Source of the DNA: Bacteroidaceae bacterium
GTDB lineage: Bacteria > Bacteroidota > Bacteroidia > Bacteroidales > Bacteroidaceae
Assembly: GCA_017524545.1 (NCBI GenBank)
Contig: JAFXVN010000082.1
Location: forward strand, 1-44,441
Direction of reading: 5' to 3'
DNA: 44,441 nucleotides
The notes below the pieces were generated by a model. The model saw nothing but the letters and a program-made list of their open reading frames with translations. It did no database searches and had not been told where the DNA came from. The position numbers and the translations under genes were made by a program. Of this stretch, positions 1 through 44,441 are shown in pieces. Within the stretch, counting starts at the first letter, position 1, and each line of letters opens with the position of its first letter.

Positions 1-354
1 CGTATGCCACATGACGGTTGGATTTCCGACAGGCCAGTGAATCAGCATCAAATCCACATAGTCAAGTCCCAACTGCTTCATGGAATGGCGGGCTGTGCGC
101 AGTGTTTCCTCCCTCGTATAGCAGGAATCGCATATCTTGGTCGTGATGAACAGTTCTTCACGGGGAACTCCACATGCCCGAACTGCATCACCAACGCCTT
201 TCTCGTTGTAGTACATAGCAGCAGTGTCGATACTCCTATAGCCTACCGATACGGCATCTTCGACCACTCTTTGGGTTTCCCTCTCGGAGATATTATAGAC
301 ACCCAACCCGACCATCGGCATTTTCAGTCCATTATTCAAAACCTTATATTCCAT
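1..354 (-). CDS. Aldo/keto reductase, N-terminal part (runs off the window)
   Basis: The reverse strand encodes 118 codons from ATG at 354 to the window edge, with no stop. The product is the N-terminal third of an NAD(P)H-dependent aldo/keto reductase, a cytoplasmic TIM-barrel enzyme that reduces carbonyls to alcohols. The full catalytic tetrad is visible with the family spacing: Asp43 (SIDTAAMY), Tyr48, Lys73 (FITTKI) and His106 (LIHWP). The opening MEYKVLNNGLKMPMVGLGVY matches the 2,5-diketogluconate reductase-like branch. A purine-rich AAAAGAAG lies 5-12 bases before the start. It follows the Fic gene in the same direction, 72 bases after its stop, so it may be co-transcribed. The substrate cannot be deduced. 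Family certain, specificity unknown. Confidence 0.9.
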   Translation of the reverse strand, partial: MEYKVLNNGLKMPMVGLGVYNISERETQRVVEDAVSVGYRSIDTAAMYYNEKGVGDAVRACGVPREELFITTKICDSCYTREETLRTARHSMKQLGLDYVDLMLIHWPVGNPTVMWHT

Positions 355-426
355 ATTACTTCTTTTTAGTATGTTGATGCCTTGGATTCAACATAAATTC
401 CGATTTATCTGTATATTGAACTATTC

Positions 427-1716
427 TCAATTACTTGCAACGATATACGTGCAATATTTACTGAGCAGATTGGCTAATGGTACTTCGCCTTTTAGGAATC
501 GCTCCGCATCAAGTTTCAACAATCTTTCACTCACAGGTTTCTTTCCCTTGAATATGGCTTTTAGATACGGAATGCCATTTTCTTCAGTAATGCTTACTTC
601 TGTGAAGAATTGCGTCAAATCCTCTGCATCATAGACGATGGAGTAACTTGGGCGTTTGGCTCCGGGGATGTCCTCTTTCAGTATGTTCTTATCTACTAGA
701 TCCTGTATGTCACGTATGGCGGTGTCCTTCGAACATTTCGCCAATGTTGCCCATGTCTTGGATGTTATCTTTGCCTCATAGCCGTCAAGGAACAGATTGA
801 GCATCTGCGTTTGCCTTTCTGTCATTGGAACAGCGGAAGCTTTTTGCCAGAAGAAACTCTTGTTCAAGATGGTAGTGACGATGGTGTCTGCCTCGTCAAG
901 TGCATCCACCAATTTTTGCATGTACCACACCAACCACTCTGTTATATCGCCATCGCCATGCTGCATCCGCTCCAGAATGTCGTAGTAGTGATTCTTGTCC
1001 TTATTTATCTGTGATGAAACATTATAGAAACGGAACTCACTCTTCTCTCCACGAGCCAGCATCATGTCTGAAAGGATGCGAGCCAACCTTCCGTTACCGT
1101 CCTCGAATGGATGAATGCTCACAAACCAGAAATGAGCGATGGCAGAACGAATGACGCTGCTTACTGGCTCATCTCCATCAAACCAAGTGAGGAACTTTTG
1201 CATTTCCTCCCCAACACGATCTGGCGAAGGAGCTATATAGTGAATCTTTTCGCGTCCGAACATTCCGCTGACGATATGTTCCTCGTTCGTGCGGTACTGT
1301 CCTATTTCTATCTGACCGCCTTCACTATAGCATGTTGGAAAGAAAGCGGCTTGCCAGGCGCACAACTTTTCTTTGCTAAGAGGCTGATTATAATTTTGTA
1401 CAGCTTCAAGCATAACACCCACAACAGAATCAATATAGTGTGAAGGAGCAGTATATTTCACGTTATCAATGCCCAGCCTTCTGGCTATGGAAGAACGAAC
1501 CTGATCCACATTCAGCCGGACGCCTTCAATCTCCGAAGAATACACCACATCATAAGTCAGGTTCTCGGCCATAGCACGCAACTTGCTGTCAAAACCCAAC
1601 GAACTCAACCTGCCGTAAAGCAAGCCCTGCATACGGAATACTTTCTCCTGAAGGAGTGACACCTCAGAAGCGTCCCAACGGAAGTTTGTCCAATTGTCTC
1701 TTTCGTGTATATACAT
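427..1716 (-). CDS. Fic family protein with DUF4172-like N-terminus and winged-helix C-terminus
   Basis: A 429-residue Fic protein, a family that usually transfers AMP or another nucleotide to a target hydroxyl. The catalytic loop HPFEDGNGRLAR is intact (His at about 202), so the enzyme should be active. The inhibitory motif SSEIEG (Ser60, Glu64, Gly65) fits the [S/T]xxxE[G/N] pattern and lies before the Fic core, as in class II Fic proteins that block their own ATP site. The first 50 residues (YIHERDNWTNFRWD) resemble the DUF4172 segment of these proteins, and residues from about 310 look like a winged-helix DNA-binding domain. In-frame codons reach 1815, but the promoter at 1773-1804 puts the transcript start near 1767, so the ATG at 1716, where family similarity starts, is preferred. 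ATG at 1749 is an alternative. The target is unknown. Confidence 0.9.
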   Translation of the reverse strand: MYIHERDNWTNFRWDASEVSLLQEKVFRMQGLLYGRLSSLGFDSKLRAMAENLTYDVVYSSEIEGVRLNVDQVRSSIARRLGIDNVKYTAPSHYIDSVVGVMLEAVQNYNQPLSKEKLCAWQAAFFPTCYSEGGQIEIGQYRTNEEHIVSGMFGREKIHYIAPSPDRVGEEMQKFLTWFDGDEPVSSVIRSAIAHFWFVSIHPFEDGNGRLARILSDMMLARGEKSEFRFYNVSSQINKDKNHYYDILERMQHGDGDITEWLVWYMQKLVDALDEADTIVTTILNKSFFWQKASAVPMTERQTQMLNLFLDGYEAKITSKTWATLAKCSKDTAIRDIQDLVDKNILKEDIPGAKRPSYSIVYDAEDLTQFFTEVSITEENGIPYLKAIFKGKKPVSERLLKLDAERFLKGEVPLANLLSKYCTYIVASN

Positions 1717-1722
1717 AATGCA

Positions 1723-1835
1723 TTCGTACTTTATGCGACAAAATTTCATATACAACGTCGCAAATTCTGCGACAAAGGTACTAAAATAATGCTGAATCAC
1801 CAAACAAAAATGCAAAATATCGCATATCCTGCGAC
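1723..1835. promoter_or_regulatory. Three inverted-repeat sites around the Fic promoter (candidate operators)
   Basis: GTCGCA-N5-TGCGAC occurs as a perfect 17-base inverted repeat at 1757-1773, touching the -7 box. A nearly perfect copy lies at 1819-1835, upstream of the -33 box. A third, with one degenerate half (TTCGTA-N5-TGCGAC), lies at 1723-1739 in the leader. The centres of the first two are 62 bases apart, close to six helical turns. The arrangement fits a dimeric repressor that loops or covers the promoter, possibly the Fic protein itself through its winged helix. The sites are seen; the regulator is inference. Confidence 0.6.
1773..1804 (-). promoter_or_regulatory. Bacteroidetes-type promoter of the Fic gene
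   Basis: On the reverse strand TTTG (1801-1804) is followed after exactly 20 bases by TACCTTTG (1773-1780), matching the -33/-7 pattern of the Bacteroidetes primary sigma factor. Confidence 0.8.
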
Positions 1836-1876
1836 GTTTTTATCTCCAATACGTCGAAAGCATACTTGAAGATACC

Positions 1877-1910
1877 AAAAAAGGACCTGCCCGATTGTGA
1901 GCAGGTCCTT
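1877..1910 (-). terminator. Intrinsic terminator after ppdK
   Basis: On the reverse strand a 10-base-pair stem (AAGGACCTGC with GCAGGTCCTT, 1881-1910) is followed by a run of T (1877-1882). It lies 25 bases past the ppdK stop and separates that gene from the Fic gene. Confidence 0.9.
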
Positions 1911-1934
1911 TAGTTAATTATATCAGAGTGATAA

Positions 1935-4655
1935 TTACTCCTCTACAGCAGCCTGTGCGGCTGCGAGGCGTGCGATGGGCACACGGAAGGGAGAGCAAGA
2001 TGCGTAGTTGAGGCCAATCTTGGCGCAGAACTTAACTGAGCTGGGTTCACCGCCGTGTTCGCCGCAGATACCGCAACGGAGCGTAGGACGAACCTCGCGA
2101 CCTTTCTCGACGGCCATCTTGACGAGCTGGCCTACGCCGTTCTGGTCGAGAACCTGGAAGGGGTCAACCTTCAGAATCTTCTTCTCGAGGTATGCGGGCA
2201 GGAAGCTTGCGATGTCGTCGCGGCTGTAACCGAAGGTCATCTGCGTGAGGTCGTTGGTGCCGAAGGAGAAGTACTCAGCTTCGGTAGCAATGCGGTCGGC
2301 TGTGAGGGCAGCGCGAGGTATCTCAATCATCGTACCAATCTCGAAGTCAACCTTTACGCCATACTCTTCGAAGACTTCTGCAGCTATCTTCTGGATGATG
2401 GCCTTCTGCTGCTTCAGCTCGTAGAGGATACCAATGAGGGGCACCATGATTTCGGGCTTCGGGTCGAAGCCTTCCTTCTTCAGCTCGCAAGCGGCGCTGA
2501 GGATGGCGCGTGTCTGCATGGCTGTGATTTCGGGGAAGGTGATACCCAGACGGCAGCCACGATGACCGAGCATCGGGTTGTTCTCGGCGAGGCTTTCTAC
2601 GCGACGCTGGATGGTAGCGAGGTCAACGCCCATCTCCTTGGCCATTGTCTCCTGACCGGCGAGGTCATGGGGAACGAACTCATGCAATGGCGGGTCGAGC
2701 AGACGGATATTCACTGGCAGTCCGTCCATAGCTTTCAGGATGCCCTTGAAATCGGCCTTCTGGTAAGGCAGGAGCTTTGCAAGAGCATTCTCGCGACCTT
2801 CTGCGCTGTCGGCGAGAATCATCTGACGCATAGCGATAATCTTCTGGTCGTCGAAGAACATGTGCTCCGTACGTGTCAGACCGATACCCTTGGCACCGAA
2901 TGCGCGGGCTACCTCAGCATCGTGGGGCGTGTCGGCGTTGGTGCGAACCTGCAGCTTGGTATATTTGTCGCAGAGGTCCATCAGCTCCTTGAAGTCGCCG
3001 CTGAGTTCAGCAGCCTTCGTGGGCACTTCACCGGCATAAACCTGACCTGTAGTACCGTTGATGGAGATGTAGTCGCCTTCCTTATAGACAACGCCATCGA
3101 TTTCGACAGTCTTGGCCTTGTAGTCAACAGTCAGCGAGCCAACGCCAGAGACGCAGCACTTGCCCATGCCGCGAGCCACAACAGCTGCATGAGAGGTCAT
3201 GCCGCCGCGAGCGGTAAGGATGCCTTCTGCGGCACTCATGCCTGCGAGGTCTTCGGGAGAGGTCTCGATGCGGACGAGGACAACCTTGTGGCCGTCTGCG
3301 TGCCAAGCCTGAGCGTCGTCGGCAAAGAACACAATCTGACCGCAGCCAGCACCGGGACTTGCGGGCAGACCCTGTGCAATCACCTTGGCGGTGGAGAGTG
3401 CCTTCTTGTCGAATACGGGGTGCAGCAGTTCGTCGAGCTTCTGAGGCTCGCAACGGTTGATGGCGGTCTTCTCGTCGATTTTGCCTTCGTGGAGCAGGTC
3501 GATGGCAATCTTCACCATAGCGGCGCCTGTGCGCTTGCCGTTACGGGTCTGCAGGAACCACAGCTTGCCTTCCTGTACGGTGAACTCCATGTCCTGCATG
3601 TCGCGGTAGTGCTCTTCCAGCTTGTTCTGGATGGCGTCAAGCTCCTTGTAGATTTCGGGCATAGCCTCTTCCATAGAAGGATACTTGGCTACGCGCTCTT
3701 CCTCGCTGATGCCGGCACGTTCTGCCCAGCGCTGAGAGCCAATCTTGGTAATCTGCTGCGGCGTACGGATACCAGCCACAACGTCCTCACCCTGAGCGTT
3801 TACGAGGTACTCACCGTTGAAGAGGTTCTCGCCATTGGCAGCGTCGCGGCTGAAGCATACACCAGTTGCGGAGGTGTCGCCCATGTTGCCGAATACCATT
3901 GCCATTACGCTGACGGCTGTTCCCCACTCGTCGGGTATGCCTTCCATCTTGCGGTAGAGGATGGCGCGCTCGTTCATCCAGCTGCGGAACACAGCACAGA
4001 TGGCACCCCAGAGCTGTTCGATGGGGTCGTTGGGGAAGTCCTTACCTGTGCGCTCCTTGATGGCTTTCTTGAAGCGAACGACAAGCTCCTTCAGCTCTTC
4101 TACGCTGAGGTCCTTATCGAGCTTCACGCCACGGATGGCCTTCACCTGCTCGATGATTTCCTCGAACGGGTCGATGTCGGTCTTGTTGGCGGGCTTCAGC
4201 TCGAGCACAACGTCGCCGTACATCTGCACGAAGCGGCGGTAGCTGTCATATACGAAGTGGGGGTTACCGGTCTTCTTCACCATGCCTTCTGCCACCTCAT
4301 CGTTGAGACCGAGGTTCAGGATGGTGTCCATCATACCGGGCATAGAGGCACGGGCACCCGAACGAACGCTGACGAGCAGCGGGTTCTGGGCGTCGCCGAA
4401 CTTGGAGTTCATCAGCACCTCGATGTGCTTCACGGCTGCCATCACGTCGTCGTTCAGCAGCTCCATAATCTTCTCCTGACCAACCTCGTAGTACTCGTTG
4501 CACACGTCGGTGGTGATGGTGAAGCCTGGAGGAACAGGGACACCGATGAGATTCATTTCAGCCAGGTTGGCACCCTTGCCGCCCAGCTGTTCGCGCATCT
4601 GCGCATTACCTTCTGCTTGTCCATTGCCGAAGGTGTAAACACGTTTCTGACTCAT
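1935..4655 (-). CDS. ppdK: Pyruvate, phosphate dikinase
   Basis: A 906-residue cytoplasmic enzyme that interconverts pyruvate, ATP and phosphate with phosphoenolpyruvate, AMP and pyrophosphate. In Bacteroidales it links glycolysis and PEP supply with pyrophosphate use. The N-terminal nucleotide-binding domain starts with QLGGKGANLAEMN, the phosphohistidine domain carries the signature GGMTSHAAVVARG (His near residue 489), and the C-terminal PEP-binding barrel ends with CGICGEHGGEPSSV. Length is near the family's usual 875-910. An in-frame start exists at 4694, but it falls at the expected transcription start, so ATG at 4655 (MSQKRVYTFGNG) is preferred. The gene is monocistronic: its own promoter at 4700-4707 and a strong terminator after the stop. 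The long open frame on the opposite strand is a codon-bias shadow. Confidence 0.97.
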   Translation of the reverse strand: MSQKRVYTFGNGQAEGNAQMREQLGGKGANLAEMNLIGVPVPPGFTITTDVCNEYYEVGQEKIMELLNDDVMAAVKHIEVLMNSKFGDAQNPLLVSVRSGARASMPGMMDTILNLGLNDEVAEGMVKKTGNPHFVYDSYRRFVQMYGDVVLELKPANKTDIDPFEEIIEQVKAIRGVKLDKDLSVEELKELVVRFKKAIKERTGKDFPNDPIEQLWGAICAVFRSWMNERAILYRKMEGIPDEWGTAVSVMAMVFGNMGDTSATGVCFSRDAANGENLFNGEYLVNAQGEDVVAGIRTPQQITKIGSQRWAERAGISEEERVAKYPSMEEAMPEIYKELDAIQNKLEEHYRDMQDMEFTVQEGKLWFLQTRNGKRTGAAMVKIAIDLLHEGKIDEKTAINRCEPQKLDELLHPVFDKKALSTAKVIAQGLPASPGAGCGQIVFFADDAQAWHADGHKVVLVRIETSPEDLAGMSAAEGILTARGGMTSHAAVVARGMGKCCVSGVGSLTVDYKAKTVEIDGVVYKEGDYISINGTTGQVYAGEVPTKAAELSGDFKELMDLCDKYTKLQVRTNADTPHDAEVARAFGAKGIGLTRTEHMFFDDQKIIAMRQMILADSAEGRENALAKLLPYQKADFKGILKAMDGLPVNIRLLDPPLHEFVPHDLAGQETMAKEMGVDLATIQRRVESLAENNPMLGHRGCRLGITFPEITAMQTRAILSAACELKKEGFDPKPEIMVPLIGILYELKQQKAIIQKIAAEVFEEYGVKVDFEIGTMIEIPRAALTADRIATEAEYFSFGTNDLTQMTFGYSRDDIASFLPAYLEKKILKVDPFQVLDQNGVGQLVKMAVEKGREVRPTLRCGICGEHGGEPSSVKFCAKIGLNYASCSPFRVPIARLAAAQAAVEE

Positions 4656-4699
4656 AATTTTATTACTGTTATTATGTGTTATATGATTTATCACTTGCG

Positions 4700-4707
4700 C
4701 AAAGGTA
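4700..4707 (-). promoter_or_regulatory. -7 box of the ppdK promoter
   Basis: TACCTTTG on the reverse strand, 45 bases before the ppdK start. No good TTTG is found at the -33 position. That area is filled with repeated TTCATAAT words. Confidence 0.6.
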
Positions 4708-4746
4708 TAATAAATAATTCATAATTCATAATTCACGGTGAATAAT

Positions 4747-4777
4747 TTTGCCGTTTAAGCTAAAATATGTACTTTTG
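4747..4777 (+). promoter_or_regulatory. Promoter of rlmD
   Basis: TTTG (4747-4750), 19 bases, TACTTTTG (4770-4777): a full match to the Bacteroidetes pattern. The leader (4805-4840) is made of GTAAATC/GTCAAATC words, and a 21-base stretch of it recurs exactly inside the thrC coding region. Confidence 0.8.
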
Positions 4778-4845
4778 CACATCAAAACGACTGGTTGAAG
4801 AAGTCAAATAGTAAATCGTAAATCGTCAAATCGTAAATTAACCCG

Positions 4846-6333
4846 ATGTCAAGGAAGAAGAAGGAATTGCCCGTTTACAGGGAAGTGGAGATACAGGACG
4901 TGGCGGCCGAAGGAAAGGCGCTTGTCCGCATAGATGATTTGGTGGTCTTTGTGCCTTACGTTGTGCCGGGCGATGTGGTTGACCTTCGCGTCACGAGGAA
5001 GAAGCATCACTACGCCGAGGCGGTATGCACGCACATCCACAAGAAGAGCGAACGCCGCGCGGAGCCTTTCTGCCCCCATTATGGCGTGTGCGGCGGCTGC
5101 AAGTGGCAGATTCTCCCCTACGAAGACCAGCTGCGCTACAAGCAAAAGCAGGTGATGGACAACCTGGAGCGCATCGGCAAAATCCCCTTGCCCGAATGCG
5201 ACCCCATCCTCGGCTCTGCAAAGACCAGATGCTACCGCAACAAGCTGGAGTTCGGCTTCTCGGATAAAATCTGGCTGACGGAAGAGGAGATACGCTCGGG
5301 CAAGCAGTTCGACCTTCCCGGAGCCGTCGGCTACCACACGGGCAGCGCCTTCGACAAGATACTGCCCATCCGCGAGTGCCACCTTATGGAGGACATCAAC
5401 AACCGCCTGCGTAACGGGGTCCAGAAGTATGCCTACGAGCACGGCCTCACTTTCTTCAACGCCCGCGAGCACCACGGCCTCCTGCGGAACATGATGATTC
5501 GGCTCTCGAACACGAAAGAGTTGATGGTGCTGATGCAGTTCTGCTTCGCACCTTTTGAAGTGAAAAGTGAAGAACTTCAAGAGCAAGCAATGTCTCTGAT
5601 GCAATGGATGCACGAGACCTTCCCCGAGATAACGAGCCTCCTTTGGGTCAACAACGAGAAGTTCAACGACACCATCGGCGACCTCGACGTGCAGCTCTAC
5701 AGCGGCACCGACCACATCTTCCTCGAAATGGAAGGCCTTCGCTTCAAGGTTGGCCCCAAGAGTTTCTACCAAACCAATACCGAACAAGCCTATATATTGT
5801 ATAAAGTAGTGAAGACCCTCTCTAACTCCCCCTTAAAGGGGGAGGACTCCCTCCCTTTAAGGGAGGGCAGGGGTGGGTCTTTGCCTCTTATTTACGACCT
5901 CTACACCGGCACCGGCACCATCGCCAACTTCGTGGCAAGGCACGCCCGCAAAGTCATCGGCATAGAATACGTGCCCGAGGCCATCGAGGATGCAAAGGTC
6001 AACTCCAAGATAAACGGCATCGGGAACACCGAATTCTTTGCCGGTGATATGAAAGACATCCTTTGCAAGGACTTCATCGAGAAGCACGGCAAGCCCGACA
6101 TCATCATCACCGACCCGCCACGCGCCGGAATGCATCCCGACGTCATCGACGCCATCCTCTTCGCCGACCCGCAGCGCATCGTATATGTCAGCTGCAACCC
6201 CGCCACACAAGCCCGCGACCTGCAGCTCCTCTCCACCGCCTACGAAGTGAAGCGCATCCAGCCCGTCGATATGTTCCCCCACACCCAGCACGTCGAGAAC
6301 GTCGTCCTGCTCGAAAGGAAAAGTGAAGAATAG
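4846..6333 (+). CDS. rlmD: 23S rRNA (uracil-5-)-methyltransferase, RlmD/RumA type
   Basis: A 495-residue SAM-dependent methyltransferase that makes 5-methyluridine in 23S rRNA (or tRNA in related proteins). An N-terminal TRAM domain (about 8-65) is followed by the iron-sulfur cysteine cluster CPHYGVCGGC, a Rossmann SAM site (DLYTGTGTIANF), the DPPRAGMHPDV loop and the catalytic cysteine in YVSCNPATQARDL (Cys about 450). The odd feature is an in-frame GC-rich double-hairpin repeat at 5813-5880. It adds about 22 residues (KTLSNSPLKGED...LREGRGGS, about 323-346) just before the SAM-binding strand. The rest of the protein is intact, so the insertion is probably tolerated. RlmD versus RlmC/TrmA-like target choice rests on overall similarity only. 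Confidence 0.93.
   Translation: MSRKKKELPVYREVEIQDVAAEGKALVRIDDLVVFVPYVVPGDVVDLRVTRKKHHYAEAVCTHIHKKSERRAEPFCPHYGVCGGCKWQILPYEDQLRYKQKQVMDNLERIGKIPLPECDPILGSAKTRCYRNKLEFGFSDKIWLTEEEIRSGKQFDLPGAVGYHTGSAFDKILPIRECHLMEDINNRLRNGVQKYAYEHGLTFFNAREHHGLLRNMMIRLSNTKELMVLMQFCFAPFEVKSEELQEQAMSLMQWMHETFPEITSLLWVNNEKFNDTIGDLDVQLYSGTDHIFLEMEGLRFKVGPKSFYQTNTEQAYILYKVVKTLSNSPLKGEDSLPLREGRGGSLPLIYDLYTGTGTIANFVARHARKVIGIEYVPEAIEDAKVNSKINGIGNTEFFAGDMKDILCKDFIEKHGKPDIIITDPPRAGMHPDVIDAILFADPQRIVYVSCNPATQARDLQLLSTAYEVKRIQPVDMFPHTQHVENVVLLERKSEE
5813..5880 (+). repeat. Family A palindromic element inside rlmD (double hairpin)
   Basis: Outer ends AGACCC/GGGTCT enclose two hairpins: CTCCCCC-TTAAA-GGGGGAG (5826-5844) and CCCTCCC-TTTAA-GGGAGGG (5849-5867). 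The same layout and nearly the same sequence occur in thrC at 33620-33690 and, more diverged, in the MFS gene at 34861-34933. It is read in frame. Confidence 0.9.
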
Positions 6334-6405
6334 AAGAAGATAGAGGTTATTGAAGCTTTGCCTGGTTGCCGGTTTAGGTGTGCCTAATTGTGCACTTAGA
6401 CTCGC

Positions 6406-6563
6406 CTGCAACACTTGCAACAGTTGCAACATGTTGTTTCGGGGCGAGGGGCTTCCCTATATATTATATATCAATAATTACATAATGGTATTAAGTATAT
6501 AATAATATATAGCACCTTCTTTTTTCTCGATTTTGCGTGTTGCAACTGTTGCAAGTGTTGCAG
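6406..6563. repeat. Concentric inverted-repeat element, 158 bases
   Basis: Perfect 26-base arms (6406-6431 and 6538-6563) are each built from three TGTTGCAAC-like words with a 9-base period. An inner AT-rich pair (6457-6470 with 6496-6512) shares exactly the same centre, 6484.5. The region between rlmD and the GH30 gene holds no gene. Just before it, at 6381, lies TGCCTAATTG, a word also found in the 22-base repeats at 25992. The right arm overlaps the GH30 promoter. Confidence 0.9.
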
Positions 6564-6579
6564 AAAATTCGTACCTTTG
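6548..6579 (+). promoter_or_regulatory. Promoter of the GH30-GH35 operon
   Basis: TACCTTTG (6572-6579) is preceded after 20 bases by GTTG (6548-6551), a one-mismatch -33 box lying inside the right arm of the inverted repeat. The 9-base iterated TGTTGCA words across the promoter could be binding sites for a regulator. Confidence 0.65.
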
Positions 6580-6603
6580 CACACGAAAGGCTGTTAGTAA
6601 AAT

Positions 6604-8844
6604 ATGAAAGTAGAAATGAAGCAAATCATCTGCATCCTGCTTATTCTCGTCTGCGCGGCGGGTCAAAAGATTCAGGCACAGGAAGTGCTTGCCGACTTCG
6701 AGAACGGAACGACGGGCACGCTGAGAATTGGCACGGGCTACGACAGCAGCCTCTTCTCTGCGGTTCCCCGCGTCAGGAACAATCCGTCGAAGACCGGCAT
6801 CAACACCTCCGAAAAGTGCGTCACCGCCATAAATGTCGCCGATGCAGGCTGGTGGAAGAACTTCCTGATTCTCGACATGAAACAGCCTGTCACCATCACC
6901 GACGACAACCGCATCCTCTCGCTTCTGGCCTATCGCAGCATCCAGCCGAAGAACATGCGCATCGGCATCAACACCTATGAGGAGAGCGGGCAGCTCTTTC
7001 AGGGCAAGCTCTCGGCCGACGGGGAATGGGAACGCCTCAGCTTCGATTTGGCGAACTTCTACGGCAAGACGTTAAAGAGCATTTACATCATCCTCAGCTG
7101 CAACTGGAGCGACCCGACATCGGGCTGGGACAAAGCGACATATTGCTTCGACGACATCACGTTGAGCGCAGGCGAAACGCTGCCTCGAGCCAATGTGACA
7201 GTCGATGTCTCGATGAAGAAACAGACCATCCAGGACTTCGGTTCGAGCGACTGCTGGTCGGCAGAGTTCGTGAGCGACTACTTCAGCAAGACGCAGAAGA
7301 CAAAGGCTGCCAAATGGCTCTTCAGCAGAGGGATGGACGCCGACGGCAACCCCGAGGGCATCGGGCTGTCGTGCTGGCGGGTGAATGTCGGTGCGGGTTC
7401 AGCTTCGCAAGGCGACGACAGCAACATCGAGGAGGAGATACACCGCACGGAATGCTTCTTGAACGAGGACGGCACTTACGACTGGACGCGGTGCGACGGA
7501 CAGCAGTGGTTCATGCAGCAGGCAAAGGAATATGGTGTAGAGCATTTTGTCCTGTTCTCCAACTCCCCGCCAATCTATTACACGAAGTCGGGGAAAGCCA
7601 ACACGAACGGCCAGACGTTGACCTGCAACCTGAAAACCACCAATTTCGACGAGTTTGCGGAGTTCCTTGCCACCACTGCACAGCACTTTGCCGACGAAGG
7701 CTACAACATCACCTACATCTCGCCCGTCAACGAGCCTCAATATGACTGGAAGGACGGGCAGGAGGGTGCGCCTTGGGAGAACACGGACATCCGAAAGCTT
7801 GCCAGAGAGCTTGACAAGAGCATCAGCAACCGCCAGCTCTCCACGAAAATCCTGATACCAGAGGCAGGCTCATGGTACAACCTCTATGCCGGGACGAACG
7901 CTCATGGCAACAATCAGGTGGATGCCTTCTTCAAACGCTCCAACACATCCACTTACGTCGGCAGTCTCGCTTCTGTGGCAAAGGCGGTGGCAGGCCACAG
8001 CTACTGGTCTGTGGGCGACAACGAAACCCTGAAACAAGTCCGCGAGACAGCTCGGGCAAAAGCGGAGGAGTACGGCCTTGAAATTATACAGACAGAATGG
8101 TCGATGCTCGACGACGCTCCTTCCGCCGAAGCAGGATTCACGGGAGACTATGGGACGGCAAGCAAGATGGACATTGCGCTCTACATGGGAAAAGTCATCT
8201 ACTGCGACCTGGCGTACGGAAACATGACAGGCTGGAGCTACTGGACTGCCTTTGCGCAGGAGAAATGGGGACAAAAGAACCGTTTCCACCTCATCCGCCT
8301 GAATGCGACCACCGACACTGGCGAGGAAAGCAATGCCGACATCAAGCTGGGAGGCATCCTGACAGCCGACAAGAACCTCTGGGTGCTCGGCAACTACAGC
8401 CGCTTCATCCGTCCCGGGTATCAACGGGTAGAGACGGCCGGAGCAGATGAGCTGAATGCCCTAATGGGGACTGCCTGGCTCTCGCCTGATGCGGACACGC
8501 TGGTTGCCGTATTCGTCAATATGGACAAGGGGAGCCGCGAGGTCAGCCTTTCGCTCACAGGCTTGGAAGCAGAGGATGTCAAGGTCTTTGTCACAGACAA
8601 CAGCCACAACCTGCAGTTCGACCCAGACCAGCGGGATGCAGCCAACCTGAAGCTCCCAAGCCGTTCCGTCGTCACGGTAGTCATGTCGTCTCTTGAAGAC
8701 CCCGACGGCATAAAGGAGACCCTCTCCAACTCTCCCTTAAAGGGAGAGAGCATGTACTTTGATTTAAGCGGTAGGCAAATGGTAAATGGTAAATTGCCTC
8801 GGGGCGTTTACATCAAGAACGGACAAAAACTCATATCTAAATAA
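6604..8844 (+). CDS. Secreted GH30-family glycoside hydrolase (beta-1,6-galactanase-like)
   Basis: A 746-residue protein. The signal peptide (about 1-25, IICILLILVCAAG) points to export. Residues about 25-200 look like a carbohydrate-binding beta domain, followed by a GH30 catalytic barrel. The barrel contains GLSCWRVNVGAGSASQGD, the acid/base glutamate in SPVNEPQYDW (Glu377) and the nucleophile glutamate in IIQTEWSM (Glu498). The WRVNVGAGS..QG segment resembles GH30 endo-beta-1,6-galactanases, but the substrate is inference. The C-terminus carries the short tail typical of Prevotella secreted proteins (YFDLSGRQ...GVYIKNGQKLISK). The linker before and within this tail contains a half copy of the family A hairpin (8717-8752) and AAATGGT words (8776-8797). 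A GH35 gene follows after 5 bases, so the two are co-transcribed. With GH35 it may act on galactan side chains. Confidence 0.88.
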   Translation: MKVEMKQIICILLILVCAAGQKIQAQEVLADFENGTTGTLRIGTGYDSSLFSAVPRVRNNPSKTGINTSEKCVTAINVADAGWWKNFLILDMKQPVTITDDNRILSLLAYRSIQPKNMRIGINTYEESGQLFQGKLSADGEWERLSFDLANFYGKTLKSIYIILSCNWSDPTSGWDKATYCFDDITLSAGETLPRANVTVDVSMKKQTIQDFGSSDCWSAEFVSDYFSKTQKTKAAKWLFSRGMDADGNPEGIGLSCWRVNVGAGSASQGDDSNIEEEIHRTECFLNEDGTYDWTRCDGQQWFMQQAKEYGVEHFVLFSNSPPIYYTKSGKANTNGQTLTCNLKTTNFDEFAEFLATTAQHFADEGYNITYISPVNEPQYDWKDGQEGAPWENTDIRKLARELDKSISNRQLSTKILIPEAGSWYNLYAGTNAHGNNQVDAFFKRSNTSTYVGSLASVAKAVAGHSYWSVGDNETLKQVRETARAKAEEYGLEIIQTEWSMLDDAPSAEAGFTGDYGTASKMDIALYMGKVIYCDLAYGNMTGWSYWTAFAQEKWGQKNRFHLIRLNATTDTGEESNADIKLGGILTADKNLWVLGNYSRFIRPGYQRVETAGADELNALMGTAWLSPDADTLVAVFVNMDKGSREVSLSLTGLEAEDVKVFVTDNSHNLQFDPDQRDAANLKLPSRSVVTVVMSSLEDPDGIKETLSNSPLKGESMYFDLSGRQMVNGKLPRGVYIKNGQKLISK
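8717..8797 (+). repeat. Repeat insertions in the GH30 C-terminal linker
   Basis: 8717-8752 is a single-hairpin family A copy (CTCTCCC-TTAAA-GGGAGAG at 8730-8748) encoding TLSNSPLKGES. 8776-8797 is a run of AAATGGT words encoding part of RQMVNGKLP. The SusE/F-like protein has family B words at the equivalent place of its tail (38961-39022). Confidence 0.8.
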
Positions 8845-8849
8845 CAACT

Positions 8850-11312
8850 ATGAAACTATTCAAGTATTTAGCACTCATTGCCTTGATGGCATTCTCTGCA
8901 AGCATTAGTGCAGACAACTTTACGGTAGGCGACAAGACCTTCCTGCTTGGTGGCGAGCCTTTCATTGTGAAGGCTGCCGAGGTGCATTACCCCCGCATCC
9001 CGCGTCCCTATTGGGAGCATCGCATCCAGATGTGCAAGGCGCTGGGCATGAACTCCGTTTGCATCTACATCTTCTGGAACATTCACGAACAGAAGGAGGG
9101 CGAGTTCAACTTCACGGACAATAACGACGTGGCCGAGTTCTGCCGCATAGCACAACGTAACGGCATGTATGTCATCGTTCGCCCAGGCCCTTACGTTTGT
9201 GCCGAATGGGAGATGGGCGGCCTGCCTTGGTGGCTCCTGAAGAAGAAGGACATCAAGTTGCGCGAGCGCGACCCTTACTTCATGGAGCGCGTGAAGCTCT
9301 TCGAAGAGAAGGTGGGCGAGCAGCTGAAGCCCCTCACCATCCAGAACGGCGGCCCCATCATCATGATGCAGGTGGAGAACGAATACGGCTCGTATGGCGA
9401 GGATAAGCCCTACGTTAGCGAGATACGCGATTGCCTGCGCTCTATTTACGGCAAGGAGCTGTCACTCTTCCAATGCGACTGGTCTTCTAATTTTGAGAAG
9501 AACGGCCTCGACGACTTGACTTGGACCATGAACTTCGGCACAGGCGCCAACATCGACGAGCAGTTCCGCCGCCTTGGTGAGCTTCGACCCAATGCTCCCA
9601 AGATGTGCTCCGAGTTCTGGAGCGGCTGGTTCGACAAGTGGGGCGCACGGCACGAGACACGTCCCGCCAAGGATATGGTGGAGGGCATGGACGAGATGCT
9701 CTCGAAAGGCATCAGCTTCTCGCTCTACATGACCCACGGCGGCACCTCCTTCGGCCATTGGGCAGGTGCCAACAGCCCCGGCTTTGCGCCAGATGTGACG
9801 AGCTACGACTACGACGCTCCCATCAACGAGTGGGGCCTTCCTACGCCAAAGTTTTGGGAGCTCAGGAAGATGATGGAGAAGCACTCCTCCAAAGGGGGAG
9901 CGGGGAGGGGGCTTCCTGCTGTTCCCAAAGCTCCTATGCCTATCATTACCGTTCCTGAGTTCGAGCTGACCGAGTTCGCTCCGCTTTTCAACGGCTTTGA
10001 CTACAAATATACATGGTGGGACCACAAAGAGGAAGCTCATGGCGACCGCCCAAAGACCTTCGAGGAGCTTGACATGGGGTGGGGCGCTGTGCTCTATACC
10101 ACTCGCTTGCCAGAGATTCCGCAAGATGGCAAGAATCTCTCTACAAGCCAGACAACACTTACTCTCGAAGCCCACGACTTCGCACAGGTCTTTATCGACG
10201 GCAAGTATATGGGCAAGATTGACCGCGTGAAGAATGAGAAGTCGCTCACCTTGCCGCCCATCAAGCAGAGCCAAGAGCTGCAAATCCTCGTGGAAGGCAT
10301 GGGGCGCATCAACTTCGGACGCGCCATCAAGGACTTCAAGGGACTGATTGGCAACCCGACCATCACGACAAGCTTCAGTTCGCATGTGGGCGAAGTGGAT
10401 AAGGTAGAAGTCACCTATACACCCAACCAGTGGGAATGTATGCGCATTCCTGATGACTATGAGGTGGCTGTGAAGGCTTTCGAGGAGCAGAAGTCCAAGC
10501 CCACCACTCGCGAAATGCTCAACGAGCCACACATTGGTCGCGGCTACAGATATGCCAAGGAAGCCGACGACCTCATCTTCGGTCGTGGCTACTATCGCGG
10601 TTACTTCGACCTCAAGAAGGTGGGCGACACGTTCCTCAACTTCGAGAAGTGGGGCAAAGGACAGGTATGGGTGAACGGTCACGCCATGGGACGCATTTGG
10701 AGCATAGGCCCGCAGCAGACGCTCTATGTGCCTGGCTGTTGGCTCAAAAAGGGCAAGAACGAGGTGATTGTCCTCGACATTGCAGGCCCATCAGAGCGCG
10801 TCGTATGGGGACAGGCAGAGCCGGAGCTTAACAAGCTCCAGCTTGAGAAGAACAACAAGCACAACAACCCCGGCGACAAGCCCGACCTTAACTCCCGCAA
10901 CCCTGTCTTCGAGGGCGAACTGAAGGCTGGCAACGGCTGGCAGACACTCAACTTCAAGAGTTCCTATCGCGGTCGCCACCTTGCCATCGAGGTTCAAAGC
11001 ACGCAAAAGGAAGGCGATGTGACAGCCATTGCCGAGCTTTATGCTCTCAGCAAACCGGGCGAGCGCATCAGCCGCGAGCCTTGGACGGTGAAGTATGCCG
11101 ATTCTGAAGACGAGAACGGCAACCACCTCGGCGACAAGGTCTTCGACCTTCAAGAAAGCACCTACTGGCAGACAGAAAAGGGAGCCTCAACGCCTCATCT
11201 GCTTGTCATCGACCTTGGCTCCGAGCAGCAGCTCATGGGCATCGAGTACCTGCCGCGTGCCGAGCAAGGCGCCCCCGGCAGCGCCAAGAACATAAGGGTG
11301 TTCCTCTACTAA
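8850..11312 (+). CDS. Secreted GH35 beta-galactosidase with C-terminal discoidin-like domain
   Basis: An 820-residue exported enzyme that removes terminal beta-galactose. The signal peptide ends near residue 21 (SASISADN). The GH35 catalytic barrel holds the family signature GGPIIMMQVENEYG, with acid/base Glu178, and the nucleophile Glu255 in MCSEFWSGWF. Beta-sandwich domains follow (VFIDGKYMGKIDR; GQVWVNGHAMGRIWSIGPQQ). The last ~100 residues (ESTYWQTEKGAS...LVIDLG) look like an F5/8 type C (discoidin) sugar-binding module. At 9884-9918 a GC-rich hairpin in frame adds KHSSKGGAGRGLPAVP (about 345-357) after the catalytic domain. The gene starts 5 bases after the GH30 stop, which indicates an operon. 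A role in galactan or arabinogalactan breakdown is plausible but not proven. Confidence 0.95.
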   Translation: MKLFKYLALIALMAFSASISADNFTVGDKTFLLGGEPFIVKAAEVHYPRIPRPYWEHRIQMCKALGMNSVCIYIFWNIHEQKEGEFNFTDNNDVAEFCRIAQRNGMYVIVRPGPYVCAEWEMGGLPWWLLKKKDIKLRERDPYFMERVKLFEEKVGEQLKPLTIQNGGPIIMMQVENEYGSYGEDKPYVSEIRDCLRSIYGKELSLFQCDWSSNFEKNGLDDLTWTMNFGTGANIDEQFRRLGELRPNAPKMCSEFWSGWFDKWGARHETRPAKDMVEGMDEMLSKGISFSLYMTHGGTSFGHWAGANSPGFAPDVTSYDYDAPINEWGLPTPKFWELRKMMEKHSSKGGAGRGLPAVPKAPMPIITVPEFELTEFAPLFNGFDYKYTWWDHKEEAHGDRPKTFEELDMGWGAVLYTTRLPEIPQDGKNLSTSQTTLTLEAHDFAQVFIDGKYMGKIDRVKNEKSLTLPPIKQSQELQILVEGMGRINFGRAIKDFKGLIGNPTITTSFSSHVGEVDKVEVTYTPNQWECMRIPDDYEVAVKAFEEQKSKPTTREMLNEPHIGRGYRYAKEADDLIFGRGYYRGYFDLKKVGDTFLNFEKWGKGQVWVNGHAMGRIWSIGPQQTLYVPGCWLKKGKNEVIVLDIAGPSERVVWGQAEPELNKLQLEKNNKHNNPGDKPDLNSRNPVFEGELKAGNGWQTLNFKSSYRGRHLAIEVQSTQKEGDVTAIAELYALSKPGERISREPWTVKYADSEDENGNHLGDKVFDLQESTYWQTEKGASTPHLLVIDLGSEQQLMGIEYLPRAEQGAPGSAKNIRVFLY
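9884..9918 (-). repeat. Family A hairpin (second subtype) inside the GH35 gene
   Basis: CTCCTCC-AAA-GGGGGAG (9884-9900) followed by a G-rich flank. Read on the reverse strand it resembles the copy in the FAD oxidoreductase gene (26485-26519): GCCCCCTCCC, a short spacer, CTCCCCC, then GGAGGAG. It is in frame. Confidence 0.7.
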
Positions 11313-11320
11313 TTTAATTC

Positions 11321-11665
11321 AACATCTAAAGACACGAAAAGCTCTAATTATTTTATCTCAAACAGAAAGCACGGAAAGCACAGAAATCTTATTATCAAGA
11401 ATTGGAGAATTAGAGAAGCTTTAGCTCGACGACCAAAAGGGGAAAGTCAATTTTATTTTATGAGTTAAGGTGAATTAGCAAGAATGAGAGAAAATGTTTG
11501 CTCCTGCAAACATCAATTCTCCAATTCGCATAGATTCAATCATCAACAGCAAATAACAATTCTCTAATTCTCTAATTCTTGACATGAATAAAACATCCGA
11601 GGGCTATTTATAGCAATTTGTGTTATGACTATTCTTTATTTGTGTCTTTCGTGTCTTTAGATGTT
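11321..11665. repeat. Large nested inverted-repeat element in the non-coding gap after GH35
   Basis: The gap 11313-11847 holds no convincing gene. Outer arms match perfectly over 19 bases (11321-11339 with 11647-11665). A second pair (11396-11417 with 11560-11581) matches at 21 of 22, and a perfect 8-bp hairpin (11494-11513) sits near the shared centre. The arms contain period-8 or -9 words (AAAGCACGG; ATTCTCTA). Because a terminator follows at 11689, the element should be part of the GH30-GH35 transcript's 3' end and could fold into one long structure. Confidence 0.85.
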
Positions 11666-11688
11666 GATTATATACCGCCCGCAATTCA

Positions 11689-11722
11689 GCCTTTCAATGT
11701 ATTCCGTTGAGAGGCTTTTTTT
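11689..11722 (+). terminator. Intrinsic terminator of the GH30-GH35 transcript
   Basis: GCCTTTCAA pairs with TTGAGAGGC (one wobble) around a 9-base loop and is followed by seven T. It lies about 380 bases after the GH35 stop. Confidence 0.85.
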
Positions 11723-11768
11723 GTGTCTAAACCTGAAGTTTTGGTGAAGTAGACCAAATCATCTCAAT

Positions 11769-11814
11769 AAACAAAGGGAGGCTCGGCATTATTTGCACGG
11801 GCCTCTCTTTGTTT
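11769..11814. terminator. Terminator at the end of the DUF5606 operon, probably bidirectional
   Basis: A 14-base stem (AAACAAAGGGAGGC with GCCTCTCTTTGTTT, one wobble) with an 18-base loop. T-rich ends on both strands allow use in either direction. It lies 34 bases past the DUF5606 stop. Confidence 0.85.
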
Positions 11815-11847
11815 TGTCACATGGGGAACTTAGGAGATATGCTCCCC

Positions 11848-12285
11848 TTACTTTCTGTCGTCGATGTTGTCGCCGTCGGTTTCCTTGAGGGCTTCGTCGA
11901 AGTCGGTCAGGTTATTCTCGATGAGGATGTTGTACCACTGCACAAGCTTCTTGATGTCGCTTGTGTAGATGCGGTCGCGGTCGAAGTTGGGCAACACCTC
12001 GCCGAGGAAGGCATAGAGTTCCTCCTTGGAAGCACTGCGCCAGTCGATAGCGGCAGCCTTGCCGTCCTCCTTCTTCTTGATGTTGTTCAGCACTTCGCGA
12101 AGAGGCACTTCTTTTTCGTCGGTGTACATGGCGATGTCGGCCAGAGAGATGACTTTGTCGGCTGCGAAGGCTGGCATACGCTTCTTCTGTGCATCGAGGG
12201 TTTCAATGATGAGGCTGCGGTTGCCTCGTGAAACGAGTCTGTAGAGTCCGGGCTTGCCGGAAATGGCTAAAATTGTTTCGAGCAT
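11848..12285 (-). CDS. DUF5606 domain protein
   Basis: A 145-residue soluble protein of the DUF5606 family, widespread in Bacteroidetes and usually encoded after coaE. The N-terminal half (LETILAISGKPGLYRLVSRG...ETLDAQKKRMPAFAADKV) is a small beta-rich domain. The C-terminal half is helical and acidic (ETDGDNIDDRK). Biochemical function is unknown, and no catalytic motif or signal peptide is visible. It is the last gene of the nusB-yajC-cdaR-coaE series but is separated from coaE by 248 bases of repeated GGTTATT words, so it may have its own transcript. A strong terminator follows. Confidence 0.9.
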   Translation of the reverse strand: MLETILAISGKPGLYRLVSRGNRSLIIETLDAQKKRMPAFAADKVISLADIAMYTDEKEVPLREVLNNIKKKEDGKAAAIDWRSASKEELYAFLGEVLPNFDRDRIYTSDIKKLVQWYNILIENNLTDFDEALKETDGDNIDDRK

Positions 12286-12296
12286 CTTGAGTTAAT

Positions 12297-12555
12297 GGTT
12301 ATTGGTTATAGGTTATTGAATTTAGGGGAGGGTGGAATGGTTATTGGTTATAGGTTATAGGTTATTGAATTTAGGGGAGGGTGGAATGGTTATGGGTTAT
12401 GGGTTATTGAATAGAGAGGAATGGTTATTGGTTATAGGTTATGGGTTATTGAATTTTGGGGAATGGTTATTGTATTATTTGACCTGTTGACTGTTCTTGG
12501 GTTTATAACTAAATGCAATGTGGCTTCAATAACCTATAACCAATCACCAATAACC
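12297..12555. repeat. GGTTATT-word element between coaE and DUF5606
   Basis: Period-7 words (GGTTATT, GGTTATA, GGTTATG) form several longer units ending in GAATTTAGGGGAGGGTGGAAT or similar (12297-12475). At 12525-12555 the same words return in reverse complement, giving inverted arms. The right arm overlaps the coaE end and supplies its last codons (KVIGDWL, then TAG). The gap 12286-12533 holds no gene. Confidence 0.85.
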
Positions 12556-13184
12556 TTTCTCAATTGTTCCAATAATCTTGTGTCGTCGGGTGTGCTGTTG
12601 TCGATGATGAAGTCGGCTTGCTGGCGGTGCAGTTCGGGTTGTTGCATCTTCATTCGCGCACGGATTTGTGCTTCTGTGGCTGTGTCGCGCTGCATGGCTC
12701 TGCGAAGGCGGACATCTTCGGGAGCATCGACGAAGAGGACTTTATCCACATAGGCATTGAAGCCGCTCTCGAAGAGGATGGCACTCTCCAGACAGACCAA
12801 AGCCTCCCCCGACCCCTCCAAAAGAGGGGAGAATGGACGAGGCACTTCGGGATGGCTCCCCCCTCCTTGGGAGGGGACGGGGGAGGCCACCCATCTCTCA
12901 AAGTCCCGGAGCACGGCTGGATGGATGATGGCATTGACCTTGCTTGCATTCTCGGGGTTGGCAAAGAGGTAGTCGGCGAGGAGCTGCTTGTTGAGTTTTT
13001 GTCCGTCGAAGACTTCTGAACCGACAAGCCGGATGAGCTTCTCTCGTATCTCGGGGTCGGTGGCAGTCAGTCGTTTGGCTTCCATGTCGCAGTCATAGAC
13101 AGGAATGCCGAACTCCCTCCGCAGGATGTCCGAAACGTAGCTTTTTCCGCTACCTATGCCGCCTGTTATGCCTATCGTCTTCAC
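12534..13184 (-). CDS. coaE: Dephospho-CoA kinase
   Basis: A 216-residue cytoplasmic kinase that phosphorylates the ribose 3'-OH of dephospho-CoA, the last step of CoA synthesis. The P-loop GITGGIGSGKS opens the protein, followed by DCDMEAKRL, NAIIHPAV and the lid arginines in DVRLRRAMQRD. The start is GTG at 13184, 20 bases after the cdaR stop and directly on the P-loop strand; no better start exists. Two oddities: an in-frame family A double hairpin at 12800-12887 encodes about 29 extra residues (SPVPSQGGGSHPEVP...LLEGSGEA, about 100-128), and the final residues KVIGDWL with their stop come from an intergenic word repeat. The core motifs are intact, so function is expected. Confidence 0.95.
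   Translation of the reverse strand: MKTIGITGGIGSGKSYVSDILRREFGIPVYDCDMEAKRLTATDPEIREKLIRLVGSEVFDGQKLNKQLLADYLFANPENASKVNAIIHPAVLRDFERWVASPVPSQGGGSHPEVPRPFSPLLEGSGEALVCLESAILFESGFNAYVDKVLFVDAPEDVRLRRAMQRDTATEAQIRARMKMQQPELHRQQADFIIDNSTPDDTRLLEQLRKVIGDWL
12800..12887. repeat. Family A double-hairpin element inside coaE
   Basis: The outer arms GCCTCCCCCGACCCCTCC and GGAGGGGACGGGGGAGGC pair at 17 of 18 positions. An inner hairpin CCCCTCC-AAAA-GAGGGG lies in the left half and CCCCTCCTTGGGAGGGG in the right half. It is read through in frame by coaE. Confidence 0.85.
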
Positions 13185-13201
13185 CGTTCAACTGTCATTT
13201 A

Positions 13202-14212
13202 TCAATTTTCAACTTCCGCAGCTACTTGCTCTATGAGGTAGTCCACTTCTTGCGGCGATATTCTGACATCCGAGACTCCTTCGGGGACGGTCTTCAGGTG
13301 AAGGAGAAGCTTGCTGTCTTCCGTGTTTTGCAACAGTTCCTCGTAGGTTGTGGCAAGCACAAACTCATCTGCTTTGACTCTGTGGAAACGGCCGGACTCC
13401 ACGCGGAAGGTGACAGACACTTCTGCGGGGAAGGTGCGGAGCCTCTTCTCTGCGGGGAAGTTCAGCCCTATCACAGGCACGCGGACGGTCTTCTCCGTAT
13501 AATAGCCTACACCCACTTTGATGCTGATTTGTTCGGGGTCGTACTTCAACAGCTTCTCTCGGCGGAGTCCTATTGAGTATGTCCCAGCTTCGCGCAAGCC
13601 TTCCAGCAGGATTGTTTCGGAATAGACGGCGTGCATCGTGTCGAGGATGGCAGCGGGGGCAAAGACACGAATCGAGTCCGGCTCGATGCGGATGCTCTGG
13701 ATGTAGTTCTCCGGCGAGGCTTTGACTGTGCCTGCCAACCTGACGGGGAGTGTCCGGGACAGTCCGTGATTGTATGAGAAGCGAAGCGTGTCGGGGCGGA
13801 TGGATTGTATCATTGCCGTTGAGACAAACAGGCGTCCCAGCATCCTTTGCATATCGGCAGCAGAGATGTTGACCTCGGCTTCTTTCTTTCCCGTGTCGTA
13901 TTTGGAGAAATCAATATCCAGCCGGTTGGGACGGAATAAGGTGGTGAAGTTTTGGCGCGCGAGGGTAAGCCCCTTGTCGTGCAGGACAACGCTGACGGAC
14001 GGGGGCAGCGAGTCGATGATGACCACATCGGAAGGAACATTGTCGAGCCTGAGGCTGACCTGCACCTCGTGTTCAAGCGTCTCATTGAGCGCCTGCAGGA
14101 GCCAGAAACCGAAGGAAACGGCAAGAAAGAAACAGAAGACGAGCAGTTCGTGACTTTTCGTTCCGAACAGCAGGCCTTTCCACTTCTCATAGATGCGTTC
14201 GACCCTCGGCAT
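13202..14212 (-). CDS. CdaR/YbbR-like membrane-anchored protein
   Basis: A 336-residue protein with one N-terminal membrane segment (about 22-42, ELLVFCFFLAVSFGFWLL) and an extracytoplasmic part made of YbbR-type repeats (for example VPSDVVIIDSLPPSVSVVLHDKG and VSVTFRVESGRFHRVKADEF). In Firmicutes, CdaR-type proteins bind and regulate the diadenylate cyclase CdaA. No cyclase gene is in this window, so that role here is inference. The position between yajC (12 bases before) and coaE (17 bases after) is the conserved Bacteroidetes order, and short spacers indicate one operon. Start ATG at 14212. Confidence 0.88.
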   Translation of the reverse strand: MPRVERIYEKWKGLLFGTKSHELLVFCFFLAVSFGFWLLQALNETLEHEVQVSLRLDNVPSDVVIIDSLPPSVSVVLHDKGLTLARQNFTTLFRPNRLDIDFSKYDTGKKEAEVNISAADMQRMLGRLFVSTAMIQSIRPDTLRFSYNHGLSRTLPVRLAGTVKASPENYIQSIRIEPDSIRVFAPAAILDTMHAVYSETILLEGLREAGTYSIGLRREKLLKYDPEQISIKVGVGYYTEKTVRVPVIGLNFPAEKRLRTFPAEVSVTFRVESGRFHRVKADEFVLATTYEELLQNTEDSKLLLHLKTVPEGVSDVRISPQEVDYLIEQVAAEVEN

Positions 14213-14224
14213 GGTCTGTCTCTT

Positions 14225-14527
14225 TTACTGTGCTGGCTGCGGAGATGCAAAGACGCTGCCGCGATCCACCTTGATGCAGATGCCGCTGGCAATCTCCACC
14301 TTGAGGATGTTGTTTACCTCGTCGATGTCCTTTACGGTGCCATAGATGCCGCCGGCGGTGACAATCTGCTGTCCCTTGGTGATGCCAGCCCTGAAGTTCT
14401 GTATCTCTTTCTGTTTCTTCTGTTGCGGACGAATCATGAAGAACCACATGATGGCGAAGATAACCACCATCATCAGCAGGAACGACATGTTGCCGCCGCC
14501 CGGTGCTGCTTGGAGTAATGTGAACAT
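14225..14527 (-). CDS. yajC: Preprotein translocase accessory subunit YajC
   Basis: A 100-residue inner-membrane protein with a single transmembrane helix (about 14-32, MSFLLMMVVIFAIMWFFMI) followed by the family signature RPQQKKQKEIQNFRAGITKGQQIVTAGGIYGTV, a small cytoplasmic beta domain. YajC associates with SecDF and the Sec translocon; it supports protein export but is usually dispensable. It lies between nusB (67 bases of AT-rich words) and cdaR in the same direction. Start ATG at 14527. Confidence 0.95.
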   Translation of the reverse strand: MFTLLQAAPGGGNMSFLLMMVVIFAIMWFFMIRPQQKKQKEIQNFRAGITKGQQIVTAGGIYGTVKDIDEVNNILKVEIASGICIKVDRGSVFASPQPAQ

Positions 14528-14594
14528 AATTTACTATTTGACGATTTACTATTTACTATTTACTATTTATTTGTCGATTTGACGATTTAGCTAT
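14528..14594. repeat. Family B words between nusB and yajC
   Basis: The short spacer is almost entirely TTTACTA/TTTGACGA words with a 7-8-base period, the reverse complement of the GTAAATCG/GTCAAATC words in the rlmD leader and in thrC. Confidence 0.75.
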
Positions 14595-15557
14595 TTATTC
14601 TTCCTCTTCTTTGGTGGGGGTAGGGGTGGGGCTTTCCTTCACCAGCTTTCCCTCTTCCATGAGTCTCTTGGCAATGGTGTCGAGGGTGGCGTTGATGTAC
14701 TTCCCGCTCTTTGGGGTGCTGTACATTTTGGCAATCTCGACATATTCGTTGATGCTAACGCTGAGGGGGATGTTGGGGAATGTGGTTATCTCCGCCAGAC
14801 CCAGCTGCAGGATAATCTTGTCCATCATGGCAATGCGCGACAGCTCCCACTTGCGGGTGGTGGAGGCGATGAGTTCGTTGAAGTATTCCTGTCCCACGAT
14901 GGCGCGGTACAGAAGCTTGGTGGCGAAGTCGCGGTCTGTGTCGGACTTGTACTCGGGAATCAGCGGCTCCGCTGCCGTGCTGTTCTCCGTGAAGCGGTTG
15001 ATGGTCTTGAGCACGAAGGTGTCAACGATGAACTTGTCGTCGTTCCAATAGACGTTGATGTCCTCCAACAGGTTGGCCAGATTGTCGTTGTTGCAGATGA
15101 GGTGGCGGTAGATGAGCCGCCAGATTTCGCGGTCCTCCTCGTATGAGGAAGTGTTGCTGAACATGTACTTGTGGTAGAAATCGCTTTGCTCCACCTTATT
15201 ATATAGGTCGCGCACGAAGTCCTCCTGGTCTGCCCAGCTGAGGCGCTGCTCGGCACAATAGCTCCGCAGCTGGCGGTTCGACTCCAACTGGATGATGAAG
15301 CGGTTGTCCACAAACTTGCGGCTCCACGTCACTCCGTCCTTCAGCTTCTTGCTGCGGGCCACTCGCATCTCATGCATACGCACCGACATGCGTCCCACCT
15401 CGACCAACAGCATCAGCAGGTAGTTGTAGAGGTCGTATGCCTTGTCCATGCTCAGCAGCAGTTCCTTTTCGGCAACGTCGGGTTTGTAGATGCCTTTTTG
15501 GATGTAGGAGTAAAGCACCTGCACAAGCTTGATGCGTATCAATTCACGGTTAATCAT
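14595..15557 (-). CDS. nusB: Transcription antitermination protein NusB (long Bacteroidetes form)
   Basis: A 320-residue all-helical RNA-binding protein. NusB with NusE binds boxA RNA and allows antitermination, mainly of rRNA operons. The N-terminus (MINRELIRIKLVQVLYSYIQ) and the C-terminal NusB fold (KLLYRAIVGQEYFNELIASTT...LGLAEITTFPNIPLSVSINEYVEIAKMYSTPKSGKYINATLD) match the family. The extra N-terminal ~150 residues are normal in Bacteroidetes, while E. coli NusB is about 140. The C-terminus (KESPTPTPTKEEEE) is a low-complexity acidic tail, partly GC-rich (14605-14640) and similar to family A flanks. First gene of the operon, with a -7 box at 15583-15590. Confidence 0.93.
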   Translation of the reverse strand: MINRELIRIKLVQVLYSYIQKGIYKPDVAEKELLLSMDKAYDLYNYLLMLLVEVGRMSVRMHEMRVARSKKLKDGVTWSRKFVDNRFIIQLESNRQLRSYCAEQRLSWADQEDFVRDLYNKVEQSDFYHKYMFSNTSSYEEDREIWRLIYRHLICNNDNLANLLEDINVYWNDDKFIVDTFVLKTINRFTENSTAAEPLIPEYKSDTDRDFATKLLYRAIVGQEYFNELIASTTRKWELSRIAMMDKIILQLGLAEITTFPNIPLSVSINEYVEIAKMYSTPKSGKYINATLDTIAKRLMEEGKLVKESPTPTPTKEEEE

Positions 15558-15582
15558 AGTCCTTCAATGTTCAAAGAGAGTG

Positions 15583-15590
15583 CAAAGTTA
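15583..15590 (-). promoter_or_regulatory. -7 box of the nusB operon
   Basis: TAACTTTG on the reverse strand, 26 bases before the nusB start. A TTTG occurs only 12-13 bases upstream rather than 19-20, so the -33 part is weak. Confidence 0.55.
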
Positions 15591-15630
15591 GTCATTTTAG
15601 TGCAAAAAGCGACATTTTCCTTCATCTTTT

Positions 15631-15662
15631 TTTGGCAGTTAGCGGAAATAAGAAGAAATTTG
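15631..15662 (+). promoter_or_regulatory. Promoter of the DUF3276 gene
   Basis: TTTG (15631-15634), 20 bases, GAAATTTG (15655-15662), seven of eight matches to TAnnTTTG. It excludes the longer upstream reading frame as the real gene start. Confidence 0.55.
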
Positions 15663-15686
15663 GGGAGCAAAACGGTAAAAGCACTT

Positions 15687-16004
15687 ATGGAAACAGACAT
15701 TCTCTTCTCGCGCACCGTCAAGGCGGGTCAGCGCATTTATTACATCGACGTGAAGCAGAACCGTCGTGGCGAACAGTACCTTTGCATCACAGAAAGCAAG
15801 AAGATGCAGGGACAGGGCGGTACCCAGGAAATGCCGCAGGTCAGCTTCGAGAAGCACAAGATATTCCTCTTCCGCGAGGATTTCGGCAAGTTCGGCGAAG
15901 CACTCCAGCAGGCCATGACCTTCATTGGCGACAATGCACAGGGCCAACCGGAAGAGCGTCCAAAAGCCGACGACGAAGCCATAAAAATCGACCTCGACTT
16001 CTGA
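15687..16004 (+). CDS. DUF3276 / PUR-alpha-like nucleic acid-binding protein
   Basis: A 105-residue protein of the DUF3276 family, which has the PUR repeat fold found in eukaryotic Pur-alpha and in a Borrelia homologue that binds DNA and RNA. Visible features are ILFSRTVKAGQRIYYIDVKQNRRGEQYLCITESKK followed by a helix region, KIFLFREDFGKFGEALQQAMTFI, and an acidic tail ending IDLDF. The frame stays open upstream to 15372, but that part overlaps nusB on the other strand and lies before the promoter, so ATG at 15687 is chosen. It is divergent from the nusB operon. Its stop codon touches the first base of the 142-base repeat element that follows. Probably cytoplasmic; precise target unknown. Confidence 0.92.
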   Translation: METDILFSRTVKAGQRIYYIDVKQNRRGEQYLCITESKKMQGQGGTQEMPQVSFEKHKIFLFREDFGKFGEALQQAMTFIGDNAQGQPEERPKADDEAIKIDLDF

Positions 16005-16145
16005 CAAAACCCTACATAACCTGCCTACAAACTATTTTCAAGGCTTGAAAATATATTTTCACGGCTTGATAATATATTTTCAAAGCTTGATAATATATTT
16101 TCACGGCTTGAAAATAACTATTAGGCTCGCTGCGTAGGGTTTTGT
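16004..16145. repeat. Family C element: four tandem 21-base palindromes inside 12-base inverted ends
   Basis: Perfect ends ACAAAACCCTAC (16004-16015) and GTAGGGTTTTGT (16134-16145) enclose four head-to-tail units of TATTTTCAAGGCTTGAAAATA type at 16033, 16054, 16075 and 16096. Each unit is itself palindromic. The tandem block and the outer ends share the centre 16074.5. A two-unit relative is found at 35538-35657. Not a CRISPR array: there are no spacers. Confidence 0.92.
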
Positions 16146-16226
16146 AACTCGCTGTTCCAGATTTTACAGCTTGCCGTTCGGGGTTATCTGGTTGCTGATT
16201 ATTGGAAGTTAAACAACTTGAGATAA

Positions 16227-16267
16227 AGAAAAAGCCCCCTTGCCAGGATGGCAGGAGGGCTTTTTCT
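16227..16267. terminator. Bidirectional terminator between DUF3276 and DUF4923 genes
   Basis: AGAAAAAGCCC...GGGCTTTTTCT with an inner TTGCCA/TGGCAG stem. A-rich and T-rich ends on both sides serve the two converging genes. Confidence 0.92.
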
Positions 16268-16285
16268 ATTCTTGAAACTTGGGGT

Positions 16286-16963
16286 TTACTTCGTCATCAC
16301 CCAACCGAGCTTCAGGCCTGTATAGCTCTTGAGCAGGGAAGAGAGGGTGCTGGCGCTGTTGGCGCTGACAGAGGTGGCGACGGCAAGCAGCTTGTCGGCC
16401 TCGAAGAGCATGTAGAGCTGGTTGCCCTGTACGGAAACGGTGCAGGTCATCTGAGCCAAGCCGAGCACGCCGGTCAGCGTCATCTTGTTGGTGCTGGCGT
16501 CATAGACGTATGTTCCAGGCCACGACTTGTTGCCCAGAGCCAGGGTGCAGCTGTTGTCGGAATTGAGGACGAGCGCGGACTTGCCAGCCGTGAAGCCCAT
16601 CTTTTGGAGCTGTGCGCCGAGCTTCGACTCGAGATTGCTGCTGACCACCTGGCCGCCAAGCTGGGAGAGGATGTTCTCGCTCTCGAAGACAACCTTGGGG
16701 CCGCTGTAGGTCCAGGTGCCGACGAGTGACTGCTGTGAAGTGGTGTTGCCCAGAAGGCTGGAAAGCACTGTGCCAAGCAGTCCGCTGCCCGATTGTCCGA
16801 GGGTGCCGCCCAAGAGACTGCCGAGAGCATCGCCGGTGGTTGTGGTAGTGGCAGCTGTTGTCGTTGTTGCTGCGCCAGTCGTGGGTGCTAAAGCGTTGAT
16901 GCCACACGATGTAAGTGTGAGACTTGCAGCTACGATGGCTGCGAATGAACAAATCTTTTTCAT
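16286..16963 (-). CDS. DUF4923 family lipoprotein
   Basis: A 225-residue protein with a lipoprotein signal peptide ending in a lipobox (SLTLTSC, Cys20), so it is probably anchored in the outer or inner membrane from the periplasmic side. A threonine/alanine-rich linker (about 27-44) and a glycine/serine/leucine-rich stretch lead to a C-terminal beta-rich domain starting LVGTWTYSGPKVVFESENIL, the hallmark of DUF4923 proteins of Bacteroides and Prevotella. Function unknown. Monocistronic: converging with DUF3276 and preceded by word repeats in which no clear promoter is visible. Start ATG at 16963. Confidence 0.9.
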   Translation of the reverse strand: MKKICSFAAIVAASLTLTSCGINALAPTTGAATTTTAATTTTTGDALGSLLGGTLGQSGSGLLGTVLSSLLGNTTSQQSLVGTWTYSGPKVVFESENILSQLGGQVVSSNLESKLGAQLQKMGFTAGKSALVLNSDNSCTLALGNKSWPGTYVYDASTNKMTLTGVLGLAQMTCTVSVQGNQLYMLFEADKLLAVATSVSANSASTLSSLLKSYTGLKLGWVMTK

Positions 16964-16977
16964 AATGATTAGTTAAT

Positions 16978-17066
16978 GGTTATAGGTTATTGGTTATTGG
17001 TTATTGGTTATTGGTTATTGATTATAGGTTATTGAAGGGTTATTGGTTATTGAATTTTGAAATAAC
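16978..17066. repeat. GGTTATT words between DUF4923 and the RluA-type gene
   Basis: About ten period-7 copies of GGTTATT or GGTTATA. From 17015 on they are the 3' end of the RluA-type gene read on the reverse strand and encode its last residues. Confidence 0.85.
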
Positions 17067-17956
17067 CTTACAAAGGAGGTGGGGTGGGGGGTCTCGAACT
17101 TCATCGGTTCCCCTGTTCGGGGATGGTAGAAGTAGAGGCGGAAGGCGTGGAGGGCAAGGCGGTGCAGGGGGTTGAGTCCGTTTCCGTACTTGTCGTCGCC
17201 AGCCACGGGATAGCCGAGGTCTTTCATGTGGACGCGAATCTGGTTCTTGCGACCAGTCTCGAGGCGCATCTCCGCCAGCGTGTAGCGACCGTTGGTGGCA
17301 ATGCGGCGGTAGTGGGTGATGGCCTCCTTGCCGCCGTTGTCCGTGGGACTGCTATAAGTAATGTATGCCTTGTTGTCCTTGAGCCAGGAATGTACGGTGC
17401 CGCCCTCCTGCTCCATCTCCCCGCAGAGCACAGCCACATAGCGGCGGTCATAGACGATGTTGTGCCAGTCCTCTTCGAGTATTTTCCTTATCTCGAGGTT
17501 CTTGGCATAAATCATCAGCCCGCTTGTGTCGCGGTCGAGGCGGTGCACCACATGAGCCGTGCATCGGAAGTGGCGCTTGTGGAAGTACTCGTCGAGGATG
17601 GTCTTCACGCAGTACTGCCCCGGAGCGGATGCCATGCTGAGGATGCCTTCGGACTTCTCGATGACGATGATGTCCTTGTCCTCGTAGATGATTTTGACGT
17701 ACTTGCTCTGAAGCTCTGTGCTGCGCTTGTGGCGGCTGACGAGAACCGTCTGCCCCGGGCTGAGCTGGAAGTCGTACTGGGTGACGAGCTTCCTGTCAAC
17801 TTGGATGCCGTGACCTTGAAGCAAATCCTTGACCCTGTTGCGGCTGATGCCGCTCATCTCCTTCATCAGGAAATCCATGAGCGGCATTGGCTCACTGACT
17901 TGCAGCTGTATGTACTTGCTTGCGGCGTATTGTTCGCCGGATAATCTGTAGTTCAT
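17015..17956 (-). CDS. RluA-family RNA pseudouridine synthase
   Basis: A 313-residue enzyme that converts uridine to pseudouridine in rRNA or tRNA. An S4-like RNA-binding region (MDFLMKEMSGISRNRVKDLLQGHGI) precedes the catalytic domain with the conserved HRLDRDTSGLM loop carrying the catalytic aspartate, then LETGRKNQIRVHM and GDDKYG...LALHAF. The exact site (RluC, RluD or another) cannot be told. The last 13 residues (NSITNNPSITYNQ) are encoded by the GGTTATT word repeat in reverse and extend past the expected end of the domain. The start at 17956 lies 2 bases after the helicase stop, so the two are translated from one message. Confidence 0.93.
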   Translation of the reverse strand: MNYRLSGEQYAASKYIQLQVSEPMPLMDFLMKEMSGISRNRVKDLLQGHGIQVDRKLVTQYDFQLSPGQTVLVSRHKRSTELQSKYVKIIYEDKDIIVIEKSEGILSMASAPGQYCVKTILDEYFHKRHFRCTAHVVHRLDRDTSGLMIYAKNLEIRKILEEDWHNIVYDRRYVAVLCGEMEQEGGTVHSWLKDNKAYITYSSPTDNGGKEAITHYRRIATNGRYTLAEMRLETGRKNQIRVHMKDLGYPVAGDDKYGNGLNPLHRLALHAFRLYFYHPRTGEPMKFETPHPTSFVRLFQNSITNNPSITYNQ

Positions 17957-17958
17957 AG

Positions 17959-19200
17959 TTATTTCTTACCCTTTGCACCTTTTCCTTTGCCTCTTCCCTT
18001 GCCATGATAGTAGTGTCTCTTTCTCCCTTTCTTTTGTATAGGGTTGGAGTGAGCCTTCGGGCCTTCTCCGAACTCTTCGGGCATCTGCTCCTTCTCAATC
18101 TCCTTCCCGAGGAAGCGTTCTATCTGGCGGAAGTAGTGCATGTCCTTTTCATTCACAAGCGTGACGGCACGGCCTCCGCGACCGGCTCGGGCTGTACGGC
18201 CGATGCGGTGCACATAGTCCTCCTCGTCGCGCGGCACATCGAAGTTGATGACGATGGCAATGTCGTCGATGTCGATGCCGCGTGCCACGATGTCCGTTGC
18301 CACGAGGATGTCAATCTTTCCGCTGCGGAACTGGAACATCACCTCGTCGCGCTCTGCCTGCGTCAGGTCGCTGTGCATGGCTCTTGCGTTGTAGCCGGCA
18401 CGGATGATGCTGATGGCAAGCTCCTTCGTCTTCTTCTTTGAACCAACAAAGATGATGACACGGTGCGGCGGCTCCTGCTCAAATATATGCTTGACGACCA
18501 TCAGCTTCTGAGGTTCGTAGCAGAGATAGGCACTCTGGCGGATGTTGTCGGCAGGCTTGCTGACTGCAAGCTTCACTTCAACAGGATTGCGTAAGATTGT
18601 GTGTGCCAGGTTCAAAATGTCGCCAGGCATCGTTGCGCTGAACATGATGGTCTGGTGCTCCTTGGGCAGTGCCTTCTCTATCAGGAGGATGTCGTCGCAG
18701 AAGCCCATGTCGAGCATACGGTCTGCTTCGTCGAGGATGAAGAACGAGACGTGGCTGAGGTCGATATTGCCGAGGCTGAGGTGGCTGATGAGACGGCCAG
18801 GCGTGGCAATCACCACGTCCGCTCCGCTCTGCATGGCCCGTTTCTCCTGATCGTAGCGGATGCCGTCGTTGCCTCCATAGACAGCCACACTGCTAACGTC
18901 GTTGAGATAATAGGCAAAGCCCTGCATAGCGCTGTCTATCTGCTGGGCAAGTTCACGGGTGGGCGACATGATGACGCAGTTGATGGCATCCTTGGGATAA
19001 CCGCCGTCGGCAAGCAAACTCAACACTGGCAGCAAATAGGCTGCCGTCTTGCCCGTACCCGTCTGCGCTACGCCCATCACGTCCCTTCCCTCCAGAATGG
19101 GCGGGATGGCGTGCTCCTGGATGGGAGTCGTTTCGGTGAAATTCATGTCATCGAGCGCATCGAGGACATAGTCATTGAGGTCTAAATCGTAGAAATCCAC
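17959..19200 (-). CDS. DEAD-box ATP-dependent RNA helicase (RhlE-like)
   Basis: A 413-residue RNA helicase with all core motifs in order: Q motif near TPIQEHAIPPIL, motif I AQTGTGKTAAY, PTRELAQQ, TPGRL, motif II DEAD, motif III SATMP, RGIDIDD and motif VI HRIGRTARAGRGG. A lysine/glycine-rich basic tail (KGRKRHYYHGKGRGKGKGAKGKK) probably binds RNA. It unwinds or remodels RNA, for example in ribosome assembly or cold growth. The start is GTG at 19200 (MDFYDLDLNDYV), which fits the usual beginning of this family; the next ATG at residue 18 would cut the Q-motif region. Second to last gene of the lon cluster. Confidence 0.95.
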   Translation of the reverse strand: MDFYDLDLNDYVLDALDDMNFTETTPIQEHAIPPILEGRDVMGVAQTGTGKTAAYLLPVLSLLADGGYPKDAINCVIMSPTRELAQQIDSAMQGFAYYLNDVSSVAVYGGNDGIRYDQEKRAMQSGADVVIATPGRLISHLSLGNIDLSHVSFFILDEADRMLDMGFCDDILLIEKALPKEHQTIMFSATMPGDILNLAHTILRNPVEVKLAVSKPADNIRQSAYLCYEPQKLMVVKHIFEQEPPHRVIIFVGSKKKTKELAISIIRAGYNARAMHSDLTQAERDEVMFQFRSGKIDILVATDIVARGIDIDDIAIVINFDVPRDEEDYVHRIGRTARAGRGGRAVTLVNEKDMHYFRQIERFLGKEIEKEQMPEEFGEGPKAHSNPIQKKGRKRHYYHGKGRGKGKGAKGKK

Positions 19201-19284
19201 GTAATTTACTATTTGATGATTTACAATTTACAATTTATTATTGTCCCTAATCCCTATTCCCTAATCCCTAATCCCTAATCCCAA
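19201..19284. repeat. Two adjoining word repeats before the helicase gene
   Basis: 19243-19284 is a run of AATCCCT words (period 7). 19201-19242 is TTTACAA/TTTACTA words (period 7-8). Two different families abut with no unique sequence between them. Confidence 0.8.
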
Positions 19285-20373
19285 TCACCTCGGTGCCTTG
19301 CGGTAAAGGTAGATTGCAATCATTGTGTAGAGTATGTTGGGCATCCAGGCGGCAAGGGCCGGGTGCATACCTGCATTGGTGGAGAAGGTTGCCGAAACTC
19401 CTTGCAGCAGGATGTAGGTGGCACTCAGGGCAATACCTGTGCCGAGCGCAAGTCCCATACCTCCTTTGCGCTTTCGCGAGGAGAGCGACATGCCGATGGA
19501 GGAGAGGATAAAGGCGGCGAAGGGCGAGGCATAGCGCTTGTAGTACTCCACCTCGAAGATGCTCAGGTTGCCGCTGCCCCGATTGCGCTGCTTGTCGATG
19601 TACTCCCGCAACTCGGCATTGGTCATTGTCTCCTGCTGGTTGCGGATGAAGAGGAAGTCGCGCGGCTCCATGCGGATGATGGAATCTATCAGGTCGTAGT
19701 GCGTTATCTTCTCCCTCATGCCTCGCAACTCACGTATCGTGACGTCCCTCAGGTGCCATTGGTAGCGCACGTCGCTCAGGGTGTCGTAGCTCGCTGTGTA
19801 GGCCGAGAGATGCGAGACGAGCTTCTTCTGCTCGAACTTGTCGAGCGAGAAGTGGATGCCAGTCTTGCTGACTCCGTCGAAATGCTCCATGAAGGCAATC
19901 ACGCCAGGTTCCACCTGCAACTGCACCTTGTCGGCATACGTCGGGTTCTTGTTGCGCTTCTTGTATGTGTTCTCGAAGGCAAGACGCTTGATGCTGCTGC
20001 GCGGAATGACTTCGGCTCCGAGGTAGAACGTCAAGGCGGCAATGATGGCAGAGCTTATCATGTAAGGCACGAGCAGACGCCGGTAGCTGATGCCTGCGCT
20101 TATCATTGCAATGATTTCGCTGCCGTCTGCCATCTTCGAGGTGAAGAAGATGACGCTGATGAAGACGAACAATGCGCTGAAGAGGTTGGCGTAGTAGGGG
20201 ATGAAGTTCAGATAGTACTGCATCACGATGGCACGCCACGGTGCATGCGACTCCGTGAAGCGGTCTATGTTCTCGTTGAAATCGAACACCACACCGATGC
20301 TGATAATCAGCACGATGGAGAAGAAGTAAGTTCCGAGGAACTTTCCAATGATGTAGCGGTCGATGCGTTTCAC
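19285..20373 (-). CDS. LptF/LptG-family (YjgP/YjgQ) permease
   Basis: A 362-residue inner-membrane protein of the LptFG family, whose members form the transmembrane part of the ABC transporter that pulls LPS from the inner membrane toward the outer membrane. Three N-terminal membrane segments (about 13-33, 58-78, 100-120) are followed by a periplasmic beta-jellyroll part (about 125-275) and three C-terminal segments (from FAAFILSSIGMSL on). MKRIDRYIIGKFLGTYFFSI is the typical start. The start codon is GTG at 20373. The gene follows tgt after 18 bases, and lon-tgt-lptG order is common in Bacteroidetes. Which of LptF or LptG it is cannot be decided here. Confidence 0.9.
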   Translation of the reverse strand: MKRIDRYIIGKFLGTYFFSIVLIISIGVVFDFNENIDRFTESHAPWRAIVMQYYLNFIPYYANLFSALFVFISVIFFTSKMADGSEIIAMISAGISYRRLLVPYMISSAIIAALTFYLGAEVIPRSSIKRLAFENTYKKRNKNPTYADKVQLQVEPGVIAFMEHFDGVSKTGIHFSLDKFEQKKLVSHLSAYTASYDTLSDVRYQWHLRDVTIRELRGMREKITHYDLIDSIIRMEPRDFLFIRNQQETMTNAELREYIDKQRNRGSGNLSIFEVEYYKRYASPFAAFILSSIGMSLSSRKRKGGMGLALGTGIALSATYILLQGVSATFSTNAGMHPALAAWMPNILYTMIAIYLYRKAPR

Positions 20374-20378
20374 TTTTC

Positions 20379-20414
20379 AATAACCTATAACCTATAACCT
20401 ATAACCTATAACCT
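20379..20414. repeat. CCTATAA words at the tgt-permease junction
   Basis: Five period-7 copies of TAACCTA/TAACCTT. Read on the reverse strand they encode the last residues and stop of tgt (KVIGYRL, then TAG) and fill the spacer to the permease gene. Confidence 0.85.
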
Positions 20415-21522
20415 TTATCATTCCAGCTTTCCATGTGGAGAAGTCGCCTGCGATGATGTGCTTCCTTGCCTCGCCCACGAGCCAGAGGTAGAAGGCGAGG
20501 TTGTGGATGCTGCCTATTTGCAGGGCAAGCAACTCCTGCGCCTTGTAAAGGTGGTGCAGATAGGCACGGCTGTAGAAGGTGTCCACCCAGGCTGTTCCCG
20601 TAGGGTCGATGGGGGAGAAGTCGTCCTCCCACTTCTTGTTGCGCATGTTCATAATGCCCTGGCTGGTGAAGAGCATGGCGTTTCGGCCGTTGCGGGTGGG
20701 CATCACGCAGTCGAACATATCCACGCCTCGCTCTATGGCTTCGAGCAGATTGGCAGGCGTGCCGACGCCCATCAGGTAGCGCGGCTTGTCCTTCGGCAGG
20801 ATGGCGTTCACCACCTCTATCATCTCATACATGACTTCCGTAGGTTCTCCCACGGCCAGTCCGCCGATGGCATTGCCGTCGGCACCCTTCGAGGCCACGA
20901 ATTCTGCGCTCTGCTCGCGGAGGTCTCTGTAGGTGCAGCCCTGCACGATGGGGAAGAGGCTCTGGCTGTAGCCGTAGTGCGGCTCTGTCTCGTTAAAGCG
21001 CTTGATGCAGCGGTCCAACCAACGGTGTGTCAGGCCGAGGCTCTTCTTGGCATAGTTGTAGTCGCTCGTTCCGGGCGGACATTCGTCGAGTGCCATGATG
21101 ATGTCGGCGCCGATGCTACGCTCTATGTCCATCACCCGCTCGGGTGTGAAGGTATGGCGGCTGCCGTCGATGTGGCTTTGAAAGGTGCAACCCTCTTCCG
21201 TCAGCTTGCGGATGCCTGCCAGCGAGAACACTTGAAAGCCGCCGCTGTCTGTCAGGATGGGTCTGTCCCAACCGTTGAAGCGATGCAAGCCTCCGGCCTT
21301 CTCCAGTATTTCTGTGCCAGGACGCAGGTAGAGATGATAGGTGTTGCCAAGGATAATCTGCGCCTTCACCTCATTATGCAGGTCGCGGTCGGTGATGCCC
21401 TTCACACTGCCCACCGTGCCTACTGGCATGAAGATGGGGGTCTCTATCTGTCCGTGGTCGGTCGTGATAAGCCCCGCACGGGCATTGGAAGAAGGGTCTG
21501 TCTGCTTTATCTCAAACTTCAT
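20392..21522 (-). CDS. tgt: Queuine/preQ1 tRNA-ribosyltransferase
   Basis: A 376-residue enzyme that exchanges guanine-34 of GUN-anticodon tRNAs for preQ1. Active-site motifs are clear: LTDSGGFQVFSL with the catalytic aspartate, ALDECPPG, GLAVGEP and MFDCVMPTRNGRNAMLFT. The zinc-site region differs from the classical form: where E. coli-type enzymes have CxCxxC before YSRAYLHH, this protein reads PTGTAWVDTFYSRAYLHH and keeps only the histidine further on (GSIHNLAF). I recall the same in other Bacteroidetes. The C-terminal KVIGYRL is encoded by the CCTATAA word repeat. The start overlaps the lon stop by 4 bases (ATGA), indicating coupled translation. Confidence 0.95.
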   Translation of the reverse strand: MKFEIKQTDPSSNARAGLITTDHGQIETPIFMPVGTVGSVKGITDRDLHNEVKAQIILGNTYHLYLRPGTEILEKAGGLHRFNGWDRPILTDSGGFQVFSLAGIRKLTEEGCTFQSHIDGSRHTFTPERVMDIERSIGADIIMALDECPPGTSDYNYAKKSLGLTHRWLDRCIKRFNETEPHYGYSQSLFPIVQGCTYRDLREQSAEFVASKGADGNAIGGLAVGEPTEVMYEMIEVVNAILPKDKPRYLMGVGTPANLLEAIERGVDMFDCVMPTRNGRNAMLFTSQGIMNMRNKKWEDDFSPIDPTGTAWVDTFYSRAYLHHLYKAQELLALQIGSIHNLAFYLWLVGEARKHIIAGDFSTWKAGMIKVIGYRL

Positions 21523-23981
21523 TTCTCTTTCTCCTCTTCAAAGGTGAACGTGATGGGGTTCTTTACTTTCTCCTTGAGTAGGGCGAAGTCGAGCACGTCC
21601 TGAATGTCCGTCACATAGTGGAAGGCAAGACCTTTGAGGTATTCCTCTGGAATCTCGTCGATGTCCTTCTTGTTCTCGTTGCATAGCATGATGTCCTTGA
21701 TGCCGGCTCGTTTGGCTGCAAGAATCTTTTCGCGGATGCCGCCTACGGGCAGCACCTTGCCGCGAAGCGTTATCTCGCCCGTCATAGCCAGACCGGAACG
21801 CACTTTCCTCTGGGTGAGGGCAGAGGCGATGCTCGTCGCCATCGTGATGCCTGCGCTTGGCCCGTCTTTGGGTACGGCACCTTCGGGGACATGAACATGC
21901 AGGTTGTAGTTCTCGAAGATGCGGCTGTCGATGCCAAGACGGTCGGCATGGGCGCGGATGTATTCGAGGGCAAGCAGGGCACTCTCCTTCATGATGTCGC
22001 CAAGGTTGCCGGTCAGGGTGAGCTTGCTGCCCTTGCCTTTGCTCAGGCTCGTCTCGATGAAGAGGATTTCTCCGCCGACGCTCGTCCAGGCCAGGCCTGT
22101 CACGACACCGGCATAGTCGTTGCCCTGATAGCTGTCGCGGCTGTAGATGGGTTTGCCCAACAGCTCCTCCGCCTCTTCCTTCGAGATGCTGTGGTCGCTC
22201 TCTAACTCTCCCTTAGCCACACGGAGGGCAACACGTCGGAAGAGCTTATCGATTTGCTTCTCAAGGCTGCGCACACCGCTCTCGCGGGTGTAGCGCTCGA
22301 TGATGAACTCCAAGGCAGGTTTTGCCACACGGAGTGCCGTGTGCTCCTTCAGTCCGTTCTTCTCTTTGTTCTTGGGGACAAGGTGACGCTTGGCTATCTC
22401 AATCTTTTCCTCGGTGATGTAGCCATCGACCTCGATGAGTTCCATGCGGTCGAGTAGGGGACGAGGGATGTTGCTTGTGTCGTTGGCTGTCGCAATGAAC
22501 ATGACCTTGCTGAGGTCGTAGTCTAAATCGACGTAGTTGTCGTGGAAGGCGATGTTCTGCTCCGGGTCGAGCACTTCGAGGAGCGCAGACGACGGGTCAC
22601 CGTGGACGGAGCCGAGCGACAGCTTGTCGATTTCGTCGAGGATGAAGACGGGGTTCGAGCTGCCTGCACGCTGCATACCCTGGATGATGCGACCGGGCAT
22701 TGCGCCGATGTAGGTGCGACGATGGCCGCGTATCTCGCTCTCGTCGTGCACACCGCCCAAGCTGACGCGGACATACTTCCTGCCGAGCGATTCGGCAATG
22801 CTGCGGCCAAGGCTGGTCTTGCCCACTCCCGGAGGCCCGTAGAGGCAGATGATGGGGCTTTGGCGATCCTTGCGCATCTTCAGCACGGCGAGGTGCTCCA
22901 GGATGCGCTCCTTCACCTTCTCCATGCCGTAGTGGTCGCGGTTGAGCTTCTTCTCCGCCCGGGTGATGTCGGTGTTGTCCTTGGTGCATTCGTCCCAAGG
23001 CAGACCCACGACGGTTTGCAGATACTGGAGCTGCACATTGTAGTCTGGCGACTGGACGTTGATGCGGCTCAACTTTGCCAACTCCTTCTCAAAGATTTCA
23101 CCTGTCTCCTTGGTCCAATGCTTTGCCTTGGCTTTGTCCTTCAGATTGTTGACATCCTCCTGCCTGACGCTCGATTCGTCCTTGTCGCCCAGTTCGGTTT
23201 GGATGTTCTGCACCTGTTGGCGCAGGAAGTACTCGCGCTGCTGCTGGTCGAGGTCGCTGCGGGTCTTGTTCTCAATCTTGCGCTTGAGCTGCATCAGCTC
23301 GATGATATTGTTGGCAAACTGTATGGCTTGCTGCAGACGCTGTAGTTCTGTGGGGCAGGAGAGGAGTGCATACTTCTGCTCAATGGTAAGCGGCAGGTAG
23401 CTGCATATCGTGTTGAGCATGAAGGTGGACGGCTCCATGTTGTTGACGTATTGTGTAAGTTCGTCGGGATAGTCGTCCAATATGCTCATCAGCCTTGCGG
23501 TACGCTCCTTGAGCATGGAGAGCATAGCCCTGTATTCGGTCTGCTCCAAACGTCCGGGGATGAGGTCGGGCATGGTGGCGACGGTGCCTTCGTAGGCGCC
23601 ACCCACCTGCCGAAGCTCCTGTATCTGAATGCGGTTGAATGCCTGGAAGAGCGCATTGTAGGAGCCGTCCGGCATTTGCATGGTATGGACGAGCTTGGCT
23701 ACAACGCCAACGGGGTAAAGGTCATCAGTCTGCGGATTGTCCACCTCGGGAGTCTTTTGCGTCAGCAGTGCCACCATGCCATCTGTGCGCTCAAGCTTGC
23801 GCAGCGTCTTAATGCTGTACTTGCGGCCAACGGTGATAGGGGAAACTGTGCCGGGGAAGAAGATGTTGTCGCGAAGCGTGATGATGGGCATGTTGCCAGC
23901 ATAGTTCGCGTGCATTATCTTGTCGGTCTCGCCCGACACTTCTGCCACAAAAGAAAAGGTTTTCTTATTATTCTCAAACAT
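21519..23981 (-). CDS. lon: ATP-dependent protease Lon
   Basis: An 820-residue cytoplasmic AAA+ protease that degrades damaged and some regulatory proteins. The N-terminal substrate-binding domain (from [21 protein letters not shown]) is followed by a coiled helical part and the ATPase domain with [11 protein letters not shown] (Walker A), FILDEIDK (Walker B) and a sensor region. The C-terminal serine protease domain has the catalytic serine in DGPSAGITM and the lysine in [18 protein letters not shown]. An upstream in-frame TTG exists at 23987; ATG at 23981 is preferred. At 22197-22214 an 18-base stretch is identical to half of the family A element in thrC and codes for KGELES. First gene of the lon-tgt-lptG-helicase-RluA cluster. 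Confidence 0.97.
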
Positions 23982-24002
23982 AGTCAATAATTAAAGCGGG
24001 TG

Positions 24003-24010
24003 CAAAAGTA
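24003..24010 (-). promoter_or_regulatory. -7 box of the lon promoter
   Basis: TACTTTTG on the reverse strand, 22 bases before the lon start. No TTTG at 19-20 bases upstream and no recognisable heat-shock site. Confidence 0.55.
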
Positions 24011-24054
24011 CAAAAAAAAAGCCAAACTTCGTGTGCGCATACAATTATTTATTG

Positions 24055-24062
24055 TAAATTTG
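24055..24062 (+). promoter_or_regulatory. -7 box of the TrmN6-type gene
   Basis: TAAATTTG, 49 bases before the start codon and 45 bases from the divergent lon -7 box. The -33 position is poor. Confidence 0.5.
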
Positions 24063-24110
24063 CAGCGTTTAGTGGTTAGAAGTGAGTAGTTAGAGGTAAA
24101 AATAAGCACC

Positions 24111-24812
24111 ATGCCGAACGATTTCTTCCTTTTCAAGCAATTCCGCATCCGTCACGACCGCTGTGCCATGAAGGTTGGCACGGACGGTGTCCTGCTGGGT
24201 GCATGGGGCGACGTCGCCGGCAGCCGCATCCTCGACATCGGCACAGGCACAGGACTCATTGCCTTAATGGCGGCACAAAGGAATCCTGAAGCCGAGGTGC
24301 TTGGCATTGATATTGACGAAGCAGCAGTGCAGCAGGCGCAGGAGAATATTGCAGAAAGTCCTTTCCATGAACGTGTTAGCTGTAAGTTGCAGGATGTGCT
24401 GACGTTCCAGCCCGACACACGTTTCGATGCCATTCTATGCAATCCTCCGTTCTTCACGGAAGACACACTACCAGACGACAAGGGACGTGCTTTGGCTCGA
24501 AACAACAGGAGCCTGCCGTTCCAAAAGCTCATCCCAAAGGTCGCTGCGCTGCTCAACGACGACGGCAAGCTCTCGATTGTCATTCCCAGCCAGCTTGTGC
24601 AGGAACTCGTGGGACTATGTCTAATTCAGGGACTGCATCTCCAACGTCGCTGCATGGTGCATACAACAGCCAAGAAACCTCCACGGCGTGCGCTGCTCAC
24701 ATTTTCTAAGAAGCAAGGTAAAGAAAACGAGGAACAGGAGCTTTGCCTGATGAATCCCGACGGCAACCGTAGCGAAGCATACAGTGAGCTGACCAAAGAC
24801 TTTTACCTCTAA
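24111..24812 (+). CDS. tRNA1(Val) (adenine(37)-N6)-methyltransferase, TrmN6/YfiC-like
   Basis: A 233-residue SAM-dependent methyltransferase. The opening FLFKQFRIRHDRCAMKVGTDGVLLGAW is typical of the YfiC group. The SAM site ILDIGTGTGLIALMAAQR and motif IV CNPPFF (the amino-methyltransferase NPPF/Y motif) are intact. E. coli YfiC methylates N6 of A37 in tRNA1(Val), and by family this protein likely does the same. It is divergent from lon. An acyltransferase gene follows after 48 bases and may share the transcript. Confidence 0.92.
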   Translation: MPNDFFLFKQFRIRHDRCAMKVGTDGVLLGAWGDVAGSRILDIGTGTGLIALMAAQRNPEAEVLGIDIDEAAVQQAQENIAESPFHERVSCKLQDVLTFQPDTRFDAILCNPPFFTEDTLPDDKGRALARNNRSLPFQKLIPKVAALLNDDGKLSIVIPSQLVQELVGLCLIQGLHLQRRCMVHTTAKKPPRRALLTFSKKQGKENEEQELCLMNPDGNRSEAYSELTKDFYL

Positions 24813-24860
24813 ATACTTCTAATGGAGATTATGTTTAATATAAAATAGGTAACATAGAGT

Positions 24861-25964
24861 ATGGATAGACCGAGATATGACATTCTGGACGGATTGCGCG
24901 GCGTGGCTGCCTTGATGGTTCTGCTGTATCATGTGTTCAATGACGCAAAAAGTTTCTATGTGTGGCCAGCAACGGTCAGTGAGTTCTATCATGGCTTCTT
25001 GGGTGTGGATTTCTTCTTCATCCTTTCGGGCTTTGTCATGGGCTATGCCTACGACGAACAATGGAACCGCATGACGCTTGCCGGCTTCATCAGGCGAAGG
25101 CTCGTCCGCCTGCATCCGATGGTTGTGATGGGCGTGCTGTTGGGTGCTGTGGCATTTGCAGTACAGGGCTTCACCAAGTGGGACGGCACGGCTGTCACCT
25201 CCGAGGCGCTCATGCTTGCCACACTGCTGGGGCTGTTCTTGATTCCTTCGCCCACGCAAATGGATGTCCGTGGCTACACTGAAGCCTTCCCACTGAATGG
25301 GCCTCACTGGTCGCTCTTCTTCGAATACATAGGCAGTCTGCTCTATGGCCTAATGTTGCACAGGCTTTCCACCAAGTGGCTTCGGGTGTGGGTGGGCTGC
25401 TCACTCGTTTCGATTTCAGCATACGCACTTTTAGGCGAAGGAGGTGGAATAGCCTACGGATGGTCTTCCGAGCCTGTGAACCTGTTGGGCGGCGCGCTCA
25501 GGATGCTTTATGCCTACCCTATGGGCCTGCTCATGGCACGTGTCTTCAGGGAGCGCCGGCCGAAGGCATTTGGGGGACATGTCTTTCTGTTTAGCAGCAT
25601 CGGATTGGCGGTCTTGCTTGGACTTCCTTCCTTAGGAGGTAAAGACACGGAAACGATATACCAGCTTGTCTGCCTTCTTTCCCTGTTCCCCGCCATCATC
25701 TGGTATGCAGCACGCGGTGTCGTGTCGGGCTGGCGGCAGAGAGTCGTCTCCTTCCTTGGCAGACTCTCCTACCCTCTCTATGCCGTCCACTATCCCCTTG
25801 TCTATCTGTATATAACGTGGGTAGGACGGAGCGGATACACTTACGAGGGCTGCTCCCAGCCGTGGCTGCCGTCACTCGCTACCCTTGCCGCCTCCATTGT
25901 CATCGCCACCCTGTGCCTCCTCTTCTACGACGAACCTCTGCGCAAAAGACTTAGCCGAAAATGA
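24861..25964 (+). CDS. Membrane acyltransferase (acyltransferase 3 / OafA family)
   Basis: A 367-residue integral membrane protein with about ten hydrophobic segments. The start RYDILDGLRGVAALMVLLYHVF and the GVDFFFILSGFVMGY motif are diagnostic of acyltransferase 3 proteins, which add acetyl or other acyl groups to sugars of cell-surface or exported glycans. The conserved histidine of LLYHV and the arginine in the FIRRRLVRLHP loop are present. The substrate cannot be inferred, because no polysaccharide cluster is adjacent. It faces the FAD oxidoreductase gene tail to tail. Confidence 0.9.
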   Translation: MDRPRYDILDGLRGVAALMVLLYHVFNDAKSFYVWPATVSEFYHGFLGVDFFFILSGFVMGYAYDEQWNRMTLAGFIRRRLVRLHPMVVMGVLLGAVAFAVQGFTKWDGTAVTSEALMLATLLGLFLIPSPTQMDVRGYTEAFPLNGPHWSLFFEYIGSLLYGLMLHRLSTKWLRVWVGCSLVSISAYALLGEGGGIAYGWSSEPVNLLGGALRMLYAYPMGLLMARVFRERRPKAFGGHVFLFSSIGLAVLLGLPSLGGKDTETIYQLVCLLSLFPAIIWYAARGVVSGWRQRVVSFLGRLSYPLYAVHYPLVYLYITWVGRSGYTYEGCSQPWLPSLATLAASIVIATLCLLFYDEPLRKRLSRK

Positions 25965-25966
25965 CA

Positions 25967-26051
25967 GGCTGGTGCATTGGCAAACCAGCCATGCCTAATT
26001 GGGCAATTAAACGTGCTTAGTTGGGCAATCAGACGTGCCTAATTGAGGAAT
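25967..26051. repeat. Hairpin and 22-base tandem repeat between convergent genes
   Basis: GGCTGGT/ACCAGCC (25967-25990) forms a hairpin without a T run. It is followed by two full and one partial 22-base units starting TGCCTAATTGGGCAAT (25992, 26014, 26036). The third unit overlaps the end and stop codon of the FAD oxidoreductase gene. A related word lies at 6381. Confidence 0.75.
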
Positions 26052-27589
26052 GCTGCAGCGGCTTCGGCACAGCGTTCGCCATCGACTCCTGCGCTGACAA
26101 TGCCGCCGGCATAGCCTGCTCCCTCGCCGCATGGGAAGAGGCCGGCAATACGGATGTGCTGCAAGGTGTCGCTGTCGCGAAGGATGCGGACGGGGCTGCT
26201 GGTTCTTGTCTCTATGCCAATGACGGTTGCCTCGGAGGTGAGGAAGCCATGCTTCTGCCTGCCCCATAGCTTGAAAGCCTCTCGCAAACGGGTGCTGATG
26301 AACTCCGGCATCCAGAAGTGCAGGGGACTTGCTATCAGGCCAGGTGCGTAGGAAGAGGCGTTGAGAGTGGCAGACAAGCGACCATTGACGAAGTCGGTCA
26401 TCCGTTGTGCCGGAGCTGTCTGCTGCCTGTTTGCCTGTAGCCAACACTGCCGCTCAAGTTCCTCTTGGAGTAACATCATTTTTATCTCCTCCTCCTCGGG
26501 GGAGGTTGGGAGGGGGCTATCTTCCGGCCTTATCTCCACCACCATGCCGCTGTTGCTCCAACGTCCGTTGCGATTGGAGGGACTCATGCCATTCACCACG
26601 ACCTGCTCAGGCCCGCTTGCCGCAGGTACGACGAAGCCGCCCGGACACATGCAGAAGCTATACACACCGCGTCCCTGCACCTGGGTCACAAGACTGTATT
26701 CCGCAGCAGGCAACCACTTGCCACGTCCCTGCCTGCTGTGGTATTGAATCTGGTCGATAAGCTCGGCAGGATGCTCCAAGCGCACGCCTATGGCAAGCCC
26801 CTTTGCCTCGATGTCGATACCTGACGCTGCAAGGTAGCGATAAACGTCGCGGGCAGAATGGCCTGTTGCGAGAATAACAGCAGCCCCCCTTATCTCTTGC
26901 CCTCCTGCAACAATACCGCACACCCTACCCTCTTCTACGATGAGCTCCGTCATCTTCTTTTGAAAGTGAACTTCGCCGCCGCTACTTAAGATGGTCTTCC
27001 TCATGTTCTCGATAACACGCGGCAGGCGGTCGGTGCCGATGTGCGGATGGGCGTCGGAGAGGATAGACGGGCTTGCGCCGTGCTGCACAAAGATTTGCAG
27101 GATGCGGTCGGTGTTGCCGCGTTTTTTGCTGCGCGTATAGAGTTTGCCGTCGCTGTAGGCTCCTGCCCCACCCTCTCCAAAGCAGTAGTTGCTCTCAGGG
27201 TCAACGCGCTGTTCGGGGCGGATGCGTGCCAAGTCCTTCTTGCGCTCGCGGACATCCTTGCCACGCTCTATGACGATAGGCTTATAACCCAACTCAATGA
27301 GCCGCAAGGCAGCGAACAAGCCGCCAGGACCAGCCCCAACAACAATCACAGCAGGCTTATCGCTCACATCACGATAGAAGTAAGGCTCGAAGTCCTGCAG
27401 AGGCGGCTCCTCCCCGACGTATGCCCGCACGGTCAGATTGACATAGATATTACGCTGACGTGCATCGATGCTACGACGCACGACACGCACAGCCTGGGCG
27501 TTGATGCCCTTCTCCTGACGAAGATAAGCCAGAATGCTTTGCTCGTTATATGCTTGCTGCGGCAAGATGCGCAGATTTAGTTCAGTCAT
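26039..27589 (-). CDS. FAD-dependent oxidoreductase (COG2509-like)
   Basis: A 516-residue flavoprotein of the large uncharacterised FAD-dependent dehydrogenase group. An N-terminal domain (about 1-75) precedes the dinucleotide-binding motif VIVVGAGPGGLFAALRL and IVIERGKDVRER. CFGEGGAGAYSDGKLYTRSKKRG is characteristic of this group, and the C-terminal FAD contact GLFPCGEGAGYAGGIVSAGVDG is present. Physiological substrate unknown. An in-frame family A hairpin (26485-26519) encodes DSPLPTSPEEEE (about 357-368). The ATG at 27589 overlaps the TGA of the upstream ATPase gene by 4 bases, so that start is chosen over codons further upstream. The last codons lie in a 22-base repeat. Confidence 0.9.
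   Translation of the reverse strand: MTELNLRILPQQAYNEQSILAYLRQEKGINAQAVRVVRRSIDARQRNIYVNLTVRAYVGEEPPLQDFEPYFYRDVSDKPAVIVVGAGPGGLFAALRLIELGYKPIVIERGKDVRERKKDLARIRPEQRVDPESNYCFGEGGAGAYSDGKLYTRSKKRGNTDRILQIFVQHGASPSILSDAHPHIGTDRLPRVIENMRKTILSSGGEVHFQKKMTELIVEEGRVCGIVAGGQEIRGAAVILATGHSARDVYRYLAASGIDIEAKGLAIGVRLEHPAELIDQIQYHSRQGRGKWLPAAEYSLVTQVQGRGVYSFCMCPGGFVVPAASGPEQVVVNGMSPSNRNGRWSNSGMVVEIRPEDSPLPTSPEEEEIKMMLLQEELERQCWLQANRQQTAPAQRMTDFVNGRLSATLNASSYAPGLIASPLHFWMPEFISTRLREAFKLWGRQKHGFLTSEATVIGIETRTSSPVRILRDSDTLQHIRIAGLFPCGEGAGYAGGIVSAGVDGERCAEAAAAFLN
26485..26519 (-). repeat. Family A hairpin (second subtype) inside the FAD oxidoreductase gene
   Basis: On the reverse strand GCCCCCTCCCAACCTCCCCC is followed by GAGGAGGAGGAG, giving an imperfect hairpin. 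It resembles the GH35 copy at 9884-9918. In frame. Confidence 0.7.
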
Positions 27590-28839
27590 AGCCTGCAAAA
27601 TTTATCTATCGGAATCACGTTTATTCTGTAACAGCCTTTTTCAATTGTTCTCTCATCGTTGTTCGTCACGATTACGAGATTGCTGCATTTCAGTTCTCCT
27701 GCACATTCGACAAGGCTTTCGACCTCACGTTTTTCAGTCCTTGGGCTGCTCATATCGTAGCATACCTGCACAAGGCACTCTGTATGTGTTCCCCTGCGCA
27801 ACACGAAATCCACCTCCTTGTCATTGCGTGAGCGATAATAGAACAATGTCTTGTCCACATTATATCCTTTGCGAATAAGCTCCACAAACACCTGGTTCTC
27901 CAGCAATCGCCCAAGATTGTCACTCTGGGAGAATGCCTTGGCTGTCACAAAACCGTTATCCACCACATATACTTTTCGAGGAGCCTTCTTCATCAGTTTC
28001 AGCTTGTTATTGTATCGTGGCAAATAGTAGAATAGAAATGGTTCATGAAGATAATCCATGTATTTCTTGGCGGTATTGACACTGGATAGCCCTAACTCCT
28101 CTGTCAGAAGGTTTGCACTTACCGGATTGCAGAAGTTTGAAACCAGATACATGGCAAGATTATTGAGGTCGGTTATGTTTCGGACATTATGCCGTTTTGC
28201 CACATCCTTCCAGATAATGGAGTCAAACAAAGTGTCGAGATAACTGCGCACCAGTTGACGCGAACTGACAACCTCGGGGTAGCCGCCATTTCTCATATAA
28301 TCGTCTATAAGCACCGAAGCCTCTGCTGCCTGTTCTTCACGAATAGCATCTAAAGGAAGCTTGTTCCAATCAAAAAACTCTGCGAGGCTGAACGGCAGCA
28401 TTTCCACCTGGAGATACTTACCCGTCAGCACGGTCGCCATTTCACTCGACAGCATTTTAGCATTGCTGCCGGTAATAACAAGATTCTTCCCTAACCTGTA
28501 CAATTCGCTGACCCATAGATCCCAGCCATCAAGATTCTGCACCTCGTCGAGCAAAAGGTATTCATAGCCGGGATAGACATCATCCAGCACCTTCATAATG
28601 GTGTTCGCATCCCATACGTCCAACAACGACTTGCTGTCGAAGTTCAAGTAGGCAAAGTTCTTTTCACGAAGCATCAACAAAGCTTGGGTTGACTTGCCAA
28701 CACGCCGTGGACCAGTTATCAACTTGATAAGATTGCTTCTAAGCAGCATGTCCATATCCAAATCGTTTCTACGCATCAGATAGGGACGCGACATCAGTTC
28801 ATCACGTTCTTTCCTTTGGTTTAGAATAGCTGTCTTCAT
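27586..28839 (-). CDS. AAA ATPase with DUF4143 C-terminus
   Basis: A 417-residue ATP-binding protein of the AAA_14/DUF4143 type common in Bacteroidetes. Walker A is LITGPRRVGKST and Walker B is YLLLDEVQNLD. A sensor-like VITGSNAKML follows, then a C-terminal DUF4143 region with DKEVDFVLRRG, reminiscent of a PD-(D/E)XK nuclease motif. Function in the cell is unknown; such genes are often accessory and mobile. Start ATG at 28839 has a strong ribosome site (AAAGGA, 4 bases before) and lies after the promoter at 28866. Codons upstream to 28998 precede the transcript start and are rejected. Base composition is more AT-rich than the neighbours, suggesting later acquisition. Confidence 0.9.
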   Translation of the reverse strand: MKTAILNQRKERDELMSRPYLMRRNDLDMDMLLRSNLIKLITGPRRVGKSTQALLMLREKNFAYLNFDSKSLLDVWDANTIMKVLDDVYPGYEYLLLDEVQNLDGWDLWVSELYRLGKNLVITGSNAKMLSSEMATVLTGKYLQVEMLPFSLAEFFDWNKLPLDAIREEQAAEASVLIDDYMRNGGYPEVVSSRQLVRSYLDTLFDSIIWKDVAKRHNVRNITDLNNLAMYLVSNFCNPVSANLLTEELGLSSVNTAKKYMDYLHEPFLFYYLPRYNNKLKLMKKAPRKVYVVDNGFVTAKAFSQSDNLGRLLENQVFVELIRKGYNVDKTLFYYRSRNDKEVDFVLRRGTHTECLVQVCYDMSSPRTEKREVESLVECAGELKCSNLVIVTNNDERTIEKGCYRINVIPIDKFCRL

Positions 28840-28865
28840 ATTTCCTTTGACTTGTCTCTCGTGTG

Positions 28866-28873
28866 CAAAGGTA
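28866..28873 (-). promoter_or_regulatory. -7 box of the ATPase-FAD oxidoreductase operon
   Basis: TACCTTTG on the reverse strand, 27 bases before the ATPase start. The upstream part contains TTTTTGCAC but at non-standard spacing. Confidence 0.6.
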
Positions 28874-29111
28874 GTGCTTTTTGTGCAAAAACACAATCCT
28901 ATTGCACAAAAAATGTATTGTTTTATGCAATACAAGATGTTTATTGAGTAAAAGCGGGAGGTTTGATTTGCGCGTAAATCCTTCAAGGTACTCTGCAAAC
29001 ATGTGCGGTTATCATGTATTAAATGAAGCGAAAAAGGATGTTTTTTAGTGCAATAACTATGAACTATGGAATAAATTCACGATTCGCAATCCATAATTCA
29101 CAATTATTTTG

Positions 29112-29119
29112 TACTTTTG
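29112..29119 (+). promoter_or_regulatory. -7 box of the threonine operon
   Basis: TACTTTTG 25 bases before the thrA ATG. The upstream 60 bases are ATTCACAATT-like words without a TTTG. No leader peptide or attenuator was recognised between it and thrA. Confidence 0.6.
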
Positions 29120-29143
29120 CACGCGAATTGTAAAAGAGCAAGG

Positions 29144-31621
29144 ATGAAAGTAATGAAGTTTGGCGGAACGTCTGTTGGTTCCGTGGAAAGCATACTGAGT
29201 GTAAAAAAGATTGTAGAGGGACAGACAGAGCCGGTCATTGTTGTGGTCAGTGCTCTGGGCGGCATCACCGACAAGCTCATCAGGACGAGCCAGATGGCAG
29301 TGGAGGGCGATGCTTCTTACCTGAAGTCATTCGGTGAGATTGTAGAGCGTCATGAAGAGATGATTGATGCCGTCATCCCTGCCGGCGAGAAACGCAAAAT
29401 CCTTACCGTCGTTGTGAAGGGACTGCTCGAAGAACTGCGAAGCATCTACCAGGGTGTATATCTCATCCACGACCTAAGCCCCAAGACACAGGCTGCCATC
29501 GTGTCTTACGGCGAGCGCATCAGCAGTCAGATAGTGGCAGCACTGATTGACGGTGCCGAGTGGTTCGACAGCCGCGAGTTCATCAAAACCGAACATTTAC
29601 CATTTAATCATTTACCATTTTCCATTTACAAGGCTGGGAAAAACAGACTGGTCAGGGAACTGACAAATAAGTTGGTGTGCGAGACCTTCGCCGAAATGGC
29701 AAATGGTAAATGGATAAATGGAAAATGTGCCGTTGTTGGTGGCTTCATCAGCACAGACGTAGAGAGTGGCGAGGTGACGAACCTCGGCCGTGGTGGCAGC
29801 GACTACACCGCCAGCATCATTGCAGCGGCTTTGGATGCCAGCGTCTTGGAGATATGGACCGACGTGGACGGCTTTATGACTGCCGACCCCCGCGTCATCA
29901 GTTCCGCTTACGTTATTCCCGAGTTGAGCTATATCGAGGCGATGGAACTTAGCAACTTTGGTGCAAAGGTCATTTATCCGCCAACGATTTATCCTGTCTG
30001 CATCAAGCACATTCCCATCCTTATCAAGAACACCTTCAACCCCGATGCCCCTGGCTCCATCATCAAAGACGAGGTGAAGGACGATTCGAGAAGCATCAAG
30101 GGCATATCCAGCATCAAAGGCACTACGCTCATCACCGTGTCGGGTCTCTCTATGGTGGGTGTCATCGGTGTCAACCGCCGCATCTTCACCTGCTTGGCAG
30201 ACAACGGCATCAGCGTCTTCATGGTCAGTCAGGCTTCTTCGGAGAACAGCACCAGTATTGGTGTGCAAGATGTGGATGCCGACGAAGCCTGCCGTGTGCT
30301 GGACCTTGAGTTCCAGAAGGAGATAGAGGACGGCTCGATGTTCCCCATGCTTGCAGAAAAGGGGCTTGCCACCGTAGCCATCGTGGGCGAGAACATGAAG
30401 CATACGCCAGGCATCGCGGGCAAGCTCTTCGGCACGCTTGGCCGCTCGGGTATCAGCGTTATTGCCTGTGCCCAGGGTGCCAGCGAGACGAACATCTCCT
30501 TCGTCATCAACCAGAACTTCCTGCGCAAGGCGCTCAACGTCATCCACGACTCCTTCTTCCTCTCCGAGTATCAGGTGCTCAACCTCTTCATCTGCGGCGT
30601 TGGCACAGTAGGCAGCAGTCTGCTGGAGCAGATACACCAACAGCAGGAGAAGCTGATGCGGGAACTGAGGATAAAACTTAATGTCGTTGGTATCGCCACC
30701 GGGCACAACGCAATGTTCACTCGCGAAGGCATTAGCCTGGACAATTATCGTGAGCAGCTTGCCCAAGCACCCAAGAGCAACATCCAGCGTCTGCACGACG
30801 AGGTCATCGGCATGAACATCTTCAACAGCGTCTTTGTGGATTGCACGGCAAGCCCCGAAGTGGCCGGACTCTATGCCGACTTTCTGGAGCACAACATCAA
30901 TGTGGTGGCAGCCAACAAGATTGCCGCAAGTAGCGACTACGAGAACTACCGCCGCCTCAAGCAGATTGCCCAGCGGCGCGGTGTCAAGTTCCTCTTCGAG
31001 ACTAACGTAGGCGCAGGCCTTCCCATCATCCGCACCATCAACGACCTCTGCAACTCTGGCGACAAAATACTTCGCATTGAGGCAGTTCTGAGCGGGACGC
31101 TCAACTTCATCTTCAATACCATCAGCCGGGACATTCCCTTCAGCCAAACGGTGCGTATGGCAAAGGAGGAGGGCTACAGCGAGCCTGACCCGCGCATCGA
31201 CCTGAGCGGCAAGGATGTCATCCGCAAGCTTGTCATCCTGGCTCGCGAGGCAGGCTATGAGATTAGTCAGGAGGACGTGGAAGCCCGGCTCTTCATTCCG
31301 CAGTCGTTCTTCGAGGGGACGCTGGAGGACTTCTGGAAGAACCTGCCTTCGATGGATGCCGACTTCGAGGCACGCCGTCAGGAGTTAGAGAGGCAGAAGA
31401 AGGTGTGGCGCTTCGTGGCGAAACTGGAAAATGGCAAGGCAAGCGTCTCGCTTCAGGAGTTCGACAGCAACCACTCTTTCTATAAGCTCGAGGGCAGCAA
31501 CAACATCGTCCTGCTTACGACAGAGCGTTACCGCGAATATCCGATGCTCATCCAGGGCTACGGCGCAGGAGCCAGCGTGACGGCAGCAGGTGTGTTTGCA
31601 GACATAATGAGCCTGGCATAA
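29144..31621 (+). CDS. thrA: Bifunctional aspartokinase / homoserine dehydrogenase
   Basis: An 825-residue enzyme performing steps 1 and 3 from aspartate to threonine. The N-terminal kinase begins VMKFGGTSVGSVESI and has GRGGSDYTA and EIWTDVDGFMTADPR. Two ACT-like regulatory repeats (about 310-455) probably sense threonine. The homoserine dehydrogenase part has the nucleotide motif CGVGTVGSSL, AANKIA, and GAGLPII...EAVLSGTLNFIF. ATG at 29144 with AGAGCAAGG before it is preferred; the upstream codon at 29117 overlaps the promoter. Two in-frame family B insertions lie in the kinase domain (29593-29630 and 29696-29730), giving HLPFNHLPFSIY and MANGKWINGKC. Its stop overlaps the next start by one base. 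Confidence 0.97.
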   Translation: MKVMKFGGTSVGSVESILSVKKIVEGQTEPVIVVVSALGGITDKLIRTSQMAVEGDASYLKSFGEIVERHEEMIDAVIPAGEKRKILTVVVKGLLEELRSIYQGVYLIHDLSPKTQAAIVSYGERISSQIVAALIDGAEWFDSREFIKTEHLPFNHLPFSIYKAGKNRLVRELTNKLVCETFAEMANGKWINGKCAVVGGFISTDVESGEVTNLGRGGSDYTASIIAAALDASVLEIWTDVDGFMTADPRVISSAYVIPELSYIEAMELSNFGAKVIYPPTIYPVCIKHIPILIKNTFNPDAPGSIIKDEVKDDSRSIKGISSIKGTTLITVSGLSMVGVIGVNRRIFTCLADNGISVFMVSQASSENSTSIGVQDVDADEACRVLDLEFQKEIEDGSMFPMLAEKGLATVAIVGENMKHTPGIAGKLFGTLGRSGISVIACAQGASETNISFVINQNFLRKALNVIHDSFFLSEYQVLNLFICGVGTVGSSLLEQIHQQQEKLMRELRIKLNVVGIATGHNAMFTREGISLDNYREQLAQAPKSNIQRLHDEVIGMNIFNSVFVDCTASPEVAGLYADFLEHNINVVAANKIAASSDYENYRRLKQIAQRRGVKFLFETNVGAGLPIIRTINDLCNSGDKILRIEAVLSGTLNFIFNTISRDIPFSQTVRMAKEEGYSEPDPRIDLSGKDVIRKLVILAREAGYEISQEDVEARLFIPQSFFEGTLEDFWKNLPSMDADFEARRQELERQKKVWRFVAKLENGKASVSLQEFDSNHSFYKLEGSNNIVLLTTERYREYPMLIQGYGAGASVTAAGVFADIMSLA
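29593..29730. repeat. Inverted AAATGGT-word pair inside thrA
   Basis: Left segment 29593-29630 has CATTTACCATTTTCCATTT words, and right segment 29696-29730 has AAATGGTAAATGGATAAATGG words, its reverse complement in kind. They flank about 65 bases of normal aspartokinase sequence. Both stay in frame and appear to enlarge surface loops. Confidence 0.8.
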
Positions 31622-32850
31622 TGAAGCACCTTATCATCCTTGGCGACGGCATGGCCGACTGGCCTTGCGAGGAGCTGGGCGGCAAGACGCTGCTCCAGTA
31701 TGCCGACACGCCCCACTTCGACTGGCTTGCCAAGCATGGCCGCAACGGACTGCTCAAGACTATCCCCGACGGCTTCCACCCGGGCAGCGAGGTTGCCAAT
31801 TCGAGCATCCTCGGCTACGACCAGCATATTGTCTATGAAGGACGCGGCCCGCTTGAGGCGGCAAGCATCGGCGTGGAACTCTCAGACGACGACCTTGCCC
31901 TGCGCTGCAATCTGGTTTGTCTCGAAGGCGACCTCCTGAAGAACCACTCGTGCGGAAGGCTTGAGACAGAGGAGGGCGATGTGCTGATACGCTTCCTCCA
32001 GGAGAAGCTCGGCTCGGAGCGCATACATTTCTATACTGGTGTGCAGTACCGTCATCTGCTGGTCATCAAAGGCGGCAACAAGCATCTGCACTGCACCCCA
32101 CCCCACGACATCCCCCTGAAGCCGTGGCGCGAGTACATGCTCAGAGCAGAATGCCCCGAGGCAGAAGAGACGGCGAAGCTGCTCACCGACCTAATCCTGC
32201 AAAGTCAGAAACTGCTTGCACAGCATCCGCTCAACATCGAGCGTCAAAAGCGAGGCTTAGACCCAGCCAACAGCATCTGGCCTTGGGGAGGCGGCTATCG
32301 ACCAAAGATGGTGCCGCTCACCGTGACTTATCCGCAAATCAGGAGGGGAGCCGTCATCACAGCCGTTGACCTCATCCGGGGCATCGGACGCTATGCAGGC
32401 CTCGATGTCATCCATGTGCCTGGCGCGACAGGTCTTTGGGACACAGACTTCCGAGGCAAGGCAGAGGCAGCCATCGAAGCCTTGCGCACCAACGACTTCG
32501 TCTATCTTCATGTCGAAGCAAGCGACGAGGCCGGACACGACGGCGACCTGCACATGAAGCTTGGCTGCATCGAGCACCTCGACCATCTGCTCCTCGCCCC
32601 CATCATGGAAACATTATTCTCCCCATTCAATGGGGAGTTAGAGGGGGTCTCTATCGCTCTCCTACCCGACCACCCGACGCCCATCCGCCTGCGCACCCAT
32701 ACGGCAGAACCTATCCCCTTCTGCATCTACTATCCAGGCATAGAACCGGACAAGGTGCAGACCTTCGACGAGGTTGCAGCAAAGGAGGGAGTCTATGGCA
32801 AGCTCGAAGGCGATGCCTTTATCCGTGAGTTCATGAAGCTCCCATCATAA
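31621..32850 (+). CDS. ApgM-like phosphoglycerate mutase family protein, proposed homoserine kinase
   Basis: A 409-residue alkaline-phosphatase-superfamily protein (MKHLIILGDGMADWPCEELGGKTLLQYADTP; metal-binding DGMAD, EASDEAGHDG). Its closest families are archaeal-type cofactor-independent phosphoglycerate mutases, but a subgroup (TIGR02535) found between thrA and thrC has been proposed as a non-homologous homoserine kinase. That context is exactly reproduced here: TAATG overlap with thrA and 21 bases to thrC, while no classical GHMP homoserine kinase (thrB) is in the window. The kinase role is inference from neighbourhood. An inverted family A hairpin at 32617-32651 is read as LFSPFNGELEGVS (about 333-343). 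Confidence 0.88.
   Translation: MKHLIILGDGMADWPCEELGGKTLLQYADTPHFDWLAKHGRNGLLKTIPDGFHPGSEVANSSILGYDQHIVYEGRGPLEAASIGVELSDDDLALRCNLVCLEGDLLKNHSCGRLETEEGDVLIRFLQEKLGSERIHFYTGVQYRHLLVIKGGNKHLHCTPPHDIPLKPWREYMLRAECPEAEETAKLLTDLILQSQKLLAQHPLNIERQKRGLDPANSIWPWGGGYRPKMVPLTVTYPQIRRGAVITAVDLIRGIGRYAGLDVIHVPGATGLWDTDFRGKAEAAIEALRTNDFVYLHVEASDEAGHDGDLHMKLGCIEHLDHLLLAPIMETLFSPFNGELEGVSIALLPDHPTPIRLRTHTAEPIPFCIYYPGIEPDKVQTFDEVAAKEGVYGKLEGDAFIREFMKLPS
32617..32651 (-). repeat. Family A single hairpin inside the apgM-like gene
   Basis: CTCCCC-ATTCAAT-GGGGAG (32619-32637) followed by TTAGAGGGGGTCTC. On the reverse strand this is the left half of the rlmD/thrC element (GAGACCC...CTCTAACTCCCC), so this copy is inserted in the opposite orientation to its host gene's sense strand. 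Confidence 0.8.
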
Positions 32851-32871
32851 ATTCTTCATTCTTAATTCATC

Positions 32872-34260
32872 ATGCAATATTATAGCACAAATGGCAAGGC
32901 ACAGCTTGCCACACTGGAGAAAGCTGTCGTCAAAGGACTGGCAGAGGACAGAGGTCTCTATATGCCCGAGCGCATCAAGCCGCTCCCCAAGGCGTTCTTC
33001 GACAACATTCAGAACATGTCGCTCCAAGAGATTGCCTATCAGGTGGCCGACTGCTTCTTCGGAGAAGACGTAGATGCCGAGAGCCTTCGCAGGATTGTCA
33101 ACGACACACTCTCCTTCGACATACCACTCGTAAAAGTTGAAAAGGTGAAAGGGTTAAAAGGTGAAAAGGACCCCGAAATCTACAGCCTCGAACTCTTCCA
33201 CGGCCCTACCCTCGCCTTCAAGGATGTCGGTGCCCGCTTCATGGCACGATTGCTGCAATACTTTGTAAATCGTAAATCGTCAAATAGTAAATGCATCAAT
33301 GTCCTTGTTGCCACCAGCGGCGACACGGGTTCTGCCGTTGCCAACGGCTTCCTCGGTGTGGATGGCATCCACGTCTATGTGCTCTATCCGAAGGGGAAGG
33401 TCAGCCCCATTCAGGAGTGCCAGTTTACAACACTGGGGCAGAACATCACAGCTATTGAGGTGGACGGTGTCTTCGACGACTGCCAAGCTTTGGTGAAGAG
33501 TGCCTTTATGGACGAGGAGCTTAACGCACACATGAAGCTCACTTCTGCCAACAGTATCAACGTGGCCCGTTTCCTGCCCCAAAGCTTCTACTACTTCTAT
33601 GCTTACGCGCAACTGAAAAAGACCCTCTCTAACTCTCCCTTAAAGGGAGAGGACAACACCCTCCCTTTAAGGGAGGGCCGGGGTGGGTCTATTGTTTGCT
33701 GTGTCCCTTCTGGCAACTTCGGCAACATCTGCTCCGCGCTCTTCGGCAAGCGCATGGGACTCCCCATCGACCGCTTCATTGCAGCCAACAATGCCAACGA
33801 TGTCTTCTACAACTACTTGCAGACGGGGCATTACATGCCAAGGCCAAGCGTGCAGACCATTGCCAATGCGATGGACGTGGGAGACCCCAGCAACTTCGCC
33901 CGCATCCTCGACCTCTACGGCGGGAGCCACGCAGCCATCTGTCGCGACATCAGCGGTGCCACCTACAGCGACGAACAGATAGCCCAGACGATGCGCCAAT
34001 GCCTTTCCGAGACAGGCTATCAGCTCGACCCGCATGGAGCCTGCGGCTACCGTGCGCTCCAGGAAGGCTTGCGCGAGGGGGAAGTGGGCTTCTTCCTTGA
34101 AACGGCGCATCCCGCCAAGTTCAAGCAAGTGGTGGACGGCATCTGCGGTGGCGACGTAGCCATCCCCGACCGCCTGCAGGCCTTTATGAAAGGCGAGAAG
34201 CAAAGCCTCCCCATGAGCAAGGACTTCCGCGACTTCAAGGATTTCCTCTTAAGTAATTAA
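32872..34260 (+). CDS. thrC: Threonine synthase with three repeat insertions
   Basis: A 462-residue PLP enzyme that converts O-phosphohomoserine to threonine. The N-terminus MQYYSTNGKAQLATLEKAVVKGLAEDRGLYMPE is typical. The PLP lysine lies in GPTLAFKDVGARFMARLL, and the phosphate-binding VATSGDTGSAVANGF and CCVPSGNFGN are intact. Compared with usual lengths of about 430, it has three in-frame additions: VEKVKGLKGEK words at 33131-33170, NRKSSNSK words at 33265-33292, and a family A double hairpin at 33620-33690 (KTLSNSPLKGEDNTLPLREGRGGS). All are between, not within, the conserved motifs. Last biosynthetic gene of the operon. Confidence 0.97.
   Translation: MQYYSTNGKAQLATLEKAVVKGLAEDRGLYMPERIKPLPKAFFDNIQNMSLQEIAYQVADCFFGEDVDAESLRRIVNDTLSFDIPLVKVEKVKGLKGEKDPEIYSLELFHGPTLAFKDVGARFMARLLQYFVNRKSSNSKCINVLVATSGDTGSAVANGFLGVDGIHVYVLYPKGKVSPIQECQFTTLGQNITAIEVDGVFDDCQALVKSAFMDEELNAHMKLTSANSINVARFLPQSFYYFYAYAQLKKTLSNSPLKGEDNTLPLREGRGGSIVCCVPSGNFGNICSALFGKRMGLPIDRFIAANNANDVFYNYLQTGHYMPRPSVQTIANAMDVGDPSNFARILDLYGGSHAAICRDISGATYSDEQIAQTMRQCLSETGYQLDPHGACGYRALQEGLREGEVGFFLETAHPAKFKQVVDGICGGDVAIPDRLQAFMKGEKQSLPMSKDFRDFKDFLLSN
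33131..33292 (+). repeat. Two family B word insertions inside thrC
   Basis: 33131-33170 is GTTGAAAA/GGTGAAA/GGTTAAAA words. 33265-33292 is GTAAATC/GTCAAATA words, 21 bases of which are identical to 4811-4831 in the rlmD leader. They sit on either side of the PLP-lysine motif, in frame. Confidence 0.8.
33620..33690 (+). repeat. Family A palindromic element inside thrC (double hairpin)
   Basis: Same build as the rlmD copy: AGACCC/GGGTCT ends, CTCTCCC-TTAAA-GGGAGAG and CCCTCCC-TTTAA-GGGAGGG hairpins. It is 71 bases against 68 in rlmD, the difference being one codon between the hairpins. Confidence 0.9.
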
Positions 34261-34303
34261 GAATTAAGAGTTATCTTGCCTTAGGTCAGGCGCAGGCGGA
34301 ACA

Positions 34304-35512
34304 ATGGTCAACGATAAACTTTGGAACTCGAACTACATAAAGGCATGTAGCGCGAACTTCATGCTCTACTTCTCCTTTATGGTGGTGACACCGCTCTTCC
34401 CGCTATACCTGAGCGAGGTGTTCGGTGCCACGAAGGACGAGACGGGCATGGTCTTGAGCGGCTATACCATCACAGCCCTACTTGTCCGTCCCTTCAGCGG
34501 CTTCCTGGTCGATTCTTTCCCCCGGAAACTTATCCTGCTCGTCTGCTACGGACTCTTCTTCCTGCTTTTCGGCGGCTATCTTGTGGCAGGCTCGCTGCTC
34601 TCCTTCTGCATCCTGCGCACGCTCCACGGCGCACCGATGGGAGCCACCACTGTAGCCCAAAGCACCATCGCCATCGATGTGCTCCCCTCCTGCCGAAGAG
34701 CCGAGGGCATAGGCTACTATGGCATGAGCAACAACCTCGGCACAGCCATCGCCCCGACAATCGGGATGCTCATCTACCAGTGGACAGCCAGCTACGACAT
34801 CATCTTCCTCCTCTCCTTCATCACGGCAGGCGTGGGCTTCGCCATCAACTGCACGCTAAAGCCCCCCTCTAAATCCCCCTTAAAGGGGGAGAAGCGTGGC
34901 ACTTCCCCTTCAAGGGGAGGATGGGTAGGGTCTTTCGACCGCTTCCTCCTGCTGAAGGGATGGCCCGAAGCGCTCTGCATTGCCGCCTACAGCTTTTCAT
35001 ACGGTGTGGTGAGCACCTACATAGCCATCTATGCGAAGGAGGAGCTGGGCATGGGGGCAGGCACAGGACTTTTCTTCACCCTGCTTTGTGTGGGTCTCAT
35101 ATCGAGCCGCCTAATCGGGGCAAGAGGATTGAAGCAGGGGCGTGTGGCAGAGAACGCCTCCCACGGCGTGCTCATCTCCCTCTTTGGCTACCTGCTTTTC
35201 GCATCGCTTCACAACGTGTGGGGCTTCTACGGAGCCGCCCTCATCGTGGGTCTTGGCAACGGGCACATGTTCCCCGCCTTCCAGACGATGTTCATCAACC
35301 TGGCTCCGAACTCGCAGCGCGGCACTGCCAACAGCACCCTGTACACCGCTTGGGAGACAGGCGTCGGGCTGGGCATCATCCTTGGCGGCATAGCGGCGGA
35401 GCAGTTCTCCTACGGCACCGCCTTCTGGATAGCCTGGGTAGGGAACGCCCTGGGTGCCGTCCTCTTCTTCGTCTTCGCCCGGGGACACTTCCTCAAGAAT
35501 AAACTGAGATAA
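34304..35512 (+). CDS. MFS transporter
   Basis: A 402-residue inner-membrane transporter of the major facilitator superfamily with twelve predicted helices in two halves. The cytoplasmic loop between helices 2 and 3 reads GFLVDSFPRKLIL, a degenerate form of the MFS motif A. TLHGAPMGATTVAQS and YYGMSNNLGTAIAPTIGM are typical of drug- or metabolite-exporter types. The substrate is unknown; position 43 bases after thrC allows co-transcription but does not prove a link to threonine. The central loop carries a family A element (34861-34933), read as PPSKSPLKGEKRGTSPSRGG (about 186-210), where an insertion is least harmful. A family C repeat follows the gene. Confidence 0.9.
   Translation: MVNDKLWNSNYIKACSANFMLYFSFMVVTPLFPLYLSEVFGATKDETGMVLSGYTITALLVRPFSGFLVDSFPRKLILLVCYGLFFLLFGGYLVAGSLLSFCILRTLHGAPMGATTVAQSTIAIDVLPSCRRAEGIGYYGMSNNLGTAIAPTIGMLIYQWTASYDIIFLLSFITAGVGFAINCTLKPPSKSPLKGEKRGTSPSRGGWVGSFDRFLLLKGWPEALCIAAYSFSYGVVSTYIAIYAKEELGMGAGTGLFFTLLCVGLISSRLIGARGLKQGRVAENASHGVLISLFGYLLFASLHNVWGFYGAALIVGLGNGHMFPAFQTMFINLAPNSQRGTANSTLYTAWETGVGLGIILGGIAAEQFSYGTAFWIAWVGNALGAVLFFVFARGHFLKNKLR
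34861..34933 (+). repeat. Family A palindromic element inside the MFS gene
   Basis: Two hairpins, TCCCCCTTAAAGGGGGA and CCCCTTCAAGGGG, with CCCCCTCT at the left and GGGTAGGGTC at the right. Diverged from but colinear with the rlmD and thrC copies. In frame. Confidence 0.85.
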
Positions 35513-35537
35513 CCAGGAAAGCAAACTCTCCTTGGCT

Positions 35538-35657
35538 ACAAACCCTTTGCCGCTGCCCATAAAAGTCTGTGCAGCGAGCCTACAAACTATTTTCAAGCCT
35601 TGAAAATATATTATCAAACCTTGAAAATAATTATATAGCACGCCTAAATGGGTTTTG
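35538..35657. repeat. Family C element with two 21-base palindromes
   Basis: Units TATTTTCAAGCCTTGAAAATA (35588-35608) and a one-step variant (35609-35629). The left flank GCAGCGAGCCTA also occurs, reversed, at 16117-16134, and ends ACAAACCC/GGGTTTTG resemble those of the 16 kb element. It fills the gap 35513-35713 after the MFS gene. Confidence 0.85.
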
Positions 35658-35713
35658 CATCTGCCACTTCGGAATTATATTCCCTGTTACGGACATTTTT
35701 TTAGCCTGATTTC

Positions 35714-35745
35714 TTTGCTTTTTTTGCAGGAAAAGTGTAACTTTG
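35714..35745 (+). promoter_or_regulatory. Promoter of the GH31 cluster
   Basis: TTTG (35714-35717), 20 bases, TAACTTTG (35738-35745): full match to the Bacteroidetes pattern, 21 bases before the start codon. Confidence 0.85.
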
Positions 35746-35766
35746 CACACAAAAGAAGCAAAAACG

Positions 35767-38121
35767 ATGAAGTATCTAAGATGTAAGTCTAATGTCGTGC
35801 GGCGCACGATGAGACTTTTTTTGTGTGTCGTTCTGTTGGCGTCGCTGCCATTGAGGGCAGAGGATGTGCTTAACCCCGTGGCAGACCCGGCGGCGGTCGT
35901 CACATCGGGGAATGTCCGTTTCACTGTGCTCACCAGCCGTATGATTCGCATTCAGTACAGCGCGACGGCTCAGTTTGAGGACCGCGCCACGTTTGCCATT
36001 GTCAACCGTCGTCTGCCTGTGCCTGCATATACGACCGAGGAGGCCGACGGCTATCTCTACATCCGAACCGAGGACGTCACGCTCCGCTACAAAGTGGGCA
36101 GCGTCTTCAAGGCTACGGACAAGAAGCCCGACAACCTGATGGTCACATTCCAGATGAACGGACGCACCGTAACCTGGTATCCCGGCAAGGACGACTCGAT
36201 GAATCTGCTCGGCACAAACCGCACTTTAGATGGCGCTTGGGGCGACAATAAGCGACAAAACCTTGAGAAAGGCCTCCTGTCGCGAGCAGGCTGGAGCATC
36301 ATCGACGAGAGTCCCGCCATGTTGAGAGGCGATGGAAGCACGACATACGCTTTTGAGCCAAAGGAAGAGGGCATCACCTGGTGGGCGAATCCTGTTGACA
36401 AGAGCGCCATTGACTGGTACTTCCTCGGCTACGGACATAAATATAAGGAATGTCTGGGCGACTACACGAAGGTGGGAGGCCGTGTGCCGATACCTCCGAA
36501 GTATATCCTCGGCTACTGGTACAGCCGCTACTGGGCATATACGCAAAGCGAGTTCCAGCAGATTGTGCGCGATGTGGAGAACAACGACATTCCGATGGAT
36601 GTCATCATCATGGATATGGACTGGCACAAGAGCGGCTGGACGGGCTGGAGCTGGAACACGTCTCGCATCCCCAATCCCAAAGGACTCATCAACTACTTTC
36701 ACAATCATGGTCTGAAGACAGCCCTCAACCTTCACCCCTCCGACGGTGTCTCCACCAAAGAGGATTACTACAGCGCCATGGCCGCCGACCTGGGCGACAC
36801 ATCGGGCGAGACGCTGAAATGGAAGGTGGAGGACTACAACTATATGAAGGCACTCTTCAAGGACGTCATTCGTCCGCACGAGCAGGAAGGTGTCGATTTC
36901 TGGTGGCTCGACTGGCAGCAGGCACTCACCGTAGGCAAACACGGGCAGGAGAAGGACTATACGCCCGCCGAAGGCTCCGAGACGCTGGGCGAGACCTTCT
37001 GGTGCAACCACACCTTCTTCGAGGACATGCAGAAGAACCGCCCCGAACTGCGTCCCGTCATCTACCACCGCTGGGGCGGCCTCGGTTCGCACCGCTACCC
37101 TATCTGTTTCTCGGGCGACACGTGGGCGGCATGGTCCATGCTTGGCTACGAGATATTCTTCACCAGCAATGCCAGCAACGTCCTCTATGACTATTGGGGG
37201 CACGACCTCGGCGGGCATCAGGGCGGCAACAACGACCCGGAACTCCTGCTGCGCTGGCTCCAGTTCGGTGCCTACACACCCATCTTCCGCACACACGCCA
37301 CGAACAACAGCAGCTTGGAGCGCCGCATCTGGAAATACAGCAACTTCACACAGCTGCGCGAGGCCGTGCGTCTGCGCTATAAGCTGTTCCCCTACATCTA
37401 CACCGCTGCACGCGAGACTTACGACACAGGCATCGGCATGAACCGCCCCCTCTACTACGACTACCCCGAAGACGGCAATGCCTACATCTTTGAGGACGAG
37501 TACATGTTTGGCGGTGACATGCTTGTGGCGCCCATCTACACGCCGCAGGAGAATGGCTACGCTGGTCGGCAGGTATGGCTTCCCGGCAAGGGAGAGAAGT
37601 GGTGGGACGTGACGCGGTCGCGCCTCGTCGGTGGCGGACAGACTTTCTATGCAAGCTATACGCTCGACGAGATTCCTGTCTTTTATCGTGCAGGCAGCGT
37701 CATCCCCTTCTATCCCGTACAGCGCACCGTAGTCAAAGACCCGGGCGAAATCATCCTGAAAGTTGTGCCTGGAGCAAGCGGCGAAGGCAAGTTCTATGAA
37801 GACAAGGGCGACAACCAAGACTATAAAGGCAATGCCTGGGCAATGACCACTTTCATACAGAACCGCACCGAGAACAATGTCACGCTAACCATTGGCAGAC
37901 GCAAAGGCAGCTTCGACGGAATGCCGACCCAAAGGAAATGGACAGTGCAGTTCCTCGGCACACCGTCGTTCTTCGCAGAAAGCATCACCGTCAATGGCAA
38001 TCCTGTCGATGACTCAGCTCTCCAGTTCGATGCCTCGACAGGCACACTAACCATCACCATCAGCACCGACAACCTCTCCCAACCCATCACCATCAGCATC
38101 CCGCTGGGCGAAATGGCATAG
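35767..38121 (+). CDS. Secreted GH31 family glycosidase (first copy)
   Basis: A 784-residue exported glycoside hydrolase family 31 enzyme. The signal peptide follows a basic start (RRTMRLFLCVVLLASLPLRA). An N-terminal beta-sandwich leads to the barrel with KYILGYWYSRYWAY, MDMDWHKSGWTGWSWN, nucleophile aspartate in FWWLDWQQ (Asp382) and acid/base aspartate in CFSGDTWAAW (Asp451), then GHDLGGHQGG. C-terminal beta domains follow. GH31 covers alpha-glucosidase and alpha-xylosidase among others; the WWLDWQQ form differs from the WNDMNEP form of the second copy, so the two probably have different substrates. ATG at 35767 is preferred because the earlier in-frame codon at 35743 lies in the promoter. 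Confidence 0.93.
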   Translation: MKYLRCKSNVVRRTMRLFLCVVLLASLPLRAEDVLNPVADPAAVVTSGNVRFTVLTSRMIRIQYSATAQFEDRATFAIVNRRLPVPAYTTEEADGYLYIRTEDVTLRYKVGSVFKATDKKPDNLMVTFQMNGRTVTWYPGKDDSMNLLGTNRTLDGAWGDNKRQNLEKGLLSRAGWSIIDESPAMLRGDGSTTYAFEPKEEGITWWANPVDKSAIDWYFLGYGHKYKECLGDYTKVGGRVPIPPKYILGYWYSRYWAYTQSEFQQIVRDVENNDIPMDVIIMDMDWHKSGWTGWSWNTSRIPNPKGLINYFHNHGLKTALNLHPSDGVSTKEDYYSAMAADLGDTSGETLKWKVEDYNYMKALFKDVIRPHEQEGVDFWWLDWQQALTVGKHGQEKDYTPAEGSETLGETFWCNHTFFEDMQKNRPELRPVIYHRWGGLGSHRYPICFSGDTWAAWSMLGYEIFFTSNASNVLYDYWGHDLGGHQGGNNDPELLLRWLQFGAYTPIFRTHATNNSSLERRIWKYSNFTQLREAVRLRYKLFPYIYTAARETYDTGIGMNRPLYYDYPEDGNAYIFEDEYMFGGDMLVAPIYTPQENGYAGRQVWLPGKGEKWWDVTRSRLVGGGQTFYASYTLDEIPVFYRAGSVIPFYPVQRTVVKDPGEIILKVVPGASGEGKFYEDKGDNQDYKGNAWAMTTFIQNRTENNVTLTIGRRKGSFDGMPTQRKWTVQFLGTPSFFAESITVNGNPVDDSALQFDASTGTLTITISTDNLSQPITISIPLGEMA

Positions 38122-38214
38122 ACCATAGTTTAGTTCATAGTCCATAGTTCATAGTTATGAAACGCATATTACTATTTCTTATTTTTCACTCTTCACTCTT
38201 CACTCTTCACTTTG
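38120..38214 (+). repeat. Word repeats forming the leader and signal-peptide codons
   Basis: 38120-38156 is GTTCATA/GTCCATA words (period 9) running into the ATG. 38182-38214 is four TCACTCTT words (period 8) encoding the hydrophobic core of the signal peptide. Confidence 0.8.
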
Positions 38215-39104
38215 CTTTTGCTCAGTCACGCCTTTATGTTCGCGGCTCTGCTGTCCCGGGCGGCGTACAGGAGCTGACGCGCTTCTCGACGAGCACAAGC
38301 GGCCGCTACACGTTCAAGTTCCACGGCAAACTGCTTCCCGGTAATCTCTACGTCACCACGACCGATGCGCCGAGAGCCGCATCCCGCTACTATGCCCCCA
38401 AACTCGTCGATACCAATATCGTCACGGACAAGATGGCATACACCCAGAAAACCGACAGCATCGGCGCAGAATGGGCAGTACTCTTCGAGGCAGACAACTA
38501 CCGCTTCACCGTCGATGTCTATAACAAACAGCTTACCGGCGAACTCTTTGCCCCCTGGTATGAGGCATGGATTTGCGGTGGCTGTGTGGAGGACGAGCAG
38601 GGCAAAGGCATCTCCGGCCAGGAGGGACACTGGCAAATATCCTCCGGCAAGCAGATGGAACAGAGCTGGAACGACCCGAATGTCTTCGAGTGGACGGGGC
38701 TGCTGAAGAACTATTCCTACAATCAGGAGCCGAAGCGCTTCAAGATAAACGGGCAGTATGGCTGGGGGCCGAAGGTGTTGCATCCCTTCACGCAGGATGC
38801 CTCCATCCTAACAGCAAAACAGGTGTGGTACAACGGCTCGGAGGACTACAAATGGGCCATCAGCAAGGACGGCTACTATCACATCAAAATCAATGTCTTT
38901 GAAGAGACCATCACGGCAGAGTATCTTGGTGAAGAGGAGCCGGACGGCATCAAGGAATTGGACAATTGGACAATTGGACAATCTGACAATTGTGAAATTG
39001 AGAAATTGTCAAATGGTCAAATTTATAACCTTGCAGGCCAGCGTCTCGCCAAGCCTCAGCCTGGCCTGAACATCATTAACGGCAGAAAGGTTCTGATAAA
39101 GTAA
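38157..39104 (+). CDS. SusE/SusF-like secreted protein with repeat-derived signal peptide
   Basis: A 315-residue exported protein with no catalytic motif seen. Two tandem beta domains (about 24-125, TSTSGRYTFKFHGKLLPGNLYVTT; about 127-260, EAWICGGCVEDEQGKG...WGPKVLHPF...YYHIKINVFEETITAEYL) resemble the starch-binding modules of SusE/SusF-type proteins, but there is no lipobox. It ends in the tail IYNLAGQRL...GLNIINGRKVLIK. The signal peptide core (FHSSLFTLHFAFA) is encoded by TCACTCTT words at 38182-38214, and the tail linker (38961-39022) by GACAATTG/AAATTGTC words. The start ATG directly follows ATAGTTC words. Flanked by two GH31 genes, probably one operon. Carbohydrate binding is inference. 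Confidence 0.78.
   Translation: MKRILLFLIFHSSLFTLHFAFAQSRLYVRGSAVPGGVQELTRFSTSTSGRYTFKFHGKLLPGNLYVTTTDAPRAASRYYAPKLVDTNIVTDKMAYTQKTDSIGAEWAVLFEADNYRFTVDVYNKQLTGELFAPWYEAWICGGCVEDEQGKGISGQEGHWQISSGKQMEQSWNDPNVFEWTGLLKNYSYNQEPKRFKINGQYGWGPKVLHPFTQDASILTAKQVWYNGSEDYKWAISKDGYYHIKINVFEETITAEYLGEEEPDGIKELDNWTIGQSDNCEIEKLSNGQIYNLAGQRLAKPQPGLNIINGRKVLIK
38961..39022 (+). repeat. GACAATTG-word insertion in the C-terminal linker of the SusE/F-like protein
   Basis: TTGGACAA words (period 8) followed by AAATTGTC/AAATGGTC words, i.e. an imperfect inverted pair, coding for ELDNWTIGQSDNCEIEKLSNGQ in frame before the conserved tail. Confidence 0.8.
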
Positions 39105-39130
39105 AATCCAAACAACTAACAACAATACAC

Positions 39131-41305
39131 ATGAAACTCAAACTATTATCACTTGCACTGCTTGCCCAATGCTCTATGGCATGGGCACAGCAAAGCTACA
39201 TGACATCCCAGGATGTCGCAGTCTTTTATCCCGCACAATATGACGCGGCAGCCCACAGTCCTTCGCCCATCTTCATTCGCGAACTGGCTCCGCAAGGCCC
39301 TGTCAGCTCCGCATGGAAACTGCGCCCTGTCTTTTCCACGGAAGAGGGCAAGAGCGTTGTCCGCATCAGGGTGGATGCCGATGCCGACCTTTACGGAGGC
39401 GGTGAGGTGTGGGGACCCTTGCGCCGCAACGGAAAGACCATCGAGTTCTGGAACGTCGATACTCCTTGCTATGGTGTGGACGAGGGTACGCACCTCTACC
39501 AGAGCCATCCCTGGGTGCTCGGCCTTCGCAGCGACGGCACCAGCTTCGGCATCATTGCCGACAACACCTGGCAGGCATGGATGACCACCGATACAGAGGT
39601 TGTGTTCCGTAGCATGGGGCCTGCCTTCCGTATGGTCATCATCGAGAAGAACTCTCCGCAGGAGGTGATGCAAGAGCTTGTGAACCTCACTGGCACGATG
39701 GAGATGCCGCCGCTCTGGTCGCTGGGCTATCAGCAGTGCCGCTACAGCTACCATCCCGACACGCGCGTCAAGGAGATTGCCGACACGCTGCGCCAGTTCC
39801 AAATCCCCAGCGATGTCATTTGGATGGACATCCATTATATGGATGAGTACAAGATTTTCACATGGCATCCGCAGGAGTTCTCTAACCCCAAGGCACTCAA
39901 CGACTATCTGCATAGCAAAAACTTCAAGAGCGTCTATATGATTGACCCGGGTGTCAAGGCGCAGAAGGGCTATTGGGTTGACGACCAGCTCATGGCCAAC
40001 AACTATGCCGTGGTCGATGAGCAGGGCAATCCCTACGTCGGCAAGGTTTGGCCGGGCGACTGCCACTTCCCCGACTTCACACGTCCTGAGGTGCGTTCCT
40101 GGTGGAGCACACTCTATCCTCCCTTCATGGCGCAGGGTGTGGACGGCATCTGGAACGACATGAACGAGCCGGCCGTCTTTGAGGGCCCGCGCTCCTCAAT
40201 GCCTGTCACGAACATACACAAGGGCGGCGACGGCCTGCGTCAGGACGTGCACCTGCGCTACCACAACGTCTTTGGCCTGAACATGGTTCGCGCCAGTCGT
40301 CAGGGCTTGCTTTTGGCGAACCCCACGAAGCGACCCTTTATCCTGAGCCGAAGCAACTTCCTCGGAGGTCATCGCTATGCCGCAACCTGGACGGGCGACA
40401 ACTATTCCAACTGGGAGCAGTTCATGGCTTCCATCCCCATGTCCATCACGCTTGGCTTGAGCGGACAGCCCTTCAACGGCCCCGACATGGGCGGCTTCTG
40501 CGGGGACAGCAATGGCAAGCTTTTGGCCAACTGGACGGCGGTTGGTGTCTATTTTCCCTTTGCCCGCAACCATTGCACCGACAATGGCCGCGCACAGGAG
40601 CCTTGGGCTTTCGACCAGGAGTGCCTCGATGTCTGCCGCACCGCCATCAATCGCCGCTATCGTCTCATGCCATACCTCTATACCCTCTTCCAGGAGGCCA
40701 GCGTGGACGGTATGCCCGTGATGCGTCCCGTCTTCATGGCCGACACAAAGGACAAGAGCCTTCGTGCCGAGCAGAAAGCCTTCATGCTGGGTAGAGACCT
40801 CATCATCATCCCCCGCTGGGCAGGCGATGCCAACCTTCCCGCAGGCGACTGGGATATCCTGCCGCTTGAAGACAAGGACGATGGCTTCCAACCCTACCTC
40901 GCCCAGCGTCCCGGCTCCATCATCCCGATGGCAAACCTCTACCAGAACACCGTGGAGATGAAGACCGACAGCCTCACGCTTCTTGTCAATCCCGATGCTG
41001 ATGGCAAGGCAGAAGGCCGCCTCTATGAGGATGCTGGCGACGGATTCGACTACCGCAACGGCAGCTTTGCAGAGTACAAGATGCAGGCAGTCACCGAAGG
41101 CAAAATGCTGACCGTCAGTCTCCAAAAGGCAGAAGGCAAGAATGTAGAGAAGTCCCGCACCCTTCGCGTCGGCATCGTCTGCGACGGCAAAGTCACCTAC
41201 AGTCCTTGGACATCAGGCAGCACCGTCACCATGAAAGCAGTCGTTGACAAGCAACCCGCCATCGACAAGAAGAAGCTCACTTTCCCCCAAGTCCCGGAAC
41301 TTTAG
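39131..41305 (+). CDS. Secreted GH31 alpha-glucosidase (second copy)
   Basis: A 724-residue exported GH31 enzyme close to classical alpha-glucosidases. The signal peptide ends AWAQQ (about residue 20). LYGGGEVWGPLRRNG is in the N-terminal domain. The barrel has IWMDIHYMD, the nucleophile in GIWNDMNEPAVF (Asp343), the acid/base in ATWTGDNYSNW (Asp423) and GPDMGGFCGD. It hydrolyses terminal alpha-glucosyl or related bonds, probably in the periplasm or at the surface. It starts 26 bases after the SusE/F-like gene, so the three genes likely form one carbohydrate-use operon, though no SusC/SusD pair is in the window. Start ATG at 39131. Confidence 0.95.
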   Translation: MKLKLLSLALLAQCSMAWAQQSYMTSQDVAVFYPAQYDAAAHSPSPIFIRELAPQGPVSSAWKLRPVFSTEEGKSVVRIRVDADADLYGGGEVWGPLRRNGKTIEFWNVDTPCYGVDEGTHLYQSHPWVLGLRSDGTSFGIIADNTWQAWMTTDTEVVFRSMGPAFRMVIIEKNSPQEVMQELVNLTGTMEMPPLWSLGYQQCRYSYHPDTRVKEIADTLRQFQIPSDVIWMDIHYMDEYKIFTWHPQEFSNPKALNDYLHSKNFKSVYMIDPGVKAQKGYWVDDQLMANNYAVVDEQGNPYVGKVWPGDCHFPDFTRPEVRSWWSTLYPPFMAQGVDGIWNDMNEPAVFEGPRSSMPVTNIHKGGDGLRQDVHLRYHNVFGLNMVRASRQGLLLANPTKRPFILSRSNFLGGHRYAATWTGDNYSNWEQFMASIPMSITLGLSGQPFNGPDMGGFCGDSNGKLLANWTAVGVYFPFARNHCTDNGRAQEPWAFDQECLDVCRTAINRRYRLMPYLYTLFQEASVDGMPVMRPVFMADTKDKSLRAEQKAFMLGRDLIIIPRWAGDANLPAGDWDILPLEDKDDGFQPYLAQRPGSIIPMANLYQNTVEMKTDSLTLLVNPDADGKAEGRLYEDAGDGFDYRNGSFAEYKMQAVTEGKMLTVSLQKAEGKNVEKSRTLRVGIVCDGKVTYSPWTSGSTVTMKAVVDKQPAIDKKKLTFPQVPEL

Positions 41306-41327
41306 TAGAGAATATAATATATTCAAC

Positions 41328-41414
41328 AACCACGAATTGCACGAATTACACGAATTGTTAAACTGCAGATTGTCAGTTAATAATATATTCGTGTAATTCG
41401 TGCAATTCGTGGTT
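41328..41414. repeat. Perfect 28-base inverted repeat (CACGAATTG words)
   Basis: Arms 41328-41355 and 41387-41414 are exact reverse complements, each made of three CACGAATTG/CACGAATTA words (period 9). An inner TTAAACTG/CAGTTAA pair is nearly concentric. It lies just after the second GH31 gene and may act as a terminator. The right arm is also read as the last codons of the chimeric remnant on the other strand. Confidence 0.9.
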
Positions 41415-41959
41415 TTGTTCCCTCGTGAGCTGTATTTCCACGATAATGATTTCTCCCTTGGAGTTCTTTGCCTTTACATCGACGCGGTTGAACTTGTCGT
41501 CGAAGCTATCCTGATTGCCTTCGCTCTCCAGAATCTCGTCAATGTGCACCTCTTCATTGAGTAGCACAGTGATGAGTCCCTCCAATACGCCGAAGTTCGC
41601 CTTGTTTCGGAGCGTCTTCCCACGGTCGAGTAAGAGGGTGACATACCAAGGGACTCCACCCGTGATGCTGAATAGTGCCAACAGGTCTGCTGGGGTATAG
41701 TCTGGATTGTAGTCATGCAGGATTTCCTTTAGGACATCAGTCTTGAAATGCCGGAGGGTAATCTTTTCATCGGCACGTCCAAAAAGCGGTTCTTTGTAAT
41801 CCTCGAAAAGAGAATGGTGTCATCTCCACAACGAAGCGAAAGTTCCGTCTTTCCGATACGCCGGCGTCCCATCAAGACAGTCATACGCGCCTCACGCTTA
41901 CTTTGCCTTAATACTTCATCCAGCAACTGCTGTTCTGTTTCCCTGTCATAGAACCTCAT
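41373..41959 (-). pseudogene. Chimeric remnant: AAA ATPase ends joined to an Rpn/PD-(D/E)XK nuclease fragment
   Basis: From ATG at 41959 the first frame gives the start of an AAA ATPase with an intact Walker A (FYDRETEQQLLDEVLRQ...LMGRRRIGKTELS) and ends at GDDTILF near 41815. The coding then moves to another frame and jumps to the C-terminal part of the same family (EDYKEPLFGRADEKITLRHFK...LLALFSITGGVPWYVTLLLD). The middle with Walker B is missing, pointing to an internal deletion of roughly 100 codons. After LLLDRGKTLR it switches without a stop to a fragment resembling Rpn-type nucleases (NKANFGVLEGLITVLLNEE...DKFNRVDVKAKNSKGEIIIVEIQ). It ends in HELHELHEYIIN, encoded by the inverted repeat. 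Not expected to be functional. Confidence 0.8.
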
Positions 41960-42006
41960 AACTCAAAAGTGATAATGGCCATTATGATAATGGCGGTTAT
42001 TGTTTG

Positions 42007-42014
42007 CAAAGGTA
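42007..42014 (-). promoter_or_regulatory. -7 box upstream of the chimeric remnant
   Basis: TACCTTTG on the reverse strand, 48 bases before the ATG at 41959. The leader has ATAATGGCCATTAT palindromes. The promoter may be a relic of the original ATPase gene. Confidence 0.5.
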
Positions 42015-42034
42015 CGGGTGTAGAGATGTCCTAA

Positions 42035-42313
42035 TTATGCAGACTTTGTGATAGTTATAAGATCGGTACGGAGGACAGAGGAGATGCGGGCGAGGGTTCG
42101 CAATGTGAAATTGTGTCGGCCTGTTAGCCATGTGGACACTTCTGGCTCACTCTTGCCCATCTTGCGAGCAAACGCTTTCTGTGTCATACCTTGGTCGGCG
42201 AGTAATTGTGCTATGCGGTCTGCAATAGCATAAGACATGTTGACCTCACGGCGTACGTCGTCAGGAATGTCAGCAACTGCTTGACGGAGAATGGAACTAT
42301 GAATGGTGGTCAT
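42035..42313 (-). CDS. XRE-type helix-turn-helix protein, probable antitoxin
   Basis: A 92-residue DNA-binding protein with a complete XRE helix-turn-helix: IAQLLADQGMTQKAFARKMGKSEPEVSTWLTG followed by NFTLRTLARISSVL. Its ATG overlaps the stop of the preceding gene by 4 bases (ATGA), the arrangement of HigBA-like modules in which the toxin comes first and the antitoxin second. It probably represses the pair's promoter. This gene appears intact, while its partner has an internal stop. Antitoxin role is inferred from size and order. Confidence 0.85.
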   Translation of the reverse strand: MTTIHSSILRQAVADIPDDVRREVNMSYAIADRIAQLLADQGMTQKAFARKMGKSEPEVSTWLTGRHNFTLRTLARISSVLRTDLITITKSA

Positions 42314-42789
42314 AAGCTGAAAGTTTTGTCTGCAATGTCAGAAAAGCTGGAAACTTCGATGGTTATATTGCCGCGCCGCACCTCGGCATGTATAAGTTTG
42401 TCTAATTTTTGAAGACTGATAACATAACCCGATAGTTCGGAATTTTCATCGTAGGTGCGTGTGGTTTTACGTCCACCACCACCGGCAATAAGGATGTTAT
42501 CGGAAAGACGCAAGCAGTAGAGGCGTAATTTACCCGATTCTAAGGGCTACGCGCAGAGATTGTCGGCTATACGTCCTTCTGGACGAAAGTAACGTTCGAG
42601 GAATCCTGCACCTTCTAACATTCGTTGTATGGCAGCGAGAATGATATTCAGGTCACGTACGACGTCGGCTTCATTTTTGAATCGTTCAATGAATTTCTCG
42701 TATTCAGAAAGTGCCTCTCCCTCGAATGTTAGGGAGAAAAGTCCATTACGCTCTGTTTGCGCAAGGTTAGTAATGGTAGCGTTGGGCAT
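42310..42789 (-). pseudogene. Toxin-like partner gene interrupted by one in-frame amber codon
   Basis: The reverse strand has a single frame of 160 codons from ATG at 42789 to TGA at 42310, broken only by TAG at 42547-42549 (codon 81). Before it: NGLFSLTFEGEALSEYEKFIERF...ERYFRPEGRIADNLCA. After it: PLESGKLRLYCLRLSDNILIAGGGGRKTTRTYDEN...GYVISLQKLDKL. From memory, Bacteroidetes proteins of about 150 residues next to XRE genes read CALP-ESGKLRLYCLRLSD here, so TTG (Leu) to TAG is the simplest explanation. Both halves remain well conserved, so the change is recent, a sequencing error, or read through. The family name is not certain to me; HigB-like role is inferred from order. Confidence 0.75.
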
Positions 42790-42810
42790 ATTATTGTTGC
42801 GTATTTAGTG

Positions 42811-42818
42811 CAAAAATA
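42811..42818 (-). promoter_or_regulatory. -7 box of the toxin-antitoxin-like pair
   Basis: TATTTTTG on the reverse strand, 22 bases before the ATG at 42789. No matching -33 box. The rest of the gap 42790-42956 is AT-rich with no gene seen. Confidence 0.5.
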
Positions 42819-42956
42819 CACGGAAATTATGTTATAACCTAATTCATGGAGAAGAAAGTGAACCTGATATGCTGCATAACATATAATTAAGTAGATAACC
42901 AGAATTAATATACCTACTTAAAGTTTACTTCAATCGTTGACGCTGCAAAAAGGGCA

Positions 42957-44210
42957 TTACTTCACCCTTTTGCCGTCGGGGGTATAGGTCTTGTCGTCCT
43001 TGATGATGTAGAGGTGCTTGTCGCGAATGACTTTGCGTGCTTTCGTTGCGTACCAGTTCGGCGGAGTCTCTTTTATGCTGTCGGGGTCGTATGAGAAATA
43101 CTGGTCAAGCAGTTCAATACGTCCGTTTATCCAACCTCCCGTTTTTTCCAGACTATCAACATGTCCGTATATGTCGTAGGGCCGTACTCCCTTGGTCGTT
43201 GCAGTTGCAGTCCAGATACGGAATATCAGGGTACATTTGTCGCCGGCATGATAGGTGACGTCTTCCGAATACACAGGATATTGGGTGAAGTTCTCCCAGT
43301 TATCTTCCGTCTCCCAGTTGGGATTTACAATTGTCCCCCTAATGCATAGGGCGTTCCCCCATTTCGTATATTCCAAGTTATATCCCTCTGAACCGAATCT
43401 GTCCATCCATTGCCTAAAGTAAGATGTATATCTTTCAACGTCAATGAGGTGTTTTTCCCTCAGGGTGACGTATCGGTCTTTCATGTCGTCGAAAAAGTAT
43501 TTCAGGAAAAGCTTCTGTATGCCGCTGTTCCCCTCGAACTCATAGAAGTGCTTCCCCGTATGGACATTCCATTCCGGAGGCAGAAGCATAACGCCTGATG
43601 CGTGGTGCCCGAAAGTGGCGTCCACATCATACGGCTCCAGATACCACTTGGTGCCGTCGTATGTAAACCATTGCCAGTTCTTGCCATGACCGTCGTAGTT
43701 ATTGGTCACGATGGAGTGTACGTAGTAGTCCGTCATACTCTCCGTGTCGAAATACTGCGAGAACTGCCTCTTGAAAGTATCGGCATCTATATTGGAATCG
43801 GCCAGCCTTTGAAGTCCTGCGTAATACTTGCTAAGTCTGATAATGGACTGTTTTACTTTGTTTGTCAACACATGCCCCGGATTGTCGGGGTCATAGTAGG
43901 ACATTGTAGAGTCGATAAGTTCCGTTGGGTTGTCGCCGTCATACGGTTTGTATTGAACCGTGTTTGTGGCAGCATCTTCCATTGTTTCTATGCAATACAG
44001 GCCTTTGGGATTCCGAACCTCAAACTGACTCCAGTTTATTCTGCCATTGAAAATTGTTTCAGCAGCCAATATCCCGTCCAGATATATATGCGAGGCATTG
44101 TCCTTCTCCTGCCCCATGTTCTTGTAGTTCTTCCTTAATGACCATACGTAGAGGCCATAGAATTTGCCATTAAGATAAACATAACACGGGAATCCGTTGG
44201 GATGGCACAT
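42957..44210 (-). CDS. CotH kinase family protein, 5' end damaged
   Basis: 417 residues from the first ATG, but similarity begins earlier. CotH-type proteins have a protein-kinase-like fold and in Bacteroidetes are secreted or surface proteins of unknown role. Visible segments: CYVYLNGKFYGLYVWSLRKN, GRINWSQFEVRNPKGLYCIE, KNWQWFTYDGTKWYLEPYDVDATFGHH and the terminal tail LYIIKDDKTYTPDGKRVK. The same frame is open up to 44315 and encodes AYDVYDDITSDREKPIPWQR...ASEKA without a start codon, so the ATG at 44210 is internal to the domain. The true N-terminus with its signal peptide is missing or displaced. Probably a pseudogene or a frameshifted assembly. Confidence 0.8.
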   Translation of the reverse strand: MCHPNGFPCYVYLNGKFYGLYVWSLRKNYKNMGQEKDNASHIYLDGILAAETIFNGRINWSQFEVRNPKGLYCIETMEDAATNTVQYKPYDGDNPTELIDSTMSYYDPDNPGHVLTNKVKQSIIRLSKYYAGLQRLADSNIDADTFKRQFSQYFDTESMTDYYVHSIVTNNYDGHGKNWQWFTYDGTKWYLEPYDVDATFGHHASGVMLLPPEWNVHTGKHFYEFEGNSGIQKLFLKYFFDDMKDRYVTLREKHLIDVERYTSYFRQWMDRFGSEGYNLEYTKWGNALCIRGTIVNPNWETEDNWENFTQYPVYSEDVTYHAGDKCTLIFRIWTATATTKGVRPYDIYGHVDSLEKTGGWINGRIELLDQYFSYDPDSIKETPPNWYATKARKVIRDKHLYIIKDDKTYTPDGKRVK

Positions 44211-44441
44211 TGCTTTTTCAGAAGCTGTGGTAATCCCTGCCCTCTGCCAGGGGATGGGCTTCTCCCTGTCGGAAGTGATGTCGTCATAGACATCGTATGC
44301 TATTTCCTGACTTCGTCAATGCGACACCCAAACTTCAACGTTGTCCCAAGTCTACCTCAAAGAGGGGACGTATGGCCTTGTGGTCATTAGTCAGGAACAT
44401 GGTCTTAGTGTAGAAACTCCTGTTGTTAGGCATGTGTACTC
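44211..44441 (-). other. Upstream coding sequence of the CotH-like gene, split over frames
   Basis: On the reverse strand one frame is open from the window edge to TGA at 44335 (HMPNNRSFYTKTMFLTNDHKAIRPLFEVDLG), a second gives TTLKFGCRIDEVRK up to a TAG, and the third continues as the main CotH frame from 44315. Read together they form a plausible continuous protein, so one or two indels lie between about 44303 and 44345, near short G and A runs. Confidence 0.6.

Follow-up and report, generated by a model that had tools for sequence, protein, structure and literature searches.

Hairpin elements within genes of the window

The window, by which we mean the whole 44,441-nt stretch analysed, from an uncultured gut bacterium of the Bacteroidaceae, contained short GC-rich hairpin elements within eight protein-coding genes (Table 1). 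The first-pass annotation had named these eight genes and, in addition, an 18-base fragment in lon. All eight were retained, with elements ranging from doublets in rlmD, thrC, coaE and the MFS gene down to a remnant, and the apgM-like copy was indeed reversed. The lon match was discarded: it encodes AKGELE, which is conserved in the single relative compared (G024), indicating ordinary, ancestral Lon sequence.

Table 1. Hairpin elements in the window, with the excluded match in lon
Gene	Positions	Strand	Element
rlmD	5813..5880	+	full inverted doublet A/C, in frame, peptide TLSNSPLKGEDSLPLREGRGGS
GH30 ORF, near C-terminus	8717..8748	+	single type-A unit
GH35 ORF	9884..9914	-	half of a type-D element
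coaE	12802..12887		in-frame doublet of another unit type, AAGCCTCCCCCGACCCCTCC-type
lon	22198..22215	+	18-base match, excluded from the family
FAD oxidoreductase ORF	26472..26518		D-like remnant, families D4 and D18
apgM-like ORF	32619..32650	-	single type-A unit, reversed
thrC	33620..33690	+	full inverted doublet A/C, in frame
MFS transporter ORF	34860..34933	+	full inverted doublet A/C, in frame

The genome-wide family consisted of inverted doublets of two 30–32-nt units, each a GC-rich hairpin, with their heads outward. The palindrome CCCTTWAAGGG occurred at 182 sites in the 3.6-Mb host genome and its reversed control at none; a 27-nt A unit was found in 66 copies at no more than two mismatches (control, 0), which exceeds chance. 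Of 53 catalogued elements, 32 were +/- doublets, the only arrangement that the script paired. Read from their sequences, the units started with AGACCC, GACCCC or AAGCCC. Copies that were 85–97% alike, lay in both orientations and had flanks without detected similarity accounted for 21 of 496 doublet pairs, and presence was patchy among related species. This dispersal supported the proposal of a mobile in-frame microelement resembling the Rickettsia palindromic elements. As far as the accessible text of PMC3733652 describes them, CGTC REPs and the Rickettsia elements are likewise small palindromes, found as doublets and in frame within conserved genes; the likeness drawn here is one of description. 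The present family differs in that it includes a bracketed nuclease (see below) and that its units, read directly, lack the CGTC (TGTC, CCTC) end motif. No Rfam family was matched within the window at the gathering threshold.

Small size and inverted ends would also suit MITEs derived from a DDE transposon whose terminal repeats are AGACCC...GGGTCT. However, an examination of 24 doublets revealed no target site duplication (mean 1.04; shuffled pairs, 1.12), and this origin, which we consider highly improbable, was rejected.

Reading frame and relatives

In the coding test, one of the 53 elements was dropped near a stretch end, 27 had coding sequence on one side and nine on none; all 16 flanked by coding sequence left and right kept the host frame open, as the first-pass annotation had stated. 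The unit search did not pick up the coaE and FAD oxidoreductase copies, which are outside these counts. A type-A unit has a single open frame per strand; in types B, C and D, two or three are open. Because of stop codons in its other frames, a type-A copy can persist within a gene only in that frame. Thus the common peptide and shared frame described earlier were present, but as a sign of selection for that peptide they do not hold.

Of 30 aligned rows, three had the thrC insert at the identical site, namely the host (G000), G005 and, decayed, G013; the remaining 27 had a plain loop or other extra residues (the G054 row is cut short there). The coaE insert (about 23 aa) was missing from both relatives compared (G013 and G024), and sequence or length differed in six relatives at the MFS site and in 21 aligned relatives at the apgM site (24 matched, three unaligned). 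For thrC, coaE, MFS and apgM, most or all of the relatives compared lacked the segment or had another one in its place. The picture for rlmD was less clean: its A/C doublet was confined to G000 among 30 aligned rows, but in G043 the loop held a D-like unit, in G019 the unit-like peptide LPLRGDLEGS, and in several further rows additional residues of other kinds. The FAD oxidoreductase loop was of similar length in the one relative compared, and the syntenic stretches retrieved gave no orthologue for GH30 or GH35. Counted from the DNA, the rlmD copy lacked about 23 nt of the linker present in relatives and the thrC copy about 17 nt, so insertion does not always simply add sequence.

In an AlphaFold2 model of the thrC product, the insert had pLDDT under 50 at residues 256–271 and lay between a helix and a strand. 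The suggestion that the elements make new surface loops was therefore supported for position in thrC, but not for retention of useful loops: unrelated repeats occupied the thrC loop in other species, and other units or extra residues the rlmD loop, which favours tolerance. Selection of the inserts as adaptive peptide modules would fit their in-frame position within a loop and a thrC insert common to three related species; with the A-unit frame forced by stop codons, unrelated repeats in the same thrC loop and the G013 copy decaying, we think such selection scarcely credible.

DUF559 genes bracketed by hairpin units

Two DUF559 genes of the host genome were flanked by units, one (C52:15080-15400) by type-A units AGGACCCTCTCTAACTCCCCCTTAAAGGGGGAG and AGGACCCTCTCTGTCTCCCCCTTAAAGGGGGAG and the other (C1:15866-16183) by type-C units. 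Both lie outside the window and had not appeared in the first-pass annotation.

Flanks were scored as matched when an inverted match of at least 14 lay above 98 of 100 shuffles. From 30 loci of the genus, one without the motif in place was left out, and 25 of the 29 scored were bracketed by matched inverted units. The four that failed the shuffle test (L219, L220, L223 and L229) nevertheless showed matched hairpins that were shorter or imperfect. Twelve of 26 scored loci from other Bacteroidota passed (29 given), two of which (L288 and L292) differed in look, and the 14 below threshold included L265, L266, L272 and L291 with shorter matched hairpins. Among plasmid records of other phyla, 5 of 11 scored loci passed (12 fetched of 47 matching records). 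As controls, one of 47 thrC/rlmD loci gave a match above 11, and two of 22 RAYT-like loci reached at least 16, none exceeding 18. When flanks were paired across genomes as a null, which is inflated because units resemble one another, 21 of 30 loci lay above its 95% point and 15 above its 99% point. Each bracketed nuclease had its own matched unit pair, and the arrangement recurred with many unit types. Type-A units were numerous (24–66) in four of 41 genomes, each of which had a DUF559 gene flanked by A or a close variant, and the coaE unit of the window was close to a unit flanking a DUF559 gene in G020:C18.

Nuclease-bearing long forms were also found in frame, within host genes or at their ends (LeuRS, MetH, an epimerase, a CapF-like reductase, guanylate kinase and ApgM). 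A Pfam scan of seven host ORFs returned the host domains and DUF559, with no intein family at E <= 0.001. Against PDB, the DUF559 profile matched 3hrl (E 3.2e-33) and 3r3p, “Mobile intron protein” (E 2.8e-7), which we take to be the phage mobile-intron EDxHD homing endonuclease I-Bth0305I.

A 463-nt A-type nuclease element was present in nine full copies among 139 genomes (four candidates scored per genome), all at one site. At the same site, G069 had a 155-nt version consisting of query 1-97 and 398-463 only, that is, unit, spacer and unit with most of the nuclease lost. G005 and G020 differed at one position within the 463 nt and at 226 in the rest of a 2660-column alignment. Such element-limited identity was clear for this pair only and mild for G273, G268 and G283; in G234, G245, G000 and G251 the element was no more alike than its flanks. 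Among the 17 genomes matched in this search (with the same four candidates per genome), G237, G242, G294 and G051 had unit matches only, and G257, G282 and G240 had no more than pieces of the nuclease; units were thus present where no A-type nuclease was detected. In G051 there was a decayed nuclease of type C. Among 42 DUF559 loci, all with the motif, there were no near-identical nucleases at different sites, and four nuclease pairs at least 82% alike had similar flanks in every case. Since the nine copies share one site and the four similar pairs have similar flanks, there was no sign that a long form had recently moved elsewhere.

The nuclease elements resemble phage mobile-intron homing endonucleases in the sequence relationship to 3r3p, in occupying one and the same site across several species and in the one clear element-limited identity block. 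Unlike these, they have hairpin ends, non-coding short forms spread genome-wide and no intein domain in the seven ORFs.

Palindrome number and nuclease content were compared over 61 genomes (Spearman 0.64). PF04480 was found in 25 of 29 genomes with at least 10 palindromes and in 12 of 32 with fewer (Fisher p 1.7e-4). When two palindromes were subtracted for every DUF559 match, to allow for those flanking it, the figures were 22 of 26 and 15 of 35 (p 0.0013, Spearman 0.50). The count used three patterns, two picked after the DUF559 flanks had been seen, and the cut of 10 was set afterwards; as the genomes also share ancestry, these p-values are optimistic. Four genomes with at least 10 palindromes had no PF04480 match (G018, 129; G043, 57; G074, 14; G042, 13), perhaps because of incomplete assemblies.

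Candidate mobilising enzymes

On this evidence, we consider it rather probable that the copies in the window are short, nuclease-less members of a family whose longer form is a unit, a DUF559 endonuclease gene and an inverted unit. The DUF559 nuclease may itself move the elements. The putative nuclease would cut or nick the hairpin units or the target, or DNA close to either; short forms could arise by internal deletion and then be moved in trans; insertion would proceed without target duplication, probably by repair that loses some host bases; and in genes only copies in permissive loops that leave the host frame open would survive.

Alternatively, another enzyme could move the palindromes, with DUF559 a passenger captured between two of them, perhaps retained for a nuclease function in repair or restriction. 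The Caulobacter DUF559 protein VsrA has a proposed mismatch-repair role, according to the accessible part of PMC12907096, and some DUF559 loci have no matched flanks, as some genomes have units but no such nuclease. The own unit pair of each bracketed nuclease over many unit types, the relationship to the mobile-intron endonuclease and the recurrence of nuclease elements in frame within unrelated host genes make a passenger unlikely.

Small palindromic repeats are common in bacteria. For one large group of them, the published view, so far as the available text of PMC3733652 goes, is that it has no known dedicated transposase; the bracketed nuclease is a concrete candidate for such enzyme-less repeats. 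We tentatively suggest that these elements could be a distinct, widespread mobile-element class, in which a Vsr-like/EDxHD-related DUF559 endonuclease lies within hairpin units, insertion into essential genes is in frame without splicing, and short forms are REPIN-like; the nuclease would then be the missing enzyme for at least some palindromic families. Essential proteins could thereby gain whole DUF559 domains (leucyl-tRNA synthetase, methionine synthase) as well as short peptides in frame, which would account for annotated proteins with DUF559 fusions or extra loops. The findings point to a mobile element of a kind that has drawn little notice, able to lengthen proteins yet leave them unbroken. 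The portion of the open-licence PMC literature that was accessible yielded no report linking DUF559 to palindromes or mobility.

In the accessible text of PMC6006769, genes of TnpA-REP subclass 2.6 of Bacteroidetes have “atypical secondary structures” on their flanks, copies of which occur elsewhere, as here, but these flank Y1 transposases of about 179 aa instead of DUF559 genes. REPIN/RAYT systems (REPtrons) share with the present family the scattered pairs of short hairpin units, inverted and with heads outward, an enzyme gene between units and several unit types per genome. They differ in that their enzyme is a Y1 HUH transposase; here a DUF559 nuclease takes that place, many copies are found in frame within genes, and the GTAG (or GT[AG]G) tetranucleotide is absent at the hairpin foot.

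The units could be REPINs moved by RAYT transposases as in Pseudomonas and E. coli, with DUF559 unrelated. Besides the same doublet architecture, the host genome has RAYT-like genes at nine places (11 matches); four that were tested had REP-associated tyrosine transposase as best NCBIfam family (E 1.2e-7 to 7.4e-12, below cut-off), and RAYT matches correlated with palindromes over 41 genomes (Spearman 0.40). However, the correlation for DUF559 in the same genomes was stronger (0.62), G051 and G052 have elements but no RAYT match, and with the GTAG foot also lacking we regard mobilisation by RAYT as quite unlikely. Inspection of the flanks of the nine host loci gave it no support: an element lay within 1.2 kb of one only (C43), on one side and 454 nt off, some flanks being short at contig or stretch ends. 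At the host C54 locus and at G013:C66, RAYT-like genes had TGTTGC-type hairpins on one side instead.

Inverted doublets of GC-rich units

Repeat finding and hairpin scans located GC-rich hairpins at the places in genes where the first-pass annotation had put them. Genes were named from their translations, except where the name comes with a family or structure search. The genome was assembled as 85 contigs (3.6 Mb, the window being contig 31), and its named relatives nearest by ThrC were mostly Bacteroidales metagenome assemblies from ruminants and gut. The main element was an inverted doublet, in which unit A (AGACCCTCTCTAACTCCCCCTTAAAGGGGGAG) or B was followed by a short spacer and an inverted C or A, heads outward. 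Unit models for types A, B, C and D, applied to 358 kb of own-genome sequence (the window, other own-genome stretches and seven stretches from regions of RAYT, the REP-associated tyrosine transposase), found 85 units forming 53 elements, 32 of them doublets as paired by a script that accepts the +/− arrangement only. CCCTTWAAGGG occurred at 182 sites genome-wide and the reversed pattern at none. Six doublets folded as single strands with z-scores from −0.8 to −8.5 (200 shuffles each); shuffles folding as well numbered 0–2 of 200 for four of them, 11 for L020:6406 and 42 for the MFS copy.

Twenty-one of 496 doublet pairs matched across 90% or more of their length (identity 85–97%, both orientations), and no flank similarity across 200 nt was detectable in any of the 21. 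Twenty-four doublets were examined for target duplication, and none showed it. Within the genus the short form is patchily distributed: among 41 genomes searched, four held 66, 29, 24 and 26 type-A units, two held one and 35 held none.

Elements in frame within genes

Of 52 elements assessed with a periodic Markov coding model, 16 lay in sequence coding on both sides on one strand, all 16 in frame and open; 27 had coding sequence on one side and nine on neither. A type-A unit has one open frame out of three per strand, which makes the common SNSPLKGE peptide a by-product.

The thrC insert was also present in related genome G005 and, decayed, in G013; in other species the loop was plain, held an AT-rich repeat (G020) or held other extra sequence (e.g. 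G001 and G003). Among 80 named ThrC loci, 65 had the modal loop length and one (L209) a tandem repeat in the loop. AlphaFold2 modelled the ThrC insert as a low-confidence loop (residues 256–271 under 50) between helix 230–253 and strand 274–279. In the rlmD loop the own genome had an A/C doublet, G043 a type-D-like unit, G019 a unit-like peptide and several species other extra residues; coaE had about 23 extra residues absent in G013 and G024. The match in lon, previously taken for an element fragment, proved on comparison with a relative to be ancestral Lon sequence.

DUF559 nuclease genes bracketed by units

In the own genome, a small ORF encoding a DUF559 protein (PF04480) lay between two type-C units separated by about 440 nt. 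This gene was on contig C1; a second, on C52, was flanked by type-A units, and a third, on C73, was internally deleted and bounded by units of another type. Matched inverted units on both sides exceeded the shuffle threshold at 25 of 29 scored genus loci (30 examined), 12 of 26 from other Bacteroidota (29 given) and 5 of 11 from plasmids of cyanobacteria, alphaproteobacteria, Photobacterium and Deinococcus (47 plasmid records matched, of which 12 were fetched), and matched flanks occurred at 1 of 47 control loci (thrC, rlmD). In other phyla, matched palindromes bracketed DUF559 genes of sphingomonad and Erythrobacteraceae plasmids (L297, L299, L305), Pseudanabaena (L296) and Deinococcus (L301).

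PF04480 was found in 37 of 61 genus genomes: 25 of 29 palindrome-rich ones vs 12 of 32 others, or 22 of 26 vs 15 of 35 after the nucleases' own flank palindromes were subtracted. Palindrome number tracks DUF559 presence with four exceptions, by search patterns partly picked from DUF559 flanks. Each of the four type-A-rich genomes (of 41) had a nuclease with A or close-variant units at its flanks.

The long form also lay inside host genes. Counted by length, with individual reading for examples only, open frames that exceeded the nuclease in length, with 250 aa or more, made up 18 of the 74 strongest genus matches (E up to 3.2e-20; one with an internal stop) and 25 of the best 134 phylum matches listed (E up to 1.4e-21). 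In comparisons with known structures, the inserted residues fell between the following host positions: 294–448 of a leucyl-tRNA synthetase between 236 and 243 of 1h3n, 464–627 of a methionine synthase between 752 and 772 of 9ssp, and 259–393 of an NAD-dependent epimerase between 241 and 248 of 5u4q. Further hosts were a second leucyl-tRNA synthetase site, a CapF-like reductase, guanylate kinase (N-terminal) and ApgM (C-terminal). The units were marked by peptides, among them SPLPTSPSRGGE and LPLEGGTEGG. Pfam scans of seven host ORFs found host domains and DUF559, and no intein family. Other Bacteroidota carried in-frame DUF559 domains in two essential enzymes, leucyl-tRNA synthetase (L267, L269, L291) and methionine synthase (L280, L285).

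The DUF559 alignment had invariant D, E.DG..H and D..R residues, and its profile matched PDB 3hrl (Endonuclease-Like Protein) and 3r3p (Mobile intron protein, E 2.8e-7). The type-A nuclease element had matches in 17 of 139 genus genomes. Nine held full copies, all between apparent rfbC and rfbB, where G069 had a 155-nt derivative lacking about 300 nt of the nuclease; of the rest, three held nuclease pieces and four units only. Between G005 and G020 the element differed at 1 of 463 positions and the surrounding alignment at 226 of about 2200, and their thrC stretches were about 76% alike. This block of identity fits transfer or homing of a discrete element; in other genome pairs element-limited identity was mild or absent. 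The nuclease is a candidate for a role in element movement, in which its action would lead to insertion. The open-licence literature searched yielded no report linking DUF559 to palindromes or mobility.

Known repeat systems and other repeats

In architecture the elements work like a REPtron, but their units lack the GTAG foot that defines REPIN/RAYT systems, and the RAYT association was not found: of nine RAYT-like loci in this genome, one had an element nearby, on one side. PMC3733652 describes intragenic REPs and Rickettsia palindromic elements, whose in-frame habit the present copies share, and reports no dedicated transposase for CGTC REPs. Long RAYT-like proteins, with a Y1 domain and a further C-terminal part, were encoded at L057 (own contig C54) and L064 (G013, contig C66), each flanked on one side by a TGTTGC...GCAACA hairpin; these genes are possibly a separate REP system.

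One copy of the window's second, AT-rich repeat lay inside the thrC ORF. In relatives G020 and L136 the thrC loop that here contains the GC-rich element has such an AT-rich repeat, in frame.

Single type-A units and other repeats
Feature	Location	Remark	Method
Single type-A unit	L009 885–916	bases just downstream nearly alike at L009, L010 and L023, encoding SNSPLKGE	
Single type-A unit	L010 6361–6392	as for L009	
Single type-A unit	L023 4231–4262	as for L009	
Single type-A unit	window 8717–8748	near C-terminus of GH30 ORF	
GGTTATT/GGTTATA heptamer arrays	window 12294–12462, 16974–17061, 20376–20420	both orientations	repeat finding
Second, AT-rich repeat (GTAAATCGTCAAATAGTAAAT)	window 4803–4840, 14524–14567, 19199–19242, 33265–33292		repeat finding
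Tandem TATTTTCAAGGCTTGAAAATA palindromes	window 16004–16145, 35561–35632	two sites are mutual inverted repeats	repeat finding
Perfect 28-nt inverted repeat AACCACGAATTGCACGAATTACACGAAT	window 41328–41355, 41387–41414	31 nt apart	repeat finding
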